NCBI GenBank assembly: GCA_038025085.1
Contig: CM076140.1
Span: 19,717,501-19,781,500 of the forward strand
DNA length: 64,000 bases
Direction of reading: 5' to 3'
Source of the DNA: Tetragonia tetragonoides
Lineage: Eukaryota > Streptophyta > Magnoliopsida > Caryophyllales > Aizoaceae
A model generated the notes under the pieces. The model made no database searches. It was not told where the DNA came from and was given only the letters and a program-made list of their open reading frames with translations. The position numbers were made by a program, and so were the translations under genes. Positions 1 through 64,000 of the stretch are shown here, piece after piece; position 1 is the stretch's first letter; each line of letters opens with the position of its first letter.

Positions 1-352
1 ATCAATCAACCTTGATCTCATTCAATCACCATATACACATACTTATAATTATATTGCTTTAACAATTAAATAGATCACTAAACAAACATCCAACAAACTT
101 AACATCTAGATCATAATCCATTCGGCTATATAAATATAATTATCAAGTATAAATAGTAGACTTTAATCCCCACATAATTATCAAGCAGATATTAACATGC
201 AACTTAATATCCATTCGGTCAAGTCACAATATAATCATATACAACTATTTTCACAACTTCACAATCATATCCATAATCACGTATATATTAAAAATACATA
301 TAGCATATAATTATAGAAAATCCATGGTTATCTTTTTTAGTCCATTAAATCT
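1..352 (-). repeat. Partial 3' LTR of element D
   Basis: This stretch is a near-identical direct copy of 3736-4083, which lies inside the other LTR of element D. Minus-strand orientation follows from the gag-like gene and primer-binding site to its right. The match stops at 352/4083, so the part of the LTR equivalent to 4084-5709 is missing here, and the rest of the copy runs off the left edge. The missing part is inferred to be a deletion; a template-switch product is possible. Confidence 0.7.
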
Positions 353-672
353 CTAGTTCCTCCTAAACATGATCTCTAGTTACCTTTTTCATGCTTTAAG
401 TGTCTTGTTACCTACTTATGCAAACAATTACTACTTAAATCATGCATCATAATCATAGATATGCAAAGAAAGCAACTTCAAAGTTCATAGTAGCTACCTA
501 GCTACCAAATACATCTGTTAGCCTACAAAAGTGCAAAACAAGTTAAGGCTAACATCACATCATACCATATGACCTATCTAGTAAAGTCTTGGTCATAGGC
601 TAAATATTACAACACCAAATTGAAATTGTTCAAACTACCATATAAGACAAGTACATAAACAACTAAATAGCT
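353..672. other. Element D, 3' untranslated stretch
   Basis: AT-rich DNA between the stop of the gag-like gene and the truncated LTR. I see no open frame, no clear polypurine tract and no second copy elsewhere in the window. Confidence 0.4.
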
Positions 673-1353
673 TCACCCATGCATGATCACTTGTACCCTT
701 GACACCGAACTTCCACCCGAAGAACTTCCCCTATCATATTGCACCAAGAAGCCATGTGCAAGTCCCCTTGGTGGTATCACATTGAGTGGCACCGGCTGCT
801 CAGGAGAAGTGGCTGTAGGCACAGCTGCTGGTGGTCGGTACAAGGTCTGCCGAGGTGGTGGAGTCGCGGATGGTCGGGCAATGACAGAGGGTTGGGTGTT
901 ACGAGGCCAATGGTGATAACGAAGCATTCGTCCCCTCCTATACTGCACTATGGTCTCGGGAATCAAGAGTACACTATTCTCACAACACATCCACTCAGTA
1001 TAAGCTTGTTGCAAAATACCCGACATATAACCTAGGGTCAAGTACCAATCATCCCCACACATGTAGAGATCCCAGTTATAGTGATTCCCATCAGTCATAA
1101 TACTCATATAGTTCAACTTCACACTTAACCATGGTTCAACTGAAGGAAAAGTCCTTAAGAGGTTATACACTTGCCAACCCGGAAAATCAGCGGCTTCACT
1201 AGTAAATGGAGCAAAGACTCTAGAAGCAAGATGAAAACGTTGCACATACTCAGCTATTGTTTCCTCAGGGTGCTTATGTAAAGTTGCAGGGTGTGGTGGA
1301 GGGTTTGGTATGTTGAGAGGGTTCACGAGCACATAAGGGTCAGGTTGTTGCAT
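673..1353 (-). CDS. Short gag-like protein of element D
   Basis: An open frame of 226 codons starts at an ATG at 1353. Residues about 20-60 carry a proline/histidine-rich lead-in, then an EEYVxRF-like helix and the motif DFPGWQ. The same order (PPP, DDYVERF, DFPGWQ) occurs at the start of the plus-strand gene at 63828, so the two are homologous. The C-terminal third is rich in Pro, Arg and Ser, as in nucleocapsid tails, but there is no CCHC knuckle. No protease, RT or integrase lies between it and the LTR remnant, so D looks like an LTR element that encodes only a gag-like protein. The ATG is directly preceded by TAG (GATAG/ATG), which could be a splice acceptor. I do not recognise the family; 'gag' rests on position and general look. 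Confidence 0.6.
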   Translation of the reverse strand: MQQPDPYVLVNPLNIPNPPPHPATLHKHPEETIAEYVQRFHLASRVFAPFTSEAADFPGWQVYNLLRTFPSVEPWLSVKLNYMSIMTDGNHYNWDLYMCGDDWYLTLGYMSGILQQAYTEWMCCENSVLLIPETIVQYRRGRMLRYHHWPRNTQPSVIARPSATPPPRQTLYRPPAAVPTATSPEQPVPLNVIPPRGLAHGFLVQYDRGSSSGGSSVSRVQVIMHG

Positions 1354-1528
1354 CTATCACATATGATAAACAAATAACAGATAGTGAGTTAAATAAGATC
1401 AAGCAATCACATATAAGCACATGCAAGTCATACACACAGAAGTTCAAACAATTTCCATTCTACTGTCGAGCCATCTCTTTCTCGGTCTGGTCACGGTTTA
1501 ACTTATAGCTTTCCTAATTCTCTTTTAA
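1354..1528 (-). other. Element D leader, downstream part
   Basis: Untranslated leader between the gag-like ATG and the inserted PIF-like element. It ends with the target TAA at 1526-1528. Confidence 0.5.
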
Positions 1529-2383
1529 GGGCCCGTTTGGTTCAGTTATTTTTGGGCCTGGAAACGGATTCAAGTAACGGACTCCTTTACTAGGTGTTTG
1601 GTTGGATAGAAGAGGTAATCCAATCCATTACTTTAGGTTACCGACTCCCCCGTTTTGAAACCCACCTCACCCCCAGGGTTTCAATTACTGTTACCCTCTG
1701 GTATCATGTCACTCCTCATTGTTCCTCTGCCCTTGCTCCGATCTCGTTCTCTTCGTCAATCCCCTTCTGTCCCTCTCTCCTCTCCATGGATGTTGTAGTG
1801 TGAAGTTGTAGCCGCCGAAAAGTCGAGACAATCTCAATTTCTCCATGAATGTTCTAGTGTGAGGCTGTTTTTGGTGTTCAAAGTTCCATTTTCTTTTTCT
1901 TTATTGAAGTTTTGTTATTTACAAATCTGAAATTTGTTTTGAGAAAAATTTGCAGTTTTCAAACATGTATCACTATATAATAATTTAGTTTCAAGTTTGT
2001 AATTTCTTTTTTTTTAGGGGCAAAGGAAGAGGAGAGAGATTGGTCTAAAGGGAATAATATATTTTTGAGCTATTTTTTTTTTTTGAGTAAAAACCTATAT
2101 TCAATTTTTATATTGTACAGTATTTATCATCTTTTACGGTTCTGAATTCATAAAATCTTTAATTTTTTTTTATCATACAATAAATTTTTTTTGGAACACA
2201 ATTTATTATTAGTAGAAAGGGAATGGAAAAGTTTAACCAAACATCAAGAAAGGGAACAGAATACAAGTGATTCCATTCTTGTGTTCAACCAAACAGTCAA
2301 AAAAAATAATGATTACTATTACCATTCCCTCCCCTAAATGATTCAATTCCATTTCCGTTCCTGCTTTTGAACCAAACGACCCC
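1529..2383. mobile_element. PIF/Harbinger-like non-autonomous element
   Basis: The ends are inverted repeats: GGGCCCGTTTGGTTCA on the left and the complement of TGAACCAAACGACCCC on the right, with 3 mismatches in 16. The 3-bp target duplication TAA is at 1526-1528 and 2384-2386, as expected for PIF/Harbinger (TWA). About 855 bp, with subterminal motifs such as AACCAAACA repeated inside. No transposase is visible, so it would depend on an enzyme encoded elsewhere. It inserted into the leader of element D. Confidence 0.75.
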
Positions 2384-2397
2384 TAAGTATTTTATAT

Positions 2398-2409
2398 GCT
2401 CTGATACCA
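2398..2409 (-). promoter_or_regulatory. Primer-binding site of element D (initiator tRNA-Met type)
   Basis: Read on the minus strand this is TGGTATCAGAGC, the usual plant initiator tRNA-Met primer site. It lies 3 bp from the end of the LTR that starts at 2413, and it fixes the minus-strand orientation of D. Confidence 0.85.
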
Positions 2410-2412
2410 TCT

Positions 2413-5400
2413 TGTAACGCCCCGGATTGGATAACTCTAATTAAACATGCTTATGGGCCCTTAATTCAATCCAAGACATTACTGCCGTACTTGTAACAAG
2501 ACAAGCACAAGGCAAAAATCGATATAGAGTGCGACAAACATACTTAATTATATTATATTATGAAAGTAGAGATTATATAATTGTATTGTTCAAAGACTAC
2601 ATCACTAACTAGATTACTAAGTTATATGGGGTTCTCCTCTATCTACGGAAGCCACGGAGATATACAACAGCAAAAACATGCACTAAGCATGCACAAAAGG
2701 GCTCCTTCCATTCTTCACTCTCTCCCTTGCCCAAAATCTGTCAAAATGATCCAATATCAACGCAAGAAGAGATGACACAAAAACAAAAGAAAATTAGCGA
2801 AACCTATGCAATACTCACCCCACTTTTTAAAATACATTTTGTTTATACTTAAAATACATTTAGCATTAACAACCATCAACCATAATAATAATCATAATAG
2901 TATCAATACTTACTCTTAAAGATATTGTCTGTTCTTATAAATTTTAGTACGATCATTCTTTTACGTACATAGCCATGCATACGTACGAGTTCACATGCAA
3001 AGAGTATTAAGCAATTATCATCACACACAAGTTCATAATTACTCAGAAAATGACCTTTGAGGTCTATTAATCTATAGAGTAACTCAAATCACAACATACA
3101 AAGACTAGACTTCTAGGTTAGGTAGTGGGGAAGAGCATAGCACAACTCAGACTCTGTGAGTCCTACACTCGGGTTCGATGACCCTACAAATCATAATTCA
3201 TTCATTTGACCTTTTTGGCATAATCATATCACTTCGGGTTTATACCCTACATAAACTTCATATTAAACCATGATTAAGCGAGATACTCAGGATTAGTTAA
3301 TCCCTACAACTAATCACAATGGGTTTTACCCTACATCATTTTATTAAAGTGTGCACACTAGGCATGCTCTTCAATATCCGAAGGGTACCAAGTTTGGGAG
3401 CACACTACAAATAAGTTAGTAGACATACTTGTCTTGTCTAAATCGGTCATATTCATCTCAATAAACATAACCATATATCATCATTTTCTCATCACTTGTT
3501 CAATCGATTAACATAAATCATATACTTCCCAAACTTGTTCCATTTTACAATAATCTCTTAATCATCTACATGTTATTGGATCATTCAACACTAACAAGTC
3601 AACACTTCATATATTTGTACATGCATGTATATAAACACATAGGTCCTTATTAACATCAATTCGGTCACTTGAATATGCAAAACACAATCAATCACTTATA
3701 CATGCTTCAATATAGCCATGACTTTACATGCAATTATCAATCAACCTTGATCTCATTCAATCACCATATACGCATACTTATAATTATATTGCTTTAATAA
3801 TTAAATAGAACACTAAACAAACATCCAACAAACTTAACATCTAGATCATAATTCATTGGGCTATATATATAATTATCAAGTTTAAATAGTAGACTTTAAT
3901 CCCCACATAATTATCAAGAAAATATTAACATGCAACTTAATATCCATCGGTCAAGTCACGATATCATCATATACAACTATTTTCACAACTTCACAATCAT
4001 ATCCATAATCACGTATATACTAAAAATACATATAGCATATAATTATAGAAAATTCATGGTTATCTTTCTTAGTCCATTAAATCTAAAAAGGGGGTTTTAG
4101 TGGACATGAGTATACCTTACTCAAACTCCAAAATACACTTCCTTTTCTTAGCTACCTTGGTCACTCACTAGTAGCACAAGTCCTTAATTAATTAACAAAG
4201 ATGTTCAAGCTAATGCTTTTTACTTCTTCTTCTTTTATTTCTTTTTGGCCTTGGGCCTTTTTATACTCAAAATTACTCTTTTTAATTCCCAAATTTTTAT
4301 TATCATTTCATTTGATAATTTTTCTTTTTATTTTACCATTTTAACTTTCGAAAGTGCTAAGTTCAAAACTAAAGAAATTTAGGAAAAATTAGAAGATAAA
4401 TAGTGAATAAGCTATTTTGGTCATAAATAGTCAAGATCAAGTTTACGTAAGGTTGTAAATGGACATGCAACAACATAATTTGGATTTACAAGTCAAGATT
4501 ATTTAGATCTTGATCTCTTAAGCCTTTTTTTTTTTTTTTCCTTTATACTTTCGATTATAGTAATTTATATACTTGTTATGGTTTTATTTTCTTAAGTATG
4601 AACTTTAGGTGATAGTATTAAGTTAAACTTTAGATAAATAGAAGTGCATGAGGTTAAACCTTGGTGGTGGTTCGTGGTGGCTCTTGATGATTCGGGAGCT
4701 TCACGTTCGGGTGACGGTGGAACTAGGGTGGTGGAGACGGTGGTGAAGAAAAGAAATAGTGAAAGAGTTAGAGTTTAGAATAAATGATGAAACAATTAGA
4801 AGTAAATACAAGAGAATATGTGTAGATGATTATTGCATGAGTTTGTTTAAGTTTTTCTTACCAAAATTTCTTCTCTTTTCTCTTCTCTACCTCACGACTT
4901 TCCTCTTCTTCTTTCTACTTCATTTTGTTCTTTGTTTACTTAGAAAGATTTATGAGTTTTTGATGAAGAATAATGCAAAGAGAATATGGAATATATGTTG
5001 AAGGTGGTGTACGGTTTTGGGAAGAGAAAAAGGTGAGCTTTGTAAGCTTTTGTAGGCTTTTAGTTTACTTGTGTTTGTTGTGTTAATATTTGGAAGATGA
5101 AAGTAAGATTTGGCTTTTCATTTCATTGGTTTCTTTCTCTCCTTTTTGCTTTGATTTATAAATGCTAAAGCCTTTCTCTCTTTTCTCCCTTTCTCTCTTA
5201 CCCGTATCTCCTCCTTTCCCCTTGCATGGTTTTTATTTTGTTTCTTTACTTAGCTTGGTTGTATTGTCCAAACAATAGAACATGACATGTTCTCTTAGAT
5301 AGGCTTAGTAAGCATATCAAACATGGTGTCAAAGTAAAAGCATGACAAGTGTAAAGGAATGGCATGATAAGTTGACATGTAAGCAAAGGTGAATAGTAAG

Positions 5401-5709
5401 GTAATTAGGGAAAAGTGGAAATTTGCTAATCTTAGCCTAACATCTCCTAATTCGGTTACTAACACAAGTAAATGTCTAATTATGCTAAGCAAAACCGTAA
5501 ACATAAGTTTAATAAGTTAATTGAGTAGTTTACTTAATTAATCGAGTTGGTTTTAGTTTTAAACGAGATTAATATATAGTTTAGTTTATTTTTACGTAAA
5601 TGCATGCATTAGACTTGTTAATCACACTTAGCATATTAAGCGAAATTTTTTATGCTAATTAATTACTTATTTAGTTTAATAAAATAGTTAAAATTTTTGG
5701 GTTACTACA
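2413..5709 (-). repeat. 5' LTR of element D
   Basis: About 3.3 kb bounded by TGTAACGCCCCGG on the left and GGGTTACTACA on the right, i.e. TG...CA ends with short inverted termini. The primer-binding site abuts its left end. 3736-4083 is repeated at 1-352. Around 3165-3340 there are three short hairpin-like units of the type GGGTTN(4-8)ACCCTAC. Open frames inside (for example 4759-5001) are low-complexity and unlikely to be coding. The outer target duplication cannot be checked because the other end of D is outside the window. Confidence 0.75.
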
Positions 5710-6290
5710 TTAGTTTGGATGGTCTCTCACTTTTCCCATGTCCTTCCTCTCTCTCCTTTCTTTTCCACATCACATCTACCCTATAAAATAATTGCGTTGC
5801 ATTGTATTTGATTGCAAGCAACTAAACACCAGCTTAGTATGTGCAACAAGCCCCTTAAACCCCTAGGTTCTCCCTAGTGTACGAGTGAAATCTCGTGAGG
5901 GTTTGCAGTATACCCACAAACTTTAACAACCGAAAGCAAACGTGAAATCACTCGAGCACATTATGTTCACCAGGAGGCATACGTGGCTGGAGCTCAATCC
6001 ATCGTTTTAACCTCTTGGAAAATTTATGTTGCCAACCAACAACGCTAGGATCAGAATAATAAAATCACTTGGCTGTTAAATTTTGGCATCAGAGAATCTT
6101 CGGCCATATGTACCCATCAAAAGAGAAATAATTTTAATAAAATCATATTTTTATACGTCACGTAAATTAATAACATAAATATTCACTTAAATTATAATTA
6201 TGTAAATACCGCTATAAAGTGATATGAAAAATAAGCAATTGTGATCACCCTGTTTGGCTCTTGCACATTGTCTGGCACTATTATCGGGAA
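5710..6290. other. Unassigned AT-rich DNA
   Basis: No recognisable coding region, terminal repeat or RNA gene. It begins right after the 5' LTR of D, so TTAGT (5710-5714) would be its target duplication. Confidence 0.4.
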
Positions 6291-7602
6291 AAATGTCACA
6301 CTCCCACCTTTTGATAAACTTGAAAGTACGACATTGTAATTAGTGACAATCACCCATCCAATATCTGATAAGGATATCTATGTTTCTTGAGGTGCAGATC
6401 CTTCAAAATATTTAAGTGAATTCACAAGGTATACTCCTCGTGCTTTACATCCAAATATGCCTACATTGATACCGCTTTTCCAACTCATCAAACAACTCCT
6501 TTCTTACTTTGTCCCAATCCTTATCATTTGAGTGAATCAAATATGTCCAAGTTTAGATTTCTGGAGTATATGATTGTGCTACCATTGTGAACTACAAATG
6601 AAGTCATCACTTTGTTCAATACCTTTCAATTGAAAGGGGCACCCACATTTTTTCATTCCAGTATACATGCTAGACCATATCAAATGATAATTTGTTTCTA
6701 GGAGGTCTATATCTTCCATGTCGTTCACACCCAAGCGACACCCTCCTACCCTTGGAACCAATAATGTACAGATATATGTTGTGTTTCTCTACTATTTGTC
6801 TTGTTGTAGGCTATAGCCTCTAACTCTGGACGATCCTTGAACTTTTGTTGTGTTACAAAGTGATGATCGCGCTCTATTAGAGTTTGTGGTAATTTTTCTA
6901 AAATTTCATCCTATCATATAGTACATAAATTCTAAATAAGAATAAATCCAACAAAATTAAACAAAGTAAGTAATAAATAAATTATCTTTAATTGTAAAAT
7001 ATACAATCATCAAAAGGTAATTATTTTTTTTTAACTTACTGAAAGGTACTCAATATTTCTTCAAACAAAGTAAGTAATTCACTATTTTCCAAAAGAAAAA
7101 AATTGGAAAACAAATAATAGAAAATCAGCAGCAAGACTCGTCGGCACCCCCCCACCCTTGTCACCCTGTCAGCGACCCCCACCCCCGCCATCAGGAGCCC
7201 CTCGCCGCCTAAGAATCCAGTCGACCCCCCCTCCTCAACTCCACCACAACCTCCACCCCTCCCCCTCAGCCCCACCTCCACCACTGTAGCAACCCCTTCC
7301 CCTCACGCCCCCACCCCCCGCGTCACCCCACCTTGAGTTCAGCGACCCCCACCCCCGTCAGAACGCCCACCCTCTATCAACATCGACCCACCTACCACTG
7401 TCACTCCGTCGGCGTAAAATCTTATCGAACCTCCGCCCCCACTAACCGCCCTCAATAACCTAGCCACCGCCATCAACCACCCATAAATCCTAGACAATGC
7501 GTATTTGAAAAAAAAAAATTTAAAAAATCCAATTCTTTTGGTTACCTGAATATTATCGTTAATTTCATCAAAAATTTGGTCTTGATCAAAGAAATCATCC
7601 AT
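6291..7602 (-). pseudogene. Degenerate MULE/FAR1-like transposase N-terminus
   Basis: The minus strand at about 6590-6760 encodes a piece with KKCGCPFQLKG, and the preceding codons in a neighbouring frame read like RVSLGCERHGRYR. This order is typical of the zinc-binding N-terminal domain of FAR1/MULE transposases. Upstream, a possible acceptor (TATATGATAG) near 6912 precedes a frame starting DEILEKLPQ. A possible first exon starts at the ATG at 7602 (MDDFFDQDQIF...), with a GTAACC donor near 7545. Between them lies a C-rich, GTCAGCGACCCCCACCCCC-like stretch (7140-7460) that would be intron or a later insertion. Stops and frame changes break it and no catalytic domain follows. The family call is by motif only; the exon model is inference. 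Confidence 0.5.
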
Positions 7603-8807
7603 GTTAATTAGAGTTTAGAATTCTTTTCAATATATAGAAGGAATATAATTAGGGAGATTGCTTAGAGGAAAAAAATAGGAAGGAGGACTGTGCTCTGAAA
7701 ATAAAAAGGGTACTCTCTAGAAAACCCTAGCATCTTTCTTTTCCAGCTACCATATCAAAGCTCTTCCTCTTTCACCATATCTAGCTTTCTCTTTTTTTCT
7801 TCTTCTCTTGATTTAGCCCTCTTTTCGTCCAAATTTATGCTATATTCAGATCTGTAAGAGTAATTTCTATTTGGACAGAGTATAGAGAAGGCCAATATTG
7901 CCATTGCCCATCGGCCCCTTTCATGCTTACTCGTCTAAATTGGGGGATGTATGGTGATCTTATGCGTTTTGAGTTTGATTTCATTAGCCAAGGTTGACAA
8001 ATCAGCAATAATAAAACGGCTGTAGTTGGGTTTGGTATAATGAATGCTCGTGAGTCGTGAATACCAAAGGCATTGGCGTCTAACATTAATTGTGAATGTC
8101 AAATCCCGATATGGGGTTGTTCTCTTAAGGGTAATGGACTAGTTGCTAGGGAGTATTTGGTTTTAGTTGTTTTGTAGAATGTGTTTTTTGTTTTTTTATT
8201 AGCTTTTTTCTGTCTAAAACGGTTCACAAGGGGAAAATATGTCCAGCTGTTTCCTTCCTCTAGTTTGGTTCTTTTCGTTTGAATAGCAAAACCATGCGGT
8301 GTCATGGTTGTACATTACATTAAATGCGATTTTACCACATTTTGTTTTTTTCTTTTTTAATTTTTATATGTATCACATTTGCTTCTAAATGCAATATTCA
8401 CACCCATATAAATGTGGCCTAATTTTGATGATGCATGTTTGTATAAAAAGTTATATTTTACCCTTTAAAAAAACAATTTTCTTTTAAATGCAATATCGAC
8501 ACTCATATTAATTTGGTCTAATTTAGCGATATATTTATTGTATAAAAATTATTTTTTACCTTTTAAAAAATAATTAAAAACAAAGTAATAGCCTTACTAA
8601 AGTTGAACTTAAATGAATTAAGATTCAATAATTAATAATGAGCAATGTATAACAAACTTCAACTCAAAAGTGTGGGAAAATTTGGGCGGAAAAACATGTA
8701 CCTCTTGCTCGAAAACGGGACAAAATTTGGGCAGAAAAACATGCATCTCGCCTGAAAGCATGACAAAATATTGAATAATCAAACTAGTCTCCATACCCAT
8801 TTGCTAG
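7603..8807. other. Unassigned DNA with an imperfect 110-bp tandem duplication
   Basis: No recognised gene. 8350-8460 and 8461-8570 are imperfect direct copies (shared words such as AAATGCAATAT, CACCCATAT/CACTCATAT, TGTATAAAAA). Small frames at 7835-8305 on the minus strand show no family features. The last 8 bases (8800-8807, TTTGCTAG) are the target duplication of element F. Confidence 0.4.
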
Positions 8808-9192
8808 CAGGGTTGTTCACTGTAGGTTAACCGAACCGAAAATGTGTTTCGGTTCAGTAACCGAAAAATATTGGTTCGACTCTCTTCCGAACCGTAACCA
8901 TACCCAAAATAGGGGTGACCGCTACTTTTGATACGGTTAACCGAATCAATTATCCTATTTTCAAAATTCAATTTAAAAACACAATTTTTTCAAGTTTAAT
9001 CTTCAAAATTTCCCAAATCATACGGTCAAGTTACATGTTATTATATGCCTCTGGATTGTGGGCACTGGGCAGTGGTGAATGCATATTGCCATCCAAACAG
9101 TACATTACGAGGCTTTCAACCTCCTTTTAGCTACTATTGTAATTTTGCATCCAAGTACAACAAATAATTGCTTAGGAGAGAGAGATTGAGAT

Positions 9193-9517
9193 TAGGGATG
9201 ACAATGGGGCAGGGCGGTGGTGGATATAGGTAGATCCATCCCCATACCCGCCTGGGTATTTTGATTCCGCCACCCGCCCCATCCCCACCACGGGTTGGAG
9301 ATCCCAAATCAACCTCCACCCCGCTTACCCGGCGGGTATCCACCTCGGCTCCATTTATCGGAAGGGTATCCATATCCACTTTATACCCGCCCGAAAACAA
9401 ACAAAGCCCACATCGGGATCTACCTCAAATTCACCCTAAGATAATTTGCAAGGAAAAATTTGTATTTTTTCATAAGTAATAGCAGTAGACAATTTTTATA
9501 TATTTGGTAAAATAAGG

Positions 9518-9562
<45 letters not shown>

Positions 9563-9821
9563 ACATTTTTTATTTTTATGTGGGTATGAGGCGGGGCAGT
9601 TAGGTATGGGGCGGGGCGGGTAAGCGGGTATAAGGTGGGGCGAGGCTCCAACGGGTATCCACCGGGGGAAGAAGGCAAACCACCTCCGCCTTATCCCAGC
9701 GGCGGTTTTTCTTTGTCAAAACCATCCCCGCCCCATACCCACATAGCGCTCGTCCATCCCCGCCCCAACTGGGGTGGATGCGGAGCGGTACCCACCTGTA
9801 CCCGCCCCACTGCCATCCCTA
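9193..9821. mobile_element. hAT-like non-autonomous element G
   Basis: 629 bp with 18-bp inverted ends: TAGGGATGACAATGGGGC and the complement of GCCCCACTGCCATCCCTA (two mismatches). An 8-bp duplication ATTGAGAT is at 9185-9192 and 9822-9829. The interior is dominated by GCGGGT/ACCCGC words in both orientations, so it can fold extensively. No transposase. Confidence 0.85.
9519..9559. repeat. (TA)n microsatellite
   Basis: About 20 uninterrupted TA units in the middle of element G. Confidence 0.95.
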
Positions 9822-10495
9822 ATTGAGATACAGATTGAGAGAGAGTATCAAGAAAGAGGACAAGTTAGCAAGATGTGGCCATGGAGTACTACTTTAGTTT
9901 GAGTTCGAATCCAAGACCAAAAAAAAAACAGTATATGGAGTATTTATCTTACAGTCTGATCAGAGAACGAAATACCATAATCCTCCGCATACAAAAAATG
10001 AAATACTGTAATTTAAGTCGGTATCGTTTGGAAATAGACCCTACTACTTTATAAAATCAATACATTCACAAACGCGACTACCGTATAAAATTTTATTTTT
10101 TCGATTTTTCTGTTAATCGTTTTTTTCCGAAAATGCGAACTGTAACCGTACCGAAAAATCGAAAATTGTTACCGGTATGGTGTAGACACCAAAAATTGTG
10201 TATATCATGAGTCCCCGTAAAAACTTGATGATGAAAGGATTGGATTTTGCTCAAACTTGGGTTGCGAGAATATTTGCTCTGATGATTAGCCCAGTTCATT
10301 TGAATTAACCAGTTGAAGCCTTTTGTACAGGTGATCCAAACCAGTTGGACCCAATTCAATTGGAGTCCAAAGCTGAGACATAGGCCTCTTTGAACCTAAG
10401 GGCCCGAAAGGGAACCCAAACCCATGAGTCAACCCTTGGTCAAACAAGGAAACTCATTCAATCCCAGGTGGACCCCCTCGGAAAAGCCTGCCCCG

Positions 10496-10721
10496 CTTGA
10501 AAAAACAGTTAGGCGCCTATACAGGCACGCCGCTCCAGGTCCAAGCGGCTACGCTTGGGCTCAAGCGGTGGCCGCTAAGACAAGCGGCTTTGCCGCTTGG
10601 CCTGCCAGCTCAGCTGCTTGGCCTAGCTGAATGGCCGTCTGGACCTTTTCTCGCGGACGGCGAATTCGAGGCCCATCTCGATTTCCGTGCCACCTTGACA
10701 GGTCCCCCTCTTCTATATAAA
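10496..10721 (+). promoter_or_regulatory. LTR promoter of C: AGCGGC/GCCGCTTG array plus TATA box
   Basis: 10520-10630 holds a run of AAGCGGC and GCCGCTTG half-sites in alternating orientation, preceded by AGGCGCCTATACAGG (10511-10525). A TATA box (TATATAAA, 10714-10721) follows about 90 bp later. The same half-sites and the same AGGCGCCTATACAGG word occur upstream of the antisense DUF7745 gene of C. That this is the RNA start region is inference from the TATA box and LTR position. Confidence 0.7.
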
Positions 10722-11270
10722 CAAACCTTAGGGTTCAGTTGAAGGGGTTGGGAATTTTAGAGGTTGGACATTCTCTCTGAAAGGCTGGCCTTTAGGTTAG
10801 CAGTTTCTCTCTCTCTCTCTCTCATATAAAACTAGAAATTATGATTCTACTCCTTCTTTAGGTTAGCCCTAGCACCACAAAATAAACCTTCACACTTCAT
10901 CAAGAGCATGAATTCAAGCATTATAACCCAATAAGTTCATTGTGAGCATCCAGGTAATCCAACCCGAAGGTTTTCAATAAACTTTTATATTTCTTATTAT
11001 TACTAACGATTTTGGTTTATGTGATATGTACATGCATGGCGCGTTTTCGAGCAAAAGGGCTTGTATTAGGCCTAATTAATGGATGAATGAATGTTTTAAT
11101 TTTGTTATTTATTGCTTCTTATGATTAAATTGTGCTTTGTTTGTGGATTGGTGGATGAATTATTGGTTTGTCTTCTAACTTGTAGGTTTTAGCATATTTA
11201 TCGTTTTTAGCAATAAAAGCATGTAATTCGATAAATTGTTAAAAGTGGTCACAATAATAATGTTTGTTCA

Positions 11271-12676
11271 TATTTTTTGGTGGAGTTTCTGGGGCTGTGC
11301 AGCAGCAGATTCATGATATTTTGCATATGGAGGTTGGTTAGTTGCCTGTTAGGTACATGGGAGTACGTTTGACATCAAGATCACTTACTTCTGCAGACTG
11401 TTTGGGTTTAGTTGAGAGGATCACGACAAAAATAAGACCTTGGTCCAGCAAATTCCTTTTGTTATAGCAAGGACACAACTTATTAACTCTGTACTCTTCA
11501 GTTTACACAATTTTTGGGGGTCTATTTTTGTTTTGCCAAAGAAGGTTATCAAACAAGTTGAAACTTTGTGTAGAAATTTTCTCTGGAGTGGCAATGAGAA
11601 TTATAAACAGCCACTTGTTGCTTGGAAAGATCTTTGTCAGCCTAAACTGAATGGAGGGCTTGGATTCAAGGACTTGTATGCTGTTAACACAGCTCTGATT
11701 TTAAAGTTGCTCTGGTGCTTTGCAAACAAAGCAGATGTGTTGTGGGTCAAGTGGATACATGAAGTTTATACAGCTTAGGAATCCTTTTGGGAGATGCAGC
11801 TGTCAACAAATCAGTCATGGTGTTTCAAGAAGCTCCTTAAGCTTAGAGAGCCAGCATTAAAGTGTGTTGATATCCAAAATGGTGAGCCTCACTGGATAGC
11901 TGGTCCCCCTCCTTTTACTACAAAAGCAACATATAAAAAATTGCAACAGGTTACACCCTTGCAGCGCTGGGCTAAGTTTATCTGGGGTAGAAACTGTTAT
12001 CCTAAGCACTCATTTACAACTTGGATTATGATGCAGAAAAAGCTTCCTACAAAAGATAGATTGATAGTCAGTGGTATGAATTTTGGGGCAAGATGTGTGA
12101 TGTGCAATACTGATGATGAATCAAACATTTATTTCTTCCTTGTGATTTTGCAAAAGAGGTGTGGAAAGATATTGGGGGTTATATTCAGTTCAAACCTCCC
12201 CCTGCTAGCTGAGATGCTATGATTGATTGGGGTATGAAACATGTTAGAGGTTCCTCTGCATGTAGATCTATATGTAAAGCTGTTGTCACTGCCTGTTTCT
12301 ACCAAATCTGGGTTGCCAAAAATCATCTAATCTTTAGACAGGAACAGCCTACGGTGGTACAGATCACAACAAGAATTCGTTATGAGATGAAGGTGCAGCT
12401 CAGCAACATTGAGAGAGTAAGGGATACAAAGAAGAATAGGGCGTGGTGCGTAGCTGTTGCCATACAGCCTGTTTTTTCACAGAAAGTATAGATACAGTTT
12501 GTATAGGAGTTGGGAAGTATAGTAGTTTACAGATTGTTTATGTCTTGCTTTAGTAGTTGACAGGGTAGCAAAATGTTAGCTCCCTATATAGATTTGATAT
12601 ACAGATGTCAAGCTCTCCATTGATCATTTTGGTAAGTGAATACAAAGCTCACATTTTACCTAAAAAAAAATAAAAA
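11271..12676 (+). mobile_element. 5'-truncated L1-type LINE
   Basis: A plus-strand fragment encoding the end of a plant LINE ORF2, with stops and frame changes. It covers the RT thumb region (LPVRYMGVRL near 11345, then RNFLWSG and LNGGLGFKDL near 11575-11670) and the zf-RVT region (RWAKFIWG, KHSFTTW, RCVMCN near 11960-12110). A 3' UTR and an A-rich tail (12663-12676) follow. The target duplication AATGTTTGTTCA is at 11259-11270 and 12677-12688, about 12 bp, as expected for target-primed reverse transcription. It landed in the 5' LTR of C; the 3' LTR has the empty site near 57670. Confidence 0.93.
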
Positions 12677-13119
12677 AATGTTTGTTCAACCCATTAGTTA
12701 AAACTAGAAAGTTGGACAAATTGAACCTTGTTTGGAACCGTTGCGTTAATAATTATATTGAATCGATTAGTAAAGGTCGTTGTTGTCAACGGGCGAGTTG
12801 GGTGACTAACACCTTCCTAGCTCGTACTCACGCCCCCAAACTCATTTATGAAGTCAATTTCCCCAATAGGGATTGGGGTGCACAGGAATTGAGTTGACGT
12901 CTTTCTAGACTATCGCCTTGATTCCAAGGTTTCCAAATTACCTTAAATTTGGTGGCGACTTCCGACAATCTTAATCATGTCCCTAATACGAAAGGGAAAT
13001 CTTCATGTGCATTCACACTCAAAGGTTCACGAAAACCCGAACGACCGCGCTCTCCCAGGCTGCCCGGAAACCCGAAGGAAAAGGGGGCGAAAAGGGGAGA
13101 AATATCAGGTAGCCTACAG

Positions 13120-13137
13120 TGGCGACTTCACTGGGGA
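13120..13137 (+). promoter_or_regulatory. Primer-binding site of element C
   Basis: TGGCGACTTCACTGGGGA lies 1 bp after the LTR end. The same 18 bases occur on the minus strand in A (26729-26746) and B (39446-39463). Tat/Ogre elements are usually reported to use tRNA-Arg; I have not matched it to a tRNA. Confidence 0.88.
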
Positions 13138-13487
13138 CATGATTAAGGGGGTGTAACTTGAAAATCGATTCATAGTCATTATTTTTGCTTGGTTCACTAC
13201 CTTGAGTGTTCTTATTATTATTTTGTGACTTGTCATTCATCTATTAATTTGCATTCATTGCATTCATGTGCATGCGCTTGTGTGACTTCCGAGCTTGTTT
13301 TTACAAGTTCAAAATAGGTTTTAGCCAACGGAGTGTGGTGAAGTGCCTTGGTGAAAATCCACTCGATTCTTCTTTGCCAAAAAACATGGATCCCCCCACC
13401 TCATGTACCTTCCTACGCATTCGTCCATTGGACGAGTAGGATAACTAGAATGCCTCACATTGTCGCGCATCCCACGGATTGTAGTAC
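13138..13487 (+). other. Leader of element C, first part
   Basis: Untranslated leader, cut at 13487 by element A. The last five bases (AGTAC, 13483-13487) are the target duplication of A; the leader resumes at 41757. Confidence 0.75.
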
Positions 13488-15020
13488 TGTAAGAACCCTC
13501 GCCTCTCCGGCACTCCGTGGCGGAATTTAATCTTTGGATTGGAATTAATGGTTCTTAAATAATACGTCAATATGCAATTTAAATTAATTATGGGGAATAA
13601 CAATTTGCAAATAAAGAAGCAGCCACCAATTTTTAGGGAACAATTGGAAACCATCAAAAAGTGCACCCAATTCCTATTGGGAATTGACTCATGCCCATGG
13701 GGACTAAATATTGAGTTCGGGGGTGTAGGTACAAAATAAACAAAACGAATCTCATCTAAATTGCCCGTATAAACGGCCTCTACTAAGCTTATCCATGCCA
13801 AATATTTATTTACGCTATATGGTTCCAAATAAATCCGGTCGTCCAAGATCCTAAATTAACTAGGCGGGTTAGAGATAACCAAATTACCTATGTTATCACT
13901 TTGCACAATTTATATCCAATTCACATGTATACTATTATCAAGCATAAACAAGATATAAGAACAATAAATTGACGCTCCAACCTATCGTACTTTGCTAAAC
14001 GCGCCAAATATTGCATATGCACATCAATAAATTGTTAGTAACTGCAAAGGAAGAACAATGCAAAGATATCAACTTTATGCTAAAATACACCTATGAGGTT
14101 GCTAGATGCATGCAAAAACTATTAAAAGATGCAAACTTGCATAAACTAATAAAAAGATGCTAACTTTAAATTAACTAATTATGCATAATTATGTACAAAG
14201 ACCCAAACATGCAGATTTACTCAACCATAATCAAAAGCTAAATAAAACATGATTAATAGACAATAAATAAGAGATTTAATAAAGAATTTAGGCCCTCAGG
14301 ATGGTTAACCTAGACGTTCTATTCGAATGGGACTAGTAGAATTGGAATTGCTCTTCAATCTTGGGTGCTAGGTTAGGTGACATGCTTGCTTGGGTCTTCA
14401 AAAATCTGAATTCTCTTTGATTTGGGGAAAATATGTGCTCTCAATGCTCTCAAAATTATGAACTGACCAACCTCTCTCAAAAGAGGGTGAAAAGGAGTAT
14501 TTATAGAGTTAGGGGACAGAATTAGGGGCTTAGAGTAAGAAACCCGGCGCCAAAACTCGGCCCAGCCAAAAAATAGGCCCAGCGGCCACACGGAAGGCAG
14601 CTGGGGCCAGCGGCTGCCGCTGGGCCTAGGGGCTGCCCAGAAGGCCCCCGCTGTCATGCGTGTGCCGCCGGACTGACAGTGTCAGCCGCTGGGCCCGGAG
14701 GCGCGTGCGTGCCTAGTGTTTTTTGACTTTTTGTGCCCAGTATATTACAAAATTGCCCTTGGGTTGACCCAGGGGGTCGGGATTAAGCGGTTTTGACCCA
14801 AATTTTCGAGACGCGATATCTCTTGATCCAGGAGCCTGATTGAGGCAAGGTCAAAGGCGTTGGAATCCTTATAACAAGGGCTATCCAAAGACTGAGGTTT
14901 CAAGGAATTTGGTCTAGATTTCCGAGCAATGTCATTTTCTACTTACGTCCATGTTAATCCATTATCATCATCATCGGGCGTTGCGGTGCCAGGCGATGAG
15001 AACCGATTAGGGTGTCTACA
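13488..15020 (-). repeat. 3' LTR of element A
   Basis: Plus-strand ends TGTAAGAACCC and GGGTGTCTACA. The first 290 bp differ from the other copy at about 11 sites by eye. In minus orientation an array of CAGCGGC/GCCGCTG half-sites (14700-14577) is followed by a TATA box (CTCTATAAATAC, 14509-14498). The other LTR (40780-41756) has about 60 bp more in this array. Confidence 0.92.
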
Positions 15021-15034
15021 GAAGCCCCCACTTT
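15021..15034 (-). promoter_or_regulatory. Polypurine tract of element A
   Basis: On the minus strand AAAGTGGGGGCTTC, directly before the 3' LTR. B has AAAGTGGAGGCTTT and C AAAGTAGGGGCTTC at the same place. Confidence 0.85.
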
Positions 15035-15159
15035 GGCTGAGCTTGTGAAAGCGAAGGTCAAAGTATTTGCTAAAAATGCCTGCTGTTTTTTTGTTTGAAA
15101 ATGCTTTATGTTAGAAAGTAAGAAGGAGTAGACTCCTGACCGCCTGTGGTCAGGGTTAC

Positions 15160-15362
15160 CTGGTTTGCGGGTGTTAACGCGATGCTAATTTTAATAGCTT
15201 CACCATCAAAGAGCGTTGCGTAGCTCTGCTTTGCGGGTGCCAATATGACGCTAATTTTAATAGCCTCAACATCGAAGAGCGTTGCGTAGCTCTGCTTTGC
15301 GGGTGCCAACGTAACGCTCATTTTATAGCCTCAACATCGAAGAGCGTTGCGTAGCTCTGCTT
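15160..15362. repeat. 3' UTR tandem repeat of element A (about 70 bp, 3 copies)
   Basis: Three imperfect copies containing TTGCGGGTG, ACGCTNATTTTA, ATCGAAGAGCGTTGCGTAG. The unit keeps one frame open on the minus strand for part of its length, but no ATG-led gene is evident. It sits between the polypurine tract and the PMD promoter, where B and C carry unrelated tandem repeats. Confidence 0.8.
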
Positions 15363-15629
15363 CAGTGATGCATATGTGCTGGAAAATTGTGCCTGCAAAA
15401 AATTGAATAAAGTGCCTGTACCAGCAAAAATTAGATGGGATGCTTGTGCCTGCGAAAACAGATGATACCAGGTCCCTAGGATAGGAAACCAAGTTGTGGG
15501 GGCAAAAAAGTCAGTTTAGGTGACATGCCCGAATCTCCCGGTATTCTAATGGTCGAGAAATGCAATCTCGCGTGGAATTTGAACTTGCGGGCCTGCCCTG
15601 TGAGAGGCGGAAGAGAAAAAAGGTTCAAC

Positions 15630-15800
15630 GGCCATGTGCAGGGCCGCCGAGCGCTGCGCGGCCTTATCGGGCCTGCTCAGCGGCTCAGATGACAGTGCGG
15701 GGGTGCTGAGAGGGGCCGCGCGGCCTGGCGGCTCTGCTGCCGGGGCCAGCGGCTAAGCCGCTGAGCCTGGGCGGCCTTGAACCGGGCCGCGGGGCCGGTT
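15630..15800 (+). promoter_or_regulatory. Putative PMD promoter of A: CAGCGGC/GCCGCTG array
   Basis: GC-rich stretch with CAGCGGC, GCCGCTGAGC, GCGCGGCC and similar half-sites in both orientations, then a CT-rich stretch (15870-15900) and the ATG at 16113. I see no TATA box. The half-sites match those in the LTR of A and upstream of its DUF7745 gene (18755-18945). Confidence 0.5.
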
Positions 15801-16112
15801 CAGAGGCGCGGATGGGGTTTAATTTGGGGAAGAGCCGAATTTTGGGTCATTTCTTCCCAAAAATTCGAGACTCTCTCTCTCTACCTCCATTGTTGCCCAA
15901 ACTTCATTTCTTGCTAAAAATTGCTCAAATTTGCTCCTTTTTGCTTGCATTTGCTTGCTTTTGCATAATCTTTGCATAATTTGAAGTTTATTTGTGATTT
16001 CTCACAAATTTGGGGTGAATTTGAGAGTGGGTTTTTGAAACCCTTGGAGAGAGAAAATCTTGTCTTCTCCATTTTTGCTTGTTGTTCTTGCTTGCTTTGC
16101 TCATCCTTCTTC

Positions 16113-18302
16113 ATGGCTCCAAAATTGGCAAGGAAGAGGAGTTGGAGGACCGAAGTGCGGGAGGAGGTCGAAGAAATCGACATTTTCACCAAGACTTTTC
16201 CTTCTCATGTGAAGCCTTCAAAGAGGAAGCCCAATGTGGCTTTTCCTCAAGATCGATACACCCGGTCGGACAGGATGCCCGACATTGTTTGGGATCGATC
16301 TGAGTTGCTTTTCCGACCGGTGACTCATTTGAGCTCTCGGGCTTCCAAGTTCGTGGTAAACCTCAAATTTTGAATTCATAGTTTTATGCATTGAATTTTA
16401 GCTTATATGCTTTGCCTTGAGTTTGAATCTGTGTAGAAATTGTATGCAATTGTCAAGTTTGTAGCGCATGTGATCTTACGCGACTTGAACGAACTTAGAA
16501 ATATGCCTAGGACTGTACATTTGATTGAAATGTGAACCTAAGGGGTTGCGAATTGATCATAGGAACCCGATGGGAATTTGAAGGCCCATGGCAACTATGG
16601 CTCTGCAGTGAGGCTTTTTAAAATCTTGTCCAAAGAGGTGCAGAATGCGGTTTTGAATGCGGGGTTTGGGCCCTTTTGAAAGCGGCGGACTCGGTTGAGT
16701 GAGTCAAAAGGTGTATTGTCCGCTTGTCTTTGGAGCATTTTTGGGATACTACCAACACGTTCCATTTCCCTAATGGGGAGATGATGATCACTCCCTTGGA
16801 GTTTGCTATGTTGACCGGGGTACCTTGCGTGGGTATGCCCGTTTTCTATGACGTTTCCATTTGTAAGCGTAAGGCGGAGATGGTGGAGCTTTTCGGTCCT
16901 TAGGGGAACACTTGGGGTCACTATTACAGTTCCTATAGCGAGCTTTTCGCTGCTTTGAAGGACACGAGGTATAAGAGAAATACCTCGGTGGAGCAAAAGG
17001 CGAGGATGTTCATCGCCTACCTAGCATCTAGGGCGGTGGACCGCCAGAGGATCCTGATTGCGGGTCCGTTCTCTTTTCAGTGGTACTTAGGAGAGCGGAT
17101 CTTCCATCCGGTTTATCCTAACGTGGCGGGCTCGAGGATTCCCTCGGATCCTCCCTCGACCATGTTCTTGGTGAGGTGCTTGTCTCGCGAGCAGGTTGCG
17201 GAGGACATGGTGGGCTCGGATGCTATGCGGTATTTGAGGGAGCCTGCGGAGGACCTCGCGGGGCACTACGAACAGTTCCGCCGTGATCGCCTCATGCCTT
17301 CATTTGTGGGTTTGAAGGTAAGAATTTAATGTTTTGATATTCTATGCCTTTCTTGTTTTGTTGGATGCTAACTTACTTTTCTTTGTAGGAGCCTCGAGTT
17401 GACGCCATTGATGTGGATTTCCCGGACATGCGGGTCCGAGGTCGGGACTATGGCGGGAAGGAGTGTTGGGGGAAAGTCCCCATGACGGAGGACCTTGATG
17501 AGGACATCCAGGGCCTTCCTCTTCCAGTTGGGCATCCAGGGGTAAACTCGTAATTTTACTAATATGTGCGATGCTTTGTCGTTTTGCATGCTTGTACTGA
17601 CTTTTCTTTGCGTAGCTTGACCGTGAGCAGTCCGGGAAGGTCTTCAAGATGATGCATGCCATGAAGTCCTGGATATCCCGGGCTCTTTCAAAGGGTACTT
17701 GCTCAAGAGTTGACTTGGACAAGGTAATCTTGATTTTGCATTTTCAAAGTTACATGCTTCGAGAAATGTATCTTATATATTTGGTGGGCTGCAGATTGAG
17801 TACCGTCGACCCCTTCCTCGTCGGTCACGACAAGTAGTATTGTCAGATGATGAGGTCGTGAGCTCTCCTTAGCGTAGCCCTTCGCGAGAGGAGCCCTCGG
17901 AGGGAGAGTCCTAGGAGAGAGAGTGTGCCTGCACATCGGACAGACCATCCTGGTGGGAGTAGGATGACTCCGTTTGTGGAGCCTACTCCTATGCCTATGT
18001 CGATGTATCCTTCTTATTTCGGGTATGCGGGGTATCCTTCATATGGCGGTCTTTATTACCAACCTCCTGTCCCTGCTCCTATGATGCCTACCATGCCTCC
18101 TCGTTCTTCGCGGGGGTATGATTCGAGTTATGCTAGGGAGGGGTGCTCGTACCGGGAGCATGCCCGACATTCTTCCTTTGACCCTAGCCAGGTCGTGGCG
18201 TCGATCTTTGGTGACGAGCCGCGGAGATCGGAGGATCACTTTGAGGTGCTCCGTATGGATGCTGGTGCGGGTGATGATTTTTATGATAATGTATTTGTGT
18301 GA
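16113..18302 (+). pseudogene. Plant mobile domain (PMD) gene of element A, antisense to pol
   Basis: Five exons by GT-AG rule: 16113-16355, 16609-17317, 17389-17541, 17616-17723, 17795-18302. Exon 1 starts MAPKLARKRSW, basic and like the start of the C copy (MAPKL). Exon 2 holds the PMD core (FWDTTNTFHFPNGEMMITP, LEFAMLTGVP). It then jumps from MFIAYL to RILIAGPFSFQWYLGER, lacking roughly 150 residues present in B. Exon 5 ends in a Pro/Met/Tyr-rich tail. There is a frame change early in exon 2 and stops near 16903 and in exon 5, so it is broken. PMD proteins of plants (MAIN/MAIL family) act in the nucleus in silencing and genome stability; the role inside a retrotransposon is unknown. Exon ends are inferred from splice motifs and alignment to B and C. 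Confidence 0.75.
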
Positions 18303-18750
18303 AATACATTCTGAACATTTGTGTTGAACAAACATTCGGATTTTACCTGTAAATATTGCTTATTTATTGGTCCCAGCATATAATTAGGCTAAATGCGAAT
18401 GCATAAGTAGTCAAGCAAAAGCGCAAGCAATAGCCATGTAGCAAAAAATGGTACAACCAAAAAGTTAAAATTGGGTGTACCCTATCCCCCCCAAAAAAAA
18501 AATGAAAAAAAGAAAAGGGGTGCAAAAATGAAATGAAAATAATAAGTAAAAAGGGATTAGTAAAAGACATAAAAAGGAAAAGATGATAATCATCCAAAAA
18601 GAAATAAGGAAATTATGCAGCTTCCATAAATAATAAGGAAATAATAGAAAATAGAAATAATAGCGAAAATAGGAAATTGAGCCAAATTGGAGTCCAAAAC
18701 CGTTAAGGAAAGTGTCAAAAACCGGAGAAAAAAGGGTTGTCTCGAGAAAA
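18303..18750. other. A-rich spacer of element A
   Basis: A/T-rich low-complexity DNA between the PMD stop and the DUF7745 promoter. Hydrophobic minus-strand frames here are products of the T-rich composition. B has an A-rich spacer at the same place (32834-33230). Confidence 0.6.
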
Positions 18751-18754
18751 TAGC

Positions 18755-19002
18755 CTGGCGGCCAAAGGGAGGCGTCCAGCGGCACGCGCGAAGGAGCGGG
18801 GGGCAAAAATAGGGGCCGCCAGACTCAGCGGCTGTGCCGCTTGGGCTCTGCGGCCTGCCGTTGAAACTCAGCGGCTGGGCCGTTTGGCCTTGGCTGCACT
18901 ATCGAGGCCGCTGAGCCTTCAGCGGCGGTCCCAGGGGCTGCTGAAGCCCCTTTTTGACGGGTTGCCTTATTTTTTCGTCTTTTTCGTGCTAGCCCTATAT
19001 AA
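18755..19002 (+). promoter_or_regulatory. DUF7745 promoter of A: AGCGG/CCGCT array plus TATA box
   Basis: 18775-18945 contains at least four inverted pairs of CAGCGGC/GCCGCTTG-type half-sites. TATATAA (18996-19002) follows about 50 bp later, and the start codon position of the DUF7745 gene (19100) about 100 bp after that. B and C show the same order and spacing. Confidence 0.65.
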
Positions 19003-19099
19003 CCCTTGGGTTAGTCCGGTTTTGGGACATCACCTTCATAATTTACTAGTAATAGAGAGCTTTTTAGAGAGAGAAACCTCCCCATTAATCTAGATTTCA

Positions 19100-20642
19100 A
19101 CGATAACAAGCTTTGAAGTTAAATTTGATAAGTGGTTACGATCTATGACCCCCAAAGAGAGGATGAGACTTGTGCCTTTCCATTTGAATGCTCTCTTCCA
19201 CTTGAAGCAAGTTCAAATCGTTTGGAACCTTCTCGAGGCCGTCGTTGAATTTTGGGATGACAAACTCCATGTTTTTAGATTTGGGTATAATGAATTGTGC
19301 CCTCTTCCCGAAGAATTTGCCGACATACTTGGATTCCCTCATGATCAAGCTCCCACTACTCCATGGCTCGGGGCCAACCTTGAAGGTTACTATAAAATGT
19401 ATCTTGGCCTATCCCCAACACAAGCCTCCTCCGTTGCAAGGAGCGGTGAGCTAGACCTCAATGGTGTGATTGACATCTTTTTCCCCAAGGTAAGGGATGA
19501 TCGCGATGAGACGTATTATAGACGTGCTTTTATCTTATGTCTCTTGCATAGGTACTTCTTTGTTGGTGGAGGTAATAATGGTAAAACTTGTATGTTTAGA
19601 ATTGTTGAGCAAATTAAAAATGATTTTACCCCTATGTCTCTTGTTCTTGGTGAAACTTTAATTTGCTTGGACCGCAAGAAACAAGAGCCGTCGTCTTGTG
19701 GATGGACGGGAAGCCCTCTTCTCCTTCAAGTGAGTGCTTGAATAAATTGCTTTGATAAAGTTTGAATCTTTAATGGAAATCTAACTTTATGTTTTGCCTT
19801 GTTGGTTTTTTTTTTAGATATGGCTCCTGGAGCATATGTGCTTCATTGAGAGGTCGGCTAATGCGCTCAAATATCAACCAAAGTAGTTTCCTGCTCGTCG
19901 GAGGCTTTATTATGAATCCACCATTGATGAGTGGCGCGGGTACCTTAAAGCTTGCCCTTTGCTAAGATGGACTGTCAAGTGGTGGGGCCTAAAATCAGCA
20001 ATCGAATGTAGCAAGGAAACGGGATATTATCAAGTGCTTGGCCTTCATAATTTGACTTACATATTTCCTAGCCGTATCATGCGGCAATATGAGAAACGCC
20101 AAATTATCCCACAAAAGGAAAGTGTTGCTCCTGCTACACGGGCTTTGACAATTAGCATGGCGAGATCCTGGGAGTGTGCATGGGATCGTCGCCCTAAGTG
20201 GACTATTACTCACATCAAGGCCCCTACGGCCATATCTTCGGCTTATGAAACTTGGATGGACTGTAAGACCGCGGAGGGCCGTCGTACATGCAGGAAATCC
20301 GAACAGGGCGATCTTAAGGCCCAATCGGTCAAGGCTAGCTTAAGGCTTTCCAACGCTAATGATCCTAAAGGGAAGGGTAAGCAGAAGGGAGTCAAGCATG
20401 TGAAAAGTGTCCTCAACCCGAAGGCCAAGAAAGCTTTAGCAAAGATTACTACCAAACCGCAAGCGGAGCCCCAAATTCGGGCCAATGATCATGAGGCCTC
20501 CTCAAGCGTCCCTCTAATGGAGGTTGAAAAAGAAGAGCCTTTGGTTCGAGAGAGATGGGCTCCCAAGGAATGCGAAGTGGAAGGCCCAAAGGTAGGTGAG
20601 CCCATGGAGGATGCAGTCCCTACCACCGAAGCTACGGAGTAG
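19100..20642 (+). pseudogene. DUF7745-like gene of element A, antisense to pol
   Basis: Two exons: 19100-19729 and 19818-20642, with an 88-bp intron (GTGAGT...TTTAG) in phase 0 between LLLQ and IW. The start ATG seen in B and C is ACG here (19100-19102), and an in-frame TAG (19884-19886) interrupts exon 2 where C has a Gln codon. The protein has the order PFHLNALFHLKQ, FWDDKLHVFRFG, ELCPL, LGLSP, RAFILCLL, VLGETL, FPSRIMRQY, then a Lys/Gly-rich basic stretch and an end with NDHEASSS...VRERWAPKE. This matches the plant family I know as DUF7745, often found next to Tat-type gag-pol. Function unknown; the basic tail suggests nucleic-acid binding (inference). It converges with pol, whose stop is at 21096. 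Confidence 0.82.
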
Positions 20643-20893
20643 TCTATTAAGGAAATATTCTTTTGGAGCATGTCTAGCTTAGGATTGCCTTTTATTTGCT
20701 TTAAATTCAATAAGCGTGATGTGCCCCTTCTTTAGATTTAGATTTAATTTTTGCCTTAATATTTTGGGAATTGCCAAGTCTTTGTTATGGACTTTATTAT
20801 TATTATTTATGAAGACATGCTCATTTTAATATTGCAACCTTGTGTTTATTATATGCATATATTTTAACAACTTTTGAACGCGAATATGATGAA

Positions 20894-20962
20894 GGGGCCA
20901 GGCCCAATTGCGATTAGGCTGTCCTACGTATCCTTTTAGGGAAATCAGGCCGCTCGTAGTTC
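20894..20962 (+). promoter_or_regulatory. Conserved non-coding block between convergent genes (A)
   Basis: Contains GGGGCCAGGCCC, TCCTACGTATCC and GGGAAATCAGGCC in this order. The same words in the same order occur at 34961-35023 (B) and, reversed, at 49350-49413 (C), always between the DUF7745 stop and the integrase stop. Purpose unknown; a shared 3'-end, packaging or priming signal is possible. Confidence 0.6.
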
Positions 20963-20991
20963 TTATCCGTTTTTTTTTAACATTAAGTCCC

Positions 20992-20992
<1 letters not shown>

Positions 20993-21040
<48 letters not shown>
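20993..21040. repeat. Poly(T) tract
   Basis: About 48 T in a row between the convergent genes of element A. Confidence 0.95.
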
Positions 21041-21095
21041 CGGGATTAGGTGGCCTTGTATGGGCCTCTTGAAAGTGCTATATTGGGTGTCTTGC

Positions 21096-21763
21096 CTAAG
21101 CATAGAACCTCTTTAATTGATCCATGTTTATCCATTGACTAAACTCGATCCCGTCCAAATCTGCCAATCTTGCGGCGCCACCCGTTAAGATCTTTGTAAT
21201 AATAAACGGGCCTGACCAGTTGGGTCTAAATTTGCCTCTTGGGTCAGTGACATTGGCCCTTACCTCTTTAAGTACCAAATCTCCAATCTTAAGGTCTCTC
21301 ATTTTGAGCCTTTGGCTAAAGTGCTTGGTTAGTCTCCTTTGATAGACTCTTACGTTGTGCAAAGCCTGTAACCTTTTCTCATCTAGTAAGACTAATTGGT
21401 CATAGCGGGCTTGGACCCAATCCACTTCTGGAATTTGACTTTCTAAAACGATCCGTAGAGATGGGACCTCTAACTCAATTGGCAATACGGCTTCCATTCC
21501 GTAGACCAAAGAGTATGGCGTTGCTACCGTCGAAGCGCGCACCGACATTCTGTAAACCCAAAGTGCGAATGGCAACTTGTCAGGCCAATCATGATAATTC
21601 TCGGACATTCTTTCGATGATTTTCTTGATGTTTTTGTTAGCCGCTTCTACTGCGCCGTTAGTTTGCGGCCTGTAGGGAGACGACTTTCAATGCTGGATCT
21701 TAAACTGGGTTAAAAGCTCAATTACTTCTTTCATGAAGTGTGACCCATTATCACTGATGATTT
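21096..21763 (-). pseudogene. Integrase C-terminal half, element A
   Basis: Minus-strand pol end. It begins within the integrase core at EIISDNGSHF (second catalytic Asp), with an in-frame stop after FKIQH near 21690, then PYRPQTNGAVEAANK (catalytic Glu). The C-terminal domain (YSLVYGMEAVLPIE, DPRGKFRPNWSGPF) ends at 21096. The zinc HHCC domain and first catalytic Asp are missing: the sequence upstream of 21763 is the start of RNase H, so a deletion has joined the two. Compared with B and C about two thirds of the integrase remains. Inactive. Confidence 0.88.
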
Positions 21764-23120
21764 CTTGGGCTAGGATGGCCCCCATTGACGTTTCCATGAC
21801 TCTATGGTAGAGGATTAGAGGCATGCCTGGAGTGGGCGGTACTAGAACGGGTGGTTCGGACAAATAGGCTTTAATTTTGTCAAAGGCTTTTTGGCATTAT
21901 TCGTCCCATTCTGTCTTTACCTCGTTTTTGAGTTCCTTGAATATGGGCTCACAAGTGATGGTCATCTCGGAAATGAACCTGCTAATGTATTGGATCCTCT
22001 CTATAAAGCCTTTTATTTCTTTTTCTGTTTTTGGAGGTGGCATGTGTATTATGGCTTTGATCTTGGATGGATCAATTTGGATTCCTCTAGTACTTATGAC
22101 AAATCCTAGAAGTTTGCCGGATGTAACTCCAAATGCGCACTTTCTGGGATTAAGCCTCATATTGTACTTCCTAAGTCTGTCGAAGAACTTTTGAAGCGAG
22201 GGTACATGCCCTTCCATGTCTTTAGACTTTATGATCATGTCTTCTACGTAAACTTCAGCCTCTTTATGCATCATATCGTGGAGCAGGGTTGTCGCAGTTC
22301 TTTGGTATGTGGTTCCTGCATTCTTAAGCCCAAATGTCATTACTGTGTAGCAATAAGTGCCCCATTGCGTGATGAAAGTGGTTTTCTCTTCATCCTCTTT
22401 GGCCATCAGGACCTGTTTACATCCTGCGTACCCATCCATGGACGATAGGAGGGCGTGTCCAGTAGTATTATCTACTAGAACATCTATATGGGGTAACGGA
22501 AAGTCATCTTTTGGGCTAGCCTTGTTCAAATCCCTAAAATCTACACACATTCGGACCCGTCCGTCCTTTTTTGGGACTGGGACGATGTTGGCTACCCAAT
22601 CGGGGTAATCGGCCACTCTTATGAAGCCTGCATCTAGTTGTTTTTGGACTTCCTCTTTGATCTTAAGAGCCCATGGCTTCATTCTTCTTAACTTTTGTTT
22701 GACTGGTTTGCAGTCGGGCTTTAACGGGATGGTGTGCTGGGCAATGTTGCGGTCTATGCCGGGCATGTCCTTGTAGGACCAGGCGAAAACATCCGTATAA
22801 TTCTTTACGAGTGTTACGAATTGTTCGCGTTCATTAGATGTTAAAGACAAGCCTATTTGCATGTGGCAAGGCTCATCATTATTTGCAATATTTATTGTCT
22901 CTGTTTCTTCGACTATTGAAGTCTTTCGCTCATGTTCGATTAATGCTTTAATGACTTCTTTTGGCAATTCCGTTATATCTTCTGAATTATTAGCAATGAG
23001 GCAATCCGAGTAAGCAAAATTGACACTCATAATATTAATAGAAGCAGACAATACATCAATGAGGTCATCACTAAGGACCTTAGCAACAACAGGAATAGAC
23101 TGGGGTGGACTACCCGACAC
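21764..23120 (-). pseudogene. Reverse transcriptase with RNase H stub, element A
   Basis: Minus-strand RT frame 23120-21897 plus a short RNase H start. Motifs in order: WVANIVPVPKKDGRVRMCVD, FRDLNKASPKDDFPLPHID, TFGLKNAGTTYQR, and the catalytic box at 22250-22239, which reads YVED where the family has YVDD. The change of the catalytic Asp to Glu would be expected to cripple polymerisation. After GFIERIQYISRF a stop (WDE*) breaks the frame; the RNase H portion (VLVPPTPGMPL, METSMGAILAQ) then ends abruptly at the junction with integrase. Both RNase H domains of the Tat type are therefore lost. Confidence 0.9.
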
Positions 23121-23122
23121 TT

Positions 23123-24340
23123 CTAGGGTAACAGACTCAGAAGACTCGGACTCGAAATAAGACTCAGAATCAGAATCGGGCCCTTCTGTAGGACCGTTGC
23201 GAATTGTGAACTTGTACTTGGCTCCCTCGACTGGAGTCCACCTCGTCTCGTGCTTCCAGGTGTGCGGTCGGGCCCGATTGGGGCGATCAGCTTGGACGGT
23301 TTGAACCTTTCGTTAAAAAACACAGTAAGGGGAAGTTCGTTTGTTGTCTCGTCGTATTGGCGACGTTCTTCGCCAAATAGTAGCCCAAAGTCGTTGGGTG
23401 CCATGTCATTAGCCCAATCTTTAGTGTATCGGTCCTCATTAGGAGGTATGGGTGTGTCTTCATTCATGGTGAAGCAGTCTTGAAATGCCTCAAAGACTGG
23501 AACTAGGATCCCATTGATCTGAAGAAATTGCCCATTGAGAGTGAGGGGATGAGGATCCATGCTATGTGGAACGGGTTTGTTGGCCGCGCGGGCTCTTTTC
23601 CTAGCCATTTTCTTGGATATGTAAGCTAGGACTTCTTTCCTTGTGGGCTTGTAGCCTAGCCCAAATAGATTGATTTTGATCTTGGTGTTCCAGCAGGTTT
23701 GAGCTACCTTGGGGTGAGGGCCCAGAGTGGTGCCTGGAAAGTGGCCTTGCTTTCTGAGTAGAGCATTCACATTGAGTGTGGGCTCTATTGTTTCTATGAA
23801 GGCTATCTTCTCGAATCCCCATAACTCCTCATCTTGCTCATTGTGCTCTATCTTTAGGACTCGAGCTTTTTCTATCTGGGCTACCATAGTATCAGCGCAG
23901 ACTTCCAGCGTGGATCCCGCCAAGGATAGTTTTACTTTTGGGTGCAGGGTTGAAGCTACGGCGTTCAGCCCATGTAACCAGGGCCTTCCTAAAAGTAGGT
24001 TGAAGGTGGCTGCAATGTCAATTACATGGAACTGGACCATTTTCTCGATTGGCCCAATATTGATGTTTATTGAGAAGGTGCCCAAGACGTTTCTTTTGAA
24101 ACTATCGTAAGCTCTTAGCCCTTGTGCGGAATGCGCGAGGTTGTTGCATTATATTTTGAGGTGTTCAACGGTCCTCAAAGGGCACACATTTACAGCTGAG
24201 CCATTGTCGACTAAAGTCATAGGGACTTGTCTTTGTTGACAAATTACAGTCAGATAAAGGGCTTTGTTGTGGTGGATACCTTCATGTGCAAGGTCTTTAT
24301 CAGAAAAGGTGGCGGGTGTGGATGACTTTTCTTGGACCAC
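23123..24340 (-). pseudogene. Aspartic protease and G-patch region, element A
   Basis: The protease motif DNGSAVNVCPLR lies near 24200 (active-site D-N-G type), followed after a stop (HLKI*) by FNLLLGRPWLHGLNA near 23980. A G-patch-like segment follows (NALLRKQGHFPGTTLG, then LFGLGYKPTRKE) at about 23760-23640. G-patch segments in the protease-RT linker are also seen in B and C. Upstream, at 24341-24345, about 0.5 kb present in C between gag and protease is missing. Stops separate the parts. Confidence 0.82.
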
Positions 24341-24345
24341 GCCCC

Positions 24346-25702
24346 CTATGGTGGCGGCGCGTCTTTAGGCAATGGTATGGTGCCATTGTCAAACAAATCC
24401 TGGATTTTCTCCTTGAGAGTGTAATACTTTTCGGTATCGTGTCCACGCCCCCTATGGTATTTGCAGAATGCAGACTCGTTCCAATATGGTGATCTTTTCT
24501 CTACAGGTGGATCGGGAGTAGGCCCAATCGGGTGTAGATAGTCTCCTTTGACTAATTTGTCTAGGGCCTTGACATAAGGCATTCCGAGGGGAGTAAACCT
24601 TCTTGGACGCCTGTCAGCAATGGCGTTCACTACATTTCCTCTACTTGTGGAGGCATGGTTGGTATTGGTGTATTTCTTATCCTTATAACCACTTGTGTTG
24701 TTGTTGTAAGTGACCTTGTTCTTTCCTCTTTGGAGCTGGTCATCTTCAATGGCCATGCCTACTTCAGTTAGTTGGCCATAAGTGGTTATGGGTTGAAACT
24801 TCATGTGTTCGCGGTACTCAGATGCCAAAATTTGGACTAGCATTCTAATTTGTTCCCTTTCAGATGGGCGATCAATCATTTCAGCGACCTTAGTTCTCCA
24901 TCTTCTCACGAAATTGGTGAACCCTTCTTTGTCACCTTGCTTGGTGATATCCAATTCTCTCAGTGTCATGGGAGGCAAGACATTGTCGGCATACCTCTCG
25001 AGGAACAAGGTGGATAAATCTTCCCATTTTTGCAATTTTTGGGTGGCAATTTGATGAACCAGGCCCTGACAGCAGGGTCCAAGGTTTGGGGAAAGAGCTG
25101 AACATACAGCTCTTGTTCAATGCCTCTAAGGCCCAATGCAGTGGTAAAGGCTCTAATATGATCTTGTAGATCATCAGTTCCTTTGAACGTGGGAACTTCA
25201 GGCATGGAAAACTTAGTGGGCAATTTCCCCTTGATGTGGGGAGCATAGCCTTCAGAATTGATGATCATGTCGTTGAAGACACGACTTTTGCCTAAAACAG
25301 ACTCAAGCCTATTCAGTTTGGCTTGGAGTTCTTGGACCTCTTTAGTGGAGGGCTCAGCCTTTTCCTCGTTGGGCTTGGGCTCATCATCATCCTTAGTAGG
25401 GGGATCCAACTTAGCGACACGGGCTTCCATATCAATGAATCTAGCATTCATGGCGACCATTTGGGCTAAAAGGTCATCCATCTTTTGGTCAGCGATTTTC
25501 TCAGCATCTTCAAACATGGCGGACTTAGGTGAATTAGGCGGCGAGGCTTGAGGTGACAGTGGCAGTGTGCGAAGGTAATCGAGCCAAATGGGGCCCACAA
25601 ACTGTGCTTGCGGTGAAGGTTCGAACGACAATTTGCAGACCAATCTCTTGCTGGACTCGTCCCTCTGCCACTTCCTAGGACCGGGATCTTTACTCCTACC
25701 AA
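24346..25702 (-). pseudogene. Gag of element A
   Basis: Two overlapping minus-strand frames, 25643-24966 and 25035-24346, join by a frameshift near 25000. Order: acidic coiled-coil-like segment (KMDDLLAQMVAMNARFIDME), then FSMPEVPTFKGTDD at the start of the retrotransposon gag core, FLERYADNVLPP and WRTKVAEMIDRPSEREQ in its end, then a CX2HX4H knuckle-like site (CKYHRGRGHDTEKYY, last Cys replaced by Tyr). Capsid/nucleocapsid role follows from the family. The true start lies upstream of 25643 in a frame that does not open with a clear ATG. Confidence 0.85.
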
Positions 25703-25980
25703 TTATGGACGTAAAAAAGGCTCGCTTAAGAAAGTAGGAATTAAATGGAAAACTCCACAGAATAAAGATTTTATTTTAAAACAAATGTGGGAAGAGAATC
25801 TAGCACTAATCTTCAACATGGTGATCTTCGGGAAAGACGCGATTTTATGTAAATAGTATATTCTAGTCAATGATCTCTCGACTTTATTAGAATAAAAAGT
25901 ACTCTTGACTTGCATATGGGATGAAATTCCCTAATTTAAGGAAAGAAGATATACTATTGACTTGCATATAGAAATAAGTA

Positions 25981-26019
<39 letters not shown>

Positions 26020-26728
26020 TGGAAGATCATTGACGGGAATACATTATTTGCATCCAATCTAATTCATATGGAAAAGAACGTCTTCCTAATACGGTCACTA
26101 GCGTCATCGGAGTCATACAGGGATTCTACTTCCTAAAAGAAAAGATCCTAGACTCCATTTGTAAACTTGACAAAACGCACAAGCAAACAAAAGGGAAACC
26201 TTCCCTAATCAGGACTCAAAAAGAAATGCTAAGGGGGGATCTAGTCCTAATATTCTATGGAAACTAATCACATAACAAGGAAACAATCCATCATAATATG
26301 GCAAGTAAATCAATTAGCACCTTGATATGGACTATGGGACTAATGCAATATTTGACACAATCTATGATTAGATATGGTAACCCACGACCTGATGCGTTTC
26401 GTCATCTATGGGATGCATAGTAAAACTAAACGTACCGTTTTACACATCTCGAATGAAAACATGTAAATGCCATGGGGCGGAACACGACTATGTGCAAAGG
26501 TAATTCGGACCTAGTGGGTCATCGGCCTAAGTCATAGACAATGCTCCAAAGGGTAAATCCTGTTTATGGAGTGGTGATGTCTTTCGACATCTTGCGATGA
26601 TAACGCATGCAATATGAATGATATGGATGCAAAAGCAAAGAGAGTAAACACATACGGTAATTGAACCAAATAGCTAAAATAAATTATTGACATGGATAAG
26701 TGTTCGAATTACATCCTCTTGTTAATTA
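25703..26728 (-). other. Leader of element A
   Basis: Untranslated DNA between gag and the primer-binding site, with a run of 34 T at 25985-26018. No supported gene. Confidence 0.7.
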
Positions 26729-26746
26729 TCCCCAGTGAAGTCGCCA
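26729..26746 (-). promoter_or_regulatory. Primer-binding site of element A
   Basis: The complement reads TGGCGACTTCACTGGGGA and lies 1 bp from the LTR at 26748. Confidence 0.88.
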
Positions 26747-26747
26747 C

Positions 26748-27368
26748 TGTAAGAACCCTCGCCTCTCTGGCGCTCCGCGGCGGAATTTAATATTTGGATT
26801 GGAATTAATGGTTCTTAAATAATACGTCAATATGCAATTTAAACTAATTATGGGGAATAACAATTTGCAAATAAAGAAGCCGCCACCAATTTTTAGGGAA
26901 CAATTTGAAACCATCAAAAAGTGCACCCAATTCCTATTGGGAATTGACTCATGCCCATGGGGACTAAATATTGAGGTCGGGGGTATAGGTACGAAATAAA
27001 CAAAACGAATCTCATCTAAATCGCCCGTATAAACGGCCTCTACTAAGACTATCCATGCCAAATATTTATTTACGCTATATGGTTCCAAATAAATCCGGTC
27101 GTCCAAGATCCTAAATTAACTAGGCGGGATAGAGACAACCAAATTACCTATGTTATCACTTTGCACAATTTGTATCTAATTCACATGCATACAATTATCA
27201 AGCATTAACAAGATATAAGAACAATAAATTGACGCTCCAACCTACCGTACTTTGCTAAACGCGCTAAATATTGCATATGCACATCAATAAATTTGTTAGT
27301 AACTTCAAAGGAAGAACAATGCAAAGATATCAACTTTATGCTAAAATAAACCTATGAGGTTGCTATAT
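26748..27368 (-). repeat. 5' LTR of element A, first segment
   Basis: Matches 13488-14107 of the other LTR. It is interrupted after 27368 by element B; TATAT at 27364-27368 is the target copy. Confidence 0.93.
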
Positions 27369-28643
27369 TGTAAGGACCCGGAATTTTTCCAATCCTTGTT
27401 TCCACGGAGTGCGTCCTTATAGAAAATTTGTCAATTGGGGGCTTAGATAAGTTCAAAGGACCATCGAGTTATAAAAGCTTTTGAAAAGACTTGAATAAAA
27501 AAAACTATGAAAGGGGTCACAAATCTGCTATCGGCGTTTTATCGAAGGGACAAACGAAGGGACAACCCAATAGCGCGATAAGTGAACTAATCATGTTTTT
27601 AGAAAGACTCCCGCTTATATAAAACATATAAGTACCCAAGAATAAAGGGTTCGGGGGCGAAGGTACGAGGTGGGAAGGTGTTAGGCACCCAACTCGCCCG
27701 TATTATGACGGTCTCTACTAACTCAAGTTTGCTTAATAATTTAAAGACATAATTCCCATGCAAAACCGGATTAACAACCTAGACTTAGACTATTAATTGG
27801 TGTATCACAAGCATCACAACATTTGTTTTTAACCCTTATTTAGACATGCACTTGATTGACAAGTTGAGCAGCAATAGACAAACAGTATTTAAGAAGCAAT
27901 AAAAACGTGACCTAGCATGATATCTACATTATGACTACTTAGAAAATAAACAATTAAGCAAGTAATTTAATTTGAGCCCTCAGGAATTTGTACCTGAACT
28001 GTAGGCTATATCTGACAAGAATAGTAAAAATAGATCTCAAGTTTGGAAGAAAGAGGGGGAAGCTCGGTGTCAATACTCCCGAGAATAGAGATTGTCAACT
28101 GTAGACTGTGTGTTTTGAACTGAGGGTGAAGGGTTGTTTATATAGGCGTGGAAAAGTAGGGTTGTACGGCCGAATTTGAGCTGAAAAATGACACGGGCTT
28201 GAAAAATGAGCCAGGCCCGAAGGGAAGTCAGCGCCTCTAGCGGCCCTGGTCAGCGCCGCTAGCGGCCCTGGGACTTTCCCCAGGGCCGCTGACAGCTGTC
28301 AGCAGCCAGCTGGATGACGTCATCCAGCCCATTTTCATCTTTCGGGGGATTTTAAATATTCCGAAAAACATGAAAAGACGGTTTTACCCCTGAACGGTAA
28401 AAGACGGTTTTACCCTTAAATCGCAACTTGGCGACCGAGAGTCGGAATGAGGCATGAGACGTGTCGTTGGAAAGCTCTTGAACGGGGCTTCTGAATGGAA
28501 TGGAATGAAGGAGTGTTTGGAGCGTGAAAACCTGAGACCTTATCTTAACTATTAAAGCAAAATAGCAGTTCAAGCTTAAAAATTACTCCTTTCATCATCG
28601 GGCTTTTGCGAAGTAATCTGAAGACGCTTTTTTGGCGTCTACA
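27369..28643 (-). repeat. 3' LTR of element B
   Basis: Plus-strand ends TGTAAGGACCC and GGCGTCTACA. In minus orientation GCCGCTAGCGGC-type palindromes (28300-28225) are followed by a TATA box (CCTATATAAAC, 28146-28137). A perfect palindrome with TGACGTCA (a bZIP-type site) is at 28311-28326 and is absent from the other LTR. Confidence 0.93.
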
Positions 28644-28657
28644 AAAGCCTCCACTTT
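28644..28657 (-). promoter_or_regulatory. Polypurine tract of element B
   Basis: On the minus strand AAAGTGGAGGCTTT, directly before the LTR. Confidence 0.85.
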
Positions 28658-29074
28658 AATCGAGCTTGAGTAAAAGCGAAGATCAAAGTACTCCGAAGGC
28701 GATATGCAGGATGCTGATGTGCACATGGTGTGTGAGAGTGTACAGTATGTATGCATATAAAGACAAACCTGAGTTGGAACACGCTCGTAGTGTGCTAAGA
28801 TTTCATCCCTGTGAACACAAGAGAAAACAAAGGTTATAGTAGCAGGATAGAACACCGTCCGTAGATGATCTAAACGTCTGCTGGAGACCTGTATTCTGAG
28901 TGAATGAAAAAGTTAGTAATACTTTGAGAATGATCAACGTAGAGTGCTTCGACAAACAGTGACTAAACACCGCCCGGCGGATGTCGAGATTCCTTCCCTG
29001 TACGAGAAATGAAAAAGTCAATGAGACAGCGCGATTAAAAATAATCGGCCGTAAAGTGGTTAGGACATATGAAC

Positions 29075-29380
29075 AGTTTAAATGCAATAGTTTAAGCAAT
29101 CATTGACTGAAACATATTAAAATAATGGACAGTATGACTGCAACAGTTTAAGCAATCATTGACTGACACAAAAAATAGTAACCTCGTAGAAGGATAGTTT
29201 AACAGCAATAGCTTAAGCAATCATTGACTAACCCCAAAAATTTGTAATTCCGCAGAAGGACAGTTTAACCGCAATAGCTTAAGCGATCAGTGACTGGCCC
29301 AACATTTGTAGTTTCGCAGAAGGATAATTTAACCGCAATAGCTTAAGCGATCAGTGACTGGCCCAAAATTTGTACTGTTG
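29075..29380. repeat. 3' UTR tandem repeat of element B (about 60-66 bp, 5 copies)
   Basis: Five copies containing GCAATAGCTTAAGCRATCA(G/T)TGACT and GCAGAAGGA. Same position as the unrelated tandem repeats of A (15160-15362) and C (55795-56400). The other frames here are shadows. Confidence 0.85.
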
Positions 29381-29684
29381 TGTTGCTTAGCAAGTGCCGA
29401 TAAAAATTTTCAGGCTCATAAATAACTAGGGTGCTCCAGGCAGTGAGAGTCGTCGCAGTGTAGATCCAGGTTTCAGTATTTGGGACCTGCAAAAAAAAAA
29501 CGGGTTAGTTTTACATGTAAATAGTTGGTACCGTAAAATGGGCCAACTGTCGAATTTGAATCTGTGGGCCAGGGGCTTCGCTCCCGCGCGCTTGGTACTG
29601 ATATTGCCTCAAAATGAACTGTAATAACGAACTCTGGATTGGAAAAAGGGGCCATGGGTGAGCAGTGGGGCCCGTGCTGCAGGT

Positions 29685-29765
29685 CTGCAGGGCCACTAGC
29701 GGCGCTGGGCCTCGGTGTCAGGCCGCTAGCGGCTCTGGTCAGCGCCGCTAGCGGCGGTGAGCTTG
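29685..29765 (+). promoter_or_regulatory. Putative PMD promoter of B: GCCGCTAGCGGC array
   Basis: Three copies of CCRCTAGCGGC in 70 bp, then a CT-rich stretch (29790-29830) and the PMD start at 30054. No TATA box of normal form (only AAATAAAAAA at 29768). The palindrome is the same as in the LTR of B and upstream of its DUF7745 gene. Confidence 0.5.
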
Positions 29766-30053
29766 AGCCAAATAAAAAAAACGCTTCGGCGCTTTCTCTC
29801 TCTTCTTTTCGCGTTTTGGGTCTTCTTCCTCACCGAGCCATTGTCGAGAGCAAGTTCCTCCATTGTTGAGTGCTTCACTCCACTTGAGGTAAGTCGATTC
29901 TTGTCCGTTTGCTTCTGTTTTTGTCTTGAACTTGATTATTTTTCCGGCTAGTTGCTTAATTTTGGGTTGCATTGTTGAATGGGTGCTTGTTTCTTGCGAA
30001 TCTAAAACTTTTGTTTTCCCACTTGTAGAGAGAGAAAGTTCCATTGTGTTCCT

Positions 30054-32833
30054 ATGGCTCCCGTGGACAAAGGGAAGCGTCCTATGAGTGACGAGGAGTA
30101 TGACCGGAGCCTTTTTCGCACCGGGTTACCTTCTACCCGAGGGCCTCCGACCGGTCATGCGTATGGGGCTCGACTGTACCAGGATTCTTTTATGCGGTCA
30201 CGCGGATTGGCGCCCTCTTGGAGTTTGGAACCGTAGTGTACCGTTGCCGGATAGACGGAGTCATTTGTCTGACATGAGGCTGATATATTTTCTGCTATTC
30301 TTTTTTTTTTTCTGTTCAGTATATTCAAACTGAAAATTGGAACTGTTAGTGCCTCGGCACACGAACAAATTGGGATTTGTACTGGATTGGTGGTTAGCTG
30401 TATATAATTTGTCTGGAATTTATTTTAGCTGTATTTGTGGTATATGGGGTATTGAGAAAATTTTGTTGGTTGGCTAGGGTGTCAGGGTTTTACTGCAGGC
30501 TCATGGGACTACTTCCCACTGGGCTATGATGTTGGGGACCTTTTCGGAGGAGGCCAGGAATTTGGTACTGGACTCGGGTCTCGCTGATTTTTTGACTGTT
30601 ATACCTTCTTGTCACTCGGGGGATTCTAGGAATTTTGCCCGGGGGTTACTGGAGAGGTTTTGGGATTCTACAACCACTTTTCATACACCTGTGGGAGAGA
30701 TTTTTCCTACCCCTTATCAGTTTGCTGTGCTGACGGGGTTATCCTTTAGAAGGCGTCATATTCAGTACGACGCGAGCTATTGGCGACGGAGTGACACCTT
30801 GTTGGATCTTTACGGGCCCGTATCCATCCACTTTGATAAGGATCGGGTTTCCTTGGCGCGGTTGTGGGAGGCCGTATCTGCGCAGGGGCTTACCGAGGAG
30901 CTGAGGGCTCGTATTTTCCTGGCTTGTTTGCTGGGGTCGACGATCTTTGCTCAAAAGAAGAGCGTGTGTCAAGTCGGTTTCTTAACATGCTTGGAGGATT
31001 TGACCAAGGTGCGTGAGTACAACCTTGGTGCTGTTGCTTATGCTTCTTTAGTGAAGTGGTGCTGTCGGGCCTGTAGGCTTAAGGAGACGAGTGAGAGGAC
31101 ATCTATCACGGGCCCATGGAGGATACTAGAGATAGGCTTCTTTTTTTTTACTCCTCCTTTTTTTTTTGCCTATGTCTTCAATTGTGGAAATCTTTTTTTT
31201 GTGTTTGCTTGTGTGGCAGTTGTGGTTCTTCGAGTATTTTCCAGCTTTTGGTCCTCATCGTCCTGGTTTGAGAATGTTCCCTTTAGGTTCACGATGGGTT
31301 GGTAGGGATGCCCATCCGTTTTCCTCTCTGGAGCATTTTCGGGCCACCTTCGAGAGTCATGCTGCGTCTACGGTACTTGGTTGTTGACTTATGCATTCCC
31401 TTTTGTTCATTCTGTGTGAATGAATTTTGAATTGGTAATCTGCAGGTGATGTGGTCCGCTTTTGATGATGTTTCTGGGGTTCCTACCCACATTACCCTAG
31501 ATCTTTTAGGGTATCTTCTCTACGAGTGGTCTTCGAGGGGCCATTCAACTTCGTATGGTACTTAGGGGATCGTTTGACTCGGTTGGTTTATCCCTCCCTG
31601 GGTACTCATCTGGTTCCGGAGGATCCTCCTTTGACCATGTTTTACCTGCGTGGTCTGAGTGTGCGGGACCTGGGGGTCATGATCCGTGGTAGGGCGGCAC
31701 AGGAGTTTATCGTGCCGGAGGTCGTTGGCTTAGACCAGACCACCATGTACCTGGCCTATTGCTTGGACCGCTTGATGCCAGACCTCACTTCTGAGGTAAG
31801 AAACTTATCTGCATCTTTTAACTGTAAGCGTAATATACTGACTCCTTGTGTCTTGTAGGCGGATCGTCTAGCTCCTCCGGGTCCTAGGAGGTCTCATTCC
31901 AGAGCTTCTCGGGGTCAGCCCCCAAGTGTGACCTTGCCGACCAATGAGGTGAGGTACATTGGGGAGAGTGGGGGACGCATAGTGGAGGAGTTCCCCCTCC
32001 ATATTGCTGACGGAGAGGCGGTGGAGGGCTTTTCCTTGCCTGATGGTTGCACGGGGGTAAGCTTTCTTCTCTCTCTCTCTTTTTTACTCGTGTTTGCTTT
32101 TGAGTGTTGACTTTATTTTGTGGCTCTCTCTCTCTCTTTTGTAGCTGAACCGGGAGCAGACCTCTCAAGTCTTCAAGCTCATTCATTTGCTGAAGAAAGG
32201 CTACGGTCTAGTGATGGGCAAGGGGAAGAGTTCTCGGTCTAAGACTGTTGATGTAAGCAAACTCTCTTCTCTTTTTTTTTTATTTATTTATTTAGCTAAG
32301 TGAAATGCTTAACTTAACATTTTTACGTTGATTATCTGTAGATGTCTCAGTCTTCATCTTCGGTAGGACCACGCCACTCTTCTCCTGCGAGGGCTTCCTC
32401 GGCGAGCAGACCATCTATTGCTCGTTCTCCTCTGGTGATGGTGACAAGGCCTCCTGTTGATGAGGCGCCCGGGGCTTCTGTCCCGTATGTTCCTGAGATG
32501 TTCTCTCCTGCTGATTTCCGGCCTTCTCTTGATAGGCTGCCCGTTGCTACGCCCTTGGCTGGAGGTTGGGCGAACGCCCCTGGATGGGATATGTCATATG
32601 CTGGGCCTTCTCATCAGGATGTGGCTATGGATTTCGCCAGTCAGGCCACGACGAACTTCTTTGCCTCAGGGTTTTCGGCAGGTACCCCTATGCGAGCCCC
32701 AGCGTATGATGGATGGGACATGAGGCCTAAGAACAGCAGGCCCATATATAGCTGTTCTCTCCACTACTCGACCGGGAACTATGGTCAGGGGCCGTCCGTT
32801 GATGACGAGGCTGACAGCAATGATTCCAATTGA
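30054..32833 (+). pseudogene. Plant mobile domain (PMD) gene of element B, antisense to pol
   Basis: Start ATG at 30054 (MAPVDKGKRPMSDEEY). Inferred exons: 30054 to about 30230, about 30499-31132, 31220-31372, 31446-31795, 31859-32056, 32145-32252, 32342-32833; most junctions are clean GT-AG. PMD core in exon 2 (FWDSTTTFHTPVGEIFPTP, FAVLTGLSF), the middle helices in exons 2-3 (YNLGAVAYASLVKW, LWFFEYFPAFGPHRP), and FEGPFNFVWYLGDRL in exon 4. The last exon is Ser/Pro/Met-rich. Two flaws: the donor after GPWRILE reads AT instead of GT (about 31133), and exon 4 needs a frame change near 31530. The end of exon 1 is unclear. Fullest PMD copy in the window. Nuclear silencing-related roles are known for MAIN/MAIL relatives; here the role is unknown. 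Confidence 0.75.
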
Positions 32834-33230
32834 GCAGTGTTGGGCCTCTTTTGTAAACATTGACCTTGGAATTTCGAACTCCTGTTTTTTTTTGTGCAAC
32901 ATTTTTTTTTGATATGTATGATATGCTATAATGACTCAATTATGCCCGTCTGATCTAATTATGCAACGTGTTATACAGTTGGCCAAACCCACAATTTAGG
33001 GAATAAAATAAAGGAAAAAGGTAAAAATTGCAAAGGAAAAGCAAAAATTACACATATTATACGCCCTAAAAAAATAGAAAAAATAATAAAAAAAAGAAAA
33101 ATTTAAAAAGATAAATCTAAGAGAGTCTCGGGCTTTGTAATTCCGCGCGAGTATTAAAACTGGGCCGAAATAGGGTCGTTTGGATCAAAAGCGCGAACTG
33201 GAGCAAAAGGGAAATTCGGACCGGGCAAGG
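32834..33230. other. A-rich spacer of element B
   Basis: Low-complexity AT-rich DNA between the PMD stop and the DUF7745 promoter; no gene seen. Confidence 0.6.
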
Positions 33231-33234
33231 GTCT

Positions 33235-33360
33235 GGGCCGCTAGCGGTGCTGGTCTGGGTCGCTAGCGGCGTTGGTCAGGGCCGCTAGCAGCACCAGTGC
33301 TGCTGACGGCTCTTTTTTTACGGATTTCTGGCTTTTTCGGCCCGAGTTCCTGTCTATAAG
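33235..33360 (+). promoter_or_regulatory. DUF7745 promoter of B: CCGCTAGCGG array plus TATA box
   Basis: 33237-33300 has three CGCTAGC-centred palindromes (GCCGCTAGCGGT, GTCGCTAGCGGC, GCCGCTAGCAGC). TATAAG (33355-33360) follows about 45 bp later and the ATG at 33439 about 80 bp after that. Confidence 0.65.
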
Positions 33361-33438
33361 TAGGATTTTCGGGATGCTTGATGTTGTACCACTTTTTTTT
33401 GTATACCTTAGCTCTCCCAAACTTCTCCATTTTCTGCC

Positions 33439-34776
33439 ATGGTGAAATCCTTTGAAGATCTGTTCGATGCCTGGTGCAAAAATCTGACCGTAGAAGATAA
33501 GCTTGAACTAGCCCCGTTTCACGTTTCTACCTTGCTGACTTTAAAACCAACCAAAATACTGTGGCCCCTTCTTCGGTCTGCTTTGAATTATTGGGATCCT
33601 GACCTGCATGTTTTCCGTTTTGGTAATTCCGAACTATGCCCTTTGGTTGAGGAATTTGGTGCGATCACTAATATTCCTGATGTTCTTCCCCCAGCTGTGC
33701 CTTATGTGAGGGATGGTTTTAGAGATCAATATAGGAAATCCCTGGGTTTGTCATCTGCAGAAGCCAAAAAGATGGTGTATGGTGTCGATGTGGACTGGGT
33801 TCAACTTTGCGAAAAGTTCGCTATTTCTTCTGAAAAAGATGCCATATTCAAGCGTTGCCGTCGACAGGCTTTTGTACTGTGCCTGTTAAACCGCCTGTTG
33901 TTTTTTAATGTAGAATCTTCCAACTTGGGTAGAGCCTCGTTGCTGCGAGTGGTTAATCAAATGGTTGAAGGACATTCTCCCTTACATCTGGTCGTAGGGG
34001 AAACCATTATTGGGCTTGACAGGTTGAAAACATCTCCCAACCAATCTTTCTCGGGTAGCCCCCTGCTGCTTCAGATCTGGTTACGTGAGCATCTGAGGTT
34101 GATAGAGTCACCAGATAATCTGATTATTCGTGTTCCTCGGACCTGGTCAAAGAAAACCTATACTGCTGCTAGCTTTCTGGTTAGGAAAAGACTATATTCT
34201 GAAAAGTCCCTTGCTGAATGGGATGCCTTTTTCCAAGCGGGACCTATCATCCGTTGGCATGTGCCCTGGTGGAGCTTGACTTCTTTAGTGGCTTGTGATG
34301 ACTTGATCCTCCATACTATCGTACTGGGTCTGTACAGGACCACTTTCTTCTTTCCCTCTAGGGTCATGAGGCAATACGGTTTGAAGCAGGTGATCCCCTG
34401 TCAGGAGACTACGAGACCAAATGTCGTAGCCTTAACCACTGAATTTGCTGCGGAGTGGGGAAAGTATTGGCGTAGCCGGCATCGCTGGACTGTACCTCGG
34501 GTGATTGCCCCAACTCAGGTCTCTGAGATCTACCTAAACTGGCTTTCTTGCAGTGATGGAGAAGTGAGACGAGCCCTTCGTCGTGAGGAGTGGGATCAAC
34601 TAAAGCCTAGATATGACTCACAAACAGGAGGCAAGAAAAGAAAGGAATTGTCTCAAATGGGAGACTATCACGTACTGAAGAGAGGCAAGCCCCCAGCTCA
34701 AGGAAGCGATCACAGGTCATCCTCAAGCCAGGGTCCTTCAAAGAAGAACTCTTCAACGATGCCAGGATTAAAGTAG
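33439..34776 (+). CDS. DUF7745-like protein of element B, intact and intronless
   Basis: An uninterrupted 445-codon frame from ATG (MVKSFEDLFDAW) to TAG. Same domain order as in A and C: PFHVSTLLTLKP near residue 30, WDPDLHVFRFG near 55, ELCPLVEEFG, RQAFVLCLLNRL near 155, VVGETIIGLDRL near 190, FPSRVMRQYG near 310, a basic tail (GGKKRKE) and a Ser-rich end. The intron seen in A and C is absent: LLLQ and IW are adjacent at 34074/34075 with no bases gained or lost. Being open in an element that has lost RT, and while its PMD neighbour is damaged, suggests it may be used or only recently lost from use (inference). The NDHEASSS...RERWAPKE end of A and C is replaced by a shorter Ser-rich end. Converges with the integrase (stop at 35099). 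Biochemical function unknown. Confidence 0.88.
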   Translation: MVKSFEDLFDAWCKNLTVEDKLELAPFHVSTLLTLKPTKILWPLLRSALNYWDPDLHVFRFGNSELCPLVEEFGAITNIPDVLPPAVPYVRDGFRDQYRKSLGLSSAEAKKMVYGVDVDWVQLCEKFAISSEKDAIFKRCRRQAFVLCLLNRLLFFNVESSNLGRASLLRVVNQMVEGHSPLHLVVGETIIGLDRLKTSPNQSFSGSPLLLQIWLREHLRLIESPDNLIIRVPRTWSKKTYTAASFLVRKRLYSEKSLAEWDAFFQAGPIIRWHVPWWSLTSLVACDDLILHTIVLGLYRTTFFFPSRVMRQYGLKQVIPCQETTRPNVVALTTEFAAEWGKYWRSRHRWTVPRVIAPTQVSEIYLNWLSCSDGEVRRALRREEWDQLKPRYDSQTGGKKRKELSQMGDYHVLKRGKPPAQGSDHRSSSSQGPSKKNSSTMPGLK

Positions 34777-34960
34777 TTTTCTAGGAAAGCAAGTCTAGTT
34801 TTCAAAGAAAAATAATAATAGGAATTTGTTTAGCTTAAACCCTCATAGTTGCATTATTTCCTTAGGAAGTTTTAATTCTTGCAATGTAAGCTTATTCGTT
34901 CAGTTTGAATAAAGATTGTCCCTTTTTTGAATGAGTTGAAAGGAATTTTTGGATTGATTT

Positions 34961-35023
34961 TGGCCGGGCCCCTTTGAAAGAGTTACCTACGTATCCAGTG
35001 TGGAATCAGGCCAGCATAGTTCG
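34961..35023 (+). promoter_or_regulatory. Conserved non-coding block between convergent genes (B)
   Basis: GGCCGGGCCCC, TTACCTACGTATCC, GGAATCAGGCC, then CATAGTT. Counterparts at 20894-20962 (A) and, reversed, 49350-49413 (C). Confidence 0.62.
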
Positions 35024-35098
35024 TTCAAATAGTGTACGTCTTTTTTTAATATTATTATTTATATTTTTTTTTAAGTCTTCAAAATTTTATTTTATTTT

Positions 35099-36373
35099 TT
35101 AGACGTAACACTTCTTTAGTTGATCCATATTGGTGAGCTGGCTGAACTCGATGCCATCAATATCCATGAGTCTGACGGCGCCTCCTGATAGGATGTCTTG
35201 GATGATGAATGGTCCGGACCAGTTTAGTCGAAATTTGCCTCTGGGGTCGGTTACTGGGGCTCGTAATTCTTTCCAAACTAAGTCCCCTTCCTTTAAATTT
35301 CGAGGTCGAACCTTTTTGTTGAACGCTCTTGCCATGCGTTGTTGATACATGTGCGAATGGTCTAGGGCCCGTAGGCGTCTTTCATCTGTGAACCTGAGTT
35401 CTTCATAGCGGGCTTGCAACCATTGGGTTTCGGGAATGTCTCCTTCTAAGGCTATGTGCATGGAGGGTAGTTGGACTTCTATGGGTAGAACTGCTTCCAT
35501 TCCATAGACTAGGGAGTAAGGTGTTGCTCCCGTAGAGGATCTTATGGATGTCCTATACCCCCAAAGTGCAAATGGGAGTTTTATGGACCAATCTTTGTAG
35601 TTTTCTATCATCATTTCAATGATAGTTTTGAGGTTTTTGTTGGCAGCCTCTACTGCGCCATTGGTTTGGGGACGGTAAGGGGATGATTTGTGGTGCTGGA
35701 TTTTGTAGCTTTTGAGAAGGGTGGTTGTTTCGGCTTTGAAGTGGGATCCATGGTCACTTATGATTTCATGTGGAACACCATATCGGCAAAGGATGGTGTT
35801 CCTTATGAATTTGGACACTTGTTTGGAAGTAAGGATGGCATAGGACTGGGCTTCAACCCACTTGGTAAAATAATCTATGGCTACTAGGATGTATTCATGT
35901 CCTCCCGAGCCCTTCGGGGTGATCTTTCCAATGATGTCCATTCCCCATGCAGAAAATGGCCAAGGAGAGGTGAAGTTGTGGAGCATCGAGGGTGGCATAT
36001 GCTGCAGGTTGGCATAAATCTGACACTTCTTACACTTCTTAACGTAGTCGTAACAATCCTTTTCCATAGTAGTCCAGTAGTATCCTAATCGTAGAACCTT
36101 CTTGGAGAGCATTCTCCCGTTCATGTGTGGTTCGCACACCCTATTATGTACCTCGTCCATAATCTCTGCAGCTTCTTCGGCGTTCACAGATCTGAGGTTA
36201 ACCCCGTTGTGAGATTTCTTGTACAGAATCCCCTTGTATTCTATGTATTGCGCCGCTAAGAGACGGATGGCCCGTTGATCTCTTAGTGGTGCATTTTGAG
36301 GGTATACTCCTTTGGTGATGTAGTTGAAGACGTCTTGGTACCAAGGATCTTTTTCGATCGGAGCCAAAGTCAC
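35099..36373 (-). CDS. Integrase of element B, open
   Basis: Open minus-strand frame of 424 codons; the frame continues a little upstream of 36373 (GTG), so the start is not a real ATG and it would be part of a polyprotein. Zinc domain: H...H (VHNRVCEPH) then CKKCQ near residue 115. Catalytic core: first Asp in WGMDIIGKI, second in IISDHGSHF, Glu in NGAVEAANK. C-terminal domain with YSLVYGMEAVLPIE and DPRGKFRLNWSGPF. Length matches a full Tat integrase with its C-terminal part. No stop or frameshift. RT and RNase H, which should lie directly upstream, are missing; only about 150 bp separate it from the G-patch frame. Confidence 0.9.
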   Translation of the reverse strand: MTLAPIEKDPWYQDVFNYITKGVYPQNAPLRDQRAIRLLAAQYIEYKGILYKKSHNGVNLRSVNAEEAAEIMDEVHNRVCEPHMNGRMLSKKVLRLGYYWTTMEKDCYDYVKKCKKCQIYANLQHMPPSMLHNFTSPWPFSAWGMDIIGKITPKGSGGHEYILVAIDYFTKWVEAQSYAILTSKQVSKFIRNTILCRYGVPHEIISDHGSHFKAETTTLLKSYKIQHHKSSPYRPQTNGAVEAANKNLKTIIEMMIENYKDWSIKLPFALWGYRTSIRSSTGATPYSLVYGMEAVLPIEVQLPSMHIALEGDIPETQWLQARYEELRFTDERRLRALDHSHMYQQRMARAFNKKVRPRNLKEGDLVWKELRAPVTDPRGKFRLNWSGPFIIQDILSGGAVRLMDIDGIEFSQLTNMDQLKKCYV

Positions 36374-36521
36374 TTCTGTGTCGAGGTTGTTGCAAAAGGT
36401 TGGTTCGCTTCCTTTTTTTTTTGGAGTGGCATCGTTGAGGGAGTTCAGCTACTCAAATTGCTGTAAAAGTGAAAATCTGTATTCTTGCTTTTGCGAAGTT
36501 TACTTACATTGTTTAAATTAA

Positions 36522-38389
36522 TTAGTTAATAATTTGTGCAACTTTGTAATCATTGTATTTGTCAATAGTTAAACTAGGCAGCAAATAAGCAGAAGGATTT
36601 TCTATTTTATTGATATTAGAATTGAAAACAACAAGAAAGGGATCTGAATTTCCCTTCACATCGACACTAGACTTAGAAAAAGTGAAGGGGACATTTCCTG
36701 ATTTTGACTCATATCTAGGACCTATGCTAGACACTGACTCTGACTGAGACTCGGAATCAGGTTCTTCCATCATTGGTCCTTCTCCAGCGGATATCGTGAC
36801 CTTTCGTCCATTCGGGCCAGTCCAGCTTACTTCTTTACGTCATCCCATTGTGACATCCTCGGTAGTATATATCAGGTCTGCAGGGTTAAAGTTGCAATCA
36901 CTAAGAGCCATCACCTCTTCATCTACTTCAGGAGCTTCGACCGTTCTGTTTTCTCGGCCAAATAAGAGACCCAGTAGCTGGTTACCTGGTGCTTTCGCCC
37001 AATCTTGGCTTGCTGGCTCTAAGGGGTGTTGTGCCTCCTCGCCCAACTGATTGCAGTCTCGGAATATTTCAAAACCTGGATGCGTGACCCTGGTTTCTTC
37101 ATCATAGTACGGCTCTGGGAAGCCGTAGTATGGGCAGTAGTCTCCTTTTGTGATGAACTGGCCATATAGCGTGTGGCTATAGGGTGAGATGACATGTTTT
37201 CCCTTAAATTGTTTCCTTTGTTTCAGAACCTGGTCTCGGATTTCTTTGTCAGTAGGTTCATAGCCAAGCCCGAAAGAGTTGTTTTTGGGCTCAAATTTGA
37301 AAGTAGTGGGCCCTTGTCCATTTCTTCCCAGACCCATACCGGGTATATATCCTTGCTTTTTGAGGAAACCATTAACATGAGGATTTGAGTGTGGTAAGAA
37401 AGGTGCTTGATCCATTTCAAGCACATTAACTTCGAACTGCGGTTCATACCTTCGTATTTTGATCTTGAATACATGGGATTTTGGGGGAGAAACTGTCCCG
37501 GAGTTGATAACAGATTGGATGTCATACTTCAAATGATAACATTGCTCAGTGAGATGGCCAAAACATCTGTGGTATTGGCAATACAGGTAATGATCTTCTT
37601 CTTCTACCCACACTCCTTCTAGGAACTGCAAATCTCCGCGACGAAGTAGAGCGGACATGATGTCATAAATTAGCACTGTTAGGGGCGTGAACTCATGGAT
37701 GGGGATACTTGGTCTTTCCCTTGATAACCAATGATGCGCGGGCCATATTGTTCCTTCATCAATGAAGGTTTGGATTCTGCCCCTCAAATCCCTACAGTCA
37801 TTGGTGTGATGTCCGCAGGCTCGACAGTATTCGCAATAAACACTTGGATTTCCATTCTCTGGGATGAGCTCATATGTTGGTCCTACCGGATGTATATAGC
37901 CATACGCCCTCATTTGTTGAAAGATGCGCTCTTGAGGCCAACGGGGCTGCCCTTGATCTAGAGCCAGCTTGCCACCTTCTAGAAACTTAATTCTTTGTTC
38001 CAACTCAGCGACTGTTTTCTGCAGCTTTTTAATTTCTGAATGGTAGACCACTACATATTGAGTTAGGTGCTCAATATCGTCTTGTGATTCAGCAATGGCT
38101 TTATTGGTTTGCCTGCGCTTCTATATTCAACGAGACGTGGTGTCTCATCTGGATCAAGGCCCACTTGGGTCTTGGCCTCCCGAAATGATCGGTCTAATTG
38201 TTCTTCCAGATCAAGGGATTCATCTTGAGTATTTAGCACTGATTCTCTCATAGTTTCGCGAACTGGATACGTGGTGGTTACAAAATGGGTTTTGACCCTC
38301 TTAGCATTCTCGCCACTTTCCGACCCTAGCATGAGGAGAGACTCTTTCTGTGTATCCTCAGCTATGGAACGCTTGATGGACCCTGGCAT
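36522..38389 (-). pseudogene. Reduced gag/G-patch polyprotein of element B
   Basis: Starts at ATG 38389 (MPGSIKRSIAEDTQ), with one frameshift near 38110 into a 403-codon frame (38051-36840), then a single in-frame TGA (36837-36839) before a further open stretch to 36522. Parts in order: acidic N-terminus; coiled coil (EIKKLQKTVAELEQRIKFLE); a perfect CX2CX4HX4C knuckle (CEYCRACGHHTNDC, about 37835-37790); a CX2HX4HX4C variant (CQYHRCFGHLTEQC, about 37590-37540); a G-patch (KKQGYIPGMGLGRNGQGP, about 37370-37310, and FGLGYEPTDKE); an acidic Ser-rich end. The gag capsid core between coiled coil and knuckles, and the protease between knuckles and G-patch, are absent, and the joins stay in frame. 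RNA binding is the likely remaining property. Confidence 0.75.
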
Positions 38390-39445
38390 GATCTGAACGA
38401 GTAGAAGACCTTTTAGGATCAGAAGACCATGAAACTCTTACTTAATGAAAAATTGACCCACACGTAGAAAACACATTGTCCTAAAAGGGAAAAGAAAGTC
38501 CTTAAGCCTAACTGCCCAAATATTTCCCTAATATTCAAGGAAAACAAAGTCAGTGAACGAAAATAAGAAAAATAATGGAAAAGGATGACTATCCTAATTG
38601 TTTTTTTAGACTCAAAGAAAATGAAAAATGGGATAAAATAAAAAGAAATTTCGGTCCCTTTTTTTATTTATTTATTTTTTTAATTTTTGATTTTTCGGCA
38701 TTTATGTTTTTGCCCTTTTTTTTTTTACTTTTTTGATTTTTTTTTTTTTAATTTTTTTTTTTTGACCGAATCTGAATTACATCAAACGAAAAAAGAAAAT
38801 ACAGAAATAAGAAAAAGGGAGAGGGAGAGGGAAAATTGAAAGACTGACTCTTTTTCTTTTACTAAAAAGATCCTAGAAATTGTCCATGACTCTTAGAATA
38901 TATCATTAGGAAAATGATGAGTGTTCATTGAATTTGAATTCTCGCACCATTTTTTAGGCATTAGGAACTAGCTAAAAAAAAAAACGACTCCTAGCACGTA
39001 AGTACATGTTGGCACATAATCACGATATCCATGCATTCAAGCAAGCATTATAACAACGCAGTTTACAGACAAACATGTGATCAGACGGGCATTACAATGA
39101 CATATGCACAACAAGCAAGTGGATGCATGAATGTGGGTTAAAGGCTTTTGGCTCCTGTGAGGTTACCACGACAAATTACAATTTCCGTTCGGCGGATGGT
39201 CGACACATCGATTGTAATTCTTTTCATCAACAAAGGATTGATGAGTCATGGGTGAGGAAGCGTCAATTTGCACGATAGGACAACTGTATATTCCTTTAGA
39301 TATACGGGTTGTCTACGAGTTGCGACACAAACTTCCTCGTGGGTCAATAAGGGTCAAAAGGTTGTGCAAAAATATGCAAAAATATGAAACATGTTATTAA
39401 ACAATTAAGCAAACTTGACTTTCGAGTCTCACCCTCTTAAATAAG
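38390..39445 (-). other. Leader of element B
   Basis: Untranslated leader with long T/A-rich runs (38580-38770); no supported gene. Confidence 0.7.
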
Positions 39446-39463
39446 TCCCCAGTGAAGTCGCCA
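39446..39463 (-). promoter_or_regulatory. Primer-binding site of element B
   Basis: The complement reads TGGCGACTTCACTGGGGA, 1 bp from the LTR at 39465. Confidence 0.88.
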
Positions 39464-39464
39464 C

Positions 39465-40774
39465 TGTAAGGACGCGGGATTTTTCCAATCCTTGTTTGCA
39501 CAGAGTGCGTCCTTATAGAAAATTTGTCAGTTGGGGGCTTAGATAAGTTCAATGGACCATCGAGTTATAAAAGCTTTTGAAAAGACTTGAATAAAAAAAA
39601 CCATGAAAGAGGTCACAAATCTGCTATCGGCGTTTTATCGAAGGGACAACCCAATAGCACGATAAGTGAACTAATCATGTTTGTAGAAAGACTCCACCTT
39701 ATATAAAACATATAAGTACCCAAGAATAAAGGGTTCGGGGGCGAAGGTATGAGGTGAGAAGGTTTTAGGCACCCAACTCGCCTGTATTATGACGGCCTCT
39801 ACTAACTCAAGTTTGCTTAATAATTTAAAGACATAATTCCCATGCAAAACCGGATTAACAACCTAGACTTAGACTATTAATTGGTGTATCACAAGCATCA
39901 CAACATTTATTTTTAACCCTTATTTAGACATGCATTTGATTGACAAGTTGAGCAGTACAACGACTACATAGACAGTATTTAGGAAGCAATAAAAACGTGA
40001 CCTAGCATGATATCTACATTATGACTACTTAGAAAATAAACAATTAAGCAAGTAATTTAATTTGAGCCCTCAGGAATTTGTACTTGAACTGTAGGCTATA
40101 TTTGACAAGAATAGTAAAAATAGATCTCAAGTTTGGAAGAAAGAGGGGGAAGCTCGGTGTCAATACTCCCGAGAATAGAGGTTGTCAACTGTAGACTGTG
40201 TGTTTTGAACTGAGGGTGAAGGGTTGTTTATATAGGCGTGGAAAAGTAGAGTTGTATGATCGAATTTGAGCTGACACATGAGACGGGCTTGAAAAATGAG
40301 CCGGGCCCGAAGGGAAGTCAGCGCCGCTAGCAGCCTTGGTCTGGGCCGCTAGCGGCCCAGGGAAATTGGTCACCGCTGCTAGCGGCCCTGGCCTGGGCCG
40401 CTGACGCTGTCAGCAGCCAGCTTGAAAAGACATTCCGAAACCGTTTTACGCTGTCAGCAGCCATTTTCATTTTCCGGAGGATTTTAAATATTCCGAAAAA
40501 CATGAAAAGACAGTTTTACTCCTGAACGATAAAAGACGGTTTTACCCTTAAACCGCAACTTGGTGACCGAGAGTCGGAATGAGGCATGAGACGTGTCGTT
40601 GAAAAGCTCTTGAACGGGGCTTCTGAATGGAATGGAATGAAGGAGTGTTTGGAGGGAAAAACCTGAGACCTTATCTTAACTATTAAAGCAAAATAGCAGT
40701 TCAAGCTTAAAAATTACTCCTTTCATCATCGGGCTTTTGCGAAGAAATCTGAAGACGCTTTTTTGGCGTCTACA
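39465..40774 (-). repeat. 5' LTR of element B
   Basis: Copy of 27369-28643 with scattered substitutions. Its GCCGCTAGCGGC array (40318-40410) differs in length and arrangement from that of the other LTR. TATAT at 40775-40779 is the second target copy. Confidence 0.93.
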
Positions 40775-40779
40775 TATAT

Positions 40780-41756
40780 GCATGCAAAAAACTATAAAAA
40801 GATGCAAACTTGCATAAACTAATAAAAAGATGCTAACTTTAAATTAACTAATTATGCATAATTATATACAAAGACCCAAACATGCAGATTTACTCAACTA
40901 TAATCAAAAGCTAAATAAAACATGATTAATAGACAATAAATAAGAGATTTATAAAGAATTTAGGCCCTCAGGATGGTTAACCTGGACGTTCTATTCGAAC
41001 GGGACTAGTAGAATTGGAATTGCTCTTCAATCTTGGGTGTTAGGTTAGGTGCCATGCTTGCTTGAGTCTTCAAAAATCTGAATTCTCTTTGATTTCGGGA
41101 AAATATGTGCTCTCAATGCTCTCAACATTATGAACTGACCAACCTCTCTCAAAAGAGGGTGAAAAGGAGTATTTATAGAGTTAGGGGACAGAATTAGGGG
41201 CTTAGGGTAAGAAACCCGGCGCCAAAACTCGGCCCAGCCAAAAAAGGGGCCCAGCGACCACACGGAAGGCAGTTGGGGCCAGCGGCTGCAGCTGGGCCTC
41301 AGCGGCAGTGCCGCCGAGGCTCAGCGGCCTACCACTGAAGCTCAGCAGCATGCCGCTTGGCCCAGCGGCTGCCCAGAGGGCCCCCGCTGTCACGCGTATG
41401 CCGCCGGACTGACAGCGTCAGCCGCTGGGCCCGGAGGCGCGCGCGTGCCTAGGGTTTTTTGACTTTTTGTGCTCAGTAAATTACGAAATTGCCCTTGGGC
41501 TGACCCAGAGTGTCGGGATTGAGCTGTTTTGACCCAAATCTTAGAGACGCGATATCTCTTGATCCGGGAGCCTGATTGAGGCAAGGTCAAAGGCGTTGGA
41601 ATCCTTATAACAAGGGCTATCCAAAGACTGAGGTTTCAAGGAATTTGGTCTAGATTTCCGAGCAATGTCCTTTTCTACTTACGTCCATGTTAATCCATTA
41701 CCATCATCATCGGGAGTTGCGGTGCCAGGGGATGAGAACCGATTAGGGTGTCTATA
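40780..41756 (-). repeat. 5' LTR of element A, second segment
   Basis: Continues the LTR broken at 27368; corresponds to 14108-15020. It ends TCTATA where the other copy has TCTACA, followed by the target duplication AGTAC. Its GC array (41251-41435) has about 60 bp more AGCGG/CCGCT units than the left copy. Confidence 0.93.
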
Positions 41757-42599
41757 AGTACATTCTTGATCATAATTACCTTTTGACCAAAACCCTTAAG
41801 CCTACCCCATTGCATGAACTAGAACCAATGCTTTAGGTTGAAACTCAGTCCCATGTCCATGCTAGATTTTCATGATCATGTTATTTGCGTTGTTGTGCTG
41901 TTTGCCCATATGTGAACGCAATCTTTGCGTAGTCTTTTTCGTCGTCATGGATTATTAGGTTAGACCCTAATTTGGATCTTTTCTTTTTTTGAGTCTAGAT
42001 TTTGTCTTAAGATTGAGTCTAGAATCTTCATTTTTAGGAAAAAATATCCCTGAATGTTCTATATGATGCTCGTTACCTTAGGAAAGATTTGAATGCTTTA
42101 TTCTTTCTTTTTATTGAGGTAGTGAGTCTAGGCCAAAAGATCTAGATAATATCTCTCCCCTTCCCTTTTAGTCAAGAGTATAATATCTTTTGCTTTATCC
42201 CATATTGAGTCGAGATAATATCTCTCCCCTCCCCTTTTAGTCAAGAGTATAATATCTTTTGCTTTATCGCATATTGAGTCGAGATAATATCTCTCCCCTC
42301 CCCTTTTAGTAAAGAGTATAATATCTTTTGCTTTATCCCATATTGAGTCGAGGTAATATCTCTCCCCTCTCCTTTTAGTCAAGAGTATAATATCTTTTGC
42401 TTTATCCCATATTGAGTCAAGATAATATCTCTCCCCTCTCCTTTTAGTCATGAGTATAATATCTTTTATCTTTCTTTTTCCGTGTCGAGATCTTTTGACC
42501 TAAACCCATTACTTAGTCCCCAAGGCTAGCTATGTTGATGGAATATTCTAGATAGAAATTTCCCATCTTTGTTTTAAAACTTTTCTTTTGTGGAACTTG
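41757..42599 (+). other. Leader of element C, second part
   Basis: Continues the leader broken at 13487 and runs to gag. It contains the 69-bp tandem repeat at 42143-42475. Confidence 0.75.
42143..42475. repeat. 69-bp tandem repeat in the leader of C (5 copies)
   Basis: Unit with GATAATATCTCTCCCC, TTTTAGTCAAGAG and TTGCTTTATCCCATATTGAGTC; five copies, few differences. 69 is divisible by 3, so the minus strand stays open as a 23-residue repeat; that frame is a by-product and not a likely gene. Confidence 0.92.
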
Positions 42600-44024
42600 T
42601 TAGTCTTTCCTTTTCTAAGTCTTATCCGCTGTCCAGGATTGGAAAGAAAGCAGTCGATCCAAAAAGTTTGGAACGCGATCATAGTAATCAACGTTTGGTT
42701 AGGAAGCTCGTATTGGAATCTCCCCCTCCGAGCAAAGCTAGGTCTGATGCAGTGTTTGTTACTCCCCCTCCATATCGACCACCTGGTTCTAAGTTGACCA
42801 AAATGGCCGAAGATGATATGCCACCTCCACCACCTAAGACTACTGATGAGATGTTGGCTGAAATGATGAAAATATTGGAAACCATGGGAAACCGTGTGAC
42901 ATGGATAGAAAGCAAGGTTAAGGAAGATGACCCTTTCAACCAAGATGATCCTCCACCTTGAGATGACAAAGTAGAAGAGCTAGGTGCTCAAATTAAGAAC
43001 CTTGAGTTAGCTCTAACTCAAAACAAGATCACAAGTGACTACATGATCAATGCTGAAGGATATTCCTCTCACATCAAGGGGAAGCTCCCACAAAAGTTCT
43101 CTATGCCTGAAGTCCCCACCTTCAAAGGGACCGATGATCCCAAAGATCACATAAGGGCTTTCACACTACGATGGGCCTAAGAGGAATGGATCCTGACCTC
43201 TATCACAATCTTTGGACCCCACTGTTAGGGCATGGTTCTTCAAGCTTGAGCCCACTCAGATTCAAGAATGGAACAAAGTGTCTAGTTTGTTCCTCACTAG
43301 GTACGCCGACAACGTCATCGAACCAACTACCATCAGAGAGTTGGAAGCAATAAAGCAAGGTGAAAATGAAAGTTTCACTGACTTTGCTAAGAAATGGAGA
43401 GCTAAAGTGGCCGAAATGCTTGACCGTCCATCCGAGGAAGAGCAAATTCGGAAACTCATCAAGAACTTACAACCTCCTTAATTGAATCCTCTCAAATAAA
43501 AAGCAATTACTTCATACACACAACTCAATAGTGTGTGTAGGATTGCTCATAGAGGATGATCAAGCACTCAAAAAGGAGAAAAGCAAGGACTTCTTCAACA
43601 AAGGCACTTATAACTCGAACTACAAGAAGAATCTCAATTCGGGAGGCTCTTCCAACAAGATTAATGAAGTCAATGCTGTCTACGACAAACCGCAAAGGCA
43701 ATACACCACATTGGGTATGACCTATGCTAAAGCCTTGGAAAAGCTCGTCAAGAATGACTATCTCAATGTCATGGGCCCCACTCTGGATCCTGACATTGAA
43801 AAGAGGAGCCCATCATGGAACCCTAACCTTTATTGCAAATTCCATAGAGGAAAAGGACATGACACACCGAGAAGTGTTGGACACTCAAGAATAAAATCCA
43901 GGATCTTTTTGACAATGGGACTATTCCTAAGCCAAAGAATGTTCCCACTCCAAACAACAACACCAATCCTCTAGGTGCGGTTTTTGTCATTACAAATGAA
44001 GAGGAAGAAAAGGACCTGTCTCGC
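42600..44024 (+). pseudogene. Gag of element C
   Basis: Several frames joined by breaks: to 42961 (TGA after a Pro-rich segment), on to about 43170, 43212-43481, 43531-43974. Order: basic/Pro-rich N-terminus, coiled-coil-like stretch (TTDEMLAEMMKILETMGNRV), start of the gag core (FSMPEVPTFKGTDDP), FLTRYADNVIEPTT and WRAKVAEMLDRPSEEEQ, then a knuckle-like CKFHRGKGHDT with a frameshift right after it. Homologous to gag of A over its whole length. Capsid/nucleocapsid by family. Inactive. Confidence 0.87.
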
Positions 44025-45780
44025 TTGATTATGCCAATTGGACATCCTATCCCACCATTTAAGTTTGACTCCCTCCACCTAGAGGTAGCCGGACTTTCGG
44101 AAAGCGATAGCGACGAGGAAGATGCTACCCTCCAAATTTCTAAAGCATGGTACGACTCTTCTGATGATAAATCTCCTGAAGTCGAACACCTCACAAGGTC
44201 GGGAAGGCATTACGTACCACCCCATCTCCAGAACAAGGATCCATTACAAAACACAGCTTCAGTCATACCTCAAGTGAGAGACTCTCCACTAGTCCAAAAC
44301 AAGGATGAAAACCCTCCAAACGAGGATGATGGCACTACACTACTTAAACAGCTTCAAAAGACTAAGGCCGATACCTCCATATGGCAACTCTTGACTACCT
44401 CTCAAGTACATAGGAATGCTCTACTAAAAGCACTTAATCAAACTATGGTCTCCTCCGAAGCTACTTCGGATGACTTAGTCAATCTCCTCACAAAAGGAAA
44501 TTCTTTGCAAGCAATTGCATTCACTAATGAAGACCTTCCACCTGAAGGAACTCATCATAACAAGGCACTCTACCTAACTTCCATATGTGAGAAGAAACAG
44601 ATTCCAATGACTCTAATAGACAATGGGTCCGCTGTCAACGTTTGTCCCCTAAGGACCGCCCAATGCTTGGGCATAAATGTCAACAACCTCGCGCATGCCG
44701 CACAAGGGTTGAGGGCCTACGACAATTCCAAGCGAAACGTCTTAGGCATATTTTCGGTAAACCTTAACACTGGACCAATTGAGAAAATGATACAATTCCA
44801 TGTCATCGACATCCCAGCTTCTTTCAATTTACTCCTAGGACGCCCATGGCTCCATGGATTAAACGCGATAGTTTCAACATTACACCAAAAGGTCAAAATG
44901 ATGGTCAGAGGGGTAGTTCTAGAGGTTAGAGCTGATTCTATGATCGCTAGCATTGAAGACTTGCCGGTTCTTCAAGTCAAGCACACTGCGCAAGACGAAG
45001 AATTCTGGCACTTTATGACTGAAGGCATCGCCGTACTTGAGCAAGATATAGCTACTTTCGCACCATATTCCCACCTGGGAATTAATGCCATTCTAAGAAA
45101 TCAGGGACACTTCCCTGGCACATCTCTAGGCAAAGATGTCTCTAAACCACTTCTAGTTTGGTCATCCAAAGCCGGAAATAATCTTTATGGGTTGGGCTAT
45201 AACCCTACCAAGCAGGACTTACGGGAATACATCGCCGAAGAAAAGGCAAAGCGAAGGGACATTAAGGAAAACAAAGTCTATGACATCCCCATGGCACTAT
45301 TCCCGCACACGCTAAACGGGTAGTTCGTCTAGCCTCGAGATCCATTCCCTTATTATGGCTTTCCCGAGCCTTATGTTCTCCCTGTTTATGGGATCCAAGT
45401 TCCCGGATTTGAAGTCTTCCAAGACTTCTACGCGCTGGAAGAAACTCCTTTTCCTGTAAGAAGGAGGCTAAACTTTGATTGGGTAGAGGACACACCCAAC
45501 AACGCTTTAGGTCTATTATTTGGACAAGAGCATCGCCATCCACAAGATGAGGAGCTCCACAATGTCAATAACACAATTTAAGATGCGAACTTTGACCCAA
45601 CTAAGTTGATCACTCCAAACGAGAGTCAACTCACAAAGCAGAAACGCACCATAAGTTGGACAGGAGCCAACGGAAAGAAGATCAAGATCACGATCTCCGA
45701 AGAATCCAAGCCTGACACCGACACTGACTCTAACCGGACTGAGTCTGATTCTGAAGACGAGTCTAATATAGTAGACCCAA
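44025..45780 (+). pseudogene. Protease and G-patch region of element C
   Basis: Frame open from 44025 to a TAG at 45321, then further open stretches to about 45780. An acidic/Ser-rich linker (absent in A) comes first; then the protease DNGSAVNVCPLR near 44620 and FNLLLGRPWLHGLNA near 44830; then a G-patch-like segment (NAILRNQGHFPGTSLG, LYGLGYNPTKQ) near 45090-45220; then an acidic tail like that of B. A frame change near 45785 leads into RT. In Ogre relatives an intron lies between protease and RT; I could not define one here. Confidence 0.85.
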
Positions 45781-45784
45781 ATCG

Positions 45785-47890
45785 ATGTTTAATTATGTTT
45801 GCAAGTCTAATGATGTTAAAGCCAATAGTAATGGCTCAGTTGATGTTCCAGTTTCCTCTATCAATGAAATGATTACTGATTCTGCTTACTTCTTGGATTA
45901 CTTAGTAGCTAATAATTCAAAAGATGAACAAGAATTGCCCAAAGAAGTAACTAAAGCACTATTAGAGCATGAACAAAAGACTTCAATTGTGGAAGAAACA
46001 GAATTAATCAAAGAGCCGCGCCAAGTGCGCATTGGCTTATCATTAACTCCCAAAGAGCGAGAAAGCTTTATAAATCTCATAAAAGAATACATAGACGTTT
46101 TCGCTTGGTCATACAAAGATATGCCGGGAATAAGTCGTGAGATAGCACAGCATACAATACCGCTCAATCCTGATTCAGAACCGGTAAAGCAAAAACTTCG
46201 GAGAATGAAACCTGAGTGGACACTAAAAATCAAAGAAGAGGTGCCGAAACAACTTGCCGCATATTTTATTAAGGTCGCTCAATATCCAGAATGGGTCGCT
46301 AATATAGTGCCCGTTCCAAAGAAGGACGGCAAAGTAAGGATGTGCGTCGATTTCAGAGATCTAAACAAGGCAAGTCCAAAGGACGACTTTCCCTTGCCAC
46401 ATATAGACTTACTGGTGGACAATACCGCAGGAGATGCCCTCTTATCATTCATGGATGGATATGCAGGGTATAACCAAATACAAATGGCCGAAGAAGATAT
46501 GGAGAAAACCACCTTCATAACCCAATGGGGAACATATTGCTATACCGTCATGCCTTTCGGGTTGAAGAATGCGGGAGCAACATACCAAAGAACCGCGACT
46601 TCCCTTCTACATGACATGATGCACACGGAAGCTGAGGTGTATGTAGACGATATGATCATCAAATCCAAGGAGAGAGAAGGGCATATACCCTCTCTAAAGA
46701 AATTCTTTGACAGGCTTCGGAAGTACAATATGAGATTAAATCCTCAAAAGTGCGCATTTGGAGTAACTTTTGGCAAGCTCTTAGGGTTCGTCATAAGCAC
46801 AAGAGGCATTGAAATTGATCCTACCAAAATCAAAGCCATAAGAGATATGCCATCTCCCAAAAATGAAAAGGAGATAAGAGGATTCTTAGGACGGCTCCAA
46901 TATATGAGTCGATTCATATCCAAATTGACTATCACATGCTAGCCCATCTTCAAAAAGCTCAGAAAGGACACCAAATCTACCTGGGATGATCAATGCCAGC
47001 AAGCCTTCGACCAGATCAAAGAGTACTTAGCTAATCCACCCGTATTGGTTCCACCAATTCCGGGAAAGCCACTCATGCTATACCTAACAGTCACAGAAAC
47101 CGCCATGGGTGCTATGTTGGCCGAAAAGGTGGAGAATGATGAAAAGGCAATATACTACCTTAGCAAGAAATTCTTAGAGTACGAAACACGCTACTCCACA
47201 CTAGAGAAAACGTTTCTCGCATTGGTCACTGCAACAAAGAAGCTTCGACATTACATGCTACAACATTCTATCCATATAAAGTCAAGGATGAATCCACTAA
47301 AATACTTGTTCGAAAAACCCATTCTTAGTGGAAGAATAGCAAGATGGACTGTCATGCTTTCAGAATTCGATCTAACTTTTGAACACCAAAAGGCAATCAA
47401 AGGACATGCCATTTCTGAACATCTCCCTGAAAACCCAGTTAATGGCGAGGATGCTACACATGACTTTCCCGATGAAGGAATAATGAGTGTCGAAGAAACC
47501 ACTTGGCAGTTACACTTTGACGGAGCATCAAACCAAAAAGGTTATAGCGTAGGAGTATTATTAGTCAGCCCAGAAGGCGCACATACTCCCATAGCCGTCA
47601 AACTAGACCATGAGGTAACCAACAACGGCACCGAGTATGAAGCATGCATCATTAGTTTAGAAGCGGTAATAGAACTACAAATTAAGGATCTAAAGGTATA
47701 TGGAGATTGAACTCTCATCATAAATCAAGTCTCCAAAAAGTGGAGAGTGAGAAGCGAATCCCTGGCACATTACCAGGAATATCTTGAAAAGATAGCCAAA
47801 TATTTCACTCACGTCCGTTTTACATACCTTCCTAGAGATGACAACTAGTTCGCGGATGCCTTAGCAAAAATGGTCTCCATGATAAATATT
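45785..47890 (+). pseudogene. RT and dual RNase H of element C
   Basis: RT open to 46942: WVANIVPVPKKDGKVRMCVD, FRDLNKASPKDDFPLPHID, PFGLKNAGATYQR and the intact catalytic box YVDD near 46640. A TAG at 46940-46942 interrupts the connection domain. The first RNase H follows (MLYLTVTETAMGAMLAEK, KKFLEYETRYSTLEKT), 47045 on. A second, archaeal-type RNase H begins near 47505 (LHFDGASNQKG with Asp; NGTEYEACI with Glu; a TGA after VYGD at 47708-47710; FADALAKM near 47850). Two RNase H domains are a known mark of Tat elements. Three stops make it non-functional. Confidence 0.92.
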
Positions 47891-49253
47891 CCAGATGATG
47901 TAATCTCCATGCCCATTCACATTCAAAGGCGCACTGAGCCCGCCTTTTGTAATGCACTTGAAGTACGCGCCAATGAGGAAGAAGAAGAGGAATGGTTTAC
48001 CGACATTCTCAATCTACTCGCCAAAGGCGATTACCCTCCACAATCCACACCTAGGGCACAAAGAGCTTTAAGAAGACTAGCCGCAAAATACATACATGTG
48101 CAAGGCAAACTTTATAAAAAGACACCACAAGGGCTAAGTCTTCTATGCTTAAAGGAACGTGAGGCCATCAAAGCCATGAGCGACATATATAATGGTGTAT
48201 GTGGTCCTCACATGAATGGACTAAACTTGGTCAAGAAAATCCTAAGGCAAGGATACTATTGGACTACAATGGAGAAAGACTGCATCGAATACGTGAGAAA
48301 GTGCACACGCTGCCAATTCCACGCCAATTTACAACATAGACCTCCTACTCCTCTACACACGTTCACTTCACCATGGCCGTTCTCTGCATGGGGTATTGAC
48401 ATTATTGGGAAAATCACCCCTACAAGAAAAAGGAGGCCATGAATACATACTAGTCGCGATAGATTATTTCACCAAATGGGTTGAAGCTCGCTCGTACATA
48501 AGAATAGCGTTAAAACATGTGGCAAAGTTCATACATGACAACATCATCACCAGATACGGAGTACCCCACGAAATCATAAGTGATCACGGGACCCAATTCA
48601 AAAAGGATGTTGCCGAGCTATTTACTAAGTTTAAAATTCAACATCGACAGTCTTCACCTTATAGGCCACAAACGAATGGAGCCGTAGAATCCGCAAACAA
48701 GAACGTAAAACCGATGATAGCTAAGATGACGGAAAACTACGAAGATTGGCCCGACAAGCTACAATTCGCCTTATGGGGATATAGAACTACTATTCGATCC
48801 TCAATAGGAGCAACGCCTTATTCTTTAGTATACGAAATGGAGGCGGTACTCCCAGTCGAGGTAGAAATCCCTTCCTTAAGGATAGCTTTGAAAAGTGAAT
48901 TACCCGAAGTGGATTGGGCCCAGGCCCGATATGACCAATTGGTCTTGCTAGATGAAAGACGACTAAATGCCCTACATTATGGTCATGTCTACCAAGCAAG
49001 TATGGCAAGACATTTTGATCAACGATTCAAGGCTAGAGGACTAAAAGAAGGAGACTTAGTCCTAAAAGAGGTAAGACCAATTGTAGTCGACCCTCGGGGA
49101 AAGTTCAAGCCTAATTGGGCCGGCCCATACATCATCAAGACAATATTATCCGGTGGAGCGGTAAAGTTAATAGATTTAGACGGCAACGAGTACACTCAAC
49201 TCACAAACATGGACCAACTTAAGCGATTCTATGCATACATGTTAAATCTTTGA
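47891..49253 (+). pseudogene. Integrase of element C
   Basis: Zinc domain (YNGVCGPHMNG...CTRCQFHA) near 48200-48325, first catalytic Asp in WGIDIIGKI near 48395, a frameshift in 48410-48440, then IISDHGTQF (second Asp), NGAVESANK (Glu), YSLVYEMEAVLPVE, and DPRGKFKPNWAGPY in the C-terminal domain. Ends at TGA 49253. Apart from the frameshift it is complete and parallel to B. Confidence 0.92.
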
Positions 49254-49349
49254 GAGAGCCCACTAAGGCACCAAGTCCAAGTCAAAATCAATCAAACCCG
49301 TCCACATAGGATCCACTACTGAAAAATAAAAAAAAAAGGAATTTGGTTT

Positions 49350-49413
49350 TACGAACTACATTGGCCTGATTCCGCATGGATATGTAGGTAACCCATATAA
49401 CTTGGGGCCGGCC
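49350..49413 (-). promoter_or_regulatory. Conserved non-coding block between convergent genes (C)
   Basis: On the minus strand GGCCGGCCCC, TTACCTACATATCC, GGAATCAGGCC, TGTAGTT: same words and order as in A and B. Confidence 0.62.
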
Positions 49414-49671
49414 ACTTTAATAAAATAAATCTCTAAGGGAGTTTTGATCCATTCGATTAATGCAAAAATAAGCAAGCCTTTCATTAATATGGCTAAAGTC
49501 CATTACATGCTCTAATAATAAAAAAAGGAAGTGTGAGAAAAATAATAAATAAATAAAAGGGCAATTCTAAGCTACATATACTTGGGCATACAACCCCGTT
49601 ATTTGAATTATACTACTAAGCAAAAAGGAACAAGACTTGCTAGACAATTAGAGGTGGACTACTCCTCGTTC

Positions 49672-51207
49672 TTAACCGGGCTCTTGGGCGGGCTCGCTAG
49701 GCTCATCAAGTTCCATTCGTTCTTTGGGAGCCCATCTTTCCCTACCATAGCTAGAAGAGGCCTCGTGATCATTGGGCCTAATTGGAGCTACTTGCTTCGC
49801 CGAGTGGGTCAGATTCTTTCTCTTCTTAGATTGGGCCTTTGCCTTGCCTTTTCCCTTACCCTTAGTTTGTGGCTTGGAAGGTCTAGCAGGCCTATCAATG
49901 GGAGTTATCCTTATACTGTTTGGCTCATCATATTTGCGGGCCTTGAACAACTTCTTTTCCTCTTCCAGAAGCTTCGGGTTGACTCGACGATCACCGCTCT
50001 AAATCCATTGCTCATAAAAGATCGACAGCCAATGAGATTGAGGAAATACTGGCTTAACCCATATCTGATGACGACTCCAATATCGCTCCCAACGGGACAC
50101 TAAGGAAGGAGTCAATGGACGTTGACGAGGGCACACACAGCTTACATTCGGAATTCTCTGCTGTAAACCATATTGTCGCAAAAGGCGATTTTGCAAAAAG
50201 GAAGTCAAAGTACGTAAGCCTACAATCCGGGTAAAGGGCATATCTTCACTACACCCAACGAGTTTAGTGGTATGCCACCACGGGATGAACCAACCTATTT
50301 GGGTTTTGGAATAAAAGAATTTCAACCATTCCTCATGGGAGGATAGAGAGAAGTGTCGACGTCTCGCCGGAAATTGCTTGGGAAGATACTTTTTGGTATC
50401 TATTGAAGGAATTTCTAAGATATTGAGTCTCTCTTCAAGCCATATCTACACAAAAGCAACAAAAGAAAAATTCAAGTCAACACAAGATGAGAATTTCACC
50501 AAATAAAGTTAAATCCATAAAGATTAAGGCTTTATCACAAAACTTACTTGAAGGAGTAAAGGGCTCTCGGTAAAGGACTCATGAGAATTTCTCTTGAGTC
50601 TATCTAAAGCAAGGATTGTCTCTCCCACGACCAAGTGCATAGGAGAGCTATCCCATTGAATTTGCTCGGTCACCCTAAGAAGGCAAGCTTTGCCTCTATT
50701 GATGGTAGACTTCTTTTCGGATGGAATAAGAGCGTCTTCATTACCACCAACGAACAAATAACGACGGAGGCAAAATACAAAGGCACGTTTCTTGTACCTC
50801 ATATCCATCGCATCCCGGGCCCTAGAGGTGAAGAAAGTCACAAGCTTGGCAAGATCAACATCCTCACCATGAAGCAGTTGACCCGCTTGACGGGGAGACA
50901 ACCCGAGGTACCTTTGAAAATCACCCACGAAAGCATTCCCCATGTAAGGAACGACGGGAAGGCTTTCGGTTGGAAAGCCAATGATATCGCAGAACTCCTC
51001 CACCAAAGGGCACATCTCATGAGCACCAAAACGAAAGACATGGAATTTTGGGTCCCAAAACTCAATAGAAGCATGAAGGAAATCGCACAAAATCTTGACT
51101 TGTTTAAGGTGAAAGAAGGCATTAAGATGGAAAGGGGTGAGCTCTAATCTCTCCTCTACCGTCATGGAAGCTAACCAAGCATCAAAGACATCATCAAAGT
51201 TCACCAT
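49672..51207 (-). pseudogene. DUF7745-like gene of element C, antisense to pol
   Basis: Exon 1 51207-50548 (MVNFDDVFDAW... to LLLQ), intron 50547-50446 (GTAAGT...TGTAG, 102 bp, phase 0), exon 2 from 50445 (IWLEERLNIL). The intron is at the same codon as in A. Exon 2 contains FPARRRHFSLS, PWWHTTKLVGCSEDMPF, RLLRQYGLQQ, then a stop after YEQWI near 50000, a basic Lys/Gly tail (KGKGKGKAKAQSKKRK) and NDHEASSS...RERWAPKE near the end (49672). One stop makes it a likely pseudogene, though the stop is late. Function unknown. Confidence 0.85.
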
Positions 51208-51296
51208 TGTTAAGATTAAAGATTTTCTCTTAAGGAATTTTCTCTCTCTAGGGGCTCAAAGCAAGTGGTGAGAAGAGAAGAGAAAGAAACCCAACT

Positions 51297-51530
51297 ATAT
51301 AGAGGCCACGGTTGGATTCTCGTCGAAAAATTAAGGAAATTCAGACAACGGACGAAAAAGGGGCCAGGCGGCCTCGCAGCTAGTCCGGACGGCTTACCCG
51401 CTAGGACGAGCGGCTAAGCCACTCCAACAAGCGCTTGACCGCTAGGACAAGCAGCAACCGCTAGAGCTCTAGCACAGCCGCTAGGAGCTCTAGCCGTCAC
51501 CCTGTATAGGCGCCTGGTGCGCTATTTTGC
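51297..51530 (-). promoter_or_regulatory. DUF7745 promoter of C: AGCGG/CCGCT array plus TATA box
   Basis: Reading the minus strand: GGACC near 51543, AGGCGCCTATACAGG (51514-51500), an array of GCGGTTGCTGCTTG, GCGGTCAAGCGC, TAGCCGCTCG-like half-sites (51495-51360), then CTATATA (51303-51297) and the ATG at 51207. The first two words and their order match the LTR of C (10451-10525), so LTR and antisense promoter share an origin or a constraint. Confidence 0.68.
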
Positions 51531-51543
51531 GAGAGGCCTCGGT

Positions 51544-52017
51544 CCACCCAACCCCACCGTTTAACCGGGCTCTACCTTCCTAATCCCCACTTGGACAGAT
51601 TTTGGAAGCCTTCCCTTATATTTTTCTTACCTTAATTTTGGCTCTTGCCACTTTTCTATTTATTCCCTTTTTATTTTCTTTCCTTCTTTTTATTTTGATT
51701 ATCAAGTTCCACTTTTATTCCTTTTATTTTCTGATTCTTTATTTTCTTTATTTTTATTTTTCCCTTTTAATTATCTTTTGTTCTATTTGCTTTTTCTTTA
51801 CTTCATTTTTATTTTTAAGGGAAGGGGTACCCCAAATGTGCTAAATTCTCGGGAGTCCTAAATTTCCGAATATCATGATTTGTGATTTCCCACTCGGAAA
51901 TTAGTTGATTAAGTTCACATATGGGCATTTGCGTGATATTTTTGTACGTGAATAAAATACAATATTTATATCAGGTTTAATACAAGCCCGACAGTTCGAA
52001 ATGCACTACAACAAATA
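51544..52017. other. T-rich spacer of element C
   Basis: Long T/C-rich stretch (51600-51830), equivalent to the A-rich spacers of A and B read on the other strand. A hydrophobic 80-codon frame here comes from base composition. Confidence 0.6.
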
Positions 52018-55000
52018 TCACTGGCCATCTTCGCGGGTACTCGGACCCGCCTGAGACGACTCTCTGGGTCCACTCGTTGATGGAGCACCTGAAGGACCGG
52101 GCTGAGACATCGCCCAAGCTCTAGGGTCAAAAGCAAACAAGGAACCCGTCAAGTAAGCGGGATCCAGTGAATGGCGCGGTGGCTCCGACATGCCGGGATA
52201 GCCGCCATACCCCGTACTCTCCTAACTCCAAGAACCCCTTGGGGGAACTGGAGGATACATGGGCATATGATAGCCCGGATAACCCATATAGGGAGGCGGT
52301 GCAGGCCACTGCGGAAGATAAGGCACTTGGCGCGGGTTCCCTGTATCCACTCTAGCCCGAGGTGTCCCTTGACGCACCTCTGTACTCTCTTGCCTAGGGG
52401 GAGGATGCTGCGGTGTAGACACCGACTCCGGAGTACGAACAACTGGAGGCCTGGGAGGCCTCACCACGGGAGCAGGCTGCGAAATAAGCCCAAGGTCATA
52501 AAATTACAAAAATTCAAATCGAGCACTATCACTCGAAATGAACATATCTCTCGAACGTCGGACCGACGACTCGTGCATGCACTCTGAGACATGAATCTGG
52601 AAATCAAATTCTTAAAGGCATGCAGGCCTCTATAGATCTTCCGCGTCTCAACAGCATCCAACTGTGCACATAAGGAAAAGAGTCAGTATAAATACAAAGG
52701 AAACATTGCAAATTACAATGGATTCTCACTTACCCCCCTACAGCAAGCTGGTAGAGGCAATCCCTCAACCTCCTCATTGGGACCACGAAACTCAGGAATC
52801 TGTATAACCTGAGGAGATCTGTCCACTCCTGTATAACCCACTGACATGGTAGGAGGAGCCGGGCACGGAGAAGAGGCAGTCGCATGAGACGACGAAAAAC
52901 TCGCAGCACTCTGCAAAGACTCAAAAAAAATATATATATTAGACACATTTCTAAATTTCCAAACGAAATTGAGAAACAAAAGTACATTACTTACCGGGTT
53001 AGTAAAGAAGTTGGGGCACAACCGAGCCTCAGCAAACTCGGTATATGCCAACATGAAATCCAGCCCAGGGTCAGTTGGACACATATACTCGAAGGCATTC
53101 GCCCGACAGTAGCCGCCCTTACCTGCTCCATGGTAAGGTGACGAATGTAAAGCATAGAATCCGGGGGATCCAAAGGAATCCTCGGAGCCAGAAGGTCGGA
53201 GAAAGTCTGCCTAATCAGTCTCTCTCCCAAGAACCACTCAAAACCGAAGGGACCCTCAATAAGGATCCTCCTCTGGTCATACTCCCGCGCGCCCAAAAAT
53301 CTATCCGAGAGACCCGGGAGGTAATCCGTCCAAGGGAACCAGTCGACCTACAAAAGCAAGAATGAGCACACAAAGGGATAAAAGGACGAAAAGCACAAAG
53401 ATTAATGGCTTACATCCTGAGCGGTAAAGGGTTATATTGCCTCCCTAAGGGCGTGTAGCGTAGTAAATGGGCAAGATGTCCGTCCCTTCCAAGTCTGCAT
53501 CGCTGGAAAGGACAAATCCCCTATCTCGAGAAGAGGGAAAAAGGTCGGAGAAATGCTCATAAAACCAAATCTAAGACATGCAAAGTACATGGATTAGGCA
53601 TAAGCTGTGAGTAAAGAGCCAAAAACACAAAGTATAAGAAGGGTAAAAGGAAATTACCTCCATAACCTTCCAATAACCGACCAAGGAGACGCGAAACGCG
53701 CCCTCCTCTCCACTGAGGCGGCTGGACTGCCTCAAGCATCGAAGAAGATAGGATTATGCGGAAGACCCCAATTGTACTCCGCAACTCTGTCCAAATCCCG
53801 CAAACACGGGAATTAGCGAACATGGTACCTACTAGCTTTATCCGAAAAGACGGAACAAGCTCAAACATAGGCCAAGAAAAGGCGAGCGTGCTGCTCCACT
53901 GTGACCTTCTTCAACTTCCTTGGGTTGGTCAAGAACTGGACCATAACGCCAGTCCTGCCATACTCCCTACCATCCCAGTTGGCCCCAAAAAGGCCAAACT
54001 TCTCCACCATAACCTCCCTACTCACGTCTCCATAATGATAGGAATACCGGTGCAAGGGAGCCCGGAAATGAGACTAAACTCGAAAGGGGTGATCATAATC
54101 TCACCCATGGGAAAATGAAAAGTACTGGTAGTATCCCAGTACCACTCCGCAAGACCTCTAACGAGCAAGCGGTCGGAGCGCTTAGCAGAAGCGATAGACG
54201 CTAAAAAGCGACCAAAGCCACAAGGCTCCACAATAGCGTCGACCGAAGGAGTCATGTACCTACGGGATTTTTCGATACCCGAAAGGCTACCGTAACCCCG
54301 CATGGCAGTGTCGACATCCTATATATCACAATAATTTGCAAAGACAATTAGCTAGGTGATCCTAGTAACAACTACCAGTCTCCGGTTTAGTCCTAAATTT
54401 TTACAATTCGTAAAATTTAGCGTCTCTAGCTAAACCAACATGACAAGAGTAATTTTAACGAGAACGGATTTCACACAATTTTATTCTCCACAAATATAAA
54501 AAAAAAAAAAACATACACCACCATAACAAAAATAAACTTCATTCAAGTTTATTTTCACAGAATATATATATAAATGCCACAAGAATAAATTTCATACAAA
54601 TTTATTTTCCACCATTAAAGATGAATTTCATACAAGTTCATTCTTCACATGCGAAACATATATGATGTAAGAAACCTACGGGAATTCACAAATTAACAAG
54701 AAAAACAATTTCACGCAAATTGGTTTTTCCACATTTAGCTACACTACAGTTCTCAACCTAAAAGTTCTATGTTTGCCTACACATGATTTTCTAAGTGTAA
54801 AAGAGCAAAAAAAAAAAAAAAAGAAACAATGACATACCCAACATTTGGTACCAACGGTAACCAAATGCTCATTCTTCTTGGAAACAAGATCGTTGGGCTC
54901 CCAACGATCAGTAGGATGAAAATCACTACTAGTGAACTGATCCTGGACTAACCGATGCTCGCCCACCCGGTGATGGGGTATACTGGAAACAAAAACCCGA

Positions 55001-55077
55001 GTGAAAACATTCGGAGCCTCATGAACAACAATCTCTTGCCCTTTCCTTTTCCTACCTCCTCTAAGTTTAGGAGCCAT
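52018..55077 (-). pseudogene. Plant mobile domain (PMD) gene of element C, antisense to pol
   Basis: Exon 1 55077-54838 (80 codons, MAPKLRGGRKRKGQE..., donor GTATGT). Exon 2 starts at 54318 (DVDTAMRGYG) and carries the PMD core (YWDTTSTFHFPMGEIMITP, FEFSLISGLPCTG), with a frameshift near 54040 and further stops, to a GTAATT donor at 53657. Later exons contain IWFYEHFSDLFP, VDWFPWTDYLPGL, FEGPFGFEWFLGERL-like text (RILIEGPFGFEWFLGERL near 53260), EVEGLPLPACCRG (near 52740, donor GTAAGT), a Pro/Tyr/Met-rich tail and the stop at 52018-52020. Same gene plan as A and B. Broken by at least two frame changes and stops. Confidence 0.75.
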
Positions 55078-55384
55078 GGATGAAGAACAAAAATGGAGTT
55101 TTTGGAAATTTGGGTGAAACTCACAAAACTCACAAATTCACACAATTTTGAGTTTTGACACTCAAAAACACAAGAATAACTAACAAAATCAAGTTCTACT
55201 AAGAATTTGAGGAAGAAAACCTCAAGATTTGGAGCTAGGGGCTTTGATGGAGGTTGAAAGCTTTGAAGAAAAATGGAGGAGAGAGAAAGGAGAAGGCAAA
55301 ATGGGGAAGATGACCCATTTCGGCCTCCCCCTTTTCTTTTTATGCATACCCGTGAAAAAACCTAATGGCCGGTCAAACCGCCTA

Positions 55385-55600
55385 GGTGGACAGTCAGACC
55401 GCCCAGCTGGAGGTCAGACCGCAAGGCAAGCGGCTTGGCCGCTAGTCCCAACGGCTTGACCGTTTGGGTGAGCGGTTCAACTGCTCCACCAAGCGGCGTA
55501 GCCGCTCCACCAAGCGGCATAGCCACTTCAGCCAGCGGTTTAGTCGCTCCACCTAGCGGTTCAACCGCTTGACGTGGTGGCTTGACCACCTGGCCCACTC
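55385..55600 (-). promoter_or_regulatory. Putative PMD promoter of C: AAGCGG/CCGCTT array
   Basis: A run of about ten CCGCT/AGCGG half-sites at short intervals (for example AAGCGGCTTGGCCGCT, AAGCGGCGTAGCCGCT, AAGCGGCATAGCC), directly upstream of the PMD start at 55077. ATAAAAA (about 55342-55336, minus strand) might act as a weak TATA. The spelling AAGCGGC is that of the C LTR, unlike A (CAGCGGC) or B (GCTAGC). Confidence 0.55.
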
Positions 55601-55794
55601 TCTCACCTCTAACGTTTTATGGGCCATTGGTTAAAAATCAGTGGGCCCCACGCGAGGTCCAAAGCAGTTATTTGCGCGCCAAAGTCCGTTTATGAAAGCA
55701 TGACTACTTTAAACCCACAGGTTTGTACATTTAAACTCGGCCAAGTGACATGGGCTCGCACCCGACCTAAGGTCTGAGCAACATTTTATTACCC

Positions 55795-56400
55795 TCTACA
55801 TTTGCTACTCATCCTATTTCTAACGAAATATTTTTATTGTGTAACCTACAGCACAGAGTTCCCCTTCGACTGAATATCGAAGGACATTTATTGTTTGACC
55901 TACAGCACAGGGTCACCCTTCGACTAAAAATCGAAGGATTTTTATCTCTTATTCTTCTACACTAATGAAATATTTTTATTGTGTAACCAACAACATAGGG
56001 TTCCCCTTCGACTGAAAATCGAAGGACATTTATTGTGTATCCTACAGCATATGGTTCCCCTTCGACTGATAATCGAAGGACATTTATTGTGTGACCTACA
56101 GCATAGGGTCTCTCCCTTCGACTAAAAATCGAAGGATTTCTTATCATTTATTACTAAAGAAATATTTTTATTGTGTAACCTACAGCACAGGGTTCCCCTT
56201 CGACTGAAAATCGAAGGACATTTATTGTGTGACCTACAGCATAGGGTCTCCTTCGACTGAAAATCTAATGATTTTTTATTATTTATTACCTATCGTAAAT
56301 ATTTTTATTGTGTGACCTACAGCACAAAGTCTCTCCGTTCGATTGATGATCGAAGGATTTTAATTGTGTGACCAACAGCATAGGGTCAAACTCTCGGTCA
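55795..56400. repeat. 3' UTR tandem repeat of element C with internal hairpins
   Basis: About ten imperfect units of 50-60 bp with TTTATTGTGTGACCTACAGCA and CCCTTCGACTGAAAATCGAAGG-like hairpins (stem CCTTCGA/TCGAAGG, seen eight times). Same location as the unrelated repeats of A and B. Confidence 0.88.
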
Positions 56401-56532
56401 AATAAACCGGAAAATTTATTACTCTAAAATGATTGTTTATCTTTAACTGATTATCACCTCACTCAGTTTGCCTGTTTTATTGCAGGTATTGGCACATGAA
56501 TACTTTGACCTTCGCTCTATTCGAGCTCGGCC

Positions 56533-56546
56533 AAAGTAGGGGCTTC
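56533..56546 (+). promoter_or_regulatory. Polypurine tract of element C
   Basis: AAAGTAGGGGCTTC immediately before the 3' LTR at 56547. Confidence 0.85.
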
Positions 56547-58108
56547 TATAGACAACAAAAATTGTGTCTATGATGAGTCCTCGTAAAAACCCGATGATGA
56601 AAGGATTGGATTTTGCTCGAACTTGGGTTGCGAGAATAATTGCTCTGATGATTAGCCTAGTTCATTTGAATTAACCAGTGGAAGCCTTTTGTACAGGTGA
56701 TCCAAACCAGTAGGACTCAATTCAATTGGAGTCCAAAGCTGAGAGATAGGCCTCTTTGAACCTAAGGGCCCGAAAGGGAACCCAAACCCATGAGTCAACC
56801 CTTGGTCAAACAAGGGAACTCAGTCAATCCCACGTGGACCCCCTCGGAAAAGCCTCCCCCGCTTGTAAAAACAGTCAGGCGCCTATACAGGCACGCCGCT
56901 CCAGGTCCAAGCGGCTACGCTTGGGCTCAAGCGGCTTGACCGCTGGCCTTGCGGCTAAGCCGCTTGCCAAGCAGCTTGACCGCTTGTCCTGTCAGCTCAG
57001 CCGCTTGGCTTAGCTGAATGGCCGCCTGGACATTTTCTCGCGGACGGCGAATTCGAGGTCCATCTCGATTTCCGTGCCAAACCCTGGCAGCTCCCGCTCT
57101 TCTATATAAACAAACCTTAGGGTTCAGTTGAAGGGGTTGGGAATTTTAGAGGTTGGACATTCTCCCTGAAAGGCTGGCCTTTTGGTTAGCAGCTTCTCTC
57201 TCTCTCTCATATAAAACCAGAAATTCTGATTCTACTCCTTCTTTAGGTTAGCCCTAGCACCACAAAACAAAACTTCACACTTCATGAAGAGCATGAATTC
57301 AAGCATTATAATCCAATAACTTCATTGTGAGCATCCAGGTAATCCAACCTGAGGGTTTTCAATAAATTTTTATATTGCTTATTATTACTAACGATTTTGG
57401 TTTATGTGATATGTACATACATGGCGCGTTTTCGAGCAAAAGGTCTTGTATTAAGCCTAATTAAATTGTGCTTTGTTTGTGGATTGGTGGATGAATGAAT
57501 GTTTTAATTTTTTTATTTATTGCTTCTTATGATTAAATTGTGCTTTGTTTGTGGATTGGTGGATGAATTATTGGTTTGTCTTCTAACTTGCAGGTTTTAG
57601 CATACTTATCTTTTTTAGCAATAAAAGCATGTAATTTGATAAATTGTTAAAAGTGGTCACTATAATAATGTTTGTTCAACCCATTAGTTAAAACTAGAAA
57701 TTTGGACAAATTGAACCTTGTTTGGAGCCGTAGCATTAATAATTATATTAAATCGATTAGTAAAGGCCGTTGTTGTCAACGGGCGAGTTGGGTGCCTAAC
57801 ACCTTTCTAGCTCGTACTCACGCCCCCGAACTCATTTATGAAGTCAATTTCCCCAATAGGGATTGGGGTGCACAGGAATTGAGTTGACGTCTTTCTAGAC
57901 TATCGACTTGATTCCAAGGTTTTCAAACTACCTTAAATTTGGTGGCGACTTCCAACAATCTTAATCATGTCCCTAATACGAAAGGGAAATCTTCATGTGC
58001 ATTCAAACTCAAAGGTTCACGAAAACCCGAACGACCGCGCTCTCCTAGGCTGCCCGGAAACCAGAAGGAAAAGGGGGCGAAAAGGGGAGAAAAATCAGGT
58101 AGCCTACA
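56547..58108 (+). repeat. 3' LTR of element C
   Basis: Starts TATAGACAAC (TG changed to TA) and ends GCCTACA. Has its own AAGCGGC/GCCGCTTG array (56890-57010) and TATATAA near 57104. The array differs in unit number from the 5' LTR. It lacks the LINE and shows the empty site near 57670. Confidence 0.93.
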
Positions 58109-58113
58109 TATGG

Positions 58114-58224
58114 TTACCGTACCGAGACTAATTATTTTCCTGGTACGGTGACCTGTTTTTCGGTACGGTTTTAAACGGTTGCGGTACAGTTTTTCGATTT
58201 TGTTTTTTTATGAACACCCCCCTA
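58114..58224. mobile_element. hAT-like element F, right part
   Basis: Continues F after element C: TTTTCGGTACGG and ACGGTTTTAAACGG words, ending ATGAACACCCCCCTA, with the target duplication TTTGCTAG at 58225-58232. Confidence 0.7.
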
Positions 58225-58232
58225 TTTGCTAG

Positions 58233-58463
58233 TAATCATTATAAAAGTATGGTCACTTCTTATCATATACTAAGCATGTATGAAATATTACAAACTTATA
58301 AATACATTGTTATAATATATACATGATGTTGGCTTGAGGTACATATTTTTCCCTGATTTAGGAATTATGAACTTTTTTCCTTCTTAATCAAGTTGCTTCA
58401 GGCACCTAGTCGATATGTAATGACTAGCGGCTTGAAGAGAGACAATAGTGGTGGACTAAATAG
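58233..58463. other. Unassigned DNA
   Basis: Short AT-rich stretch between element F and the Stowaway-like element; nothing recognised. Confidence 0.4.
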
Positions 58464-58465
58464 TA

Positions 58466-58722
58466 CTCCCTCCGTTTCTTTTTAAACTTCCTACTTGCTT
58501 TTTTGAGGTCAAACTTTATAAACTTTGACGGTAAATATATAAAAAAAATCTCTATGAATTATGATTTGAAAGTATATGCATCAGATTCATTTGGAAATGT
58601 ATTTTCAAAATATCATATTTTTATAAATTTTACTTGTATATTTTTATTGATATTAGTGGTCAAAGTACCACCTCGAAGACCGTGAAAAAGAAAGTAGGAA
58701 GTTTAAAAAGAAACGGAGGGAG
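58466..58722. mobile_element. Stowaway-like MITE (Tc1/mariner)
   Basis: 257 bp with perfect inverted ends of at least 30 bp beginning CTCCCTCCGTTTC, flanked by the dinucleotide TA at 58464-58465 and 58723-58724. No transposase. Confidence 0.93.
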
Positions 58723-58756
58723 TAAATAGCTTTGTAATTTAAATCCTATACTCCGT

Positions 58757-58806
<50 letters not shown>
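58757..58806. repeat. (GA)n microsatellite
   Basis: Almost pure GA run of about 50 bp. Confidence 0.95.
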
Positions 58807-58808
<2 letters not shown>

Positions 58809-59088
58809 CTTTACGTGGTGTGAAAGATTACTTTTGCATCACTTTTTTCTATCTTTTACCAATTTAGCCTTTATTTCAAAGATAGAGTATATGAGTGTAT
58901 AGTCAACTAGAGGAGAAAATGAAGTTGCAAATGTCATTTTATAGAATAAAAAATATGGGGTTCAACTGGCCACATACTCTCAATCGTCGATAGGTTGGGC
59001 CCTACGCTCTTGCAATCTTCTTTCTAATAAAATAGGCTCTCATTGAAGCCAAAGTTCTATCAGGAATTGGGTTTAAACTGGTGAGTTG

Positions 59089-59445
59089 TAGGAGTGTTCA
59101 TGGTAGGTTAACCGAACCGAAATGTTGATTCGGATCGTTTAACCGATATTTCAATTCACCAATTTCATAAACTGTAACTGTACCCGTAAAAATAGGTTGA
59201 CCAATTTTCGGTTAACCAGTTTTTCGGTTCGGTTATACGGTTAAATGAAACCGTGTCTTATATGATTTTTATTTTATTATTAGCTTCTTTTAGACATGTT
59301 TAAAAAAAATACTCGTAGAAGCTAAGTTTATGATTTAGATTCGATAAACATATTCAAAATAATAAAGAAATAAAGTAAGAATAAATTCGTTAACCGAATC
59401 TTCGGTGCAATATTTTGATTTCACGCGATTTTTGTGGACACCCTA
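59089..59445. mobile_element. hAT-like MITE H
   Basis: Ends TAGGAGTGTTCATGG and complement TAGGGTGTCCACAAA; the interior has TTAACCGAACCGAAA and TTCGGTTCGGTTA like element F. Flanks GTGAGTTG and TTGAGTTT agree at 6 of 8 positions, a worn target duplication. Confidence 0.55.
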
Positions 59446-59606
59446 TTGAGTTTGAGTAGAGACCGGCCGGCGTCCATTGCGAAATATTGTTAAACACACA
59501 TAAAAAAAAATAACCACCAATAATATAAAACACTTTTCATATCATAACTATACAAATAATGTCGAATTTCGATTTAAGTTGTCCTATCAAATTGGAATTT
59601 CTGTTA

Positions 59607-59907
59607 GGGCCTGTCTGTTTCGGGTATTTGGAAGGGAATGGGATGGGGTGATATCAGCGAACTTGAATCCCGTGTTTGTTTGACACTTTTAGAACCTGAA
59701 ACTTCATTACTCTAGGTATCGAGTTACTCCAATAACTACACCATCTCATTCCCCCTCCCCCATTAGGTTTCTCATCCCATTCCTTTTGGTATCAAAATTT
59801 TATTTTCTTTTTTAAGTCATCTTAACCTTTTACTCCCACCAAACCACCACACCTACCCAGAAGCAGTCATCACCACCTTGATTTGTCTCCACCAGCACCT
59901 CGTATGG
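59607..59907. mobile_element. One end of a PIF/Harbinger-like element
   Basis: TTA followed by GGGCCTGTCTGTTTCGGG resembles the end of the element at 1529, with subterminal ATTCC/CCCATTCC words. The other end is not found before the Tat LTR fragment at 59908 and may lie beyond the right edge. Confidence 0.4.
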
Positions 59908-60615
59908 TGTAAGAACCCTCGCCTTTCGGCGCCTATTGAATAATATGTTATAGGTTCTTAAATAGAAGAGACTGATTGATATTGATTAAGGGATTATTGA
60001 ATAAATGAAGTCGCCATAATTTTTTAGGAAACATTGGAAACCATCAAAGTGCACCCAATTCCTATTGGGAATTATAACTCATATAACCCAAAGGCCAAAG
60101 ATTGAGTTCAGGGTGTGGGTACGAAAAGAAAAAACGAATCTCATCTAAATCGCCCGTATTAACGGCCTCTGGTAAATCCTATCCATGTTGATTCTTGATT
60201 CACATAACAAGGTTCCAAACAATCCGGTCGTCCAAAATCCTAAATTAACTAGGTGGGTTGAACAAACCAAATTATTAAAGTTATCGCTTTGCATATGATT
60301 ACCCAATTGCATGATTTGATTTATAGAACACAACCAAAATAATAGAAATATGTTTCCCAATCTTACCGTGCTTGCATAATGCGCCAATTGCCAATTTGCA
60401 TGAATAAACGTGTTAGTAACTTCAATGAAAGTAAAATAAAAGATATAAACTCTAATTACATGTTAGTATGCTGCTAATTGAATTGATTAATCATATAAAA
60501 TATGCAATATATTTACAATAAACATGATAAAGTATAAGAAAAGTAGAAAATAAATTAAAAAGTATGAAAATCATGTAAGGATAATAATTAAACTAACCTA
60601 TGCATGATAATCATG
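59908..60615 (-). repeat. Tat LTR fragment related to element A
   Basis: Begins TGTAAGAACCCTCGCC and follows the A LTR through GAAACCATCAAAGTGCACC, TCCTATTGGGAATT and AATCCGGTCGTCC at clearly lower identity. It is cut at 60615 by element E. The left flank is TATGG and not a primer-binding site, so this is an outer LTR end or a solo LTR. Confidence 0.7.
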
Positions 60616-63537
60616 TGTAATATACGAAAAATTTTAAACTTGTTTACTTGCTAATTAAATTCACTTAGTGCTAATAATTATGTCTTAGTGACTAATGAGA
60701 CTTAATCATCATAACTGTGTATGTTATACCTAAAGGGTATTATTTATTTATTTTGGGTCAAGCTAGTACATGAAATCGGGTCTCGGTTTTGTGGGTCTTA
60801 ATGTTCGGTTTTGTGGGCCGAAGCCCGGTTCTTTTTCTCTTCCAAACTCGAGCCCATTTGCACTTGTAACCCATTAAAATTCAGCAATTGCATTCTTTGG
60901 AATTCTCTAGACAATTCATGACAATTCTTTTCAGCTTGGCCATTAAGTAATAGAATTGTAATAGTAATTCTTGAACATAGTCAAGCAGACTTGGCAAATT
61001 CATTTGAGAATAATAATCTAGCCAAATCTTATTTGTAATGATTCATTTCTTTTCTCAAAATCTATTTGATCTAAGTTCACAAGTTATTGATTTCTTTTGA
61101 AGCAAAAGCAAGACACTTTATTCTCTTTTGTTCTCTCTCTAACCGGCCACCATATCAACAACAACAATAAACCTTTCTGATATTTTCTCATTCAATCTCT
61201 ACAAATTCTAAATCTCTTTGGAAGCCATTAGAGCTTGAGAAAGTTAAGACTAAATCTCTAAAGTTTAAGGTAACAAAGCTTGAACACTTATTCTTACACA
61301 ATTCCACTCGGTTTTAAGCTTGTATAACTATCTCCTAATTTGTGTCTTTGTATTCTTCTTGGCTTATTCTTTTCTTAATCATTTTCGAACCAAGAACCTT
61401 TGGAGGATTTACATCAAACGTCGGATGCCGGACCTTCAAGGCCAAATTTAGGGGAAGACTATTAAGGTTTATGTTCATATCTTTTATCCCCAAACTCTCT
61501 TCTAAATCACTTAAGAAAGATTGTGCATGAAAGATGACTTTGCTATAGTTTTAATAGTTATTGTTGTGATGTTGTGTGAGTAAATCACATAGAAAGATTA
61601 AGCTATAAATAGTATATTGATTGGTGTGTGATTTATGAGTTTCGAACCTATGTATGAATTAAGCTTGTTATTCTCGAAAGTATGCTTAAGAAGGGATTAA
61701 GCTAGATTAATTAAGTTATGTTAAAGCATGTGATTTTCGGACCTTATAAAGGTTATGTATGAGTTTGTGGTAGTTGCATATTGAAGAATGATTATATAAA
61801 TCAAGTTAGATTAATTATTGTTTATTTTTCAATGATGAGCAAAAGTGTTTAACTAAGAAAAACATGTTTAATTAGTGGATCTATGAGTTTGAGCATGTAT
61901 AAGTGATATGGGTGAGGTTTATATTATTTTCGTATGATTGCATGTGGATTATACCTAGTAAAGATGATTTATTAATTAAGGGACGATTTTAGAAATAAGA
62001 TATAATGATTATGAGTTAAAGTGAAAATTCAGAAAATTGTTTTGTTTGGTGTTGCCTTGCTTGGCCGAATGCATGCATAAGAGAAACAAGAAGAGTGCCT
62101 TGTGTTTGGTTAATTTGTGAGAAGTATTACTTAGATTATTAATATAGAGACTTATTATTTATTATTAATAGGTGTTAAAGCCTAGAGTTGGAAAGGATTA
62201 AAAAGTCTTATTAGCGTTAAGGAACGTTTGTAAGTGTAAGTGCATGTCCATCACTTTTCCCTTGTCTATAACTATTTACAAAATTATGTGCTAAGTGCTA
62301 AAGTATGTGAAGCTATATGCTAAGTGCAAAAACATGAGAATTATGTGCTAAGTGCGAATTAAGCATGTTATAACATGAGCTATGTGAAGTATATGATTTA
62401 TTGAGTTATATGAGCATGTATACGAAATATGAGAACAAAGTATGTGAAGTGTATACAGAAAATACAGCAAAGTAAACAAAATAAATAAGGAAGATAAAGT
62501 CATTGAAATACTTATCTAAGACATTATAAAGCTACGAAAAGTATATGAGAAGTATAAGTGAAAGTATGAAAATGTAATACAGAAAGTAAGTACAGATATG
62601 TACGTATACAGAAAGTGTGAGAATGATATAAACAGATTGCATTGAGAATGATTCCGTTATACAGATATGCATAAGTATGAGAATGAGTTGAGATTGAGAT
62701 TGTTCTTTGATTTGTGGTATGACCTTCAAAAGGGCCATTGGACGGTTTCTGGAGTACACATTGCACGCGCATTATATATATTGATATTGAAATTATGATG
62801 TGGCGATAGCCAGAAATGTGAACATGATACGAGGTGATCTCCTGCCAAGGGAAGTAAACTTGGTCGTGTATCTCCCATACCAGCTAACCATTTTGCGAGA
62901 GCTAACATAATTCAGAAAAGAATAAAAGACAGTGAAATACATAAAGACAGTGAAAGACGGGAAGATAATTCCTATAAAGGAGAACTTATCTAAGATACTA
63001 TATGTGTACTATTATCTATATTAACTATTATTATTATTGAATATTACTATCTGTTAAGTGCTATATGGATTTTAAAACATAAAACCTTGTATTTGACAAG
63101 GTGGAGTGTTCTTACTTAGCTTCCGCTAATTTTCTGTTTTCTGTGTTCTCTGCATATCCATATCTACACTTGCACGTGCATGTTGATGACGTGCAGTCGT
63201 TGGATGTTAATTGGGACAAGTGTGATCGTGTTTTGAAGATACGCATGGCGTGGATTACGCTTCAGTTCTTTGTTGTAATAAATGTTAAGCTTAGTAATGG
63301 TGTAACGATAATTTGGATAAAGAGGTTGTTTGTAAACTATTACTATTTAAATTATGTTTATAAATCGACTTTCGTTTTGCAGTTCAGTTCGTTTTTGTTT
63401 TATTTCCGCTTTACCCATTGCCTTGTGTTTGCCTTCGGGCGAGCACTGCGGTAGCGCTTTGGTTTTATTACCACAGTTGGGTTATTTAATATTGTTTCCG
63501 CACTGTGATTAAGTGGTATTAAAATTGGGGCGTTACA
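60616..63537 (+). repeat. 5' LTR of element E
   Basis: The end GGGGCGTTACA at 63537 is directly followed by a primer-binding-like site. The start is placed at TGTAATATACGAAAAATTTT because it resembles the LTR start of D read on the minus strand (TGTAGTAACCCAAAAATTTT) and the next 60 bp stay similar. About 2.9 kb, against 3.3 kb in D. Contains many GTGCTAAGTGC repeats (62280-62370). Frames inside are short and unsupported. Confidence 0.6.
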
Positions 63538-63541
63538 GACT

Positions 63542-63553
63542 TTGTATCAGAGC
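63542..63553 (+). promoter_or_regulatory. Primer-binding site of element E (tRNA-Met type, one change)
   Basis: TTGTATCAGAGC, one base from TGGTATCAGAGC, 4 bp after the LTR end. Confidence 0.75.
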
Positions 63554-63827
63554 ATAATTAAAAGCAAAACAAAATTAAAATAATCTAAAATTTGTAACTT
63601 AAAATGATAATTTGTTAGTTGGTGTTGCGTGAGAGCAGGATGGATTTGGGAGGTTTCTTGTTTGCATGCTTTACTTAAATTTTGTGCATGTTGACGTGAA
63701 CTTGGGTGTGAAATTGGTTGTGATTGTTGGATTCGTGATTGAATGTAAGATTGACGTATTGTATGGCTTGTTTGTCTAAGCTAACCTTTAACTTGACCTT
63801 GTATGCTCTATGTTATCGTTTTGCTAG

Positions 63828-64000
63828 ATGGATCTCAACCATAATCCGCATCCATTCAATCTTCCTCCTCCGTACCCTTCGAGCCTTCAATTGCAAGATG
63901 ATGAGCTTATAGATGACTATGTTGAGAGGTTCCGTGTTGCTTGTGATGTGTATGAGCCGTATGCCATGGGTGAACCCGTAGATTTCCCGGGGTGGCAAGT
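63828..64000 (+). CDS. Gag-like gene of element E, 5' part
   Basis: Starts at ATG 63828 (MDLNHNPHPFNLPPPYPS) and runs open to the edge of the window. It shares with the minus-strand gene at 673-1353 the Pro-rich start, a DDYVERF helix and DFPGWQ. The ATG is preceded by TTTTGCTAG, a possible splice acceptor as in D. Partial, so no statement about intactness is possible. Family unknown to me. Confidence 0.6.
   Translation, partial: MDLNHNPHPFNLPPPYPSSLQLQDDELIDDYVERFRVACDVYEPYAMGEPVDFPGWQ

Follow-up and report, generated by a model that had tools for sequence, protein, structure and literature searches.

Family-specific palindrome arrays in nested Tat-type retrotransposons and a putative self-recognition code

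The window, a 64,000-nt stretch of DNA within which all coordinates below are positions, holds three nested Tat-type retrotransposons, A, B and C. Arrays of one palindromic core, AGCGG/CCGCT, occur at three kinds of place in each of them (in the LTRs and upstream of two antisense genes), and their spelling is family-specific. What reads these arrays? We consider it reasonably probable that each Tat-type family has a cis/trans recognition code, with the AGCGG palindromes as putative sites of an element-encoded DNA-binding protein.

Three nested elements with antisense genes

All three elements have LTRs and 5-bp target site duplications (TSDs), and B has an integrase core domain (Pfam). These features are likewise those of the Tat clade of Ty3/gypsy.

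10181..58108, + strand: element C, holding A and B (TSD TATGG)
~11271-12670: 1.4-kb insert in the left LTR of C
13488..41756, - strand: element A, nested in C and holding B (TSD AGTAC)
27369..40774, - strand: element B, nested in the right LTR of A (TSD TATAT)
27369-28643 and 39465-40774, - strand: LTRs of B

According to PMC6317226, a second RNase H (aRH) domain is a Tat marker, and the extra ORF is PMD in 57% of Ogre elements and TRP28 in 23% of Retand elements. The extra-ORF feature is found here as PMD/DUF7745: both were detected by Pfam among 10 window ORFs (E 0.001), and TRP28 was not found in that scan. The genes are as follows.

33439..34776, + strand: B DUF7745/PMD-like gene, a single 445-aa open frame antisense to gag-pol
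19103..20318, + strand: A DUF7745 gene, matching at 19103-19732 and again from 19818, with a probable intron between
49744..51207, - strand: C DUF7745 gene, first exon 50542-51207, predicted end
30526..31305, + strand: B PMD gene, an open frame with a PMD domain (PF10536)
16706..17050, + strand: A PMD exon match, 33% to B
53765..54234, - strand: C PMD exon matches, 41-45% to B

Accessory genes of Tat, Retand and Grande elements are described as antisense, between pol and the 3' LTR; Grande gene23 has a demonstrated promoter of its own, and TRP28 has predicted DNA binding and a proposed regulatory role (PMC11963269, PMC7264820). Those genes are TRP28 and gene23, whereas here PMD/DUF7745 are accompanied by a matching cis code at three promoters.

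Arrays in front of sense and antisense promoters

The core is in clear excess. The window contains 109 AGCGG/CCGCT half-sites against 59.4 ± 7.5 in 50 order-1 simulations. In an unbiased scan of all 6-mers, AGCGGC/GCCGCT ranks top by excess (60 vs 14.1, order-2) and also by clustering (11 clusters vs ~0.3 expected). Motif counts thus exceed both expectations, a check that the preliminary description of this DNA had named. That description had placed arrays at nine sites in A, B and C; all 12 clusters (at least three core sites with gaps up to 80) fall at those nine and in the second LTR of each element. CpG enrichment was rejected as a feature of the arrays, in which the observed/expected ratio (0.58-0.88) is not consistently raised and spans the window value of 0.71.

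10493..10597, + strand: C left (5') LTR array, spelt CAAGCGG, with TATA at 10714
56859..57005, + strand: C right (3') LTR array; TATA at 57103
51398..51514, - strand: C DUF7745-upstream array, core sites 51398-51482, TAGCGG; TATA near 51301
55423..55569, - strand: C PMD-upstream array, seven 21-bp units in succession
14581..14690, - strand: A left (3') LTR array, spelt YCAGCGGC, with TATA near 14505
41281..41426, - strand: A right (5') LTR array, exceeding the left array by 64 bp
18778..18925, + strand: A DUF7745-upstream array; TATA at 18996
15679..15762, + strand: A PMD-upstream array
28239..28290, - strand: B left (3') LTR array, spelt CTAGCGG, with TATA at 28144
40324..40402, - strand: B right (5') LTR array
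33238..33286, + strand: B DUF7745-upstream array; TATAAG at 33355
29698..29754, + strand: B PMD-upstream array

The arrays precede TATA boxes of sense and antisense transcription units alike. A distance of 40-90 bp had been proposed; by manual count the last core site lies ~70-117 bp upstream at the LTR and DUF7745 promoters. No TATA[AT]A occurs in the PMD-upstream stretches inspected. Arrays are near-periodic at 22/30 bp in B and at 20-21/42/63 bp in C, and irregularly spaced in A. Half-sites read CCGCT|AGCGG in B and often AGCGG-N5-CCGCT in A and C; the units of the C PMD array are imperfect dyads, such as AGCGGYTNARCCGCT.

Many units are near-perfect inverted repeats, as would be expected if the palindromes were DNA or RNA hairpins (e.g., for packaging or as a small-RNA source) rather than protein sites. 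We regard this as very improbable: B half-sites abut and leave no loop, the arrays lie upstream of TATA in both sense and antisense units, and dyad covariation within units, assessed at one position, was discarded as not significant (13/19 vs 11.1, P 0.17). A host transcription factor that reads an AGCGGC-like core, with the flanks as family noise, would fit both the core common to A, B and C and the distance to TATA, which is usual for activator sites. Such a factor is quite unlikely: inside a single nucleus, each of the three families has a spelling of its own that is largely constant across its three places.

Spelling follows the family

Element-specific spelling was recovered in two ways. 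When flanks were learnt on two kinds of place and used to assign the half-sites of the third, 54/70 half-sites went to the correct element (label-permutation mean 33%), and the true labelling ranked first of 36; the weak point is the A DUF7745 array, with 1/7 correct. Arrays have a mean of 5.73 10-mers in common within an element (15 pairs) and ~0.6 between elements, again rank 1 of 36; with cores kept and the rest shuffled, the mean is 1.29 (maximum 2.53 in 500). The 300-bp flanks on either side show no surplus 10-mer sharing, and the likeness lies mostly within the arrays. Between elements, too, some arrays are similar (z up to 13.7), and those of the A right LTR and C left LTR align with a score of 52.

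The claim of element-specific spelling holds in these comparisons, but the C DUF7745 array deviates. It was said to have the AAGCGGC-type spelling; AAGCGG is in fact found at 0/5 of its sites and TAGCGG at 4/5. The DUF7745 side of a C-like copy elsewhere (L046) is mixed (TAGCGG 3/6, AAGCGG 2/6), and in four further C-like copies CT precedes 11/26 and CA 7/26 half-sites.

The three promoters of one element had also been proposed to evolve in concert. Shared spelling supports this at the family level; copy-specific likeness does not appear in the B family. Across seven B-family copies, sharing between DUF7745 and PMD sides is 64 within a copy and 62.7 between copies (k=12, P 0.44); copy-level concerted evolution is not seen there. 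The comparisons, covering three families of one genome, support a spelling code that is a property of the family, not of the single copy.

Family likeness would need no common binding protein if array blocks were copied from the LTR to internal promoters or back, whether through template switching during reverse transcription or through gene conversion. The C LTR and DUF7745 promoters are collinear over ~240 bp, flank CCTATACAGG included, as if one block had been copied from the other; a shuffle control restricted to the part downstream of the array gave z 4.0 and 2.8. The upstream edge of the C DUF7745 array has AGGCGCCTATACAGG in common with the C LTR array, and the A right-LTR and DUF7745 arrays align across ~67 columns in opposite orientation. 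Arrays also change quickly, with 7 gap events over 370 LTR columns inside them vs 15 over 3935 outside. We nevertheless consider copying unlikely as the explanation. It is at odds with the B-family copies and the array flanks described above, and it leaves unexplained why a constant core and promoter-front arrays are kept in diverged families.

Arrays were also sought in further copies in the genome. One search scored 95/8154 first-look candidates and another 150/3886, and upstream DNA was taken for 12 candidates from the first set and 14 from the second. Among B copies selected on their protein, only 5/12 had at least three clustered core sites, and one had a single half-site. PMD-side windows at a guessed fixed distance, taken for 8 of the 12, held CTAGCGG sites in 4/8 and none in 4/8. 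Far windows for 6 of the 14 held clusters in 4/6 and none in L084 and L087; among 15 loci chosen by motif, L044 and L045 were without a cluster. Of the sites where arrays were predicted in new A and C copies, 3/4 had a cluster, the exception being the PMD side of L046, with only two core half-sites. The half-site chi-square assumes independence, and half-sites are in fact not independent. Among viral contigs, no relatives were found for the B DUF7745, PMD or integrase pieces or the C pol piece, and the last had none in the genome contigs searched. The 16-base B pattern matched 26 viral contigs, 0/26 with an array.

A candidate element-encoded reader

Support for an element-encoded DNA-binding protein is only indirect: three families in one nucleus use different spellings, and a B DUF7745 model resembles DNA-bound VANC21, a match that a second, truncated model did not repeat. 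We infer that the arrays would be bound, most likely by either DUF7745 or PMD, the element's antisense PMD-type proteins. Acting at the LTR promoter and at both antisense-gene promoters, the binder would complete a feed-forward loop. If VANC is a guide, the protein would probably either free its own family from host silencing or activate transcription, leaving other families untouched. Flanks, half-site order and spacing would set family specificity around the core common to all three.

The closest parallel is VANDAL21/VANDAL6 of Arabidopsis (VANC21/VANC6), related families with differing short motif arrays in non-coding parts and a TE-encoded candidate DNA-binding protein; both features are likewise present here, the second as a prediction. 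VANDALs are Mutator-like DNA transposons with the motif YAGTATTAY, whereas the carriers here are LTR retrotransposons with a GC-rich palindrome. VANC is annotated with DUF1985 and DUF287 (PMC5735166); both domains are absent from the 10 window ORFs (Pfam, E 0.001), whose proteins instead match PMD/DUF7745.

We give even chances to a broader proposal. Plant Tat/Ogre-type elements would have VANC-like self-recognition, in which antisense PMD-fold proteins read family palindromes in the LTR and in the promoters of their own genes, each family activating or de-silencing itself alone; PMD, DUF7745 and VANC would represent a single fold whose TE-encoded members read DNA in a sequence-specific way, and MAIN and MAIL1 would be domesticated descendants of such proteins. 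If so, family-specific self-recognition would rely on related proteins in Mutator-like DNA transposons and LTR retrotransposons alike, and such readers would be the source of the host PMD silencing factors. For the role of Tat-type antisense accessory genes, discussed in PMC7264820 and PMC11963269, each family comes with a candidate protein to read the sites and with a target that is distinct from the others, which makes the idea directly testable.

The host proteins MAIN and MAIL1 are named in the literature as members of the same Pfam family (PMD) as the element proteins; they are required for TE silencing, unlike the proposed element readers. In mutants of these proteins, the downregulated genes bear a promoter motif (PMC7156037), the DOWN motif, given as CATGCAGTTT in the MORC1 promoter (PMC9899485); it was rejected as a link to the arrays, its sequence differing from the AGCGG motif. 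A TE-encoded PMD as counter-silencer is an idea of PMC8616336, whose relevant passages present it without cis sites, a family code or the resemblance to VANC.

The B DUF7745 model has DNA-bound VANC21 as its top PDB match, at a Foldseek E of 0.13 and a mean pLDDT of only 54.9. Fold searches with the C DUF7745 first-exon model, a partial protein (pLDDT 56.2), gave no VANC21 match, nor did comparison at the sequence level, a search of the PDB included. Weak homeodomain matches (E 0.05-0.1) were seen in the PDB sequence search.

Nested elements, their antisense genes and the half-site arrays

The genome that holds the window (G000:C2:19717501-19781500) comprises 752.8 Mb in 27 contigs. Three nested LTR retrotransposons, putatively of Tat type, are each flanked by a 5-bp target duplication:

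10181-58108, plus strand: element C, outermost, enclosing A; duplication TATGG
Minus strand: element A, inserted within C and holding B in its right LTR; duplication AGTAC
27369-40774, minus strand: element B, in the right LTR of A; duplication TATAT

A second RNase H is a mark of Tat elements, according to a passage in PMC6317226. All three elements carry DUF7745 and PMD genes in antisense between pol and the 3' LTR, and the named relatives of their proteins are from plants (Saponaria, Spinacia, and Fagus). The B protein at the DUF7745 place matches the Pfam PMD model PF10536 above cut-off (E 5.6e-11) but the DUF7745 model, PF24924, only under that model's own cut-off (19.3 vs 26 bits); the A and C DUF7745 proteins fall slightly under and slightly over the latter cut-off (23.9 and 26.1 bits, respectively). 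Because a metagenome relative, P0001, is above cut-off for both models, the two genes encode one kind of protein. In A and C, the DUF7745 match stops after the motif SPLLLQ (in C, at about 50542). It picks up again in A about 85 bp later, and the gap (19733-19817) is probably an intron; the B gene (33439-34776) has no break at this position. The antisense DUF7745 gene of A and C probably keeps an intron, which would fit expression separate from the genomic RNA. Also present are a G-patch domain on the gag-pol side of B (ORF 36840-38051, minus strand), a tandem repeat of 69-bp units in the 5' internal region of C (42141-42485), and an insertion of 1.4 kb in the left LTR of C (11271-12670).

The preliminary description placed AGCGG/CCGCT arrays in the LTR and upstream of the DUF7745 and PMD genes. 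All 12 clusters in the window lie there or in partner LTRs, and AGCGGC tops the ranking of all 6-mers for both excess and clustering. Half-site layout and spelling follow the element: CCGCT and AGCGG abut in B, often spaced 22 or 30 bp; C has AGCGG-N5-CCGCT at 20-21 bp and multiples, with seven 21-bp units in succession in its PMD array; A is spelled YCAGCGGC at irregular spacing. Steps of 20-22 bp come near two turns of the DNA helix and would fit proteins aligned along one helix face. Repeats also occupy part of the interval from the PMD promoter to the 3' LTR in every element (15160-15362, 29069-29374, and 55815-56387). They have no core cluster in the window copies; in the B-family copy L031 (7071-7206), three CCGCT of such a repeat make one.

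Spelling within elements and across families

Three measures agree that spelling is element-specific across the three places, as had been claimed. Leave-one-place-out classification put 54 of 70 half-sites in the right element; arrays share a mean of 5.73 10-mers within an element vs 0.6 between elements; and local alignment gives a mean z of 11.5 within elements, 2.85 for the same place in different elements, and 2.16 for other pairs. Label permutation reached rank 1 of 36, the best attainable. There are exceptions, however: only one of seven sites in the A DUF7745 array was classified correctly, and a few pairs from different elements are also alike (z up to 13.7). The control alignment of array flanks matters most. 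Outside the arrays, promoters resemble each other by kind (PMD downstream of the array, A vs C, z 9.5; LTR downstream, B vs C, z up to 8.8; DUF7745 upstream, z 3.3-5.7). Therefore, orthologous promoters kept their ancestral flanks while the arrays within them were rewritten per family.

Other copies uphold the tie between spelling and element at the level of the family, but not, in the B family, at that of the single copy. Loci picked by the B palindrome follow the B spelling at whichever of the three places (DUF7745, PMD, and LTR) they have. For new A and C copies, four array places were predicted beforehand from alignments, and three hold a cluster: that of L047 lies at the DUF7745 place and is spelled as in A, whereas those of L046 (DUF7745 place) and L048 (LTR) are spelled as in C; the fourth, the C PMD side in L046, has only two core half-sites.

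Further copies were picked by protein match alone, to avoid selection by motif. With a foreign DUF7745 protein (P0005) as query, all 14 copies sampled among 150 scored of 3886 first-look candidates have an upstream cluster of 3-9 core sites (expected 0.8-1.6). By similarity, nine are A-like (flank mostly CC/TC), four C-like (CT 11 and CA 7 of 26), and one B-like (CT 1, CC 2). Four of the 14 copies were also compared at a far array, and the 10-mers common to their DUF7745-side and far arrays fall into blocks by family (diagonal 45 vs permutation mean 19.3; P 0.042, the minimum possible with 24 permutations). With the B DUF7745 as query, CT-AGCGG sites occur in 12/12 upstream regions (sampled among 95 scored of 8154 first-look candidates), at least three of them clustered in only 5/12.

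Copying and turnover of arrays

Among B-family copies, the array before DUF7745 shows no special likeness to the PMD array of its own copy. This speaks against copying as a continuing process among the arrays of a single element and in favour of a constraint common to the family. In C, the LTR promoter (56825-57150, plus strand) and the DUF7745 promoter (51255-51540, minus strand) align collinearly over about 240 bp and have AGGCGCCTATACAGG in common at their upstream edge. This collinearity therefore probably reflects block transfer in the C lineage; the promoter block was apparently copied within the element. The cause of array likeness thus seems mixed, with probable copying in C besides a shared constraint. 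Between LTR partners, the arrays are hot spots of change, with 7 gap events in 370 array columns vs 15 in 3935 columns outside, and mismatches at 30/370 vs 164/3935. Fast repeat turnover, combined with selection to match one protein, would give the pattern seen; this is close to the account of VANC targets in PMC5735166.

A candidate element-encoded regulator

Antisense accessory genes are already described in Retand-type elements, with the guess that their proteins are DNA-binding regulators (PMC11963269). PMD is on record in Ogre elements (PMC6317226), and PMC8616336 contains the idea that PMD proteins of transposable elements counter silencing. DUF7745 is named in no open-access paper found. 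Judged by titles and abstract openings, none of the open-access papers listed deals with a Tat promoter code or with PMD-VANC likeness, and neither of the two papers with both words makes such a link in the passages concerned. We regard the proposed array and protein system as a variant form of the VANC type and do not count it among the VANDAL elements.

Most likely, the element's own DUF7745 or PMD protein binds the palindromes of its family, the putative sites, and raises or de-silences the LTR promoter and both antisense promoters, at all three of which binding is predicted. Either protein could be the binder, and the outcome may be activation, de-silencing, or repression.

Elsewhere in the window, direct repeats at 1-352 and 3736-4084 (95% alike, 3.7 kb apart) are possibly the LTRs of a small element. 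A fragment at 60000-60454 resembles the A LTR at 74%; another locus, L042, holds a relative of it (5563-5816) near an array (4840-4970) with the C-like spelling AAGCGG, and the two perhaps represent a fourth family.
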